DNA of 64,000 nucleotides from Branchiostoma floridae. Its lineage: Eukaryota; Chordata; Leptocardii; Amphioxiformes; Branchiostomatidae. Numbering within the stretch: the first letter of the stretch is position 1; each line of letters opens with the position of its first letter. The stretch covers positions 479,344 to 543,343 of the forward strand of contig NW_023365789.1 in the NCBI RefSeq assembly GCF_000003815.2, given 5' to 3'. Both the position numbers and the translations under genes were made by a program. The notes beneath the pieces were generated by a model. The model had not been told where the DNA came from. It did not search any database and worked only from the letters and a program-made list of their open reading frames with translations. Below are positions 1-64,000 of this stretch, piece after piece.

Positions 1-2599
1 TATCGCTAAACCCGACACCCTAAACTCGCGTAAAATCAAACAAAAACTACACATAAACAATCACAAGGCACCCAAATTTGTTACTTCGTTTGTGCATTTT
101 TGTCAACATTTATATAAATAGTAAAATTTCGCACTTACTTTTGACGAATTTTTTCACTGGCCCGCCATTTCAGTTTGCCACAAGCTATGAAGATTGCACA
201 ATCACTGTCGTGAACCTTGATCTTTCCCCTTTCACATGATATAATTCCCAGAAGTCTAGTCGAACAGGAAGTCCGGCGGGTTTTGAGTTGAAAACACGCA
301 TTTCCGCGGGGCCGCGGCGCAGGCCGGTGCCGCGTTTTCGGCGGCGGAACGTAGGGTTTTTTCGACCGTATCTCCGACTTTACCGATTTTTAGCTCACTT
401 ATTATTACGTATTTTGGAAAACAAATACCACAGATTGATAGCAAATATTCCATAGATTATTGCCAGCACAATTTTAGTGGCAATTTCCGAGCGGTTACTT
501 GTAGCATACGTTTGAAAGTAAATTTGTGCACCGCGCGGCGTCGCGTTCCAATGCGGAAACTGGGGCGGTTCGCTATGCCTACCATTTGTCAACGGTTTAG
601 TTTGTCAGCCATATAGCTTTACGTCCTTTACAGCCAGAATAATCAATAAATGCCTTCTAAGTGTAGTCACCATGTGCCCATACTGACCTTGTGAGCTCCA
701 CAGCGGTGTTTACCAGGTACGGTGTTGACTCAGGTAAATATTGAGAAGACCATACGGCCGTACGTGAGGTTAGCGTCTCAAACAAGCGGTTCATTTCATG
801 TCTCGGGGGATGTCTGTGTAGCCTTGTATCTCAAAAAATATGTTTTTATAGCGTCAGGTCCTTTATGAGGAGTTTATTCTTAGAGGCTAGGTCCCAGCCC
901 TGTACTGAAGGCATATCTCCGTGAGGAAATTGCATAGGGGAAGGACTACTGACTCTACCTGAACTTTGACCGTTTGTGACAAACAGATTCTGGTAACTTA
1001 TTCTGCTGATTTCTAGTCTCGTTACCAGGCTCTACTAGGCAGGATTTGGGGGGACTCAATAAAGTACTTTCATGTTTCCCATGGCACATCAGTTTTACAT
1101 GTACTCCTTTTCTTGCTGGTCGAGTTCGTAGAATGCAATGTACTATGAAAGGCCGCCCACAATCAAACCTAACATGCCATCAAAAGTCAAGTAAAGCAGT
1201 ATAGGTAAAGGGAGTAAAGTCTGTGAGTGGATCCAATGTATCAAAGCTGGTCTAACACATCTTGTACAACATTGGTGTGTTACGACTTGAGGCGGTTTAC
1301 TGGTTATGGTAGAGTGGAGAATACTGCCGACCCGCCTCAGTGGACACTGACATACGGCGTAGTGGATGGATACAGAGTGTACCTGTTTAAAGATGTTGTA
1401 GCATACCTTATGTTAAAGGGTTACATATGAAACTTTACCATGAAACACAGTCACCAGAAGTCATTTTACCCAATTTTATTTCATTACGTCACAAGATTAA
1501 CAAGCGAAATAAGCAGAAGGATTGATGTAAACATTTACCAATATAATACTAAATCATTGTAAGCTCCATTAGATGTCAATTACTTATGTGTATACATTGT
1601 ATTATTAATGTGTTATTGTAATACTAAATCGATTAGAATTTTTAACTGGTTTATGTATTTCAGTACATCATGTAGATTCCGAAAAATCAACTTAAAATTC
1701 ACTTTCCGTTTACTGAATGAATATAAATCAACTAATGTAATGTAATTACTGCAGAATGATAACCATATGTAATTCAACACCATAATCTGACCTATTTTGG
1801 TACTCATAAAGTAGAACAAAACATCCGGATATTCATAACAGATACAGCCTTATGACGTGAAGATCAAGTAGCAAGTAATTGTGTTAATCAACTGGTCAGA
1901 GGATTAAAACTCAAGCGTTGTACACGACTGATTTGCTATTTTGGGGTGACCTCCAATTATATATTGTTCTTAAAATGACAATGATATTATTGTGATTATT
2001 TACATATGACAGTGCATCGTGAAGGGCAGGTTTATCATTTTGAAAGCTTTTAGCTAGATCAATTTTTGAAAATTCTATTCTATGTAGGTCACATCCTTGC
2101 ATGCCACACAACTAGATAAATGAAACGCAAGCAAGAAAATTACATATCAACTTAACTATTCTCACATTTCTACCTTATTTTATCATCAGTCTGGAAGTTT
2201 GCACAATAAGTACATTTTTCACATATCTACGTGTATTTTACAAACATTTGGGCCATATAACATGCGTCTACGACTACAACCTAATATTATACCAATCAAT
2301 ATGATACTTTTTTAAAAGCTGCTAGCTAGTAATTATAGCATTGCTACTTTAACGTAGAAATCAGTCCCTTCACAATGGTGAATGTTTTTTTTACATATGT
2401 ATTTGCACTATATACATTTATCAATGTGCGCACCTTTGATGACAAAATGCCACTGTTGACAAAGCGCTCTGTCAAACTATAGAAATAGTCCGTCAGTCTA
2501 GAGACAGTCTAGAGATTACACGCTATGATTACACCATTGATAATGAAACTTCGTGAAAAGTGGACATCATGCTGTTGATGACACAGTTGCTTCCGTAGC
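1..2599. other. 3' flank of gene D and window edge
   Basis: Apart from the doubtful small ORF at 395-592, no gene is seen. About 1100-1600 belongs to a flanking block (CTTGAGGCGGTTTACTGGTT, then CACAAGATTAACAA) that recurs at about 15170-15420, 30790-31030 and 46560-46800, downstream of the other cluster members. Confidence 0.6.
395..592 (-). CDS. Possible small single-pass membrane protein, 65 aa (uncertain)
   Basis: An isolated ORF with a favourable start context (ACAAATGG), a polar N-terminus (MTNGRHSEPPQFPHWN) and one hydrophobic segment (IATKIVLAIIYGIFAINLWY) followed by basic residues, the shape of a small mitochondrial or ER membrane protein. I do not recognise a family. GC-rich CpG-dense sequence lies just beyond its 3' end (285-360). 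It may equally be a chance ORF or one exon of a gene running off the window. Confidence 0.2.
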   Translation of the reverse strand: MTNGRHSEPPQFPHWNATPRGAQIYFQTYATSNRSEIATKIVLAIIYGIFAINLWYLFSKIRNNK

Positions 2600-3221
2600 T
2601 TATTTAGCCTTCGGCCTCTTTACAAAAGAATCCACCATCCTCACCAACTGCTCAAACAGCACCCCCTTCCACGGGTCCTCGTCCTGAGCTTTGGCCATGT
2701 TGATGTAGATGAGCTGCGCGAAGGGGATGGACATGGGCCCGGGCGGCGGCCATGTTGTCTTCTCCAGCATCACGGGGATGATCGGTGTCTTCAAGGTGTG
2801 CGCAAGCGCAACTTCGTTCCTGCAGTTCGTGGACTCGGCGTAAGGGGGTGTCACGCAGCTGACAACGACCTGGACGTGAAATAATATCAGGTCCATATCA
2901 CCTTGTCTTTTTCTTTTTAGCAGAATTTTCTAAGTGATCGATGTAAGCTTTCACAGAAAGGCTTATCTGGCACAATTTATCGTCAGATCTCTTTGTTATT
3001 GTCGTGTCCTTACTTGGCCGTCAGATTACAAGCTTAATATTACTATGGCAGACTCACTCATAATTACACTTACATAATAGCTTATTCGTTCACTCACTCA
3101 AACACGCACTCACTCGCTTACTCATTCACACTCATATTCCGACTTAATCAACCCTCTTTGCTAAAGGCTCGCACTCAATCACTTTTTCTCGCACAATCAC
3201 TCATTCATTGATTGGTTAATT

Positions 3222-3253
<32 letters not shown>

Positions 3254-3452
3254 CCTTTTCTAAATTAACTCTGGCATGTATTCCTACCTTTGCCCCCCTG
3301 ATGCCCTTGTCCATCATCTCGTACAGACTGTCCCCTCCTCCCATCTGCTTGATGTCCATCCAGCAGCTGTAGCCTCGCTCCTGCAGGCGATCGTGCAGCA
3401 GCAGCACTTTGTCCTGGTGGTCCCACTGGTACGACAGGAAAACCGCATTGTG
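2600..3452 (-). CDS. Gene D exons 4 and 5: TIR domain
   Basis: Exon 3452-3288 (55 codons) encodes the first half: AVFLSYQWDHQDK (box-1-like), then LHDRLQERGYSCWMDIKQM and GGGDSLYEMMDKGI. Exon 2869-2600 continues VVVSCVTPPYAESTNCRNEV, then PIIPVMLEKTTWPPPGPMS and ends FVKRPKAK-stop. This is the TIR_2-like pattern (YQW, CWMDI, CxNEV, PIIP, WPPPGP) common in invertebrate TIR proteins. TIR domains self-assemble and recruit other TIRs; some cleave NAD+. A Glu in DSLYEMM lies close to where NADase TIRs carry their catalytic Glu, but alignment by eye is off by about one residue. The two exons join in phase 0 at AAG|GTA. Confidence 0.88.
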
Positions 3453-5250
3453 CTGCACAAAAAGGCATGGCATGGTAAGACTGTAATTTTATGGAGTACG
3501 CTAACTCTAGTTCTATCACAAATTGGTTAGAGCCGTCAATGTTTGACTCAGAAATCAGTTGTGCGTTTTATAGTGCCAATTTTGGGTCGAATGGTACAGA
3601 GTGCAAATAACGCCATGACAATACTTGCCTCGGCCCTTGTCACACCATACCGGACCATCGGCTCCACACGAGCAGTGAGTGCCGGGGTGTTGGAAACGGA
3701 AGAACCGACTGCAGCACCTACAACCTAAGAATAAAATGTTACATTACGTTAAGATCTGTCAATTCTGTCCGTAATAAGTTCAATAAAATGTTCGAATATA
3801 TAAAACATGTGTTTTCTTGACCTCATGCTGTTTCTTTGGTCGTTCAGCCACTTTCAGGCGGTCCAATCTCCTCTTGACATCTTTCGTTTCTGCAACAGAA
3901 AAAGTTAAATTTGCGTTACATATAAGGTATTCATACTGTTGGATAGGGTGATCGAAAATAACGTCAAGTAACATAAAACATCACAATGGAAACAATTCTT
4001 TACAAGTCATTACAAGCATTACAAACCGGGACGCATGTAATACTTCGGAGAAGAACGCAAACTTCGGCTGAAGATAGGGTTTTTGATAAATTTCAACTGT
4101 CTAGTGTATGTCGCTTTTAAAGCTGTTCCTTGTCTTCGTACATAAAACAGATATCTACAAACACTACACACCAAGCTTACTGAGAAAAAATAGGTAAATA
4201 ACCTTTCTCAGCCTCCTGTTTCAGGAACGCCATGATGGCGCCGGTCCCTTGTTTACACACATCCTGTGGAGGGTATGCCAGGGGGGTTCTAGAAACATCC
4301 AAGTCCTCCAGCTTGTCTGCTCGGTGGAGGGCGGTTGGGAGCCTAGTGATGTTGTTGTTCCTTATGTGCAGTTTCGCCATGGCAGGTAGTTCACACAGGA
4401 CGTCTGGGAACGTGTCGAACTTGTTGTTCCAGAGTTGGACCACCCTTAGGTTGTGCAGGTGACTCATGGTGCTCGGCAGGGTTCTGAGGAGGTTCTTTTC
4501 CAATGCCAAGAGCCACAGGTGTTGTAAGTTTCCCACTTCATCTGGAACCATGTCAAACTTGCAGCCACCAGCGTACAGTTCCTCCAGTGTCTTCAGCTGC
4601 AGCACCTGTCTGGGGAACTCATCAAACTGGCAGTTGGGGAAACCGAGAGTCTTCAGCCTGGTGAGTCGTGTGACGTCATCGGGGAGACGTCTGATGGGGT
4701 TATTTCCGACACTTAACACCTCAAGGTTAGGGAGCGAGCACACCCCGGAGGGTACCTCCGTCAGCTGATTATCACCAATGTACAGTTCTCTCAGTTTCTG
4801 CAGCTTTTCCACACCACGAGGGAAGGTGGAAAGCTTGTTATTACGGACACTTAACACCTCAAGGTTAGGGAGAGAGCACACGCCTGAGGGTACCTCCGTC
4901 AGCTGATTATCCTTAATGGACAGTACTTTCAATTTCTGTAGCTTTTCTATGCCAGGAGGCAGGTTGGGAAGTTTGTTACTATAAACGTACAGATGTGTCA
5001 ATTTCTGCAAGGAACCGATCGCCTGTGGCAAACATGTCAGCAAGTTGCTATAAGCGTCCAAACGGTAAAGTTTCTGCAGACGGCCGATTGTTTCCGGGAT
5101 GCTGTTTAGTTTGTTGTTGGACACATCTAGAACCTCCAGGTCAGTGATACCAAACACCTCCTCCGGGATGGACGTCAGACCCTGGTTACTCAGGTCAAGG
5201 GTCAGGAGACCGTTGACGATCTGGGGCTGGAGGTTCGGACCTGCCGCCAT
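2600..5250 (-). CDS. Gene D: LRR-TIR protein, 5 coding exons, 548 aa
   Basis: Minus-strand exons: 5250-4203, 3889-3822, 3724-3629, 3452-3288, 2869-2600 (stop TAA at 2600-2602). Exon lengths of 1048+68+96+165+270 give 1647 bases with the frame open throughout and matching phases (1,0,0,0), which is strong evidence for the model. The product has about 13 LRRs (residues 1-349), a short basic linker, a small Ser/Ala-rich segment and a C-terminal TIR domain (about residues 405-520). No signal peptide or membrane segment is visible, so a cytosolic LRR-TIR sensor or adaptor is inferred. The chosen start has a good context (AACATGG) and is shared by the three paralogues. A CAG acceptor lies 12 bases upstream in phase 0, so an upstream exon is possible. 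It differs from genes A-C only after the LRR exon, where the death-domain/kinase tail is replaced by TIR. Confidence 0.88.
3629..3889 (-). CDS. Gene D linker exons 2 and 3 (second intron is GC-AG)
   Basis: Exon 3889-3822 (68 nt, phase 1 to 0) encodes a charged basic segment, ETKDVKRRLDRLKVAERPKK. Exon 3724-3629 (96 nt, phase 0) encodes a Gly/Ser/Val-rich 32-residue piece starting VVGAAVGSS. The donor of the second reads GAG then GCAAGT, the classic GC-AG intron consensus; no GT donor in the vicinity keeps the frame. These replace the acidic and coiled-coil linkers of genes A and B and have no visible similarity to them. Exon calls rest on phase consistency and splice signals, not on domain recognition. 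Confidence 0.65.
4203..5250 (-). CDS. Gene D exon: leucine-rich repeat domain
   Basis: This exon encodes residues 1-349, almost entirely 23-residue LRRs of the short LxxLxxLxLxxNxLxxLP type with typical segments such as [20 protein letters not shown]. The C-terminal cap contains [20 protein letters not shown], as in the sister genes. Only one complete 46-residue (two-LRR) unit of the paralogues' internal array is present (4771-4908). The exon ends GAGAAAG before GTTATT, a weaker donor than the GTGAGT/GTGAGG/GTGGGG of the sister genes, but phase 1 is kept and the next exon fits. The LRR surface is presumably a ligand- or partner-binding module; the partner is unknown. Confidence 0.9.
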
Positions 5251-6686
5251 GTTGGATTTCTCCTGCATAACGTACAAAGAAACTGAAGATATAATTCCCC
5301 CGAACGCGCATATGGTTGATATGAAAGCACGAAAGATATGCACACACAGGCGCGCGCAACAACACATCACACACGCGCGCGCGCGCGCGCGCACAGTCGC
5401 AGCTAATACGCACTTTGGATAATGGCTCAACACCTGTTCATGCAATCTAAGAAAGTTTTTACGTAAGATAGACTTGGAAGCAAGTCAGCCGACATGCTCA
5501 CACAGCAACAATGTACAAACATGCCTGCGCTGCCAAAAGCAGTAAACATGTCCAACTTGGGGTTTTTAACGTGAATTTTCTCGTTTTTCAAATCCACAAC
5601 TTAGTAATAAGAAGCTGTGCAACTGATAAGAACATAACGATATGAAAGCACGATTAATCTATATGTTTAATCAATAATTACTCATTAGAATAATGAGATG
5701 TGGTGCTAACACAGTAGTGACCCCAACACTAGCCTCGAGTTCTGACTATGAAGTAACCGCGTGACTTTGGTATTTGGTTTAGTAGTAATCAGCTGATGGC
5801 GTCAGAATATCAAACAAAGTAAACTTTGCACAGGCATCGACGCTCTGATTCCGTTTAATATGACAAAAGTTTAAACATGGAACAGAATAGCTATTATTGG
5901 TGAAGGCTTTGCTGAACTTGTCATGAGAATTCTAATAAAAAAAGACAATGGAGAGACAATTTAACCTGTAAGATTGTTTTTTTCTTCGCCTTTGTTAAAT
6001 TTTCAGGGGCAAAATATTGGCGAAGGGGGAAGGTCCCTGGATAGGGTGTGTGTCCTCCAACCCCTATAAAGTGCGGATACAACTCGACAGACTTACAAGT
6101 CAATGTGCTCGTCATTATCATCAATGAAATTTGGCAACTTTGTTTCCACTTGGGCCTCAGTGTGAGGATGCATCAGAGCCTTACTCTCAAGCTCAAATCA
6201 TATTATTTGCGGGATTAAAGATAGAGTACCCTACGTTTGCATTGGATAGAAAGGCTGTTCAAAACGTCTCATACAGTTTCTATTAAATAGATAGATTGAT
6301 AAATCTACAGCATAAGAAGTGCCCAATTGCCTACAGTTTTCACTCCTCATGTAAATTGTGTTGCGGCAATGTGTTGTAGTGTTGGTCTTAACCTTGTCTT
6401 GCAAAACATGTACAGTTAGTTTCTCATCTCACTTCTCTCTCTAACAACTGGGCGCACTTTTCTAATCACGAACATATTGTCGCACATAATGGACATCGTA
6501 TGCGCCCTTATGAAAAAAAGGTAACCTACATATGCAATAGTGGCTACGCCTTTTAGTATGTCCTGACAAAACTTCCCTGGCCAAAAAGTTGACATACAGC
6601 TGTAGTGATCAGTCTTTGTTCTGTGCGAACCGTTAACGTTTTCGAATAAATAGAAGAGGAATTTTCAACTATACCCTTGTGTCCCA

Positions 6687-6807
6687 ATTCTTCAAGCAAA
6701 GGTTTGGTCGCGGAGACAATAGTGGTCGGGATTTTTACCGTCTCGCTCCCCTCAAAAATCCCAGCCACTACTACCTCCGCGACTGACCCAACGTCTGCTT
6801 GGAGAAT
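6687..6807. repeat. Foldback repeat, family 1
   Basis: Inverted arms starting ATTCT(T/C)CAAGCA and containing TCGCGGAG and AGTGG(T/C)(C/T)GGGATTTTT. The loop contains ACCGTCTCGCTCCCCTCA, which recurs at 60340-60363. Confidence 0.65.
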
Positions 6808-6821
6808 ACCGTATCCATACT

Positions 6822-6866
6822 TGATCTTTAAACGCCAGTGGGAGGTGGCACCAGGTACAATGTACA
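6822..6866 (-). promoter_or_regulatory. Degenerate copy of the conserved upstream block, upstream of gene D
   Basis: Keeps the CACTGGCG core and the GTACATTGTAC dyad, but the nuclear-receptor-like half is changed (CGTTTAAAGATCA at 6822-6834), so a DR1 protein would not be expected to bind well. It lies about 1.6 kb from the gene D start codon. Confidence 0.3.
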
Positions 6867-7104
6867 AAGATAACGGCCCTACCCTACCAAAATGGCAAAC
6901 ATGCCGCACTAGGGGTTTTAGACGTGACTTGTTCAACTTTGATGTTAGTTAATAATGACGAGCTTTTTGATAATACGTTACATCAGGATTTGAGGACTGA
7001 ATGCGATAAAATTTAAATTTGTATTTCCAATGACAAGTCACATCGTATGGCATGTTCGTTACAAACCCAACATGTTTAGAAATAGCCAACACTGGTATTA
7101 GAGT

Positions 7105-7206
7105 AGAATATTGTTTATAATTGTTCATTGTCACTTGTATATCTACTATGTTTATACCATGTATTTGCAATTAGCCCTCGGGCACGAACTTGCAAATAAA
7201 CTTCTT
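7105..7206 (+). mobile_element. 3' end fragment of the same retrotransposon family
   Basis: The tail motif GCAATTAGCCCTCGGGCACG then AACTTGCAAATAAACTTC in intergenic DNA between D and A. It is heavily 5'-truncated, with no coding sequence visible. Confidence 0.6.
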
Positions 7207-9269
7207 AATACAAACACTGATACTTAAATCCCCCAATACTAGCCTCCGGCCACTCAATGAGCATTTAATGAGCTTCCCCGTGCACACATAGTGTTGATTG
7301 ACTGCCAGTGTTTGTCGGCAGGTATGTCACGGAAGCAGTGACAACTACAAACACGTTCACAGGCCAATTAGTGAATTCAAAATGCGTCTTTATGTAGTTG
7401 TGTGGCTGACAGGTAAAGATATATTGGCAACTCTGTGATCTCCAGACTACACGACAATACATGTCTGTACAGATTTACTCCTGGATTGTAGTTAGAAACA
7501 TCATGTTATTGGATGAAATACCAGAAAAAAACACATTAATTTGTTTTTCAAATTCAAACACCGTTCCAATTAAAAACAGTCCTTGCAGTCAGGGATGTAA
7601 AGGGAGCAGTGTTTGCTGCTCGCACGCTGAGTAGAATTGAAAACATTTCAACGAAAGCATGGCCGGTCAGGCTTGACGACACCAATAAGGCCATTTGTCT
7701 ACGTGTCACGTTGTCGACTCGGCCGCAAAATCCTGGCGATGAAGTCGTAGTTTACTAATAATGGGCTATCACTGTGGTGCAAGGTTACTCTGGGATTGCT
7801 CTGGTTGACATTGTAACACTGAAGATGTTTTAGACCATTTTACTTGAATATACAGCGGTGTAATATTACACGTTACGTCCTAAAAACTTTACTGTGAAGC
7901 ATTGTGATATAAAAAACAGGTAAGAGCATATTCAATAAGGAGTTGGCACATATCGCCCATTCACTGCCAGTGTTTGTCGCCAGGTATGGCACGGAGTCAG
8001 TGACAACTGCAAACACGTTCACAGGCCAATTAGTGAATTCAAAAGGCGTCTGTATGTAGTTTTGTGACAGGTAAAGATATATTGGCAACGCTGTGATCTC
8101 CAGACTACATGACACATTTTGTCCAGATAGGACTTTACAGATTTACTCCTGAATTGTAGTGGTAAACATCATGTTATTCGATGAAATACTAGTTAAAACA
8201 CAGTTAAAACACAAAGTTTTTTTTCTTCAAATTCACAAAGCGTTCCATGACAGTGTTTGTAGTCAGGTATGTCATGGAAGCAGTATATGTTTTCCCACCT
8301 GCTGTGTGGAACCAAACCAGTCAGGCTTGACACACCAATAAGACCCTTTGTCTGCATGTCGCGTTGTTGACTCTGGACTCAAATGCTGGCGATTAAAGTC
8401 GATCGCGGTTTACAGACTAGTGCTGGGCTGTTACAGTGGTGCAAGGTTACTATGGGATTGCTCTGGTTAACGTTGCAACACTGAAGATTATTTTAGACCA
8501 TTTTAAGTTCATTGCATAGCTGTGTATGTCACGAGATTTAGTGTGGAAGCTGTCATTGCACAACCCGAGAGAAATTGAAAAGTCTTGAACCAGGCCAGTC
8601 ACACCAGGTGACGCCCACAAAGCACACTCTATCTCTACGTGACGTCATCAGCCATGAACTACAACAATAACGGAAAACTGACTTTACTCACAGTTTTCAC
8701 GTTTGACTGTCAGAAGAGATGCGGTAATAGACGTTACTCTAGTCTGTCACTCTGACTGTGCCCTGACATCATTCAAAGCTACCACCAAACCTTAACGGAA
8801 CTAATGGCATGTCCAGCCCACACAGAGTTCATTGTTGAACGCATGCGCCTTACACACACGTACGCTGTGCTGACGTAACGAAGGTGAGAGGTGAAGGTGA
8901 AGCTGGCTACCTGCTGAGAGTTTTTTTTTTCTTTAAGTTTTAATTTTTAGAAATTAGACAATAATAGACAGGTAACATTCCAAACGAGCTACCTGGCAGA
9001 GGAGTGTGGTTTCCGACCCAGCTCATATTGGTGGTTTTATTCGGTGGTTATAACCAAGGACCAGGCGTTATGACACCATATGCACTTGGGGGCGGGCCAT
9101 TAACCCTTAAGTGATACGGTAGTACTAGTGACCCCGACACTAGCCTCGAGATCCGCGCACGTTGTACACAACGTAACTATGGAGCAGCCGTACGCGTTTT
9201 ACTTTCGTATTTGGTTGGCTAATCATCTGTTCACGGCATCAAGATATCAAACAAATAAGCATCTAAGAT

Positions 9270-11093
9270 ATATTGTGGTTTTTTAACATTGTGACGCCCT
9301 CTTTGAAATAGGGTCATGCGGGGTCACCCGGAACTGCAGCCGACTCACTTAGACAGCCAGCTGTAAAGGTCACGCGTATTTATACAACGACAGGCCAAAC
9401 TGAAAAATCTCATTCGTGCCATCTGAAAGCCGACATATTATAATACCACACAGTAAAGTTCATCCCTCGCTTACATGTACTTGAAGGTATTTACGAACGA
9501 TTGAAGATTTCGACCGCACTACGTTTTTACCCCTACGTCATTGACTCCGGGGGTCGCGTAGAAATACTGTACTCTGCCGCCTTAAACGAACTTGACCTTG
9601 GATTTTCTTTCGTTCATACAACGAAACTAGTAAAGATGTAAACTTCTGCCAATTTTCTTTTCAATCTTTGAAGCGGTTGCTGAGATTTCGGCAACTTTGT
9701 ACTTTGACGCCTGCCATTAGGAAGGCCCCGTACAGGGCTCATAGAACGGGCCATTTAGTGCTCTCATTATCTGATCAAATTCACTATTCTGGCTGCTCTT
9801 TCCATATAAACGGAGACAATTTGTGTTTGTTGTTACGTTAGGAGTGATTTAGGATTAGATTGAAGGTTAGTTGCCGCAGAAAAAGGGGGGGGGGGCGGGT
9901 TTCGGGCCAAATGCGCTTTCACACTAAGTCCCATAGTTAAGCATAGGGAAATGCCTATAGTGGCCGTTGCCATGGCAACGGGCGTCTGACGGTAGAACAA
10001 ACAGGCTTATTTCAACGGAGTCTACGCCAGCACCCGACATACCAAGCAACTTTGCCCTAATATAACGTTTTTGCCAGATTTTGGCCAATACCCGTTGCGG
10101 TTCAAACGAACTTGACCTTGGATTTTCTTTCGTGCATACAACGAAACTAGTAAAGATGTAGACTTCTGCCAATTTTCTTTTCAATCTTTGAAGCGGTTGC
10201 TGAGATTTCGGCAACTTTGTACTTTGACGCCTGCCATTAGGAAGGCCCCGTACAGGGTTCATAGAACGGCACATTTAGTGTTCTCATAATCGGATCAAAT
10301 TCACTATTCTGGCTGCTCTTTCCATATAAACGGAGACAATTTGTGTTTGTTGTTACGTTAGGAGTGATTTAGGATTAGATTGAAGGTTAGTTGCCGCAGA
10401 AAAAGGGGGGGGGGGCGGGTTTCGGGCCAAATGCGCTTTCACACTAAGTCCCATAGTTAAGCATAGGGAAATGCCTATAGTGGCCGTTGCCATGGCAACG
10501 GCCGTCTGACGGTAGAACAAACAGGCTTATTTCAAGGGAGTCTACGCCAGCACCCGACATACCAAGCAACTTTGCCCTAATATAACGTTTTTGCCAGATT
10601 TTGGCCAATACCCGTTGCGGTTCAAGGTAGCAGAGTACAGTTTTCGGCCTATGGGGCTTCCTATAGTTAAGAACCGCAAGGTGACTGACATCGACGCGGA
10701 TAAAATTATAGTAGGGTGCATTTGGGAAGCACGACAGACGAGTATGTTAAAGTCGAGGGTACAACGTACAAAATAACCAAAAACAAAAAAATATTGTGGT
10801 TTTTTAACATTGTGACGCCCTCTTTGAAATAGGGTCATGCGGGGTCACCCGGAACTGCAGCCGACTCACTTAGACAGCCAGCTGTAAAGGTCACGCGTAT
10901 TTATACAACGACAGGCCAAACTGAAAAATCTCATTCGTGCCATCTGAAAGCCGACATATTATAATACCACACAGTAAAGTTCATCCCTCGCTTACATGTA
11001 CTTGAAGGTATTTACGAACGATTGAAGATTTCGACCGCACTACGTTTTTACCCCTACGTCATTGACTCCGGGGGTCGCGTAGAAATACTGTAC
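9270..11093. repeat. Nested direct repeats beside the assembly gap
   Basis: A 520-bp sequence (9584-10103) is repeated directly at 10104-10624. A separate segment of about 300 bp (9270-9573) recurs at 10791-11093, 1521 bases later, and then runs into the gap. Each 520-bp copy holds a palindrome around GTTGCCATGGCAAC (about 9966 and 10487) and a run of G. No gene is recognised. Confidence 0.85.
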
Positions 11094-11703
11094 NNNNNNN
11101 NNNNNNNNNNNNNNNNNNNNNNNNNNNNNNNNNNNNNNNNNNNNNNNNNNNNNNNNNNNNNNNNNNNNNNNNNNNNNNNNNNNNNNNNNNNNNNNNNNNN
11201 NNNNNNNNNNNNNNNNNNNNNNNNNNNNNNNNNNNNNNNNNNNNNNNNNNNNNNNNNNNNNNNNNNNNNNNNNNNNNNNNNNNNNNNNNNNNNNNNNNNN
11301 NNNNNNNNNNNNNNNNNNNNNNNNNNNNNNNNNNNNNNNNNNNNNNNNNNNNNNNNNNNNNNNNNNNNNNNNNNNNNNNNNNNNNNNNNNNNNNNNNNNN
11401 NNNNNNNNNNNNNNNNNNNNNNNNNNNNNNNNNNNNNNNNNNNNNNNNNNNNNNNNNNNNNNNNNNNNNNNNNNNNNNNNNNNNNNNNNNNNNNNNNNNN
11501 NNNNNNNNNNNNNNNNNNNNNNNNNNNNNNNNNNNNNNNNNNNNNNNNNNNNNNNNNNNNNNNNNNNNNNNNNNNNNNNNNNNNNNNNNNNNNNNNNNNN
11601 NNNNNNNNNNNNNNNNNNNNNNNNNNNNNNNNNNNNNNNNNNNNNNNNNNNNNNNNNNNNNNNNNNNNNNNNNNNNNNNNNNNNNNNNNNNNNNNNNNNN
11701 NNN
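11094..11703. other. Assembly gap (610 N)
   Basis: A run of 610 unknown bases placed inside repeated sequence. The second copy of the 300-bp repeat stops exactly at its left edge, so the array probably continues into the gap. Confidence 0.99.
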
Positions 11704-12074
11704 AAACGTGACATACGGTACCTGTAAAGTCTTTGTTGTGTTCGTCCTGACCTAAGCTGCGTCTTTGAGTTAAAACACCAACTGCCAGTAGGCGGGTTGT
11801 TTATCCAAATACCTGCATAGTAGACAGGATTACGGTGCGTGACTTCAAGGTCGTCAACCCCAGCAGGTATAAATGGTGTTTGTAATAGGATCATTTTCGT
11901 AACTTACCGTACACATGGCTACCCTTTCTATATTTAGTGCGAATAGAAAGGCAAAAGTACCGCAAGTTCAAGTATGAAGGGAAAATGGACGCAGGTGAAG
12001 CGATTTTAGCGTAGAGACAGTAAATAAAATAGGAGTGTGTTGTTTTGGTCGGACTATCATGCCATGTCGGACAG

Positions 12075-12160
12075 TAGGGCTGGGTATCGGACCTGGACCT
12101 GATCCTCTTAAACCTGAACCGGACCTGGACCTGAATTTTCTGTACCGGTACCCACCCCTA
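12075..12160. mobile_element. Miniature hAT-like inverted-repeat element, about 86 bp
   Basis: Ends TAGGGCTGGGTATCGG and, inverted, TAGGGGTGGGTACCGG. It is flanked by an 8-bp direct repeat with one mismatch (TCGGACAG/GCGGACAG). Sister sequences at about 12773 and 28512 show the uninterrupted empty site GGCGGACAGG. The 8-bp target duplication suggests hAT. Confidence 0.75.
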
Positions 12161-15100
12161 GCGGACAGGCAACAATCTCTCTGTTCGTTTTAGTCTCAAG
12201 CAGGGCGGATCGGCAATTGCTAACATGACCCGATGTAGGACTAGGCTGCAGAGCGAGGTTAGGAACCATACAGTTCCTCGCACAAGGAAACTGCAATATA
12301 GATATAGGGCCTTATGATACAAAGACCAGGACCACAACACGTAGTCAGTTTTTGTTTTGCAATCGTATTTTATCTACGCATTTTTATCAGTATGGAAATG
12401 CTTAGATACATCTCTGAAAGAAACGTGACATACGCTACCTGTATAGTCTTTGTTTTGTTCGTCCTCACTTAAGCAGCGTCTTGAGTTAAAAACACCAACT
12501 GCCAGTAGGTGTTTTGTTTATCCAAATACCTGCATAGTAGACAGAGTTACGGTGTGTGACGTCAAGGTCGTCAACCCTAGTCGGTACAAAGGATGTTTGT
12601 AATAGGATCATTTTCGTAACTTACCGTACACATGGCTACCCGTTCTGTATTTAGTACGAACTGAAAGGCAAAATTGCCGCAAGTTCAAATATGAAGGGAA
12701 AATGGACGCAGGTGAAGCGATTTTAGTATATAGACAGTAGATGAAATAGGGGTGTGTTGTTTTGGTCGGATTATCATGGCGGACAGGTAACAGCCTCTCT
12801 GTTCGTTTTACCTTTGACCCGGGTAGGGCGGATCTGTAAATACCGAAAATTCCCCGATGCACATGACCAAGCCGTTAACAGTCGGCACAACAACAAATCG
12901 ACACGTACGCTTATCTTGTAAGTTCATATGTGTTGGTAAAATAATTCTAAAGCAGAGTTAAACTGTAATTACCTACACAAAACTTTTTGAGTGTCAACGT
13001 ACTCGTCAAAAATTGGGCAACCCACTGCGTCTCTGACGTCACGCCATTCAGACAGAGCACTTCTTACTTGTCAAAGAGACGTCCGATTATTGCGTTAGAA
13101 ATTACAGTCCAATTCTGTATCAGGACAAACCAACGCTTCTACGATCAATGAAGACTATAGAGTCAATAAGACAAAAAACGCAGACCTTTTCTGTCCGTTG
13201 TCGTGAAATTGTGACGTATTCTAGGCGTTTTTGTCGGGCGAGGCGATTAACTGACAGAAGCAAGCGTTTCCAAAATCATATCTAGTTGCTTAAGTAACTG
13301 CTTTTTTGGCAGGTTCATCATAATAAAAAAAGACTCGTGGAATCTGCTGAGAAGGCTGGTTTTCAAACATTCTCATAAAGTAGTGTATGTAAAAGGGGTA
13401 AAGTCTTGTGTGGGTAGTACAGACCCATCAGGGCTGCTGTTCCGCAGCTTGAACAAAACAAAACAAAACAAAATGGGTGCGTTACACTCAAATTCTATCC
13501 AAGAATTAAGTATTGAATTGTTTAGAAAGCAATGTGACATACCTATATATTCTCGGTTGTGTTCGTCCTTTCTTAAGCAGCGTCCTGTGTCAGAATGCCA
13601 ACTGCCAGTGGGCAGGTTGTTTATCCAAATACCTGCATAGTAGACAGGTTAACGGTGTGTGACTTCAAGGTCGTCAACCCCAGCAGGCACAAAGGATGTT
13701 TGTAATAGGATCATTTTCGTAACTTACAGTACACCGGACTACCTGCTCTATAGTTGGTGCGAACAGAAAGGCAAAATTACCGCATGTTCAAATATGAAGG
13801 GAAAATGGACGCAGATGAAACGATTTTAGTGCAGAGACAGTAGATAAAATAGGAGTGTGTTGTTTTGGTCGGGTTATCATGGCGGACAGGTAACAGCCTC
13901 TCTGTTCGTTTTACCTCTGACCCAGGTAAGGCCGATCTGTAAATACTGGAAATTCTCGATGCACATGACTAGGCTGTTCACAGTCGGCACAACAACAAAT
14001 CGACACGTACGCTTAGCTTGTAAGTTAATATGAGTTGGTAAAACAATTCTAAAGTAGAGTTAGACTGTAATTACCAACACAGAAATTTTGAGTGTCAACC
14101 CACTGCTTCTCTGACGTCACGCCATTCAGACAGAGCACTTCTTACTTGTCAAAGGAGTCGTCAGATTATTACGTTAGAAATTACAGCCCAACATTGTTTC
14201 AGAACAAACTACAGAGTCAACAAGACGAAACAACGCAGACCTTTTCTGGCTGTTGTCGTGAAATTGTGACGTGTTCTAGGCTTTTTGTCAGGCTACTACC
14301 ATTTAAGCAAGCATTAGTTCTCTTTCGCCAACCCTGCAATACCGATGCTTCTCGTTAGGGTGACGAATTGCAAAGCACACTGCTAGCTGCGGGCAGAGGT
14401 CAACTAACTGTTGAGTTCTCCGAACTGCCCCATGTACCACGTGCTCACTGGTGTTCATCCGTCGTTGTTGTTGTCTTCTGTTCTTCTATGGAAACCAAGT
14501 GGCCGGGTGCATTGCAGAAGTTTGACTTTTACGGACACTTTAATTAGAGACTCTGGTATACACTTTGATAATTTAGAGCAAGCTATGTCAGGTAGGGCCC
14601 TATGGGGCGAAATATGCACTTGCCTAGTTCTGACCATTGGTCGATGATGATGATGATGATGTTGTTGTCGACGATGATTAAAACATCACGCAAGGTATGC
14701 TGTGTCGGGCTGGGTCTATTCAGTCTGATGTGAACAGGTCTGAACGTTACTTTATTCAGATACATAAATAGCCTGACATTCCAGCTATTCTTACAGAATG
14801 TCGATGTAATCATACATTAGATACGACAGATACATAACTAGAATACAGAATTGATAGAAATCAACCTTAATTCACCTTGATTATATGTACATCATACGTC
14901 GATAAAGGGTAATAAGATATGCCAAAAAGATACGCTGTTCACTGTTTACACTATTCTTGGCCTTTAATGACACTAACGAAAGACAGTGGATGCATTCGGA
15001 AACATCTGACCGTTTCCAAAATCATATCCAGTTGATTAAGTAACTGCTTTTTTGCACGTCCATCTTGATAATAAAGACTCATGGAATCTGCTAAAAAGGC

Positions 15101-16735
15101 TAAAAACCTTGAAGGCTTCCATGTATGTAAAAAGAGTAAAGCCTGGTTTTCCACAGCTTGTGCAAAACGGGTGCGTTACGCCTTGAGGCGGTTTACTGGT
15201 TATGCCATACTAGATTTACCTGTTTAAGGTTAAGGGATTAGACCTCATGTTACTGGTCCATGTCCATGAAACACGGTTACCAGATACCGTTTTCACTCAA
15301 GCAATTTTATTTCACCGCACCACAAGATTAACAATGAAAACAGCTTGAAGCACAATGAACAATGGAAACATTTACGCTGCCGATAGTTCATCATTGTAAG
15401 TGCCATGACAGACACCATTTTATGAACATTATTTAAACGCTATCAAAGCACTACAGTATTTATCTTAGGTAATATAAAACCAGCTAAAACTGTTAACAGG
15501 TTTGTGTATTTTGATTAACCATGTAGATTCTAACTCTTGTTTATGCTGCATAATGTATCAATAATCTATCTCTTGAATTATTCAAATGTAAATATCACAG
15601 CTACAGAATACTAAACACAAGCAATACTACTATAACACCATCCACAGGACGTACGTTGTAATGTTGTGGTTAGCTAAGTCCTTTTACATGTTATTCAGTC
15701 ATTGTGGCCAATTTCTATTATTTTTCTAAACATACCTATTTTCCAACACCACAATCGCATATCTAGGAAGATAGAAATGATGTCTCAGTAGTGCGATTCT
15801 AAAACATTTTGTCTCGTTTTCAAGTCTACCTTACACATTTTAAGTATATGCTTGAGTACATTACATCAGCTCATGGCTCATCACAGGAACTAAAGGTCCC
15901 AAGACGAGTCAATCATTGTGACAGCTTTTACGTTGTATCATCATCATTTCAAGCTGTTGTACAGTGCTCGTCTGTTCACAGGTATAGCTGACGTGCCTCA
16001 AATCCTAAACGACAACTGAACCAAACTAGAAGATATTATGAAGTGAACAAGCAGACTAATCTTAGCATAAAGTTCATCTGAGTTGGAAGATTACACGTAT
16101 GTACAGTGTGGAAAAGTTAAACTGTTCTCCAACTCAGGAATTTGGACTAAACGGAATTTTCTACCGAATCCCCCAGTCTCCTCCAGGTCTCTGACCCGGT
16201 CTCTCTTGCTGCCCAAAACTCTTGACCAATTGCTGACGTCACAAGTGATACAGGTCACGTGTCCGGAGAAATTTGGTCAGATTGCCGAAGAAGGCGGAGT
16301 GATTCGGTCGAAAATTCAGGTGACCTACCCTTACACGGCTTTACATAATACGCCATTACTGTTACAGTAGAAGTAGTAGAGAAGTCACCACAATTGACAA
16401 GTTCTCGTAGAGTTGTCAGCACTGTTACTTCTTGCTAGCTGCAGTCTGTAATAAAAGTAGAAAGAGTCTCAACTCTAAACTATTAATGTGCAAAGAGCTG
16501 CGGGACAAGTCGGAGTCATAGAAAATGAGTTAATACTCTCCTTCGAACCCACCAGTCCTACTTAATTGTTGTCGAGGTTACCGCTTTTTTTATCTGCAAG
16601 GTTGTTTTATTGTGTATATTTATACAATAAAATGATGAAATCAACAGTGCTGCCTCAGAGTTGCAATCCGTAACAGATTGCCTTTTATCATAAGAAATGT
16701 CAGTGCAAACTACTACACTTCACTGTTTAAGTTAA

Positions 16736-17709
16736 CCCTCAAACCACCGTATGGGGTCAAAACTGACCCCAGGCGTATATCGATGTGTGCCATCATGGCA
16801 TTTCTGGTCGAAAACAAATTTCCTCCTATGAGTTTGTTTGTATATATGTCCTGAAACTTCTTATAAGTTTTTAACGAGATTGGCTCATTATTGATTAAGT
16901 TATCTTAGAAAGTTTATGTATGGTCCAGTGGGGTCAAAACTGACCCCAGCATTTTTTTAAACAAACTTTTGCGACCCACACCTGAACTACTTATCATAGG
17001 ATCACGAAACTTTCAGAGAATGATGTACATGTAAGCCAAAATTATTGTAACAGCTTGTGTGCCAATATCATGTTATATGACGACATTATGACGTCATTTA
17101 GGTAATCTCGGCCGCCATCTTGAATTTTGCCTGATGACGTCATTAAATTAGCATAAATTATGAATATTGAGCTATGAAATTTACATTGAATTTCATAAGA
17201 TGTGATAAACAACTGATATCTGCTAAGAAAACATTAAAACTTGAATGTTTAATACAAAATTAGAAAACTTAATAATAATAATAATTAGCAATAAATATGT
17301 CTGTCAGAATTTTAATGCCATGGCAACATAAAAAATGATGAACATACTTTGTTCACTGAAAATTTTTGCTTTCAACATTTTCTAAAAAGTTACCAAGTTT
17401 GGGGACCCTAGCATAAGCCATTCAGTCGCTATAAGGCATTGAAGTTGGCATCAAAAAACCTCCTTCCCGGTCTGAATAGCATTGGTGCAAAATGTGGTCC
17501 TCATGATCTTTTGAATAAATTATGATAATGAGCTAGAAATATTCTCACCTAATCATGTCAGACTGTTCTACATAGATTAATGAAACTAAACATATATACA
17601 AATCACAAAAAGAGTCACACAAAAAACTGTATTTGTACAAAATGTTTTGGGGTCAGTTTTGACCCCATACGGTAATCTACGTCACAAAAAAGTTACGGTG
17701 GTTTGAGGG
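16736..17709. mobile_element. Non-autonomous piggyBac-type element, 974 bp
   Basis: It is flanked by TTAA on both sides (16732-16735 and 17710-17713) and has perfect 16-bp terminal inverted repeats CCCTCAAACCACCGTA (16736-16751 and 17694-17709). Subterminal copies of the near-palindrome GGGGTCAAAACTGACCCC occur at 16753-16770, 16930-16947 and, inverted, 17649-17666. TTAA target duplication and CCCT ends are piggyBac hallmarks. No transposase ORF is present, so it would need a transposase in trans. It lies downstream of gene A. Confidence 0.88.
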
Positions 17710-17823
17710 TTAAACATGTAATGCTCTTAAACTACAGTACGTTTTCAACAGATTTCTCGTCAGACAGGTAAGGTACCGGCACTTCGAGGGGTCAGGAAAA
17801 TGTTCCTCTGTCCTGCTGATCCC

Positions 17824-17875
<52 letters not shown>

Positions 17876-18105
17876 GGGATGCATATATGATGTCTGTATG
17901 TCGGTCCTTATGGGTTTTGGGCATTTCTCACTACATGATGATGATGATGACAGCAAAGCGCATCGATCAAGGAGGCAAATCTGCAGCAGCAGCACAGAAT
18001 AATTAAGTTCATGTTTTACTGATCTGATCAATTAACCAGCTTAGGGGGTTATATATGCAAAATATCTTCAGTAGGACAATTGATACAATTAAATGTGTGT
18101 TTTAC

Positions 18106-20855
18106 CTTCATCTTCTCCACAGTGATGATGGCCTGTCGAATCTCCTCCCGGCTAAACCTGTCCTTCACATGGCGGAGTCGGTCAGCACAGTCTGGGGAGG
18201 GGAGACAAACATATCATGTTGTCAGGTAATAGATTATATTTATAGTCTTTTTGTATTTCACTTGTGAGGAGTAACGTAGTTGCTGGTGACCAGAAAGCAG
18301 ACTATATTTATAGAAGGTCTCTTAGTTTTCTATTCGTTTGAATTAGTGTTCTGGTAAGGTCATGTTTCAAATACAGTACAGAGCCTATATTCTGACTGCT
18401 CAATGGTACATTATACACGCGAGGCTTACCATAGTTCTCTTAGTTGCTCGTTGTATCAAGTTCTACAATAACATTTGGTCATTGGTAACAACGAGGAACA
18501 AAGGGACACAGTTTTCCGAGGATGTCTTGCTTTATACGCGGGTCAGGACAGATATAGAGGTAACGTTATCAGTCTAACATGAAGCTATGTTTCTCACCGT
18601 CAAATATGCTGGACAGGAAAACATAGAGGTCTAAGTTTGATATGAATGTATCCTTACCGTCGAATGTGGGCCTGTCCTCCGGGTTCTGACTCCAGCATGT
18701 CTGCATCAGTTCGCTCACTGACGTCACGTCCTCCCGGTCGGTGGGGATCAGGGTCAGGTCAGGTCGTTGACCCATGGTGACCGCCATGGAGATCAGGGCC
18801 GAGTTGGCAGCAACTGGTAACAAAGGTAGATAAAAATCGTGCAGTTATCAGGAGTTCAACGACCAAATACCACACGCAACCGTAAGTACATTCCTGTAAT
18901 GATGATAAGTTGCATAGGATGCAAGTCTACGCTAAGGCCTGTAGTAGATGAAGTAGTATAACATCATGAACTCAACTCACGTGCATACGGCTGCCTTCTA
19001 GTAACAATCTCCCACAGCAGCACCCCAAAGCTGAAACCAATAAGAATGCACAATATTGAGCGGCAAGATGTTGTGATGGTAATTATTACATAGGTTTGTA
19101 GAACAAGAAGAGGAACATACTAAATTACGCTTTACCTGATAGAAAAATCGGTCTAGTTATTTAGAAAGCCCTTAAAATGTTGCATTTTGAGAAAATACAA
19201 TATAACTGGGTAAGAAAGTTTTCCTATAAGTAATTTGAGGTAATTTTGAAAATACCATCAGTACTAGCCTACTTCTTACCTGTAGACATCAAACTTGGTG
19301 TTGGGAACCAGGTTGATGTTCGAATGGAACTCCGGCGGCGCATGCGTGATGGTGCTTCCTTCCGGGCTGGTTTTAGTGACGACACGAGATTCGGCTTTCC
19401 ACTTGGACAGTCCGAAGTCTGAGATCTGATAAGTGATATACAGAATCAAATTTTATCACTAGCATCGTTTGAAGTTTATGAGTTGACTGACTGAGCATTA
19501 CTACTGCAGTCTTCGTTGTCATATGAGTCATAGTTTGTATAGACTGACTGACTGACAGACAGTAGTTGTTAGAAGGTATTCGGCGCGGACCGGTGCTTCC
19601 CTTTCAACTTAAGAAATGAAATTCGATTGCGGTCATGTAATTGGCAATTTTTCCATAATGATAATCCAACGAAATGGTTTATAAAGACCTTAGCAGGTAA
19701 TGTTGCAAGTTGTACCTTCACGTGGAAGTCCCCATCCAGTAGCACGTTCTCTGCCTTCAGATCACAGTGGAGAATCTGCGGGTTCTGGCAGTGCAGGAAA
19801 GTCATCCCCAGGGAGATCTCGTGCGCCATTCTCCACCTCAGGGCCCAGGGCACGTCCACATCCCGCAGCAGCCCGGCCAGAGAGCCGTTCTCCATGTAGG
19901 GCATCACGATGGCGAAGTTTGGGTCCAGGCAGACCCCCAGCAGACTGATGACGTGGTCTGATCGGCTTCCCAGGTTCAGTTTCCTCGCCTCAGAGTACAG
20001 AAGCTCTTGCTCACTTCCATGATAAAAATCATTGAAGGACTTGTTAATGTGGGATAAACAAAGGGAATCTCACAAGCCACTAGGCCGAATGTCGAAGCTT
20101 TTATTACTTTTCTTATATCTACTTCTCAATACATCACAGTACAGTAACATTGTTCATCAATAGTATTGATACCCAGCTTTGTTCAATGTTTCATTGACCA
20201 AGACTGGCGGGAGACAGAATAAACCGGAGTCAGTCGAAGAAGGGGGTTCGTCCTTAGAAGTGACGTCACCCAGACATTATCGTCATTAAGTTCAATGTTT
20301 ATCCTTTTCCATATTGCATGCCTGGCAACTTTGCATAACCATTTAGACGGTCGCGCCAAAACAAGAGAAGAAAGGTCATTTAAATAGACATGGTTAACAC
20401 GGAAAAGAGAAGGAAAAGAACAAAACAGACCTTCCTTCGATTTTGCGAGTTAGCAGCCGTTTGACAGCCACATGTTGTCTCCAGTCCTGATGATGGGCCT
20501 TCTCTACAGCGGCGAACCCCCCACGGCCGAGAACGGGCTCTTGCGGAAAGTTGAGTCGTTCAAACTCAATGATAGGAAGCTTCCGGTCTACCGTCACGCT
20601 AGGGTATCTATTGGAAAATATGGCATATACGAAAGATAATATTAGCAAGCCGTTTTATATATTACATAATATTCATTATGCCTTCCCCCCCCTCCGTCTG
20701 CTTTTTAAACAGGGACCTGTTTACTGAACAACCAGTTTGATCGACTGGCGAAAATTCTACTCAGTCGTTCCTACTCACCTCCTCTGCACCTCACCCAGCA
20801 GCTGGCCTCCGACTGCTCCGCTTTCTTCTGACTCATGTCCTCTGCGAGTCGGGCT
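18106..20855 (-). CDS. Gene A kinase exons: RIPK/TKL-like non-RD kinase
   Basis: The linker exon 20855-20779 leads into kinase exons 20607-20431, 20013-19716, 19425-19280, 19030-18981 and 18813-18658, then a C-terminal exon 18191-18106. Visible motifs: G-loop LGRGGFAAVEK, beta-3 lysine in VAVKRL, alpha-C Glu in SEQELLYSEARK, hinge MPYMENGSL, catalytic loop [25 protein letters not shown] and [11 protein letters not shown]. Catalytic Lys, Asp and DFG Asp are kept, so activity is expected. The HRD arginine is Cys, making it a non-RD kinase. The closest family by motif is RIPK/ANKK within the TKL group. The last exon encodes an Arg/Lys-rich helix (EEIRQAIITVEKMK). Confidence 0.88.
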
Positions 20856-23800
20856 CTAATAGGCAACACACAAGAGATCCTTTATATTGACAGTAATTCT
20901 TTCGTTGATTTGTTTTCCAAAGGAATTCTATTTGATAGAAATGACGAGTTGATTCTTCTTTCAATGTGTTGTTTACACTTTCAACACAGCCGAAAATTAC
21001 TGACAGCTAGCAGCATGGGAATATTTCATTTGAATATCAACCCCAAACGAACTATAAACCATTCCTTGAAATTCATCATCATCGTTTCTTCCATGCCCTT
21101 AAAATTACTGGTACACAAGGTGATCTGACCATAGCCGTCCTGGTGATCTGGTCTGCCAGCTGGTGCAGGTCCAGGTCCCTCAGACACCGCTCCAGGACAG
21201 CCAGGCTGGCAGCAGGACCGGCTCGCTCTCTCCATCTTACCAGCGTCTCGTACATCGGTTCGTCTGGACTTTCAGACTTGATATATAAACACAAAACATA
21301 ATGGATCTATTAGAGGTGTATTTCGAATCGACTTTGGAAGACTAGCATGTCGCTTAATGTGCAAATCAGGCACTTTGTTTTAAATACTACAAAGGGAAAA
21401 TGTGCAAATGTTCCTTCCCCTTCGAACAAATGGAATACTTGATATCGCAGTATATGATGTTCTAATGACCTCCTACACAAGTACCATACTGCAAAACCAA
21501 CTACGCATCAGAAATAAGACTAGCATGAAAATGGAATAGGATAATGATTAATCAATTGATGTGTCTAAGTCTAGAATTCTATTTATATAGATATGGGACA
21601 AAGTTATTTGAATATTGAAGATACCTCAATGTCTTTAATCTCCTGTTTGCTGAAGCCCAACTCCCGGGCGATGGGTCTCCACTGGTTCTGTCCCACCTTC
21701 AGAGACAGGCGGTTAAAGGCTTGGCGAAGTTCCTTATCTGTGGAATAAGAAGGCGGTCTGCATTATGTGTTGTTGTCAAACAAGTATTTCAAGTTACTAA
21801 GGCTGTAAGCTAACATTGCAATAAGAGGTCGGTCTGCAGTATGCGTAGGTGCTCTTTTAAAACAAGTACTTCAAGTTAAGGGTATAAGCTAACAAAAAAG
21901 TATCCAAAAACACATTGTAAATCTAATCTTTAAGATGAACTCAATATTTCGTAATATCGTCCCAGTTGAAGTTAATCCAATGGTTAGTTGTGATCTAATA
22001 TGTTATCTGGCTGCAGTTTATCTGTAGAATATCGCCGCGATATAATGTAGTTGTTTTTAAGTCCAAAATCAATGTCGACGTCAAGATGCCAATATAATAA
22101 TTACTTGTTGGAAAGTCATTGACTAGATTAACTGAGAATTTCAACGACGCATTGTATTACGCTTCGTGATATCAAAGTTTAGAAATAGATTCTACTTTCA
22201 GGTGCAATATTTTCGCAGCTACTACCGTCACATTGCAAAGGTAATTTACTGAGCAAACTGTACATGGCGAGGTTTTGGCCATTAGCTCACCCACTTAAGC
22301 TTAGACTACATCATGCCGTTAATATTACCTTGTGCTGTGTCGTATTGCGTAAGTTGTAACGTTGGCGGTTGTTTCCGTGATACACCAGTCCGTGCTGCAG
22401 TACCTGCTGCCTGGGGTGGTAGTGGTGCCGCGCCTTTGGACATTAAATGACGAAAAGTTATTGGATACTCACCAGTAATATAAACTATACAATTTTACAC
22501 ATTCTCTGTCCTAAGCATTATATTTTAGCTATCTAAAAATAGTGATCATTAGATATGTATAAATATGTCTAATCACCTTTTCTTGTGCCCATTCTCTCTG
22601 CAGTCTGGCCCCTTTGTTGGCTGACTTGTTGCTCCATCCGGGCACTTTTCTCCCTTCTCTCCCGTAACTTCCTCTCCAGTTCGGTCTCTGCAGCGGGCTC
22701 CATGATGTCAGGTTGACGTGCAGCTGTTTATAGTATAAAAATTTATGTCTTAGTTACATCATTTTGCCATGAATATTAGATACAAAATTTCGTGTATGGA
22801 CTTGCAATAGAAACCAACACTCGGCAAATACTCGTAGACATACCCGTTTCTGACATTGGGTCATTTCCAAATTTTGCTTTGCTTTGTAAAAGGAACAAAA
22901 ATAATTTTTGGGCATTCTAGAGGGTAACAATTTTTGTCTTTATGTTTAATTTGGTTGATTTTATCATACCTGTGGCTTTGTTAGTTGTTCTACTTTGCGG
23001 CATAATAAAAGGCGAGACCTTGACGCTTTACCAAAGTTGTGGACTTTAGATAAAACCTGTTTAAGGTCTCATTGATGAGTTTCTTCTTCCCATAGACTTC
23101 TATGTATTAATTCGTGGTTTAAATGGGCGCGTTCATAATGAAGCTACGTGAAATTTCAGCAGATTTTTCATTCTATGTCGAGCACATTTACCCTATATCG
23201 TGGGAAAAATTGCCAATGTAAAGTATACGTAGGAACTTTTTTTATAGCAATTACAAACTACGATTAGTCAATCCCCACAAAAGGCACTTTTTCGCTGCTA
23301 TTGTACAACCGCACCACTCAGAACCCACGACTGTGTACCTCCGACCTAGCGCGCGGCTGCTAAACTTTACCTGCTAATTTCTTCAGTTACAAATAAGCTT
23401 TCACCAATCTAACTTTTGAGATCAGTTCCGCTGGCTAAAAGGGAATTTCTCACCGCTAAAAACATGCGTCCGTGCAGCCGTTCATTTTTGGCTCGGATCT
23501 CTTTTAGGGTGTCCACTCGCGGAGTAATACATCAATGAGACCTTAATATGCTCAAGTAACTTTATTTACCGACCTTTAACAGGTGTGGCTTCTACATCTC
23601 GGATTTCATTAGTTCCTTTGCCTGCTGCTGAACCCTTCTCCTCCTCTTGTCCAGCTTTTGTTGTTTTCTCTGTATATGATGAACCAACAACATATAACAA
23701 ATTTGTAAGGCATTCAAGTATGTGAAAGTGAAACCTAGAAAGACTAACAACATATCGAATTTCAGAAAATGGCTGCTAGTACCGGCTGCGCGTGCGTAAC

Positions 23801-25207
23801 AAAAACGTTTATATGCTGCGGACGGCGGACGTTTCGAAAATTTAAGTATTAGATAATAGCAGTGCTATTTATTGTGTATGCTGATGTAGCGCAAAAAAAC
23901 AAACATTGGTAGCCATTCTCTTCTTTGGATGTTATTCATAACTCACCTTTCCGTGCCTCCTGTTTCAGGAAGGCCATGATGGCGCCGGTCCCTTGTTTAC
24001 ACACTTCCTGTGGAGGGTATGTCAGGGGGTTTCCTGACACATCCAAGTTCTCCAGCTTGTCTGCTCGGTGAAGGGTGGTTGGGAGCCTGGTGATGTTGTT
24101 GTTCCGTATGTCCAGTTTCTCCATGGCAGGTAGTTCACACAGGACTTCTGGGAACGTGTCGAACTTGTTGTTCCAGAGTTGGACCTCCCGTAGGTTGTGC
24201 AGGTGACGCATGGTGCTCGGCAGGGTTCTGAGAAGGTTATTTACCAATGACAACAGCCACAGGTGTTGTAAGTTTTCCACTTCATCTGGGACCATGTCAA
24301 ACTTGCACCCGCCATTTTGTCCAGCGCACAGTTTCTCCAGTGTCTTCAGCTGCAGCACCTGTCTGGGGAACTCATCAAACTGACAGCCGGGGACATAAAG
24401 AGCCTTCAGCCTGGTGAGTCGTCTGACACCATCGGGGAGACGTCTGATGGGGTTCTTACCGACACTTAACACCTCAAGGTTAGGGAGCGAGCAGACGCCT
24501 GAGGGTACCTCCGTCAGCTGATTACCATGAATGCCCAGTTCTCTCAGTTTCTGCAGCTTTTCCACACCAGGAGGGAAGGTGGAGAGTTTATTATTACCGA
24601 CACTTAACAGCTCAATGTTAGACAGCGAGCAAATGCCTGAGGGTACCTCCGTCAGCTGATTACCATAAATACGCAGTTCTCTCAGTTTCTGCAGCTTTTC
24701 CACACCAGGAGGGAAGGTGGAGAGATTATTGTTACTGACACTCAACTTCTCAAGGTTAGAGAGCGAGCAGACCCCTGGAGGGACCTCTGTCAGCTGATTG
24801 TCATAAATGTGCAGTTCTCTCAATTTCCGTAGTTTTTCCACACCAGGAGGGAAGGCGGAGAGCTTATTGTTACCGACACTTAACACCTTAAGGTTAGGGA
24901 GCGAGCAGACGCCTGAGGGTACCTCCTTCAGCTGATTATCATGAATGAACAGGTGTGTCAATTTCTGCAAGGAACCGATCGCCTGTGGCAAACGTGTCAG
25001 CATGTTGCCGTGCGCGTCCAAACGGTAAAGTTTCTGCAGACGGCCGATTGCTTCCGGGATGCTGGTTAGTTTGTTTTTGGACACAACTAGATACTCCAGG
25101 TCAGTGATATCAAACACCTCCTCCGGGATGGACGTCAGACCCCGGTTACTCAGGTCAAGTTTCAGGCGACCGTTGACTGTCCGCTGGAGGTTCAGGCCTG
25201 CCGCCAT
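18106..25207 (-). CDS. Gene A: LRR-linker-death domain-kinase protein, 13 exons traced
   Basis: Minus-strand exons: 25207-23947 (LRR), 23669-23574, 22723-22577, 22403-22329 (linkers), 21737-21625 and 21276-21130 (death domain), 20855-20779 (linker), 20607-20431, 20013-19716, 19425-19280, 19030-18981, 18813-18658 (kinase) and 18191-18106 (C-terminal extension). They sum to 2829 bases (943 codons) with every junction AG/GT and phase-consistent. Predicted layout: LRR 1-420, linkers to about 526, death domain 527-613, kinase about 650-915. No signal peptide or membrane span is seen. The role is inferred: an intracellular sensor coupling LRR recognition to RIPK-like signalling. No stop codon ends the last exon within the coding frame; reading through its donor would stop at 18049-18051, so the 3' end is unresolved. 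Paralogue B shares the exon plan exactly. Confidence 0.88.
21130..21737 (-). CDS. Gene A death-domain exons
   Basis: Exon 21737-21625 (113 nt, phase 1 to 0) and exon 21276-21130 (147 nt, phase 0 to 0) together encode about 87 residues with death-fold hallmarks: LRQAFNRLSLKVGQNQWRPI, ARELGFSKQEIKDIE, then YETLVRWRERAG and LRDLDLHQLADQI. The buried Trp in QWRPIARELG and the helix-5 (L)xxWRER pattern are typical of death domains of receptors and RIPK/IRAK-type adaptors. It would mediate homotypic assembly. The intron at the helix 3-4 region is conserved in all three kinase genes. Confidence 0.87.
22329..23669 (-). CDS. Gene A linker exons (acidic, coiled-coil-like, Gln/Thr-rich)
   Basis: Three symmetric phase 1-1 exons. 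23669-23574 (96 nt) encodes an acidic linker (GQEEEKGSAAGKG) ending VEATPVKG. 22723-22577 (147 nt) encodes a highly charged helix-prone segment (ETELERKLRERREKSARM, then EQQVSQQRGQ) that could form a coiled coil. 22403-22329 (75 nt) encodes a Gln/Thr-rich stretch (SRKQPPTLQLTQYDTAQ). Because all are symmetric, each could be skipped without breaking the frame. Gene C lacks all three. Function is unknown; spacer or oligomerisation roles are guesses. Confidence 0.72.
23947..25207 (-). CDS. Gene A exon: leucine-rich repeat domain
   Basis: The start codon is at 25205-25207 in context AACATGG. The exon encodes 420 residues of LRRs and ends CGGAAAG before GTGAGT (phase 1). It carries three complete 46-residue LRR-pair units (24524-24937, 138 bp each) of the form [17 protein letters not shown] followed by [17 protein letters not shown]. 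The reading frame also runs upstream of the chosen start through an intron rich in CA repeats; I regard that extension as non-coding because a TATGCAG acceptor lies 11 bases before the ATG. The C-terminal cap matches the other three genes. Confidence 0.9.
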
Positions 25208-25296
25208 GTTAGATATTCCTGCATAACGTATAAAGAGACTGTAAATATGATTCCACAAACGCTCATATGGCTGATATAGAAGCACGAAGAAGGCAC

Positions 25297-25298
25297 AA

Positions 25299-25329
<31 letters not shown>

Positions 25330-25347
25330 TATATTATGTAACCCCGT

Positions 25348-25443
<96 letters not shown>
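25297..25443. repeat. (CA)n and (TA)n microsatellites in the 5' intron of gene A
   Basis: CA repeats at about 25297-25327 and 25410-25443 flank a TA tract at 25351-25404. Homologous tracts sit in the same intron of B (41590-41712), C (55138-55225) and, as CG-rich runs, D (5340-5395). Confidence 0.9.
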
Positions 25444-25445
<2 letters not shown>

Positions 25446-25502
25446 TACATATATATATACACACACACATACATATACAAACACGCGCGAACACAAACAA
25501 AC

Positions 25503-25590
25503 CTACGATGGTGATGAGATGCGTCTCGTATTGATATACAAGGATTGATAGAGTAGAAAAACTAGCCTCTGGCCACACAGCCACAGTGCA
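25503..25590 (-). other. Candidate 5' non-coding exon of gene A
   Basis: A donor (CGTAG|GTTTGT) at 25501-25502 is conserved in gene B, and the TATGCAG acceptor before the LRR exon would complete an intron of about 285 bases. The frame across the junction is open but has no ATG before an upstream in-frame stop, so this exon is probably 5' UTR. The upstream limit and transcription start are unknown. Confidence 0.35.
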
Positions 25591-25847
25591 TAAAACATGA
25601 CCATCGTGCAGTCAAATATATTTAACTTTGCTATTTGGTCAATATTTATCTGTATGCTGTTTTACAACTCATTCAATGAGACTATTTCAATTCTGTAGCC
25701 CATGACGAGGTTACTTGATTGTGCTGGTACAAAGATAACGCCGTTCTGGGAGGCGGACTCGGCCTTAAGCCAGCCGACTTGCGCACTTACCAAACTTTAT
25801 TTACTGACAACACAATGTAGCCATAAAGAGAACGTTATCACACTTCT

Positions 25848-25891
25848 TGACCTTTGAACTCCAGTGGGAGGTGGCGCCAGGTACAATGTAC
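25848..25891 (-). promoter_or_regulatory. Conserved upstream block of gene A (DR1-like motif plus GTAC dyad)
   Basis: On the gene strand it reads GTACATTGTACC, then a CCACCTCCCACTGG core, then AGTTCAAAGGTCA (25848-25860). The last motif is an excellent match to the DR1 consensus bound by HNF4 or RXR heterodimers; GTACATTGTAC is a near-perfect dyad. It lies about 640 bases upstream of the LRR start codon. The same block occurs upstream of B, C (twice) and, degraded, D. Regulatory function is inferred from recurrence and position only. Confidence 0.45.
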
Positions 25892-28589
25892 ATGACAAAT
25901 ATACTGACTTACAACAAATATACTTACTTATTTACTCTGAAGCATACTTTGGAGAAGTTTTGTTTACTCCGGAGCAACACATATAGCTACTCCAAAGCAA
26001 TGATTCACTTCATATACATACAGATGGTATATTTTCGTACGTACATGAAACCCCAGTGGTTTTTACCTTATAATATTCTGCAATAGAAATAAAAGATACG
26101 ATACGGTGCCAGTGCCTCCGCAAGGTATTTATATGTTATTGTTTATCTTTACTTTCTATACTTTCTTTTTATGTGCAAATAAATAAAATAACAAATAAAA
26201 CACCACACAAGGTTGTTACCCCATGTACACTGCATATTAGAGCCTTTTGAGGTTTTTAAGGTTGTTTGAGATCGTTTGAGGTGTTTAGGCAGACAAACAA
26301 TTAAGTAGGGTTTCACAGGCGAATCTGAACGGGTGCGGCCATGCTTGGCAATGTACACAAAGCATACATTTTCCACGTGTTGTTAACTCTAGACTGCAAT
26401 ACAATGGTCATGTTACTCAGTTAACAGACTTAGGCTGGCCTACACAGACACGGCGGTGTAAGGTTACCCTGGGATTGTTCAGGTAAACACATACTATCGC
26501 TGATATTGCAGTCGCAAAATGCATTTAAAGGTATTTCTTAATCCCCGTATAGCTGCCATTATATGTCAGTGTCTGTCGCCAGGTATGACAAAGAATTAGG
26601 ACTACAAACAGACACATGGATGAATTTGAAAAGCGTCTTTATCTAGTTTTGACCCAGAAAGGTCATGTGTGGCACCGCCCACAAGGCACACGTCGTCTAT
26701 TTGAATGGCTGATAGCTCCAAATGACAACTAAATAACACTACAATCTTACATAAGAACGACATGTTGAGATGCAACGGTACACATTTACAGTGATTATAG
26801 TGTCAATATAGTACTAGAAATACCAGTCAAAACTCATAGTACTAATTGATATGTTTTAACCCTGCTTAGCTTTCACTGACATACAGTTGTCAGGTATACT
26901 GTGTTTTTTATCAACAGCAGTGTGCGTCAAGCACACACTGCTTACAACTAAAAATCTTAACCAGACCACTCATGCATGGTGATCCCATAAACCATTCATG
27001 TATGTCATGTCATGCTGTTGACTCTAGACTGCAATACAATGGGGTTCCGCCACTCAGTTTACCGAGTTTGACTGACCTGTCGACATACGGCGGTGGAAGT
27101 TAGCCTCCTTCGCAGACTCTAGTTAGCGGGGATGGCTTTTTATGGGCGCTGATTTTCAATGTTGACTTAATAACTTCTCTAATACCGGGAAAGGGAGTTT
27201 GCCTAGAATTGTAGTTTGCTTTGGAAGGCATTTTCTGCCCCGTCGCTACAGAGCAAAACTTCCCTCCACGGCTAGGTGCAAAGTTACACTGTGATTGTTC
27301 TCTAAACATTGCAACACCGAAGATTTTTTGATCTACTTTGTGTTCATTAAACAGCGGTGTTTGTCAAGTGGAATGTTGTAGAAGCAGTAATTACACACGC
27401 TCAGGGAAACAGGCATGTCTTTTCTGGAGCAAGGCCCCCAAATCACGGGACGTGACGGTGTTACATCTACTGATTTTATTTATATTAGAGTTACTCTGGT
27501 TCCTACGTGAATGCTGGTACAAGGTTTATTACAATTCGGAGCAGCTCAGTGTGTTTCGTATCCATGCAGATGTCCTTAGCTAGCAGTGTTTTTTGCGATA
27601 TATCATTCTATTCACAAGCTGGGTGAAACTGAGGAGTCGCCGTGTCTCTTCGGAAGGCTTTGACAAGTTGGACGTTTTCTTTAAAAAATAAACACAATGT
27701 ACCTTTGTACATTTTGTTAAAGTTGTGTCGGTATACAGCTAGCTTAATGTAGTTATGGGTTGAGCTGAGCTCTCAAAGTCATGGCAGAATACAACAGGAC
27801 TAGCCAGGAACTGCCTATATTTGTTATGATTATTGCTGTACCCTGTTTGAATGGCTTTAGTACAGTTACGTAATGCGATAAGGAGCCTAATAGCCGTAGT
27901 GTTTCTCAAAATCGGTTCGTTGGCGTTCAATCGTGCTGCGATGGTGAAATTATCATCAAGTATTATTTGTTACGTTGCCTAAAAAACTACCCCCTTACCG
28001 CCGTCTTGTGATGCCCGAAAATTCTAGTCTGACTATCGTTAATGTAGAGAGAGCAGGAGCGTATATATTAACTAGTTGGTTTAAAAACTGTCATCTGCGC
28101 TAGATAAATACATAATTGTTTGCTATACTGTTCAGAAAGCAACGTGACATACCTGTATACTCTTGGTCGCGTTCGTCCTTAGTCTAGGTCGTGTTCGTCC
28201 TCACTTTAAGCAGCAACCTGTTACAAAGCGCCGCCGTTCAGCAGGTGGGTTGTTTATCCAAAATACCTACATAAAAGACAGGGTTATGCTAGGTGACCCC
28301 AAGGTCATCAGCCCCAGCAGGCACAAATGATGTTTGTAATAGGATCATTTTGGTAACTTTCTGTACACATGGCTACCCGTTCTATATTTAGTACGAACAG
28401 AAAGGCAAAATTACCGCATTTTCAAATATGAAGGAAAAAGTGACGCAGGTGAAACGATTTCCGGGTAAAGAATGTAGAGAAAATAGACGGTGTGTTGTTT
28501 TGGTCTAACTGTCATGGCGGACAGGCATCAATGTCACAGTCCGTGTTACCTGTGAGGCCCGGGTAACAATAGGCCATGAATAAAGCCTG

Positions 28590-29236
28590 GGGTTGTGTGG
28601 CATAACTGCAGGGTGTTAAGTCCAGAACCCAGAAGGCCTGGGTTCAAATCATGTCATGCTACCAATCTTGTGCCCTTGTGCTTTGGTACTTTCCACGAGT
28701 TTTAGCCTTGCCGCCGGCAAGGCTTTACGCCAGCTTTCTTCCATGGATCCATGGATGGACGGACCTGTTAACCCAGCCCTTCCGAAGCCCCTTCCAAAGG
28801 CCCTTCTATCCTTGCCGAGTTTTATGGCTTAGTTAGACGATGGTACATTCCAGGCGAGTATTAAAACGCTCTTCTAGACGCATGTTACTGTATGTGGTCC
28901 AGCGTAATAAATCTACGCTTTAACTCACCATGTTTATATAAATATATATCACAAATTGCATCAGAAGGAACTTAGTTTGTAATAAAAAATAATGCATATT
29001 CATTGTGGGTCAAAAAGTTTTACAAAACCTGTTTAATGTGCCAATAATTCATCTGACATAAATTATGATAATGAGGGGGGAGGGGGACGACATGTGGAAC
29101 TCGGGATTTTTAAGCGTAGAATCTAGTCTTACTTACCAAAATAACATAAAATACGCGGCAAGGCACAGCTTTTTAAAAAAGATTTCTTGTTTTCATTCCA
29201 CCTTGTTGTAAAAATGGGTATCTGACTTCGTTCGGG

Positions 29237-29240
<4 letters not shown>
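28590..29240 (+). mobile_element. Same degenerate SINE in unit 1, split by a ~480-bp insertion
   Basis: The head (28590-28705) and end (about 29188-29240) match the contiguous copy at 44850-45025. The intervening ~480 bases are absent there and open with a near-palindrome AGCCTTGCCGCCGGCAAGGC. The insert's class is unrecognised. Confidence 0.5.
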
Positions 29241-29280
<40 letters not shown>

Positions 29281-31863
29281 GTGTGTGTGTGTGTAAACAT
29301 TATTTAGTTTTTTGAATGACGGGTAAAGATCTATTGGCAACGCTGTGATCTCCAAACTACACTACAACACATTTTTGTAGAAATAGGACATTACAGATTT
29401 ACTTCTGCACTGAAGTGGTAAACATTATGTTATTCGGTGAAATTTATTATGTTATTTGTTTCAAATCCACATAGCGTTCCAATTAAATGCAGTGTTTGCT
29501 GTTCACACACTTGAGTAGAATTGAAAAGTTTTCAACTAAAGCATGTCCAGTCAGGCTTGACAACGCCAACAAGGTCCTTTGTCTAATAGTAGCGTTGTCA
29601 AATAGACCGCATACATGTACATGTATATAAAATGCTGGCAATCAAGTCGCGGTTTACAGACTAGCGCTGGCCTGTTGCGAGAGTACAATGTTACACTGGG
29701 ATTGTTGACATTGCAACACTAAAGATTCTATGTCCATTGCATAGCTGTGTTTGTGGAAGCTTGCACAAAACAAGAGAAATTGAAAAGTTTTGAACCAGGC
29801 CAGTCACACCAGGTGACGCTCACAAAGCACACTCTGTCGCTACGTGACGTCATCAACCATGAACTACGAGAATGAAGAGAAACCGACTTTACTCACAGTT
29901 TTCACGCTTGGCTGTCGGAAGAGATGCGGCAGTAGAAGAAACTCTGTGACTCTGCCGGTGCCAGTGCTCTGACATTATTCAAAGCTAGAACTAAACCTTA
30001 ACGGAGCTAATGGCCTGTCCAATCCATACATTGTCCATTGTTGAACGCATGCGCTTTACCCAACGTAAGAAAGTTGACGTAAGAAAGGTGAGAGATAATG
30101 GTGAAGCTGCCCATCTGCTGAGAGTTTACGTTGTAATTTTAGTTGACAAGATATAGGTGAACATTTCGTCCTAAGGAACATGTATATTTATGATCTAGTT
30201 GTAGTGTTCTAGAGATTACGCATATGTGTGTATAGTGAGCTTTCTAAAAGAAATGTACTTCATTCTCTATTAATCATTCATTATTAATCTGAGGATGTTG
30301 CATTATACCTACCCACCTACCTAGTCCCTTGACCTCCTGGTCGTTGGGGGGTTTGGGGGGGGGGGTTCTAGGTAGACATGAAGATGTAGAGTTGTCTCCA
30401 GGCCCGTCTTAACGCAACATTAAGGTGTCGATAACCCCCTAGTCTCGTAGAGTCTGCTAACAAGGCTAGTTTCTGACCTACTGGTCAGTACGTGTAAAAG
30501 GGGTAAAGGTGGGTTCACACGTGCGTATAGGGTCATGTCTGTATGGGGTCCGTTTGGAGGTCTTGGCCTCTACCAGGCTTCAGATGTCGAGGAGTATGGT
30601 TTGCGAACCATGTAACTCGTTTGTCATGTTATCTGTCTATATTTGTCCAACTTCTACTACTTTTCCAACGACCTTTGGAGCCTGATAGAAGCAAAGACTC
30701 CCATACGGACCTCACACGCAAGTGTGAACTCACCCCTTATAATCTGCGGTAGTTGAGCAGACCTATCAGAGCTGGCTTTACGTAGCTTAAACAGGACTGG
30801 TGTGTTACGCCTGGGGGCAGTTTACTTGTTATATCACACGAAGTTTGCCTGAGTGTTTTAAGTTCATCTTAGAGATTTGAATACTTGGCCATAAAACGCT
30901 CTCACCAGTTGACGTTTTGAACTAATTTTATTTCACCGCACCACAAGAGTAAGAAACAAAATGCCTATAACCACTAAGAAAGAATAAACCTATTTATGCT
31001 GCAGATAGTACATCTGACATCATTGTGTCATGATGTCATTGAGCGAATCACAAAGTTGTTGCATTATTTTACTGCCATCAAAACACTACTGACTGTGTTA
31101 ATCATCGGTAATACAAAACCAACTTAAACTGTTTACAGCATATAGATTCCGAAACATGAAAAACAACTACTGTTCATGTTGCATAATGTATGTGTACCTA
31201 TCTCTCGAATTGTTCAAATGCAAATATGATATCTGCAGAATACTAACCGCAAGCAATACTAGACTTACACCATCCGTAGAACACTAATTTTGCAGAATGC
31301 TTATCGCAAGAAATACTTAAATTCAACACCACACCCTTACTTATTTTATTGATTAAATGAAGAAACAAAACAAAACATCCATCTAACACTTGAGTAACAA
31401 TGCAGTAAAATATTTTCACCAGGATGTTGGAAGTCCACTTACATTTTGTAAATAGTTACGCTTGCATTTCTACTTAACTCTCAATTAACCCATTAAGATA
31501 TGGAAGGCGAGTAAGAGGTAAAGTTCTTTTGACACCACAATTTTTTTTGCCAGTTTCCGTCATGTAAATCATAGCACAAGTTTCCGAAACGTTATGTCAA
31601 AAGAACTTGACCATCAACTGACTTACCAAATTGGACAAGCTAATGATGCAAGTAAGTAATGAAGCAATTGTATTAGTATGTAAAATGTTACTTCTCAAAC
31701 TGCTTTTCTCTGCTCTCTTGTGTCAGGCTTTCCTTCACAAGTTGAGGAGTTACAATCTTGCCTATGTTATTCAAATACCCGCTGCCTTAACTTCTACAAG
31801 ACACCTTGGTACATCAAATGTACATCAATGTTCTATGGATGAACATCGCTTGCTCCACATCGC

Positions 31864-31950
31864 TAGCCTCTACCAGGCTCATTGGTTCGGTGGTCTAATT
31901 GTCGAAATTGGACAAATAGACCACCGAACCACGGAGCCTGGTAGAGGCTA
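31864..31950. mobile_element. 87-bp foldback element with 9-bp target duplication
   Basis: Inverted repeats start TAGCCTCTACCAGGCTC; the two arms fold almost completely. The flanks are perfect 9-bp direct repeats CCACATCGC (31855-31863, 31951-31959). A 9-bp duplication is compatible with Mutator-like or hAT-like families. The duplicate locus at 47636 keeps the left arm but has lost the right one. Confidence 0.78.
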
Positions 31951-32246
31951 CCACATCGCTATGTAATACGTATGGGACTAAAATCAATGATCTAATGGTA
32001 TAATGATATGATTTAAAAAGTTAGATGAGAGCAAAATACTAGTATAGCAAGTCACAATAAACTACAAACAATTTCATTTCATCACACTAGTCCTGCCAAT
32101 AAACCACTAAACCTATTTTACAAACCAGAATTAGATGTCGAGGAAGATGCAAATAATATCTCAGTAGTGTCTTTCTCATGCTCACATCGATGTCAAGTTA
32201 TCAACACCACCTTACACGTTACTGATATGAATGATGAAAGCCTATT

Positions 32247-32429
32247 AGTCCATGGGCCAGGACCCGAAATTGACGATATTTGTACGACTGAAAGGGACCA
32301 GAGCTATCATGCATTTTTTGAATCTGCAATAACCAAAGTTTATTTTAATCCATGAAAGCAAGCTTTAAAAAATCCATAGTAGCTCTGGTCCCTTTCGGTG
32401 GTACAAAAAACCGTCCTGGTCCATGGACT
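32247..32429. mobile_element. Foldback element, 183 bp
   Basis: Inverted arms include TAGTCCATGG(G/A)CCAGGAC at the ends and GAAAGGGACCAGAGCT further in. It is absent from the corresponding position of the duplicate unit near 47.7 kb, so it is either an insertion after duplication or a loss in unit 2. Confidence 0.6.
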
Positions 32430-32711
32430 ACATGAGCTCATGGCTCATTACAGGAACAGAAAGGCCAAAAGTCAGGTCAAGTATTTGGCAGCTTTAAAGC
32501 CGAATTATCATCATACCACTGTACCACTGTTCGCAGATAAAGTTGACGTTTTAACAACCACAAGACTAGATCTCAACTAAACCAAACTAGCATATATTAA
32601 CTATTGAAAAGGCATACTAATCATTATGGCTCTAAATTAGAATCAATTACAGTATCAGAGAAGTCGTCATGATACGTCAGTTGACAAGTTCCTGTGATTA
32701 GTAGAACATTG

Positions 32712-32850
32712 AATGTTTAATCAGAATGATCACCAAGCTGTTGTTTTAAAACAACAGCTTGGTGATGATTCTGATCAAACATTAGGTAAACATCAAATAA
32801 AGATCCCAACGATAGTATTGAACAGATGTGCTACTATTGTTGGGATCTTT
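32712..32850. repeat. Two adjacent hairpins, one a perfect 38-bp palindrome
   Basis: 32729-32766 is a perfect palindrome (ATCACCAAGCTGTTGTTTT and its complement) with a further imperfect outer arm to 32712-32783. Next to it 32799-32850 forms a second hairpin with AAAGATCCCAAC arms. The duplicate copy is at 47972-48044 and 48059-48122, where the first palindrome is degraded but the second has longer arms. Confidence 0.8.
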
Positions 32851-33499
32851 ACTTGACTTGATACATTACAGTTAAACTGTCCTCCAACTCAAGAATTTGT
32901 ACTCAGTCTTCGTCAGCTCTCTGACCCGGTTGCTCTGGACTTCCGACAACCCTTGACTCATTGCTGACGTCAAGTGTCCAGAGCGATTGGGTCAGACAGC
33001 TGATGATTCTGTCGAAAATTACAATAAGAACAACTTATCTTCTCCATAACCATACTTATACTTACATGGCTTAACATAATGCTCAATTACTGTTACAGTA
33101 GCAGAGAAGTCACCACGATGGACACGTTCTCGTACATGACAGTCGTCTGCATTGTTACTTCTTGCTGGCTGCAGCCTGTAATGAAAATAGAAAAGAAATC
33201 TCAACTCCAAACTAATAATGCGCAAAGAGCTACGGGACAAGTGTGACTCATGAAAATGGACTTAATGCTAGTGTTAATGGTACAACGAATCTACCAGTCC
33301 GATGCTAGTTTTGTTGATTCTGTCGCTTTGTTGGCCACCTGTAAGGTTACTGCATTATTTCATGATGTATTACAGAGTCTAGAACTGTTTTTTATCATAG
33401 AGTAAGAACTGACTCACAAAGTTTCAAATCATTTTAGACAGCAAGGTACATAAAGGTGCCAAGAAATTTGTCAAATTTATTATGAATATACAAAATGAC

Positions 33500-36400
33500 C
33501 TTCATCTTCACCACAGTGCTGATGGCCTGTAGAATCTCCTGCTGACTAAATCTGTTGGTCAGATGATGGAGCTTGTCAGCACAGTCTAAACGGGAAAGAG
33601 AAGCATCTTACGGGGTTGTCTGGCAAAGAATAATGTTCATAGTTCCCAGTGTCTTTTTATGAGGTCTGTTGCAAATACAGCTAAAGATTTAAACTGCTGA
33701 CATATCAATATACACAATGGGCGAACAACTAGTTATAGCCATTTGCATTGTTAAAAACGATGATTAAATGGACAGTTGGTTACAATTTACTTCAAGCTTA
33801 GTTTTCCATAATCAAAGGGACGTTTTTTTTCAAAATTTTGTTTGCATAAAAGCTCAGAATAGACCATTCAAACAAGGTACGACATGGAGCTATCCTCACC
33901 TTGGAATGATGGTCTGTTTTCCGGGTTCTGGCTCCAACATGTCTGCATCAGTTCGCTCACTGACGTCACGTCCTCCCGGTCTGTGGGGATCAGGGTCAGG
34001 TCAGGTCGTTGACCCATGTTGACCAATACGGTGATCAAGGTCGAATTGGCAGCATCTGATAATGTAAATAGATAAAAACCGTTAACAAAAAACATTCCAA
34101 AGAATACTAATGGATACTAATTTCATCCCAAAGGATACTAAAGGATACTTATTTTATGTATTCTGTATGTCCTATGTTGCAATTAGCCCTCGGACAAGAA
34201 CTTGCAAATAAACTTTCAACTAATGTACCAAAGATACATGCTGTAACACCAAACAAAATCATGAACTCAACTCACGTGCATATGGCTGCCTTCTAGTGAC
34301 AATCTCCCACAGCAGCACACCAAAGCTGAAAACAAATGACATGTTCATCAAACATCCAGATAAAAAAAACAAGTAGGGGAGTGACTGTATGAAGACATTT
34401 GATTTAAAAAGTCACATCACAGTTGTGAAGCATTAAACGGTGCCTTTCCAGCACTAAAATTTGCTGTTAATTGGTGAATATATCAGGTTTTGTTGACAAA
34501 ATATTTGGTTACCTATAAATGACATTTTCCTGATTGAACGAGAAAAACTAGTTGCAAGATTACATCTTAAGTATACTTGTTGCTCTTTTGGACGATGAAA
34601 AGCAAAGAAACTTATTACACTAATGGTTGATTAAGTACCTGTAGACATCAAACTTAGTGTTGGGAACGAGGTTGATGTCAGCAAAGAATTCCGGCGGCGC
34701 ATGCGTGATTGTGCTACCTGTTGGACTTGTTCCGGTGACAACACGAGACTCGGCCTTCCACTTAGACAGGCCAAAGTCTGAAATCTAGCTATGGGCATCA
34801 AAAACATTTCTTAGCATTCTCGGTGAAGCAGTGCGTTTATTATAATGTTTATTGTAAGTTCTTGCCCGAGGGCGAATTGCAGGTACAAACAACATGTATA
34901 ACAAGGAAAATACAAATACAAAGGTGCTAGGAACTACATTCTATGACTATGCTGTGCTACTGAAGTGTACTTTATACTGGTTTTGTTGGGTTTGACTTCT
35001 TCTTTTTAGGCAGTGGAAGACGAATTTACCCACTTCTTTTATAATGTGTGAGTTCTTTGATTTTAATAGTAAGATTGATTTCTCATATTGTCAGGAATGG
35101 TTAGAAAGTAAGCGTGTATTTTGGATACACTCATAAATAGTTGGTTTCTTATATCATCATAAAAAGAACAATTAGAGATAAAATGACTCTCGTCTTCCAC
35201 AGCATTTGAGGGGCAATATGTACAAATCCTCTCAGACACAGGTAGTTTCATATATCTCCCCTTTTCTACTTCCAGGGGGTGGGCACTAATTCTAATCTTA
35301 CAGGTAGCGGAACGTTGCTCAAAGTCACAAAGTTCGAGATATTTCTCTATACAATATTCGGTTTTACATTTTCTGTAAAATCTAAGTTTGCCAGTATCGG
35401 CAGACAGATTATGGAAGAAAGTTTGAATATACATATCTAAAAACCTTGTCCTTAAACGATTGCATATATGTTGAGGATCATAGTTAGTGCTATCAACATA
35501 TAATAAGTATGAGTAGCCACAGTGATCGAAGATCTCCTTAACTCGCTGTAATAATGTCCGTCGACGACTATAACTTATTTTTTATTACTCCAGATGGAGA
35601 AAAAAAGATTAGATAGTCTAACCTAACATACCACATGGAAATTTATTGAGTATTGTTCCAGATAAAATAACAGTTGTGCTTGTTGCAACATAGGCAAAAA
35701 ATATGCTGTAAAAAGTGTAAGCCGTACCTTCACATGGAAGTCTCCATCCAATAGCACGTTCTCTGCCTTCAGATCACAGTGGAGAATCTGTGGGTTCTGG
35801 CAGTGCAGGAAAGTCATCCCCAGGGAGATCTCGTGCGCCATTCTCCACCTCAGGGCCCAGGGCACGTCCACATCCCGCAGCAACCCGGCCAGAGAGCCGT
35901 TCTCCATGTAGGGCATCACGATGGCGAAGTTTGGGTCCAGACAGACCCCCAGCAGACTGATGACGTGGTCCGAATTGCTGGCCAGCTTCAGTTTCCTTGC
36001 TTCAGAATACAGCAGCTCTTGCTCGCTTACAGGGTATAAGATTATTGGAGGACACGTTAATGTGGCGAAATTTAATATAGAAATTATATATAAATGAAAA
36101 TAAATATAAATGAAAATAACTTTATTGTACAACAATTGTACAAGGTACAAAGTATGGCATCTAGTTATTCTATAGCTTATAAATCAAATTTTGCACTCAA
36201 CAAAACACAACATAGAATTCCAATTCACTCTGCAGTCTGCACTTCAACTCGATATATTAATATAATTGTTTAATGTTGCCCTTATTTTACACATTGCAAG
36301 CCATCTGATGCAGTGTAGATGGTAGCGTCAAAAATACCTACTTATGAATAGTGCTTACAGGCCAAAAAGACAAAACATTACCTTCCTGTGATTTGGTGAG

Positions 36401-37053
36401 TCAGCAACCGTTTGACAGCCACATGTCGTCTCCAGTCCAGATGATAGGCCTTCTCTACAGCGGCGAACCCCCCACGGCCGAGGAAGGACTTTTCCGGAAA
36501 GTTGAGGTGTTCAAACTCGATGATAGGAAGCTTCTTGTCAACCGTCACGCTCGGGTATCTGTCGGAAAATATGATGTATCGTACATATATGAAAGGTAGC
36601 ATTAGCAAGGCGAACTGAGATGAAGCCAATGTGCCAATGTGATGGTTTTCGATTCGTTATACATTTGCATTCATTTGTCGGTAATGTGTTTTAGGTCATG
36701 AAATAAAAACGTGACGCATTCACAGGACAATGTGTGTGGTCAACGGAAGAAAGGCAATGCACATAGCAGAAACAGCCCTTTTGGGATCTTTGAACAACAA
36801 CATTATGTTTGTGAAGTTGCGGAAAAGGCGTCACCTTATATTCTAATATGTCGTATTAGACTGCGCAAATTTAGTGAGCGCGATCAGAAACAGCCTGCTA
36901 TTCAAAGGAGAGTACGTTTACAACAAAAGACAGCTTGTATACTGGAGTATGATGAAGGCAAGCCGTACGTACTCACCTCCTCTGCACCTCACCCGGAAGC
37001 TGGCCTCCCACTGCTCCGCTTTCTTCTGACTCATGGCCTCTTCGAGTCGGGCT
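33500..37053 (-). CDS. Gene B kinase exons: RIPK/TKL-like non-RD kinase
   Basis: Linker exon 37053-36977, then kinase exons 36558-36382, 36025-35728, 34784-34639, 34325-34276, 34055-33900 and C-terminal exon 33585-33500. Motifs: [79 protein letters not shown] and [13 protein letters not shown]. Catalytic residues are intact; HCD replaces HRD. The acceptor of the DFG exon reads GCTAG with a weak pyrimidine tract and lies in the intron that received a retrotransposon fragment, so splicing efficiency there is worth checking. Confidence 0.86.
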
Positions 37054-40000
37054 CTAATAGGCAACACACAAGAGATCCTTTATATTGACAGTAATTCTTT
37101 CGTTGATTTGTTTTCCAAAGGAATTCGATTTGATGGAAATGGCGAGTTGATTCTTCTTTCAATGTGTTGTTTACACTTTTAACACAGCCGAAAATTACTG
37201 ACAGCTAGCAGCATGGCAATATTTTGATTGAATATCAACCCCAAACGAAATATAAACCATTCCTTTAAATTACTGGTACACAAAATAATCTGACCATGGC
37301 CGTCCTGGTGATCTGGTCTGCCAGCTGGTGCAGGTCCAGGTCCCTCAGACACCGCTCCAGTTCAGCCAGGCTGGCAGCAGGGTCGGCTCGCTCTCTCCAT
37401 CTCACCAGCGTCTCGTGCATCGGTTCTTCAGGACTTTCCGACTTGATATATAAACACAAAACATAATGGATCTATTAGGTGTATTTCGGATCGACTTTGG
37501 AAGATTAGCATGTAGCTTAATGGGCAAATCAGGCACTTTGTTTTAAATACTACCAAGAGAAAATGTGCAAATGTTCCTTCCCCTTCGAACAAATGGAATA
37601 CTTGATGTCGCAGTATATGATGTTCCAATGACCTATTACACAAGTACCATACTGCAAAACCAAAAATAAGACTAGCATGAAACTGGAATAGGATAATGAT
37701 TAATCAATTGATGTGTCTAAGTCTAAAATCCTATTGATGTGAATGTAATACAAAGTTATTTATATACTGAAGATACCTCGATGTCTTTAATCTCCTGTTT
37801 GTTGAAGCCCAACTCCCGGGCGATGGGTCTCCACTGGTTCTGTCCCACCTTCAGAGACAGTCGGTTAAAGGCTTGACGGAGTTCTTTATCTGTGGAGTAA
37901 GGTGTTGGTATGCAATATGTTTTCAGTTCAGTTCAGTCATCCTTGTCAGGTGACACTATAAAGTCCTTCCAGACGGCTCTGTCGCTCATGACAGACAGGA
38001 GGTCTCCATCTTGGAGGCCAACAAACATCCTCCAAGACGGAGAAGTTCCTACTAATATGCTTAGGTGCTCTTTTAAAACAAGTACCTCAAGTTGCTAAGG
38101 ATATAAGCTAACAAAAAAGTATCCAAAAACACATTGCAAATCTAATCTTAAAGATGAACCCAATGTTTCGTAATATCACCCTAGTTTATCCAATGGTTAG
38201 TTGTGATCTGATATGTTATATCTGGCTGCAATTTATCTGGAGAATATCGCCGCGATGTAATGTAGTTGTTTGTAAGTCCAAAATCATCGACAAGATCCAA
38301 ATACAATTACTTATGGGAAAATCATTGACTTAACTGAAACTTTTAACGACGAAGTGTATTACACTGTGGTGATATCGAAGCTTAGAAATAGATTCTGCAA
38401 TGTTTTTACAGTTAGTTTTTGCAGTTACTACGGTCACATTGCAAAGGTAATTTCCTATGGAAACTGTACATGACGAGGGTTTGCCATTAGCTTACCCACT
38501 TTAGACTACATCGTGTCGTCATTACCTTGTGCTGTGTCGCCTCCAGTCAGTTTTAACGTGGTCGGTTGTTTCTGCGCCAGACCAGCCCATGCTTCAGTAC
38601 CTGCTATTTGGGGTGGTAGTGGTGGAGAATAAATGACATACAGTTATTGGATACGCACCAGTAATATAAACCTGGCTGTGTATCCTGAACAGCCAAACCA
38701 ATAAATAAAAAAATAAATATAAACTATACAATTTTACACATTCTCTGCCCTAAGCATTATATTTTATCTATCTAAAAATATTGATCTTAGATATGTATAA
38801 AAATGTCTAATAACCTTTACTTGTGTCCATTCTCCCTGCAGTTTGGCCCCTTTGTTGGCTGACTTGTTGCTGCATCCGGGCACTTTTCTTCCTTCTCTCC
38901 CGTAACTTCCTCTCCAGTTCGGTCTCTGCAGGGGGCTCCATGATGTCAGGTTGACGTGATGCTGTTTAGAGTATAAAAATTATGTATTAGGTACATCATT
39001 TTCCCATGAATATAAGATACAATATTTCGTGTATGAACTTGGAATAGGAACCAACACTGAGCAAATACTTGTAGACACGTTCGTTTTTGACAATTGGCCA
39101 TTTTCAAGTTTTGCTTTGCTTTGAAGTTTTTTATTCGTTTAGCGGTTCCTAAAAACAGACGACATTATAAACATTCAAAACAGATAACGAGGCACGGTTC
39201 AAAGAAAACTAAAAAGAAAAAATAATGATGGTAATAATTCTAGCTTGTATCTTTAATTTGGTTGTTTTATCTTGATCTGTTCTGATTATTACAGCTTGCC
39301 TTTGATTACTGTCGGCAAACGTGTAGTTGTTCTCCTATGAGGTAAGATGATACGTTATCAGTCAACGACTGTTCAGAACATTAATAGAAATTTAGTTACC
39401 GACCCTTAACAGGTGCGACTTGTACAGGTGCGACTTGTACAGGTGCGACTTGTACAGGTGCGACTTGTACAGGTGCGACTTGTACAGGTGCGACTTGTAC
39501 TTCCTGAGTTCCTCTGCCTGCTGTCGAGTCCTTCCCCTCCTCCTCCTGTCCAGCTTGTTTTGCTCCTTCTGCAGCAAACCATTTACAACACATAACAAGG
39601 ATTTAACTAAAGCAATAAGTGGCAGCATGCTCGAAATGTCAACAATAAAAAAACTAGCAGAAGGCTGTCAGTGCAGTCTTCTTAGCAACAACGTACATGA
39701 AGGGTAATGTCGTACACATTTTGAAATAAAAGTATCAGATGTAACAAAAACAGTTCATTTTGTGTGTGGAGATGTAGATTTAGAGTAAAAATAGAAAACA
39801 TCAGCAAACTTTCTTTGTCCACCCAAATTGTTTAAATATACTTTAGTAGTTGTAACCAACATTTTTCCTGTATCATGATTTAACCTAACATGCCTCACCT
39901 TTCTCAGCCTCCTGTTTCAGGAAGGCCATGATGGCGCCGGTCCCTTGTTTACATACATCCTGTGGAGGGTATGTCAGGGGGTTTCCAGAAACATCCAAGT

Positions 40001-41498
40001 CCCTCAGCTTGTCTGCTCGGTGAATGGCGGTTGGGAGCCTGGTGATGTTGTTGTTCCTTATGTCCAGTTTCTCCATGGCAGGTAGTTCACACAGTACTTC
40101 TGGGAACGTGTCGAACTTGTTGTTCCGGAGGTGGACCTCCCGTAGGTTGTGTAGGTGACTCATGGTGCTCGGCAGCGTTCTAAGGAGGTTATGTTCCAAT
40201 GCCAAGAACCACAGGTGTTGTAAGTTTCCCACTTCATCTGGGACTATGTCAAACTTGCAGCCACCAGCATACAGTTTCTCCAGTGTCTTCAGCTGCAGCA
40301 CCTGTCTGGGGAACTCATCAAACTGACAGTCGTTAATACCGAGAGTCTTCACTCTGGCGAGTCGCGTGACGTCACTGGGTAGACGTCTGATGGGGTTCTT
40401 GGCGACATTTAACACCTCATGGTTAGGGAGCGAGAGCACACCTGAGGGGACCTCCGTCAGCTGATTACTATTAATGTGCAGTTCTCTCAGTTTCTGCAGC
40501 TTTTCCACACCAGGAGGGAAGGTGGACAGCTTATTGTTATCGACACGTAACAACTCAAGGTTAGGGAGCGAGCAAACACCTGAGGGTACCTCCGTCAGCT
40601 GATTACCATAAATGCCCAGTTTTGTCAGTTTCTGCAGCTTTTCCACACCAGGAGGGAAGGTGGAGAGATTGTTGTTACTGACATTTAACGCCTCAAGGTT
40701 AGGGAGCGAGCAGACGCCTGGGGGTACCTCCGTCAGCTGATTATCATGAATGCCCAGGTCTCTCAGTTTCTGCAGCTTTTCCACACCAGGAGGGAAGGTT
40801 GAGAGTTTATTGTTACGGACATTTAACACCTCAAGGTTAGGGAGCGAGCACACCCCTGAGGGTACCTCTGTCAGCTGATTATCATTGATGTGCAGTTCTC
40901 TCAGTTTCTGCAGCTTTTCCACACCAGGAGGGAAGGTGGAAAGGTTGTTATTACTGACATCTAACACCTCAAGGTTAGGGAGCGAGCAGACGCCTGGTGG
41001 TACCTCCGTCAGCTGATTACCATAAATGTACAGTCCTTGAAGTTTCTGCAGCTTTTCCACACCAGGAGGGAAGGTGGAAAGCTTGTTCTTACTGGCATCA
41101 AATTTAACAAGGTTTACACAGGAAAATATTTTAGTAGGAAGTTTCGTTAACTTATTATCCCTAACAAATAGCCATTCCAGCTTTTGTAAAGCTTCCAACC
41201 CGTCAGGCAACTCACTTAGATTATTGCTATAAACATATAGCTCTTGCAAGTTTTGCAAGGAACCGATCGCCTGTGGCAAACTTGTCAGCATGTTGCCGTT
41301 AGCGTTCAAACGGGAAAGTTTCTGCAGACGGCCGATTGCTTCCGGGATGCTGGTTAGTTTGTTCTTGGACACATTTAGAAACTCCAGGTCAGTGATATCA
41401 AACACCTCCTCCGGGATGGACGTCAGACCCTGGTTACTCAGGTCAAGGGTCAGGCGACCGTTGACGGTCTGAGGCTGGAGGTTCAGGTCTGCCGCCAT
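33500..41498 (-). CDS. Gene B: LRR-linker-death domain-kinase protein, 13 exons traced
   Basis: Minus-strand exons: 41498-39899 (LRR), 39568-39404, 38961-38815, 38600-38526 (linkers), 37889-37777 and 37441-37295 (death domain), 37053-36977 (linker), 36558-36382, 36025-35728, 34784-34639, 34325-34276, 34055-33900 (kinase) and 33585-33500 (C-terminal). Total 3237 bases, 1079 codons, no frame break. It is the tandem-duplicate paralogue of gene A with an identical exon plan; downstream of the LRR every exon has the same length except the first linker (165 vs 96 nt). Two retroelement fragments sit in its introns (about 34.15-34.22 and 34.83-35.56 kb). The terminal coding exon was not found. By architecture it would be a cytosolic LRR sensor with death-fold and kinase output. 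Confidence 0.88.
34150..34216 (+). mobile_element. 3' end fragment of the same retrotransposon family
   Basis: GCAATTAGCCCTCGGACAAG followed by AACTTGCAAATAAAC, the tail of the family seen at 34829-35560, here on the plus strand in another intron of gene B. Confidence 0.6.
34829..35560 (-). mobile_element. 5'-truncated non-LTR retrotransposon (CR1/L2-like) in gene B intron
   Basis: On the minus strand an open frame ending at 35063 encodes a reverse-transcriptase C-terminus with a zinc-finger-like end: CKIRISAHPLEVEKGRY, then CTYCPSNAVEDESHFI and SFYDDIRNQL. The frame enters from upstream without an ATG. The 3' tail reads CCCTCGGGCAAGAACTTAC and ends in AATAAA-rich sequence. It lies in the intron between the catalytic-loop and DFG exons of gene B and is absent from genes A and C. 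Confidence 0.75.
37295..37889 (-). CDS. Gene B death-domain exons
   Basis: Exons 37889-37777 and 37441-37295 have the same lengths and phases as in gene A. The first encodes KELRQAFNRLSLKVGQNQWR, then PIARELGFNKQEIKDIE; the second continues MHETLVRWRERADPAASLAE and LRDLDLHQLADQI. The fold is a death domain. Differences from A are few and conservative (S to N after GF, GP to DP), consistent with a recent duplication that remains under constraint. Confidence 0.86.
38526..39568 (-). CDS. Gene B linker exons, including a coding minisatellite
   Basis: Symmetric phase 1-1 exons. 39568-39404 (165 nt) encodes an acidic start (GQEEEGKDSTAGRGTQE) followed by six consecutive VQVAP-type pentapeptides, the product of six perfect 15-bp repeats (39411-39500). 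38961-38815 encodes the charged coiled-coil-like segment (ETELERKLRERRKKSARM). 38600-38526 encodes LAQKQPTTLKLTGGDTAQ. In gene A the first linker has one degenerate pentapeptide copy (EATPV), so the expansion is specific to B. The frame stays open through the repeat because its length is a multiple of three. Confidence 0.75.
38675..38718 (+). mobile_element. Very short 3'-end retroposon insertion in gene B intron
   Basis: About 43 bases (CTGGCTGTGTATCCTGAACA, then AATAAATAAA tail) interrupt sequence that is contiguous in gene A near 22480. ATATAAAC is present on both sides as a probable target duplication. Confidence 0.55.
39411..39500. repeat. Coding minisatellite, six perfect 15-bp units
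   Basis: Six identical copies of AGGTGCGACTTGTAC on the plus strand lie inside gene B's first linker exon, encoding repeated VQVAP on the minus strand. Perfect identity implies recent expansion or polymorphism. Confidence 0.95.
39899..41498 (-). CDS. Gene B exon: leucine-rich repeat domain
   Basis: The ATG is at 41496-41498 (AACATGG context), giving 533 residues of LRRs and ending GAGAAAG before GTGAGG (phase 1). It has four complete 46-residue LRR-pair units (40467-41018) plus two extra divergent LRRs upstream (SELPDGLEALQKLEWLFV, then LPTKIFSCVNLVKFDASK) that genes A, C and D lack. The frame stays open far upstream through the CA-rich intron to about 41822, apparently because the microsatellite happens to contain no stop; the splice acceptor just before the ATG argues that this extension is not translated. 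Confidence 0.9.
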
Positions 41499-41666
41499 GT
41501 TGGATATTTCTGCATAACGTACAAAGAAACTGTAAATATGATTCCACAAACACTCATATGGCTGATATAGAAGCACGAAGAAGGCACAAGCACACACACA
41601 CACGCACACACACACAAATATATATGTAACCCCGTTATGTATATATATATGCATACACACACACTC

Positions 41667-41715
<49 letters not shown>

Positions 41716-41740
41716 TACACGCGCGCGAACACAAACAAAC

Positions 41741-41830
41741 CTACGGTGGTGATGAGATGCGTGTCGTATTGATATACAAGGACTGATAGAGTAGAAAAAC
41801 TAGCCTCTGGCCACACAGCCACAGTGCATA
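41741..41830 (-). other. Candidate 5' non-coding exon of gene B
   Basis: Duplicate of the gene A candidate, with the same GTAG|GTTTGT donor (41739-41740). The sequence is nearly identical to A, as expected of the segmental duplication, so its conservation alone is weak evidence for function. Confidence 0.33.
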
Positions 41831-42109
41831 AATCGTGACCATGGTGCAGTCAAATATATCTAACTTTGCTATTTGGTCAATATTTAACTTTGCTATTTGG
41901 TCAATATTTATCTGTATGCTGGTTTACAACTCATTCACGTTGACTATTTCAAGTCTGTAACCCATGACGAGGTTACTTGATTGTGCTGGTACTAAGATAA
42001 CGCCGTTCTGGGAGGCGGACTCGGCCTTAGGCCAGCCGACTTGCGCACTTACCAAACTTTATTTACTGACAACACAATGTAGCCATAAAGAGAACGTTAT
42101 CACACTTCT

Positions 42110-42153
42110 TGACCTTTGAACTCCAGTGGGAGGTGGCGCCAGGTACAATGTAC
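42110..42153 (-). promoter_or_regulatory. Conserved upstream block of gene B (DR1-like motif plus GTAC dyad)
   Basis: Same elements as upstream of gene A, about 610 bases from the LRR start codon, with the DR1-like AGTTCAAAGGTCA at 42110-42122. Being inside the A/B duplication it is not independent evidence. Confidence 0.42.
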
Positions 42154-44849
42154 ATGACAAATATACTTACTTACAACAAATATACTTACCCATACTCTGG
42201 AGCATACTCTGGAGCAGTTTTGTTTACTCCGGAGCAGTTTTTTTTTACTCCGGAGCAACACATATAGCTACTCCAAAGCAACGATTCACTTCATATACAT
42301 ACAGATGGTATATGTTCGTACGTACATGAAACCCCAGTGGTTTTTACCTTATATTCTGCAATAGAAATAAAAGATACGATACGGTGCCAGTGCCTCCGCA
42401 CGGCATTTATATGTTATTGTTTATCTTTACTTTCTATACTTTCTTTTTATGTGAAAATAAATGAAATAACAAATAAAACACCACACAAGGTTGTTACCCC
42501 ATGTACACTGCATATTAGAGCCTTTTGAGGTTTTTAAGGTCGTTTGAGATCGTTTGGGGTGTTAAGGCAGACAAACAAGCTTAAGTACGAGTGTTTCACA
42601 GGCGAATCTGAACGGGTGCGGCCATGCTTGGCAATGTACACAAAGCATACATTATCCACGTCTAACGTTGTTAACTCTAGACTACAATACAATGAAGTCA
42701 ATCAGTTTACAGACTTAGGCTGGCCTACACAGACACGGCGGTGTAAGGTTACCCTGGTATTGTTCTGGTAAACACTTACTATCGCTGATATTGTAGTTGC
42801 AAAATGCATTTAAAGGTATTTCTTAATCCCCGTATAGTTGTCATTGTATGTCAGTGTCTGTCGCCAGGTATGACAAAGAATTGGGACTGCAAACAGACAT
42901 ATGGATGAATTTGAAAAGCGTGTTTATCTACTTTTGACCCAGAAAGGTCATGTGTGGCACCGCCCACAAATAAAGCACACGTCGTCCATTTATTTGTATG
43001 GCTGATAGCTCCAAACTACACGACAACTAAATAACGCTACATGTTGAGATGCAACGGTACAAATTTAATGATTATAGTGTCAATATAGTACTAGAAATAC
43101 CAGTCAAAACTCATAGTACTAATTGATATGTTTTAACCCCGCTTAGTTTTCACTGACATACAGTTGTCAGGTATACTGTGTTTTTTATCAACAGCAGTGT
43201 GCGTCAAGCACACACTGCTTACAACTGAAAATCTTAACCAGACCACTCATGCATGGTGACGCCCATAAACCATTTATGTATGTCATGTCATGTTGTTGAC
43301 TCTAGACTGCAATACAATGGGGTTCCGCCACTAAGTTTACCGAGTTTGACTGACCTGTCGACATACGGCGGTGGAAGTTAGCCTCCTTCGCAGACTCTAG
43401 TTAGCGGGGATGGCTTTTTATGGGCGCTGATTTTCAATGTTAACTTAATAACTTCTCTATTATGCCGGGAAAGGGAGTTTGCCTAGAAATGTAGTTTGCT
43501 TTGGAAGGCATTTTCTGCCCCGTCGCTACGGGACAAAACTCCCCTCCACGGCTAGGTGCAAGGTTACACTGTGATTGTTCTGTAAACATTGCAACACCGA
43601 AGATGTTTTGATCTACTTTGTGTTCATTAAACAGCGGTGTTTGTCAAGTGGAATGTTGTAGAAGCAGTAATTACACACGCTCAGGGAAACAGGCATGTCT
43701 TTTCTGGAGCAAGGCCTCCAAATGACGGGACGTGACGGTGTTACATCTACTGATTTTATTGTCCTCATAATTAGAGTTACTCTGGTTCCTACGTGAATGC
43801 TGGTACAAGGTTTATTACAATTCGGAGCAGCTCAGTGTGTTTCGTATCCATGTAGATGTCCTTAGCTAGCAGTGTTTTTTGCGATATATCATTCTATTCA
43901 CAAGCCTTGGTGAAACTGAGGAGTTGCCGTGTCTCTTCGGAAGGCTTTGACAAGTTGAACGTTTTCTTAAAAGAAATAAACACAATGTACCTTTGTACAT
44001 TTTGTTAAAGTTGTGTCGGTATACAGCTTAATGTAGTTATGGGTTGAGCTGAGCTCTCAAAGTCATGGCAGAATACAAGAGGACTAGCCAGGAACTGCCT
44101 ATATTTGTTATGATTATTGCTGTACCCAGTTTGAATGGATTTAGTACAGTTACGTAATGCGATAAGGAGCCTAATAGCCGTAGTGTTTCTCAAATTCGGT
44201 TGTCTGGCGTTCAATCGTGCTGCGATGGTGAGATTGGTGAGTATTATTTGTTACGTTACCTAAAAAATCACCGCCGTCATGGGATGGCCTAAAATTCTAG
44301 TCTAAATATGGTTAATGTAGAGAGAGCAGGACCGTATATATGATAAAAACTGCCATCTGCACTACATAAGTACATAATTGTTTGCTATACTGTTCAGAAA
44401 GGAACGTGACATACCTGTATACTCTTGGTCGCGTTCGTCCTTAGTCTTGGTCGTGTTCGTCCTGACTTAAGCAGCTACATGTTACAAAGCGCCGCCGTTC
44501 AGTGGGTGGGTTGTTTATCCAAAATATCTACATAAAAGACAGGGTTATGCTAGGTGACCCCAAGGTCATCAGCCCCAGCAGGTACAAAGGATGTTTGTAA
44601 TAGGATCATTTTCGTAACTTTCTGTACACCGGACTACCCGTTCTATATTTAGTGCGAACAGAAAGGCAAAATTACCGCATGTCCAAATATGAAGGGAAAA
44701 GGGACGCAGGTGAAACGATTTCCGGGTAAAGAATGTCGAGAAAATAGGTGTGTTGTTTTGGTCGGACTATCATGGCGGACAGGCATCAATGTCACACTTC
44801 GTGTTACCTGTGAGGCCCGGGTAACAATAGGGCATGTATAAAGCCTGGG

Positions 44850-45018
44850 GCTGTGTGGCATAACTGCAGTGTGTTTAGTCCAGAACCCAGAAGGCCTGGG
44901 TTCAAATCATGTCATGCTACCAATCTTGTGCCCTTGTGCTTTTGTACTTTCCACGAGTTTCTGAATAGTTTTTTTCATTCCACCTTGTTGTAAAAATGGG
45001 TACCTGACTTCGTTCGGG

Positions 45019-45025
<7 letters not shown>
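44850..45025 (+). mobile_element. Degenerate tRNA-derived SINE
   Basis: B-box-like GGGTTCAAATC, then CATGCTACCAATCTTGTGCC and a body ending AAAAATGGGTACCTGACTTC. It resembles the 59.4-kb SINE body. It lies next to a (GT)n tract. Confidence 0.55.
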
Positions 45026-45078
<53 letters not shown>

Positions 45079-46043
45079 AAACATTATTTAGTTTTTTGAA
45101 TGACAGGTAAAGATCTATTGGAAACGCCGTGATCTCCAAACTACACTACAACACATTTTTGTAGAAATAGGACGTTACAGATTTACTTCTGCACTGAAGT
45201 GGTAAACATTATGTTATTCGGTGAAATTTATTAATAATGTTATTTGTTTCAAATCCACATAGCGTTCCAATTAAATGCAGTGTTTGCTGTTCACACGATT
45301 GAGTAGAATTGAAAAGTTTTTAACTAAAGCATGTCCAGTCAGGCTTGACAACGCCAACAACGTCCTTTGTCTAATAGTAGCGTTGTCAAATAGACCGCAT
45401 ACATGTACATGTATATCAAATACTGGCAATCAAGTCGCGGTTTACAGACTAGTGCTGGCCTGTTGCGAGAGTACAATGTTACACTGGGATTATTAACATT
45501 GCAACACTGAAGATTCTATGTCCATTGCATAGCTGTGTTTGTGGAAGCTGTAAGTGCACAAAACAAGAGAAATTGAAAAGTTTTGAACCAGGCCAGTCAC
45601 ACCAGGTGACGCCCACAAAGCACACTCTCTTTCTACGTGATGTCATCAGCCATGAACTACGAGAATGACGAGAAACCGACTTTACTCACAGTTTTCACGT
45701 TTGACTGTCAGAAGAGATGCGGCAGTAGAAGATACTCTAGTCTGTCACTCTGCCTGTGCCCTGACATCATTCAAAGCTACAACCAAACTTTAACGGAGCT
45801 AATGCCCTGTCCAATCCATGCATTGTCCATTGTTGAACGCATGCGCCTTACGTAGACATGAAGATGTAGTGTTGTCTCCAGGCCCGTCTTAACGCAACAT
45901 TAAGGTGTCGATAACCCCTTAGTCTCGTAGAGCCTGCTAAAGAGGCTAGTTTCTAACCTACTCGTCAGTACATGTAAAAGGGGTAAAGGTGGGTTCACGC
46001 TTGCGTATGAGGTCCGTTTGGAGTGGCCTCAACCAGGCTTCAG

Positions 46044-46353
46044 AGAAAGTGAAAAGTGAAAAGTGACAGTGATCTCGAACCAGTTTTAGCTCACTGAAGA
46101 GCTCGTCTTCCGCTGGTCGTGACAGAGAGGACAGATGCTATGTACAGTATTTACAGGTTCATTGTACCGGGAAATTCCCCAGTTCTTAACGACAAGCACA
46201 ATGTACAGTGGACCACGGCTTAACGTCCTGTCCTAAGGACTACAATCATTTCCGGTAGCATTCATGTCGGGTGAGCGACACACCCGGGATCGAACTCACT
46301 GCTTCTAGTTCCAGAGGAAAGGCCGCTAACCACTGGACCACGCACGCTACACG
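46044..46353 (-). mobile_element. tRNA-derived SINE inserted in unit 2 only
   Basis: On the minus strand: GTGGTCCAGTGGTTAGCGGC (A box) and GAGTTCGATCCCGGG (B box), then a roughly 230-base body and an AGTGAAAAGTGAAAAG-type tail. The matching site in unit 1 (about 30570-30595) is uninterrupted, so insertion followed the duplication. Confidence 0.75.
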
Positions 46354-47971
46354 CCGAGGAGTATGATTTGCGACCCTCCTAACTCGTTTTTCATGTTGTC
46401 TGTCTATATTTGTCCCATTTCTACTACTTTTCCAGCGACCTTTGGAGCCTGATAGAGGCAAAGACTCCCATACGGACCTCACACGCAAGTGTGAACCCAC
46501 CTTAAAATCTGCGTTGAGTGGAGCAGACCTATCAGAGCTGGCTTTACGTAGCTTAAACAAAACTGGTGTGTTACGCATGGGGGCAGTTTACTCGTTATAT
46601 CGTTATTACTCGTGATTACGAAGTCTGCCTGTTTTAAGTTCATCTTGAATACTTGGCCATAAAACACACTCACCATTTGACGTTTTGAACCAATTTTATT
46701 TCACCGCACCACAAGAGTAAGAAACAAAATGCTTATAACCACTAAGAAAGAATAAACCTATTTATGCTGCAGATAGTACATCATTGTGTCATGATGTCAT
46801 TGAGCGAATCACAAAGTTATTGCATTATTTTACTGCCATCAAAGCACTACTGACTGTGTTTATCATCGGTAATACAAAATCAACTTAAACTGTTTACAGC
46901 ATGTATATTTTTAATACATCATATAGATTCCGAAACATGAAAAACAACTACTGTTCATGTTGCATAATGTATGTGTACCTATCTCTCGAATTGTTTAAAT
47001 GCAAATATGATATCTTCAGAATACTAACCGCAAGCAATACTAAACTTACACCATCCGTAGAACACTGTAATTTTGCAGAATGCTTATCACAAGAAATACT
47101 TAAATTCAATACCACACCCTTACATATTTCATTGATTAAAAGACGATACAAAACATTCATCTAATACTTCAGTAACAATGCAGTAAGATATTTTCACCAG
47201 GATGTTGGTTTGAAGCCCACTTACATTTTGTAAATGATTAAGCTTGCATTTCTACTTAACTCTCAATTAACCAATTAAGATATGGAAGGCGAGTTAGAGG
47301 TAAAGTTCTTCTGACGCCAAAAAATGTTTTGCCAGTTTCCGTCATGTAAATCATGGTACAGGTTTCCGAAACGTTATGTCAAAACAACTTGACCATCTTT
47401 CAACTTGACTTACCAACTTAGGCAAGCTAATGATGCAATTGTATTGGCATGTAAAATGTTACTTCTCAAACTGCTTTTCTCTACTTTCTTGTGTCAGACT
47501 TTCCTTCACAAGTTGAGGAGTTACAATCTTGGCTATGTTATTTAAATACCCGCCGCCTTAACTTCTACAAGACACCTTGGTACATCAAATGTACATCAAT
47601 GTTCTATGGATGAACATCGCTTGCTCCACATCGCTAGCCTCTACCAGGCTCCGTGGTTCGGTGGTCTAATTGTCGAAATTGGACAAATTGAGTCAATAGT
47701 ACGCTATGGGAGTCAGCCGGCCGAGTAGGTTTGGAAAATGGTCCTAAGCTAATTGGCAGCTTTAAAGCCGAATTGTCATCATACCACTGTTCGCAGATAA
47801 AGTTGACGTCTTAACAACCAAAAGACTAGATATCAACTAAACCAAACTAGCATATATTAACTATTGAACAGGCATAATAATCATTATAGCTCTAAATTAA
47901 ACTCAATTACAGTAGCAGAGACGTCTTCATAATACGTCAGTTGACAAGTTCCTGTGATTAGTAGAACATTG

Positions 47972-48122
47972 AATGTTTATTCAGAACGATCAACAATCTG
48001 TTGTTTTAAAACAACAGCTTTGTGATGATTCTGATCAAGCATTAGGTAAACATCAAATAAAGATCCCAACAATAGTAGTGAACAAATGAGCTCATCTGTT
48101 CACTAGTATTCTTGGGATCTTT
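47972..48122. repeat. Duplicate of the paired hairpins
   Basis: Copy of 32712-32850. The second hairpin (48059-48122) has arms of about 31 bases beginning AAAGATCCCAAC. The first keeps its TTGTTTTAAAACAA core with mismatches outside it. Confidence 0.75.
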
Positions 48123-48989
48123 ACTTGACTTGATAAATTACAGTTAAACTGTCCTCCAACTCAAGAATTTGCACTCAGTCAGTCTTCGTCAGCTCTCTGA
48201 CCCGGTTGCTCTGGACTTCTGATAACCTTTGACTCATTGCTGACGTCAAGTGTCCAGAGAGATTGGGTCGGACAGCTGATGATTCTGTCGAAATGATAAG
48301 GACATCTAATCTTCTCCATAACCATACTTATACTTACATGGCTTTACATAATGCTCAATTAATGTTCTAGTAGCAGAGAAGTCACCACGATTGACACGTT
48401 CTCGTACATGGCAGTCGTCTGCATTGTTACTTCCTGCTGGCTGCAGTCTGTAATGAAAATATAAAAGAAATCTCAACTCGAAACTAATAATGCGCAAAGA
48501 GCTACGGGACAAGTGTGACTCATGAAAATGGACTTAAGTGTTAATGGTACAACGATTATCTTTCACACCGAAGCCACCAGTAGTTTTGTAGATTCATTCG
48601 CTTGGTTGGCCACCTGTAGGGTTACTGTATTATTTCATGATGTACATGCATTACATGAATCAAAAGTGAATCAACAATCCCTGACTCGAGTAAGAATTGA
48701 CTCAATTTACTGTTTGTGCATATAATTGTAAGTTACAAAATCATTTTAGGCAGCATGGTGCCAGGAAAATTGTCAAAAGAGCTTGTTAAAGAACGAAGCC
48801 ACTAGTTTCACCCCAAATTTCCACGTGTTTACAGACAAAAAGAAAACTCCTTACATCACAGAACCCACACATTATAATGTAGGTGGGATCCTTCGTCTTC
48901 CACTGTCTCAGCAAAAGAAGTCGAGGCCAACAAGTTACAGTTTAGAGTTAGCTTTTAGACTAGTGTAGACAAATTCTATACTATACTGT

Positions 48990-49068
48990 TCTAAACTATT
49001 TGTTTGTTTGTCCCCTTTCATGTTAAATGCAATTAGCCCTCGGGCAAGAATTTGCATTAAACTATTAT
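48990..49068 (+). mobile_element. 3' end fragment of the same retrotransposon family
   Basis: Tail motif GCAATTAGCCCTCGGGCAAG then AATTTGCATTAAAC, just downstream of the last traced exon of gene C. The insertion may have displaced or separated the terminal exon. Confidence 0.55.
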
Positions 49069-49084
49069 TATGAAGTAAAATTAC

Positions 49085-51864
49085 CTTCATCTTAACCACA
49101 GTGCTGATGGCCTGTAGAATCTCCTGCTGACTAAATCCGTCGATCAGATGGTGGAGCTTGTCAGCACAGTCTGAGCGGGGACGAGAAACATCACCTTACA
49201 TCATGTTGTTTGGTAAAGCCCCCTTTACAAATCAAGAATTTAGCTCGGCCGAGTTGTCAGCGAGCTCTAGATTACGAGGAGGTATGACCCTGATGCCAAC
49301 GAAGAAACTCTGCCATTTGTTCTTAGGCATCAGAGTCATGCCTCCTCGTAATTTAGAGCTCGCTGACAACTCGGGCGAGCTAAATTCTTGATTTGTAAAG
49401 GGGGCTTAAGGAATGATTTTTAGTGTACTATACCGGTGTGAACTAACAACGTGTGTGGTAACAATAGAAGAAGCAGGTAATTACTGATGCTCTTAGAAGG
49501 CCTCTGGCTTTTTTTCCAGTTGCAGTTTATTTAGTAAGGTTTCAAATACAACTCAAGCATAATGGTTGCTTTCTTAAATCTCCATGCTGAATAACATACA
49601 CACGAGGCTAACCACAGTTTCCTCAATAGTTGGTGTAGAGATAAAGTTCTGCAATACGATTTGGTCATTCTTAATGACAAGGAACAAAGGGACTTGATTT
49701 GTTGGTCTGAAAGCTAATAGTTTTAGTTAGTACAAGGATAGTCATAGCGGTCCTTATAGTACGACATGAAGAAATACGTCTCACCGTCGAACGGTGGCCT
49801 GTCCTCCTGGTTCTGGTTCCAACATGTCTGCATCAGTTCGCTCACTGACGTCACGTCCTCCCGGTCGGTGGGGATCAGGGTCAGGTCAGGTCGTTGACCC
49901 ATGGTGACCGCTATGGAGATTAGGGCCGAGTTGGCAGCAACTGGCAAGGAAGCAAGAAGGAAAAGAGTTTGAAATGGAAATTAGAACAATCAAAAGCATA
50001 GAAATCAATAGCACCCAATATAGAATACAGTATGAATCATGTACTCACGTCCATAGGGCTGTGTTCTAGTGACAATCTCCCACAGCAGCACCCCAAAACT
50101 GAAACCAATAAGATGCACATTGGAGCGCATTGAAAATTACTGCACGGTGCACCAGACAAATTTTACCTGCACCACTCTGAATTTGGGTATGGTATGTAAG
50201 TATGGGTCATAATTAAATTGTTGAGGAACCATTGCTATTTTTTCTTTTATACGTAATAGGTGGGGTGTGGTAAGAGTCAATACAGCTAATAGCAATCCAT
50301 ATATACCTACATCATGGGATATTTATGTCTAAAATCTAGTACCAGGACCAGTGCAGGTTATGTGCACAGAGACACCATAAAGCACAGCTGAATATGTAGG
50401 TGGGATTTTGAGCCCTTTACATGTACATTATTCAGTTTTTCAAACTGCGACAAGCCAATAAAATCCATCTTGAATATTGAGCATTTTGAATCTAGTATAG
50501 GGATATCAAAAATACGATTTACAGTAATGGTTGATTCAGTACCTGTAGACATCAAACTTGGTGTTGGGAGCCAGGTTGATGTCAGCAAAGTACTCCGGTG
50601 GCGCATGCGTGATAGTGCTTCCTTCCGGGCTGGTTTTGGTGACAACACGAGATTCGGCTTTCCACTTGGACAGCCCAAAGTCTGAAATCTGATATGCAGA
50701 ATCAAATCCAAATAGTTTTAACACTAGCATGTTTAAAGTTGTATGAGTACTGTAGTCTTCGTTGTCGTTTGTTTCCGCAGAGTCATAGTCTATATAAAGT
50801 CATAGTCTGTATAAAGTGACTGGCAGTAGTTGTAAGGTTTGAAGGCAATTGTGTTTTCTATATGCGAAATGAAATTCGATTGCGCATACGTAGAAATGTC
50901 TGTAACCGGCAATTTTGCAATGATGACAATCTAAGGAATGGTTCCCAAAAGAGTCATTCTTATCTTCTTTCAACATCAACATTGGCAAGGAACGCTACAA
51001 TCTGTACCTTCACGTGGAAGTCCCCATCCAGTAGCACGTTCTCTGCCTTCAGATCACAGTGGAGAATCTGTGGGTTCTGGCAGTGCAGGAAAGTCATCCC
51101 CAGGGAGATCTCGTGCGCCATTCTCCACCTCAGGACCCAGGGCACGTCCACATCCCGCAGCAGCCCGGCCAGAGAGCCGTTCTCCATGTAGGGCATCACG
51201 ATGGCGAAGTTTGGATCCAGACAGACCCCCAGCAGACTGATGACGTGGTCTGATCGGCTTCCCAGGTTCAGTTTCCTCGCCTCGGAGTACAGCACGTCTT
51301 GCTCACTTGAGGTATAAAAAACATAACAGAAAAATGTTTTGCATTTGTTCTTTAAGTGTAGGTCATTTACTTTGATAACCACTAATGTGTGCAGATTGTA
51401 TAACGTTCGAGCTATCGTGATACTAGTAAGCGTAAATTAAAGACATCAGACCCTGACCTTCCTTCTATCTGGCGAGTAAACAGACATTTGACAGCCACGT
51501 CCTGCTTCCAGTCCAGATGTCGGGCTTTCATTACGTAGGCGAACCCCCCACGGCCGAGAATGGACTGTTCCTCGAGTCGGTCAAAATGGATGATGGGAAA
51601 CTTCTGGTCAACCGTGACGCTGGGGTATCTCCTCGCGCTGGAAAATACATCATCAGAAATGATCTATATGTGCAGGAATATTCTACTTCATACTAGCTAG
51701 AAGGAGTTGCTTTACATGGAACTGATTTGTTGTCAAATTGCCCTTGACTTGCCTTATATATCTAACAGACTTTGAATATTATCATACCTGTTCTGCAGCG
51801 CATCTTTCTCTTGGCCATCAACTAAACCGACGGCTCCAGTTTCTTGGCCTCTACGGTCTGGGGT
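49085..51864 (-). CDS. Gene C kinase exons: RIPK/TKL-like non-RD kinase
   Basis: Linker exon 51864-51788; kinase exons 51637-51458, 51305-51008, 50688-50543, 50098-50049, 49940-49785; C-terminal exon 49170-49085. Motifs: [93 protein letters not shown]. Catalytic Lys, Asp and DFG are intact and HCD replaces HRD. The first kinase exon has two in-frame acceptors (TTTTCCAG giving start 51637, or GAG giving 51628), a three-residue alternative. The second kinase exon is nearly identical to those of A and B, whereas the G-loop exon is not, which suggests patchy gene conversion. Confidence 0.86.
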
Positions 51865-54800
51865 CTGAGGAAAAGTGGTGTTTTACTTGACAACTTAATG
51901 AAATTCACATATTCCTTTTCTTGGTTAACAAATTGTGGCTATATTAACGTAAATTATTGTCTTCATAGTGGTCATTTTAATATTTTCCCCAAAAGTAAAG
52001 ACATCAAAGTTTACATCTTCCCATAAAGTATTTGTATCCAAGACAATCATGATGTCAGAACAGCTGAACAATTACTGAAACGGCACTAGTCTAAGTCAAA
52101 ATTCAATTGTAAAGGTCACCCCACCCTGGGTTCTGGTAAAAGCTGCTCCGCCAGCTGCTGGAAGTCCAGGTCTCTGAGGTGCTGCTCCAGGGCGGAAAGT
52201 GTGGCCGCCTCACCTTCCTTCTCTCTCCACTGTTCCAGGGTCTGGTACACCTGGTCAGGAACATCGTCTGGAGCGGAAGCCTGATAAATGATTTATTGCA
52301 AATTATCATATGAAAATGATTTCATTCCAGTCCAAATCCTTCACTGATACTCCTGGCCATAAGTTGTGTCTGGAGCAGAATAAGTCATTGTAAAATATCA
52401 CATGTCAATGATTTCAATCCAGGTAAAACATCAGATGTATGTTTGTTTTGGTTACAGTTATAAGTTTATTTCTGAATAATAGTTCATGTGATAAATAAGG
52501 GTTTTTTAAATATTATTTTAAAAAGGAATTAAGATCGCGGCTAAGGTTTTTTAGATGTAAGCGTGATGAAATTATTTAAAGAAGATTGATTTTTTAAAGA
52601 CAAGCGTTGATGCTAGTTTTTCTCTATTTCTCTGTAAAGCTAGTAAAACAATCATCTCACCTTGATGGCGTCCACCGCCCTGTTGCTGAGCCCCAGGCTC
52701 CGGGCGAGAGGTTTCCACTGGGTTTGGCTCATCCTCACGGACAGGCGGTTGAAGGCACGGAGAATTCTCTCATCTTAATTAAAGAATGCTCATTTCAGTC
52801 ATTGCATATACGATATATTAATGCAATATTTTATAATATGATAAAATATGATATTATATTATATAATATGACATAATATAAGGTAACACGTGTATTTCGA
52901 TTCGCAGTGGGAATTACAAGTCTAAAGGTTTCATGATCGTGCAAAAACATTGATAAAGGTTCAAATCATAACATTTGAATGCTGGTATTGAAAGGGATAT
53001 AGTAAGAACTTTACAAATCTAATAATTCCTATGAAATATTCAACTAAAAATGTATTATACTAATGAAAACAAACTTTGACAGCCTGTCTGCAAACATGCC
53101 CCACCTTTCTCAGCCTCCTGTTTCAGGAAGGCCATGATGGCGCCGGTCCCTTGTTTACATACGTCCTGTGGAGGGTATGTCAGGGGGTTTCCAGAAACAC
53201 ACAAGTCCTTCAGCTTGTCTGCTCGGTGAAGGGCGGTTGGGATCCTGGTGATGTTGTTGTTCCTTATGTACAGTTTCTCCATGGCAGGTAGTTCACACAG
53301 GGCTTCTGGGAACGTGTCGAACTTGTTGTTCGAGAGGTAGACCTCCCGCAGGTTGTGCAGGTGACTCAAGGTGCTCGGAAGGGTTCTGAGGAGGTTCCGC
53401 GACAATGATAAGAACCACATGTGTTGTAGATTTCCCAATTCGTCTGGAACAGTGCCAAACTTGCGCCCTTCGGGTTGTCCAGCATATAGTTCCTCCAGTG
53501 TCTTCAGTCGCAACACCTGTCTGGGGAACTCATCAAACTGACAGGAAGCCACGTCAAGCAACTTCAGCCTTTTCAGTCGCGTGACGTCATCAGGGAGATA
53601 CGCGATGGGATTTCGATTAGCAATTAATCTCTCAAGGTTAGACAGCAAACAAACGCCCGGTGGAAGCTTTGTCAGCTTATTATCCGCAATGCCCAGTTCT
53701 TTCAATTTCTGTAGCTTTTCCACGCCAGGAGGGAAGGCGGAAAGCTTGTTGCTGCTGACATCTAACACCTCAAGGTTAGGGAGCGAGCACACACCTGAGG
53801 GTACCTCCGTCAGCTGATTACCATAAATGTACAGTTCTCTCAGTTTCTGCAGCTTTTCCACACCAGGAGGGAAGGTGGAGAGTTTATTATTACCGACACT
53901 AAACTTCTCAAGGTTAGGGAGCGAGCACAACCCTGAGGGTATCTCCGTCAGCTGATTACCATTAATGCCCAGTTCTCTCAGTTTCTGCAGCTTTTCCACA
54001 CCAGGAGGGAAGGTGGAGAGTTTATTATTACCGACACTAAACTTCTCAAGGTTAGGGAGCGAGCACAACCCTGAGGGTATCTCCGTCAGCTGATTACCAA
54101 TAATGCCCAGTTCTCTAAGTTTCTGCAGCTTTTCCACACCAGGAGGGAAGGTGGAGAGTTTATTATCACCGACACTAAACTTCTCAAGGGTAGGGAGCGA
54201 GCACAACCCTGAGGGTATCTCCGTCAGCTGATTACCATTAATGCCCAGTTCTCTCAGTTTCTGCAGCTTTTCCACACCAGGAGGGAAGGTGGAGAGCTTG
54301 TTGTTACTGACATTTAACACCTCAAGGTTAGGGAGCGAGCACACCCCTGAGGGTACCTCCGTCAGCTGATTACCATTAATGTACAGTACTCTCAGTTTCT
54401 GCAGCTTTTCCACACCAGGAGGGAAGGTGGAAATGTTGTTGTTACTGACATTTAACACCTCAAGGTTAGGGAGCGAGCAAACACCTGAGGGTACCTCCGT
54501 CAACTGATTATCATTAATGCGCAGTTCTCTCAGTTTCTGCAGCTTTTCCACACCAGGAGGGAAGGTGGAGAGCTTGTTTTTACTGACACTTAACACCTCA
54601 AGGTTAGGGAGCGAGCAGACGCCTGAGGGTACCTCCGTCAGCTGATTATCATAAATGTACAGTTTTGTCAGTTTCTGCAGCTTTTCCACACCAGGAGGGA
54701 AGGTGGAAAATTTGTTATTATTCGCATCCAACACCTGAAGATTAGACAGCATACAAACCCCTGGAGGTACCTCTTTCAGCTGATTATTATAAATGTACAG

Positions 54801-55502
54801 GTGCGTCATTTTCTGCAAGGAGCCGATAGCCTGTGGCAAACTTGTCAGCATGTTGCCGTCAGCGTCCAAACGGGAAAGGTTCTGCAGACGGCCGATTGCT
54901 TCCGGGATGCTGGTTAGTTTGTTTCTGGACACATCTAGAACCTCCAGGTCAGTGATATCAAACACCTCCTCCGGGATGGACGTCAGACCCTGGTTACTCA
55001 GGTCAAGTTTAAGGAGACCGTTGACGGTCTGAGGCTGGAGGTTCAGGCATGCCGCCATATTGGAATTTCCCGTCTGCATAACATACAAGGAAAGTATAAA
55101 GCCCCCGAACGCGCATTTTCCTCACATATATGTATGAAAGACACACACACGCACATCCATGCACACACATATACTCACTCTCTTTGACACAAATACAATT
55201 ACGCACACACACACACACACACACAAACATTCACGCAACAAACACACCCGCATACACGACACGGACACACGAACACACGCACAAACCTGCAAGTAGTTTG
55301 ATTCCCCTTCTTTACTGTTCTCCCGTCTGACGTAGTTCGAAGGCACGTAGCCGACCTGGTTCTTGGCGTTCCGTACGCGCCACCACAAACCGGTGTCATC
55401 CAGTAGTATAAGCCGCTCATTCTCCTTGATGTCCAGGTCGTCCACTGTCTGCGCCTCCCAGTTGAACATGGCCACGACAACCTCGTCTTTCTCGGTCATC
55501 AT
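49085..55502 (-). CDS. Gene C: (SH3-)LRR-death domain-kinase protein, 11 exons traced
   Basis: Minus-strand exons: 55514-55287 (SH3; first in-frame ATG at 55500-55502), 55073-53105 (LRR), 52773-52661 and 52280-52125 (death domain), 51864-51788 (linker), 51637-51458, 51305-51008, 50688-50543, 50098-50049, 49940-49785 (kinase) and 49170-49085 (C-terminal). From the SH3 ATG the sum is 3447 bases (1149 codons) in one frame. From the LRR ATG shared with the paralogues (55056-55058) it is 3216 (1072 codons). The three linker exons of A and B are absent: the LRR exon splices straight to the death domain, still in phase 1. An acceptor precedes the SH3 exon, so further 5' exons are likely. The terminal coding exon was not found. 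Confidence 0.82.
49217..49406. mobile_element. Foldback MITE with TAA target duplication (Harbinger-like), 190 bp
   Basis: Arms of about 80 bases are nearly perfect inverted repeats beginning AGCCCCCTTTACAAATCAAG, with direct TAA on each side (49214-49216 and 49407-49409). A 3-bp TWA target duplication is characteristic of PIF/Harbinger elements. It sits in the last traced intron of gene C and has no coding capacity. Confidence 0.8.
52125..52773 (-). CDS. Gene C death-domain exons
   Basis: Exon 52773-52661 (113 nt) encodes [20 protein letters not shown], then [17 protein letters not shown]. Exon 52280-52125 (156 nt) encodes [20 protein letters not shown] and [17 protein letters not shown]. 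The death-fold pattern and intron position match genes A and B, but the sequence is clearly more divergent, so C split off earlier than the A/B duplication. It follows the LRR exon directly. Confidence 0.86.
53105..55073 (-). CDS. Gene C exon: long leucine-rich repeat domain
   Basis: About 656 residues from the acceptor (start TGNSN, then [14 protein letters not shown]) to GAGAAAG|GTGGGG. It contains eight complete 46-residue LRR-pair units, 53682-54785, the longest array in the window. Three adjacent units share the diagnostic variants [12 protein letters not shown] and LEKFSVG and are nearly identical at the DNA level, which points to recent unequal exchange or gene conversion. The other units carry [12 protein letters not shown]. 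The N-terminal and C-terminal caps match the sister genes. If the SH3 exon is not used, translation would start at 55056-55058. Confidence 0.9.
53682..54785 (-). repeat. Eight tandem 138-bp LRR units in gene C
   Basis: Eight in-frame 138-bp units, each two LRRs. The related arrays are 40467-41018 (gene B, four units), 24524-24937 (gene A, three) and 4771-4908 (gene D, one). Identity between neighbours is highest in the three units carrying [10 protein letters not shown]. Confidence 0.9.
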
Positions 55503-55514
55503 GAAGTCCAACTC
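55287..55514 (-). CDS. Gene C N-terminal exon: NCK-like SH3 domain
   Basis: A 228-nt exon (76 codons, phase 0 to 0) with acceptor CTGCAG and donor CAG|GTTTGT. It encodes [15 protein letters not shown], then [36 protein letters not shown] and YVRRENS: a complete SH3 with AMFNW in place of ALYDY, the WW, and the G(Y)VPSNYV end. The pattern is closest to the first SH3 domain of NCK adaptors. The donor joins in frame to the LRR exon 214 bases downstream (acceptor TATGCAG at 55074-55075). Alternatively it could belong to a separate NCK-like gene or transcript; no other SH3 or SH2 exon is visible nearby. SH3 domains bind proline-rich ligands. Confidence 0.68.
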
Positions 55515-56240
55515 CTGCAGATGGGAAACACTAACGGTGAGAATCTATTCAGTTGCTCTGCAGTACCTACGAAAGCGGTCAGGGGCGCAAAGTCTCATTA
55601 AGATTGTGTCTAAACCTATCGATTTAAAAATGTTTACGCACATACTTGCGCGCGCCCGCAAACATACGCACACATGCACCTGAACACATGCGCGCGCAGA
55701 CACTCACGCACACACACACACACGCACACACACAGACTCCAATATTTTCATGATGTACAAAATGACTAATGGTGGACGTACCGACTGATAAGTATCTAAT
55801 ACCAGCTCAGAAAATAACAAGAAATGGTCATGCCTTCAAGTACCAAAGTTGCCAACCTACGATAATGTGTTCTCAAAACTATCGTTCAGCGGAATTTTTT
55901 TTATCACCGAGCATAGTATATGGAATTGCAGCAACACGCACATATCTATACACATGTACGCACGCACACATACACACACACACACCCGCACAAATACACA
56001 AAAAGACACATGAGACACATGAACGTAGCTATGTGAACCCAACCTACATTTGCCGTAGGAGGAAAATACAAGCTAAAATCCAACTTTGAACACCACCTAA
56101 GCATAATGCGTAATGGTTTGGCACCAATCCAAGAACATGATAAATTATCTAAGACTCGGCCGCTGATCAACCGACACGCTTACTCCGCATTCAACACAAG
56201 TATGTACTATACACAGTACGTCGATCTCCTTGTGGTTACT

Positions 56241-57024
56241 TGACCTTTGAACGTCAGTAGGAGGTGGCACCAGGTACAGTGTACAAACATACCTGCGCTG
56301 TCAAAAGCAATAAACATGTCCCTGTTGGGGTTTTAGACTTGAATTTTCTCCTAATTCAATTCCATAGGCAAATAATGAGAAGCTGTGTTACAACATAGCG
56401 GTCAAGCTTTTTTTCTAATCATTAGTGATGAGATGACTGAGATGTGATGCTAACACTGATACAGCAGTGACCCCTACACTAGCCTCGAGATCCGCAGGCA
56501 CGTTGCACACACCGTGACTATGGAAAAACCGCGTGACTTTGGTCTTTTGTCAGATAATAGTCACTGCATCAAAATATCACGCAAATTAGAAACTTCTCAA
56601 AGGCATGGATGGAAGATTTTTGTTTGATATGACAAGTCTACAATGGTTGAACCGTGGAGGACCATAGCCTTTGTCTGTTTTGCTAAACTTTGCAAAGGGA
56701 ATTCTAAAATAACGGACAGATCTGGGCGAAACTATCTATCCTTAGCCTGTAAGTTTGCTAGTCAATGTGTGCTTGTCATTGTTGTTGTCGTTATACATCA
56801 GCAAAATTTAAACTTTCAACACCAGTAAGCGTTATGGGTATTGTCTTTATACCTGTTTTATGCAATTTAACAACACATTGATGTAAGATGGACTTAGTTG
56901 CAGGTTAATCGTATGCTCACTCAGCAATCTTTATTTACTGACAACACAAGTATGTAGCCATAGAACGCTATTCCCCTACTTGACCTTTGAACGCCAGTGG
57001 GAGGTGGCACCAGGTACAATGTAC
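56241..57024 (-). promoter_or_regulatory. Two tandem copies of the conserved upstream block near gene C
   Basis: Copies at 56241-56285 and 56981-57024 lie about 730 and 1470 bases upstream of the SH3 exon and 740 bases apart. Both contain CGTTCAAAGGTCA and the GTAC dyad (the proximal copy's dyad is altered, GTACACTGTAC). The following sequence (CCTGCGCTGCC, ACATGTCC, TTGGGGTTTT) is also repeated and recurs at 5512-5610 next to gene D. Confidence 0.42.
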
Positions 57025-58047
57025 TTACCTGCGCTGCCAAAAGATGTAAACATGTCCAACTTGGGGTTTTAGACATGAATTTTCTCATTTTTTTAAAATT
57101 CCATAGGTTAGTAATGAGACGCTGTGTCATTGATAAGAACATAATGATATAAAGGCACAAAACGGTCAATCGTTAGTTTGTAATCATTAGTGATGAGATG
57201 ACTGAAATGTGATCCTAACATGTAGTAGCCCCGACACTAGCCTCGAGATCCGCAGTCATGTTGCACACACCGTGACTATGGAGCAACCGCGTAACTTTGC
57301 TATTTGCTAAAGAATTGTCCGTTTAATACATATAAATATCGAACATATTAATAGCTGTAACAGCCTATGATGGTTTGATTCGTGTTTGATATAATAAGTG
57401 TTATGGTGAAAACATGGAAGAGCGTATCCTTTGTTGGGAGAAGATTTGCTAAACTTTCCCAACTTTCCCAGAATAGTCCAGCGGCATAGCTAAAAAAAAT
57501 CAGGCTAATTGTGCAGATTTGTCTAAAAGCACCAAATTTGGCACATACATAGTCAAATACGTTCTAAGCAAATCTAGATATGGAGGCATCTCAATTTCAG
57601 CCCAGGAGCACTTAAGCAGCACTTTGAATTTAGAGCCCCCGGAAATGGAATACTGTACCTATTTTGATGATTTTCTTAAGGGGAGGGGCAAAAAACTAAA
57701 CATCGCCGTTTCTTCTTTAAAATTCATAGGTTGGTAGAGCCGTCACTACAACCACCGAGATATTCTTCCTTTTCAATATTCAGCTGTGATAGAAAATTAT
57801 GAGTCCTAAAATCTGATTTTTTTGGACATTTTCTCATCAAAAATATATACTTTCCAGTATCGTGCATTTATTCACATTACCTATGGGTCCTTGTCTGATG
57901 ATTTAGACTTACTATGCGTATCATGAGCTGCATATCAAACTTTAGATGATCGAAATCCGTCAATGAAATCCGGAGATATGTATGTGTGAAGGATGACACA
58001 TCTGCCAGCTTGTAGTGACAATATCGTTGCTATGGCCGTTGCTAAGG

Positions 58048-58467
58048 CTGTAATATCCGTTTTTTATCCAGTTGTAGAGATTGAATTGTATTTGAATACT
58101 GCTTACCTGGATGTCTAACCTTCATAAACGTATCAAGGATCAATTTGGCAAGATTTGCCTGGACTCAGTACGTGAACTAGAAAACACCAGCTGGAAGATT
58201 GCAGACTTCAGGATTCAGTCTATATGGAATCATTCTGCATTTGAGTAACTTTGCATATGATCCTAACGAGTTAGTGGTTAAACCAGTTTTTCTAGTTAGC
58301 TGTACTTGTATGGAATTGTTTCTGCTAGCTCATTCTAGTGACGCTGAAGAAGAGTGATGGATGTCACTCGAAACGTCCGGAAGTAAATATCCGTTTTTTA
58401 TCCAGTTGTAGAGATTGAATTGTATTTGAATATTGCTTACCTGGATGTCTAACCTTCATAAACGTAT
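58048..58467 (+). mobile_element. Direct-repeat element with hammerhead-like core (possible Penelope-type remnant)
   Basis: An approximately 80-base direct repeat (ATATCCGTTTTTTATCCAGT to CTTCATAAACGTAT) occurs at 58048-58128 and 58388-58467. Before the second copy is CTGAAGA, a GAGTGA/TCACTC stem and CGAAAC, the conserved arrangement of hammerhead-ribozyme cores found in Penelope-like element terminal repeats. No reverse transcriptase is seen. Confidence 0.4.
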
Positions 58468-59212
58468 GTTGCTAAGGAGGTTTCAGATCGTCCTCAACAA
58501 CAAAGCTGATACACAGAACTAATTTTTCTGTAGCATTTTGCTCTGATTACCACAGCAGAAGTATAAGGAATAGTCTTGAAATGTTTAACGTTTAGCAGAT
58601 GCAGAAATATGTTTTAAAAAAATACGTTGTTTCTATCAGAATCATTAGAAAAACTATTGCTAAAGCTGTTGCTAAGGGGGTACTCAGTCATGTTTCAAAC
58701 AAAGAACAGAAGTGAGTCAAGTTCTCTGACACGTAATTTTACTCCTGTCATCTTGTAAATCACGCATAAATGTGAAAAATATTATAATTGATTGGAAATG
58801 TTAATTTGGGCTCTACATGGGGGATATGAGGATACCTGAAAAGGAATTACCTTGATTTTGCACATTTTTATTTTTGCTTATTTAGTAGATACCTTACTAA
58901 ATCACTGTTTATATAATATATGTCGTACACAATCAAAAGGCTCCGCATGGGGGTTACCAGGACTCCACATATGTGACACCTATTAATACACAGGACACAT
59001 GGATGCAGGACTACGTCATGCATATTGAAAATTTATCTAGAAACAAGACCATAACAAAGGTCAAGAACAAGGCTATTCTGGGATGAATGCAAGTTTTTTT
59101 TTTACTTTTCTTGATCAAGTTCTCTGACACATAAATTTGCTCATGTCATCCTGATAGAAACGCGGTCTTGTTGGATCTTGTTGGCTTTTGTATAGATGGG
59201 TGCCAATAGTGT

Positions 59213-59274
59213 CTGCACGAGCAACCTCCATGGAGGAGGTCCACAGAGGTTCTCCATGGAGGTTGCTCGTGCAG
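59213..59274. repeat. Perfect 23-bp inverted repeat
   Basis: The arms begin CTGCACGAGCAACCTCCATG (59213-59235) and are matched exactly in reverse at 59252-59274, with a 16-base loop. A single arm recurs near 60876-60902. Confidence 0.85.
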
Positions 59275-59430
59275 CCCTCCAGCTCCACGGAGCGAGCTCT
59301 ACGCACTATGAATACAAACACTTGGTTCTCGTCACGTTAAAGAAATTGTTAGAACTCCCTTCTCTCGTAGAGGACAAACATACCGCACGGGAAGGGCTGA
59401 ACAAGCAGCTCTACGCACTATGAATGTGGG

Positions 59431-59917
59431 ACCGCGTAGCACAGTGGTATTGTGTACGGCCCGTGACCGAGAGGTTGCGGGTTCGAATCCAGCTGCGTGT
59501 CACCGATCCTGTGTCCTTGGGAAAGGCACTTTACACGACTTTCCTCACTTTACTCAGGTGAAAATGAGTACCTAGCTTCGGCTAGGGCCGCCTTCTGATG
59601 GAGGTCCCGTGTTCGGGGAGAGCAACACCCCAAGCACGTTAAAGAACCCGCCGCATGTGCGAACATGTAGCGGATCAAACCATTCCGGCCAAAATGGGGT
59701 AGTGAATTTCCCGAGCAGCCCTCGTAACCCCTGCTTCGCCTATTGGGTCAGTTAGTCCTCACTCATAGTGAGCAATTGGGCTGGTCTCAATCATGATGTT
59801 TCTGACCTAGGGTGAAGAGATGCTGTTACAGTTCCAATCATGTAACCCGTAACCTTGGAGTGGCCTTCAGGCCTTGTTACGTGGTGACCATTAAGTAAAA
59901 AAAAAAAAAAAAAAAAA
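59431..59917 (+). mobile_element. tRNA-derived SINE with poly(A) tail
   Basis: The head resembles a tRNA: A-box-like GTAGCACAGTGGTA and B-box GGTTCGAATCC. The body includes GGGAAAGGCACTTTACACGA and ATGAGTACCTAGCTTCGGCT, and it ends in about 21 A (59897-59917). It interrupts a local repeat (CTACGCACTATGAAT joined to ACTTGGTTCTCG) whose uninterrupted copy is at about 59298-59330. Confidence 0.8.
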
Positions 59918-60365
59918 CTTGGTTCTCGTCACCTTCATGAAATTGTTACAAATCCATGGAGGAGCTCCTCTCGTAGAGGACAAACATACAGCGAGGAGAG
60001 CTGAGCGAGTACCTCTATGTGCTATGAATGCAAATATATGGTTCACGTCATCTTCAACAAATTGGCACAGTTCTATAGAGATCTCAGCTAACTCCCCGCA
60101 CTTTGAGATGGTTCACGTTACCTTCAAGAAAAATCCATACAATTCCTCTCTCCCCACTAAACACACGATTGAGCGTTAATTTTTAATTTGTACGATATCA
60201 CTGGAGACAAAATTGCTGATTTTGTAAGAACTTAAATCGGACAAAAGAATACTAGCACATGTACCATTAAATGACGATGACACAAGTGGATAATTGTTCT
60301 ACAAGCAGATGTTGGGTCGCGGAGATAGTAGTAGTCGGAATTTTTACCGTCTCGCTCCCCTCACA

Positions 60366-60483
60366 GGGACCCTATTCTCCAAGCAGAGGTTGAGTCGTGG
60401 AGATATAGTAGTAGTCGGGAAATTTACCGACTAATACTATATCTCCGCGACTTAACCTCTGCTTGCTTGGAGAATAAGGTCCC
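60366..60483. repeat. Foldback repeat, family 1, second copy
   Basis: Inverted arms GGGACC(C)TATTCTCCAAGCAG with the TCG(T/C)GGAGATATAGTA core. Adjacent partial copies lie at 60305-60363 and 60484-60512. Confidence 0.65.
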
Positions 60484-61881
60484 GGGGACCCAACCTCTGC
60501 TTAGAGAATAGATAATGTGTTTGTTTGCCATTGTAATGAACGCGTGGAAAGTTCGCACCTCCGTGCTAATCGTTCCAAAGTGCTGTGACAAGTTTCTCCG
60601 TGGAGCTCTGTACACTATGGCCCACTATGAATATATACATATGGTTTCATAAATCAAATATTTAGACCTGTTATGAGAAGATCTCCACTACAAGGGGTGC
60701 CTATTTTTATACGAATTTAACGGCTTTCATACTAGTTTTATGGAATACGTACGAATTGTATGGAAATCATACGATCCACTACCAAGAAACCAAGGACTTT
60801 ATATAATTTTATTTTATTTTATATTTTATTTGTTGTTAAACACACGGATTTGAACTAATTCATATGAGTTTTAGAGCTCCTCCATGGAGGTTGCTCGTGC
60901 AGCCCCTTCTCGCCAAGGCTAGATATTAGGACAAAGTTGTAATAATATTTTTGATGAGTATGCTAGTGCCGATGGTTGACACTGGTCTAAATCGTGGGAC
61001 GCCAGCTAGCAAGTTGACAAGGACACCGGCACAACCAGGAGCTCAATCTTTTTACTTTTTTGGGACGATGAATGACCTCCGATTACAGTGTAATGAAAAA
61101 TAAGAAGGCTGATTGTCCAACTCAAGAGAATATCACTTCTTGTGGCGAGCAAAAGTCTGAGTCATATTTGTACTACCATGTACAGTTTTCGTGCAATAAA
61201 GTTCTTCTTTTATGATTGCTGAGGTGTTTGTTTTTTCTCCCTTTTAAAGAACAACGGAAGTAAATATTGACTTCATCTTACTGTTGACGCTGTTATCATG
61301 GTGATAAGTTCCTTTACACACCTTGGCTTTATGGTGTTGATTGACTGACGTGCAAACACTCACCTTTTGTACGAGTACAAACGGTGGAAGGATGTTTATG
61401 GCATTCTGATTACCGTTTATAAATCCCCAACCTACCCAGTGTGTTTACATATAAACTCAACGCTAAAAGGGATACCTATCTTTCAGAAAAGGAGTGAAAT
61501 GCAAATGGGGGTCTTGTATTTGAGGAGGTGCCTCGAGCACGTCAATGCCCGGTTACACATAGCCCACAATGTCTGCCGACGATCGGGAGCAGACTGTTTG
61601 ACTCTACATGGAACCATTCCATGCTCCGTGACGTAGAATTCTAGAAGAGTGTGTTGGAATCATACACTATGCTCTGGTGTCTCCTAAGTGGGGATTTAGT
61701 AGGCACTACAGATTTATTGAGTTGTGTGACTGAAAAGCATGTGTCCTAGATCAAGTTTTGACGGTGTAACCTTTCCATAGATTCTCCCTGAAATTCTACC
61801 CCGCCTTACTTTTAACATTTAACCAATCATATAAGTGCGTCTTATATGATACCTTTCCTTTTCTTCAAAGAACAACGGAAG

Positions 61882-62252
61882 TGTAATAGAGCCCATATCG
61901 ACAACATCTGTTTAAAATGATTCTTGGGTAGGTTTCTTAGAAATCAGCAGTAACTGATAAACATCTTGTATTTTAGCTGAGGAGTAGATGAGATAAGGAA
62001 GAACGAAGCGGTGATCACAGTTAATTAATGGCCTGTCAAGTACATGTGGGAAGAATTTGTTTTGTTTACGTCAGCATCCAGCTAAGAGATAAAAAGAAGG
62101 AACACCAGTGATCAGGGTTCAGTTCAGAGAGAGCGGACACAGAGACAGTCATGATGTGACAGAGGAGAATAAAGATCGTTTCTCGGCCACGGCAGATCTT
62201 GTGCGTCTGTGATTATTTTCTACGACACCAGTCCCCATCTTCCTTTATTACA
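61882..62252. mobile_element. Candidate solo LTR, about 371 bp
   Basis: Starts TGTAATAG and ends ATTACA, contains AATAAAGATCGTTTCTCGG (a polyadenylation-like signal), and has GAAG on both sides (61878-61881, 62253-62256). A sister copy of the flanking DNA at about 61250-61290 lacks the insert. No internal retrotransposon genes are present. Confidence 0.55.
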
Positions 62253-64000
62253 GAAGCAAATAGGGACTAGATCTTTCTGTTGACGCTGTTATCATGGTGA
62301 TATTGGGCCCTAAAAATTCTCAGCTGGTGACAAGTTCCTTTACACACCTTGGCTTTATGGTGTTGATTGACTGACGTGCAAACACTCACCTTTTTGTACA
62401 CACGTTGGCAGGATATTTATGGCAATCTGAAAACCGTCGACGTCATAAACCCCCCACCTAGACGCGACCGTGCCATTTCAAGTGTATTTTCACATAAACT
62501 AAAAAATCGTAATAGTGGGAGAATTACGGAATCTGTTAACAAGCTCTACGAACTCAAAATCGCCGTTGGAAAACCACTGATTTGAGAGCAGCAAGATTCG
62601 GCGTTTGCCTAAAAATCGCCGACAATTTCTAAAAATAGCTTGATAATCCACATAACATTGGCATCCCACCTAACTCCTTCAGCTTAGCCCCCGGCTCGTT
62701 CAGCTTTGCTCCTGGACGTCGCCTTGGCACCTGCTGTAATTTAGCTTTGCCCCAGGCGTTCCTCTTTGGCACTTTGCCCCCGGTGTAATTCTGCTTCTCC
62801 CCGCCCTTCTACCTTGCCGCCAATGACCGCTGTCAACCCGATTTGCACGTAGTCGACACGAAAATCGCGTAGAAAGTAACAATAACGCGTTAACGATTGC
62901 GCCACGAAAATTGAAATAGCCTCAGCTCCGGCGCACATTCTGGGCCACCTCTCTGCCGAGTGACGTTTCACAACTCCTTCCCAGTCTGAACTGAAAAGGA
63001 ACATGCCGTCAGCAGCGCGCGCGTTGTTTGTGGCGCTCCAACTCTACATAAATCTAGCTATATATACAAAATTAACCATCATAAAGTGGTGTATGCAAAA
63101 GGCATGAATAAAGTCCTGTTTATATATGTAAAACGCATTCCGACACCAAAGTCACTCGGTCTAATTACCAGGGAACATGAGCCAAAAATGGACATTTTTG
63201 TCTAAAAATGGCCATAAAATCCCAATATTAACCATTTTGAACTGGTGTATGCAAAAAGCGTGAATCATTCCTGTGACCATATGTTATAGGCACCTCCATG
63301 CCAAATTTCAGGTCATTTCGATTAAAAACCTGGGCACAGAAGCCCAAAATATACATTTTTGGTCTAAAAATGCCCTAAAAGTGCCATAAAATCAATTCTG
63401 GGCAGAACTTGAGATGCCTCCACATCTATTTCTGTTTAGAATACATTCAACTGCATGTGTGCCAAATTTGGTGCTTTTAGACAAATTTGCACAATTTTTC
63501 AGCTATGCCGCTGGACTACAAGGGAATTCTTTAAAAACATCAGAATGTAAAGAAACGATCTATCCTGTAGGTTTAGTGCCCAGTGTGTGCTTGTCATTAT
63601 CATCAAGGTAACTTTGGGCCCAAACATCCATACTACAGAAACATGTAACGTAGGGACGCATTTAAACGGCATCCATATGTGCAAATCGATATAGCCTTAC
63701 CATTAGGCCCAAAACATAGCACTTTTAGAGATATGGTAAAAGAAAGGCACTATTCAAGAGTTTGGTAAATAGACATAAATTACAACATAACAGCATAACA
63801 AGGTCCCGATTACTTACAGTTTTCAATGTTCGGGTAGCAGATTGTTGCCAACAAGGTGTTGCAGTTTTACTCCTGGGGCGTTCTTGTAGATTGGTTAAGT
63901 GCAGGCAGTTTCTCGTCTCACTTCTATCTCAACTGGGTACTTTTCTGCTCACGTACATATAGTTGGACAGCGCATGCGCCTTGGTGAAAATGTTGACATT

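Follow-up and report, generated by a model that had tools for sequence, protein, structure and literature searches.

Introduction

In the usual view, immune receptors of animals vary in their sensors and rely on a few fixed outputs in common, and sensor, adaptor and effector are elsewhere separate proteins, as is the case for the NOD receptor and RIPK2. The kinase stands first in RIPK1 and RIPK2, with a CARD or death domain behind it and no LRR, and Toll-like receptors run from a signal peptide and ectodomain LRR through a membrane helix to TIR. NOD-like receptors and plant NBS-LRR proteins are marked by a NACHT or NB-ARC NTPase, ROCO and AP-GTPase LRR proteins by a ROC-COR module after the LRR, and TIR NAD hydrolases (SARM1 type) are defined by a catalytic glutamate and by activity. 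In plant TIR/NBS-LRR clusters, LRR genes stand in tandem, the output is a TIR, units undergo unequal exchange and the concave face is variable, as in the array described here, although no NB-ARC was found in the amphioxus proteins scanned and the domain order differs.

The LRR-DEATH-Kinase architecture has already been published for Branchiostoma floridae (PMC9573974) and is therefore not new in itself; moreover, an expansion of RIPK2 has been reported in lancelets (PMC11747288). According to the available extracts, the amphioxus RIPK homologues share this architecture with the units studied here, and eleven lie in one region (PMC9573974); the same extracts hold no TIR units in the array and no count near 35, nor do they cover joints, death-domain subtypes, mosaics or concave-face variation (PMC9573974, PMC11747288). 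Bacterial LRR-AP-GTPase conflict proteins likewise join an LRR head to interchangeable C-terminal domains, including TIR and GT4, but their AP-GTPase-COR core occupies the place held by the death domain in amphioxus units (PMC8195603). In cephalochordate GT4-TRADD-N-LRR proteins, a single amphioxus chain carries both GT4 and LRR, as here, with GT4 first and LRR last in that case, whereas the order here is LRR, death domain, then GT4 (PMC8195603). Furthermore, candidate immune receptors with LRRs are reported to undergo exon shuffling in brown algae, where the genes, unlike the present ones, encode ROCO GTPases (PMC11378527). Our literature search found no account of the mixed array, its joints, its mosaics or LRR-DD-GT4.

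Results

The window, i.e., the whole stretch of 64,000 nucleotides that was analysed, contains four of ~35 tandem LRR units of a 615-kb contig (C231). An earlier note had interpreted them as minus-strand LRR paralogues, with D being LRR-TIR and A, B and C being LRR-death domain-kinase, and this was confirmed by spliced models and Pfam (Table 1). The models were built by hand, the joins being drawn from the sequence only; those of A-D have no internal stop and use AG acceptors and GT donors, with the sole exception of a GC donor in D.

Table 1. Coordinates of the coding features of units D, A, B and C in the window.
Unit	Feature	Position	Strand	Basis
D	LRR exon (coding part, ends in phase 1)	4203..5250	-	open frame, splice sites, Pfam LRR
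D	'pre' exon, phase 1 to 0	3822..3889	-	
D	'mid' exon, phase 0 to 0, GC donor	3629..3724	-	
D	TIR exon 1	3288..3452	-	model and Pfam
D	TIR exon 2, including stop codon	2600..2869	-	model and Pfam
A	LRR exon (coding part, phase 1)	23947..25207	-	gene model
A	Death domain, subtype a, 2 exons	21130..21737	-	Pfam Death 2.8e-15
A	Linker exon and 6 kinase-region exons	18106..20855	-	Pfam kinase 3.2e-47
B	LRR exon (coding part, phase 1)	39899..41498	-	gene model
B	Death domain, subtype a, 2 exons	37295..37889	-	gene model, match to A
B	Linker exon and 6 kinase-region exons	33500..37053	-	gene model, match to C
C	SH3 exon, in frame with LRR exon (phase 0)	55287..55502	-	SH3_1 2.3e-10
C	LRR exon (coding part from internal ATG; phase 1)	53105..55058	-	gene model
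C	Death domain, subtype c, 2 exons	52125..52773	-	Pfam Death 8.8e-15
C	Linker and 6 kinase-region exons (model omits last short exon)	49085..51864	-	kinase 6.2e-46

Pfam was run on D (whole) and on the tails of A and C, and returned LRR and TIR_2 (3.1e-25) in D and Death plus kinase in both tails; B was assigned by exon matches, since its tail exons match those of C and its DD exons those of A. Neither NACHT or NB-ARC (E up to 0.01) nor ROC-COR was detected in D (whole) or in the A and C tails, so that the scanned parts lack the modules typical of NOD-like/NBS-LRR and ROCO/AP-GTPase proteins, and no CARD was found in the two tails. Among 60 matches listed, the kinase of C was nearest to RIPK2 (6.8e-59), and the best 32 of the 60 were RIPK2, RIPK4, RIPK3 or RIPK1, which places it, among those matches, in the RIP kinase family; the order LRR, death domain, kinase is, however, not that of RIPK1/RIPK2. 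A TIR profile gave weak matches (4e-5 to 0.04) to SARM1 and bacterial TIR chains, whereas D's TIR matched no solved chain by phmmer at 0.001. A PF01582 search of C231 gave no match, though D's TIR is TIR_2. In two TIR units, a hydrophobic frame seen by eye ahead of the pre exon runs into a stop, and was dropped.

Across the 615-kb contig, the output tails are kinase in 24 units and TIR in seven; one LRR unit is tail-less, another has a GT4-conflict exon downstream, and some units are broken or partial. The LRR-DD-output order was seen again off the array, on contigs C18, C5 and C19. Since LRR-DD-TIR and LRR-DD-GT4 (LRR, death domain, then GT4) also occur off the array, the tail types appear to be old.

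That LRR exons end in phase 1, as previously proposed, was found in 4/4 units of the window and in 20/20 read across the contig, and the DD1 acceptor was in phase 1 in 14/14. The outputs diverge at a second joint, located behind the death domain and in phase 0; in D, two small exons ('pre' and 'mid') lead from the LRR to the TIR. The proposal that any phase-1 tail can be spliced onto the LRR holds for the joint from LRR to death domain (or to the pre exon), but the output switch itself takes place at the second, phase-0 joint. In units with a TIR output, the small pre exon is equivalent in phase to the pair of death-domain exons, and splicing may for this reason choose between clustering and non-clustering forms; the TIR units at 58, 100 and 154 kb may accordingly use the death-domain exons, the pre exon or both.

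Replacement change is concentrated on the concave face of the LRR, as expected of a diversifying LRR array. When only the columns left free by the repeat pattern were compared, concave positions showed a pN/pS of 2.80 in one repeat class and 0.95 in the other, ranking 1 and 3 of 1001 four-column sets by pN. At the fixed C-end, the concave pN/pS was 0.68, silent change being also raised there, and none of 300 random column sets was as high as the concave set. Tail exons are conserved (dN/dS 0.02-0.39).

Regarding the exchange of tails claimed in the earlier note, three observations sustain it. Death-domain subtypes a and c each pair with kinase and with TIR, giving all four combinations (8 aK, 13 cK, 2 aT and 3 cT of 31 labelled units). 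Between D and the unit labelled 162.9 kb, which lie 320 kb apart, the LRR heads are 90.7% identical and the tail exons plus introns 98.0% in a gapped comparison (Fisher's test, p 3e-10, with counts derived from rounded identities); this replaces an ungapped comparison (p 0.035) that was distorted by an indel. The 162.9-kb unit is a mosaic of D-like pieces and pieces like the 100-kb unit, and the common tail under dissimilar heads is most readily understood as a trace of exchange. Finally, supported sister heads bear different tails in the LRR tree, which is poorly resolved overall. The exchange need not be confined to the splice joints, however, since reshuffling is general enough to leave no correlation even between the histories of both ends of a single LRR exon (N-end vs. 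C-end distances, r -0.04, n=14).

Distances of the LRR C-end against DD1, DD2, K1 and K2 gave r 0.02-0.06, and against K3 and K5 0.35 and 0.20, respectively, none of them significant; the halves of the LRR C-end were themselves nearly uncorrelated (r 0.09, n=33). The lack of correlation between LRR and tail was accordingly dropped as proof of exchange at the joint, the LRR exon's own ends being equally uncorrelated. Within subtype c, LRR and DD2 tended to correlate (r 0.50, p 0.057, n=6). The correlation between DD1 and DD2 (0.91) mostly reflects the split into two subtypes, with values of 0.04 within c (n=6) and 0.80 within a (n=7).

Discussion

Based on its sequence features, the array probably encodes intracellular innate immune receptors with interchangeable outputs reassorted by exchange between units. 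We infer expression and splicing of these receptors, as well as their location, ligand binding, clustering, enzyme activity and immune role: they would be cytosolic, and in each chain, the concave face of the LRR head would bind ligand, a death domain would usually follow, and a single output (RIPK2-like kinase, TIR or possibly a GT4-conflict glycosyltransferase) would form the C-terminus, sensor, adaptor and effector thus being united. Ligand binding would cluster receptors through the death domain, and proximity would activate the attached output. Unequal crossing-over and gene conversion between units would reassort heads, death domains and outputs, an exchange that would be tolerated because phase is preserved both at the joint behind the LRR (phase 1) and at that behind the death domain (phase 0).

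Alternatively, LRR-only genes could alternate with separate death domain-kinase and TIR genes, the joined models being read-throughs, and the available extract also lists RIPK homologues of amphioxus that consist of the kinase alone or of DEATH-Kinase (PMC9573974). This is improbable, given that the LRR donor phase agrees with the DD1 acceptor phase, that the same order is repeated off the array, and that the same source includes predicted proteins in which a single chain carries LRR, DEATH and kinase, in one case together with SH3 (PMC9573974). An assembly artefact, i.e., a contig mixing haplotypes or mis-joined repeats, would fit the many N gaps of C231 and a near-exact local duplication adjoining a gap in the window, but it is very unlikely, considering that the mosaic borders of the 162.9-kb unit lie in gap-free sequence, that A and B are ~92% alike over long flanks, and that the off-array relatives sit on long contigs.

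That A and B are long block duplicates and that the tail types appear to be old would fit a further explanation, in which two or three ancient types of gene (LRR-DD-kinase, LRR-DD-TIR) were duplicated as blocks and partly lost, with no continuing head-tail exchange. Nevertheless, the presence of all four subtype-by-output combinations and the mosaic unit, which already weakens this explanation, make it unlikely, and the outputs are dispersed over the LRR tree (six changes for seven TIR units of 27, although 273/500 shuffles need as few). There is a similarly small chance that these modular receptors serve a non-immune role, such as self-recognition or tissue signalling; against it, known systems employ the RIPK2-like kinase, TIR, death domain and GT4-conflict as modules of immunity or conflict (PMC8195603), and the concave face is variable.

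Returning to receptors with exchangeable outputs, a stronger formulation, namely a germ-line plug-in array in a chordate, in which recombination at two phase-locked splice joints combines a diversifying LRR head with either death-domain subtype and with a kinase, TIR or glycosyltransferase output, is put forward tentatively, at slightly less than even chance. If true, a single crossover could rewire one recognition surface to another response. In this invertebrate chordate, closely related sensors of a single array differ in the output itself, as bacterial conflict proteins do, and the array makes it testable whether swapping the output of one sensor alters the response, and whether such swaps segregate in natural populations.

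In a search of the genome at E up to 1e-8, the SH3 exon upstream of C's LRR, which joins it in frame, had a single further match. A published protein with SH3, LRR, DEATH and kinase is probably unit C, its SH3 and first LRR positions fitting this unit, although its LRR is, in the extract available, much shorter than that of C (PMC9573974).

Results

When the genome (513 Mb, 431 contigs) was queried with the C-terminal end of the LRR exon, at least 119 matches were obtained (150 of 1348 candidates were scored). On contig NW_023365789.1 (615,078 bases), 37 matches at E 2.2e-44 or better correspond, by our own count, to about 35 exons, since the matches at 350/351 kb and those at 583/584 kb form adjoining pairs; apart from the 583/584 pair, every match lies on the minus strand. 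Kinase exon K2 had 24 matches on this contig, one of them partial, and TIR exon 1 had seven, while its death domains were of subtype a (as in units A and B) or c (as in unit C). By subtype and output, 31 units (named by contig position) were labelled: 13 c-kinase, eight a-kinase, one kinase unit with an intermediate first death-domain exon (DD1), three c-TIR, two a-TIR, two TIR units without a death domain (D and 162.9 kb), and two of subtype a: the unit at 427.5 kb, where the next LRR follows without an intervening output, and the unit at 13.6 kb, which has a GT4-conflict exon downstream of it. Of these labels, 16 come from exon searches of the sequence, one from inspected frames and 14 from the coordinates of LRR, K2, death-domain and TIR matches; the labelled units at 30.5 and 220.4 kb have broken LRRs. 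Outside the labels stand 260.0, 261.6, 583/584 and 350/351 kb.

Models of A to D were built by hand, and the last short exon of A, B and C lies outside them. That D ends in TIR and A, B and C in death domain-kinase, as the earlier note had proposed, was borne out by these open models and by Pfam, which recovered LRR and TIR_2 in D and, for A and C, Death and kinase in each tail (the scan covered D and these two tails). Among the matches listed, the solved chain closest to the kinase of C was RIPK2 (6.8e-59).

Features of the array (window positions unless marked)
Feature	Position	Strand	Remarks
Unit A model	25207-18106	-	Ten exons, no internal stop
Unit B model	41498-33500	-	Ten exons, no internal stop
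Unit C model	55058-49085	-	Ten exons, no internal stop
Unit D model	5250-2600	-	Five exons including stop, one GC donor, no internal stop
Pre exon of D	3822-3889	-	Phase 1-0
SH3 exon of C	55502-55287	-	Joins the LRR exon of C in frame
K2 exons	19716-20013, 35728-36025, 51008-51305	-	
Open frame in B	35066-35581	-	172 residues, between kinase exons; presumably resembles the tail of a retroelement protein
Direct repeats	9270-11093		Two, near-exact (303 bases at 100%, 522 at 98%), bordering an N gap of 610 bases; may have arisen by duplication in the assembly
Adjoining LRR stretches	350135-351500 (contig)		Two, of the array family, then a long assembly gap

The proposal that LRR exons end in phase 1 held in 20/20 inspected. 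DD1 started in phase 1 in 14/14, and in both GT4 loci inspected, and the second death-domain exon (DD2) of A, B, C, three DD-TIR units and a locus on contig C18 ended in phase 0; thereafter a linker (0-2) leads to the kinase, the small mid exon (0-0) to TIR and a linker (0-1) to GT4. In TIR units the small pre exon (1-0) is phase-equivalent to DD1 plus DD2, and in the three DD-TIR units modelled (58, 100 and 154 kb) pre and DD forms were both open, the pre form at 154 kb requiring a GC donor. We predict that pre and DD exons may be alternatives selected by splicing.

GT4-conflict (PF20706) had 57 genome matches (226-286 bits), six of them 1.4-1.6 kb downstream of LRR relatives on the same strand; of these six, C18 carries four, and C5 and C11 carry one apiece. 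Both loci inspected among these six (L033, L034) read LRR, two DD exons and GT4, and Pfam gave LRR, Death (8.6e-10) and GT4-conflict (1.3e-73) at the C18 locus; with four LRR-DD-GT4-conflict pairs, C18 is a possible second cluster. The GT4 exon of the array follows the 13.6-kb LRR at a distance of 6.5 kb and shares its start phase with the GT4 of the C18 locus; it is likely part of the 13.6-kb gene. Since PF20706 matched in 14/14 control genomes, it is, alone, no specific marker of conflict systems. Alternative outputs also exist off the array: at a locus on C19, LRR is followed by DD (Pfam 1.1e-12) and then by TIR exons.

Across 153 repeats from 16 of 18 LRR stretches, replacement change was concentrated at positions 3, 5, 7 and 8 of LxxLxVxxN, which we take, in the usual numbering, to be the concave face. 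In this comparison of paralogous repeats and units, which is not a codon-model test, concave pN/pS was 2.80 in odd repeats (rank 1 of 1001 four-column sets) and 0.95 in even repeats (rank 3 of 1001), with 0.29 and 0.45, respectively, in other free columns. Across 17 rows of the fixed C-end, pN was 0.231 at concave positions versus 0.055 elsewhere (0/300 random sets as high); silent change was raised there too (0.337 versus 0.129), giving a ratio of 0.68. Mean dN/dS was 0.02-0.39 in tail exons and 0.47-0.49 in the LRR C-end (groups of equal-length sequences, rows with N or stops dropped).

Discussion

The earlier note saw the phase-1 joint as a physical route for tail exchange. Several observations speak for exchange itself: subtypes a and c are each found on the contig with a kinase as well as a TIR output, and the 162.9-kb unit is a mosaic, 90.7% identical to D in the LRR part (775 bases), 98.0% across intron, pre and mid (751 bases), 99.4% in TIR exon 1 (165 bases) and 58.6% downstream (345 bases), with Fisher p 3e-10 for head versus tail; against the 100-kb unit the values are 36% before TIR exon 1, 99.4% within and 94.8% after it. 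The LRR of D is also 90-91% identical to several further units. Moreover, sister LRRs carry unlike tails, namely 154.5 (a-TIR) with 42.3 (c-kinase; support 96/92) and 13.6 (GT4 downstream) with 325.9 (a-kinase; 100/100), in a tree of 35 rows that omits 30.5 and 220.4 kb, with rough bootstrap and 21/32 inner branches open. The LRR C-ends of 231.8, 136.4 and 203.5 kb are 99% identical; the K2 of 231.8 kb matches that of 472.6 kb at 99.7% and those of 136.4 and 203.5 kb at 94-95%.

The phase-1 route, however, is only partly upheld, because outputs diverge after DD2, in phase 0, and reshuffling is general and may extend beyond joints. On the LRR tree, output needs six changes for seven TIR units among 27 labelled (273/500 shuffles need six or fewer) and subtype nine among 26 (379/500 need as few); on the K2 tree, subtype needs four among 20 (32/500), with subtype and K2 tending to be linked.

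Kinase exon K2 varied much less between units (dS 0.16) than did K3 (0.62) and K5 (0.44) in those genes; K2 distances do not track those of K3 and K5, as if K2 were homogenised by itself.

The analysis itself establishes domains, reading frames, splice phases and how the sequences compare; on mechanism, we infer that the array protein is most likely a cytosolic sensor, in which ligand would bind the LRR concave face, clustering would proceed through the death domain, and proximity would activate the attached output.

Unit C is probably the published SH3-LRR-DEATH-kinase protein of B. floridae (PMC9573974); the identity is only probable because the LRR of C, which begins near 92 in our model, is far longer than the published one. 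One published lancelet protein might be a read-through of neighbouring units. Other sources describe bacterial LRR-AP-GTPases whose effectors vary, along with GT4 effectors and GT4-TRADD-N-LRR proteins (PMC8195603), and domain shuffling in amphioxus (PMC2575513); the passages of PMC6526094 consulted contained nothing relevant. No report of the mixed array, joints, mosaics or LRR-DD-GT4 was found; as the search covered open-licence papers without their supplements, the evidence for novelty is weak.

The SH3 exon of C has one other genome match at E up to 1e-8, on contig C12 (73% identical, in a 428-residue frame), which we take to be an NCK-type adaptor. The exon lies in frame before the LRR of C and may mark a capture at the N-terminus too.
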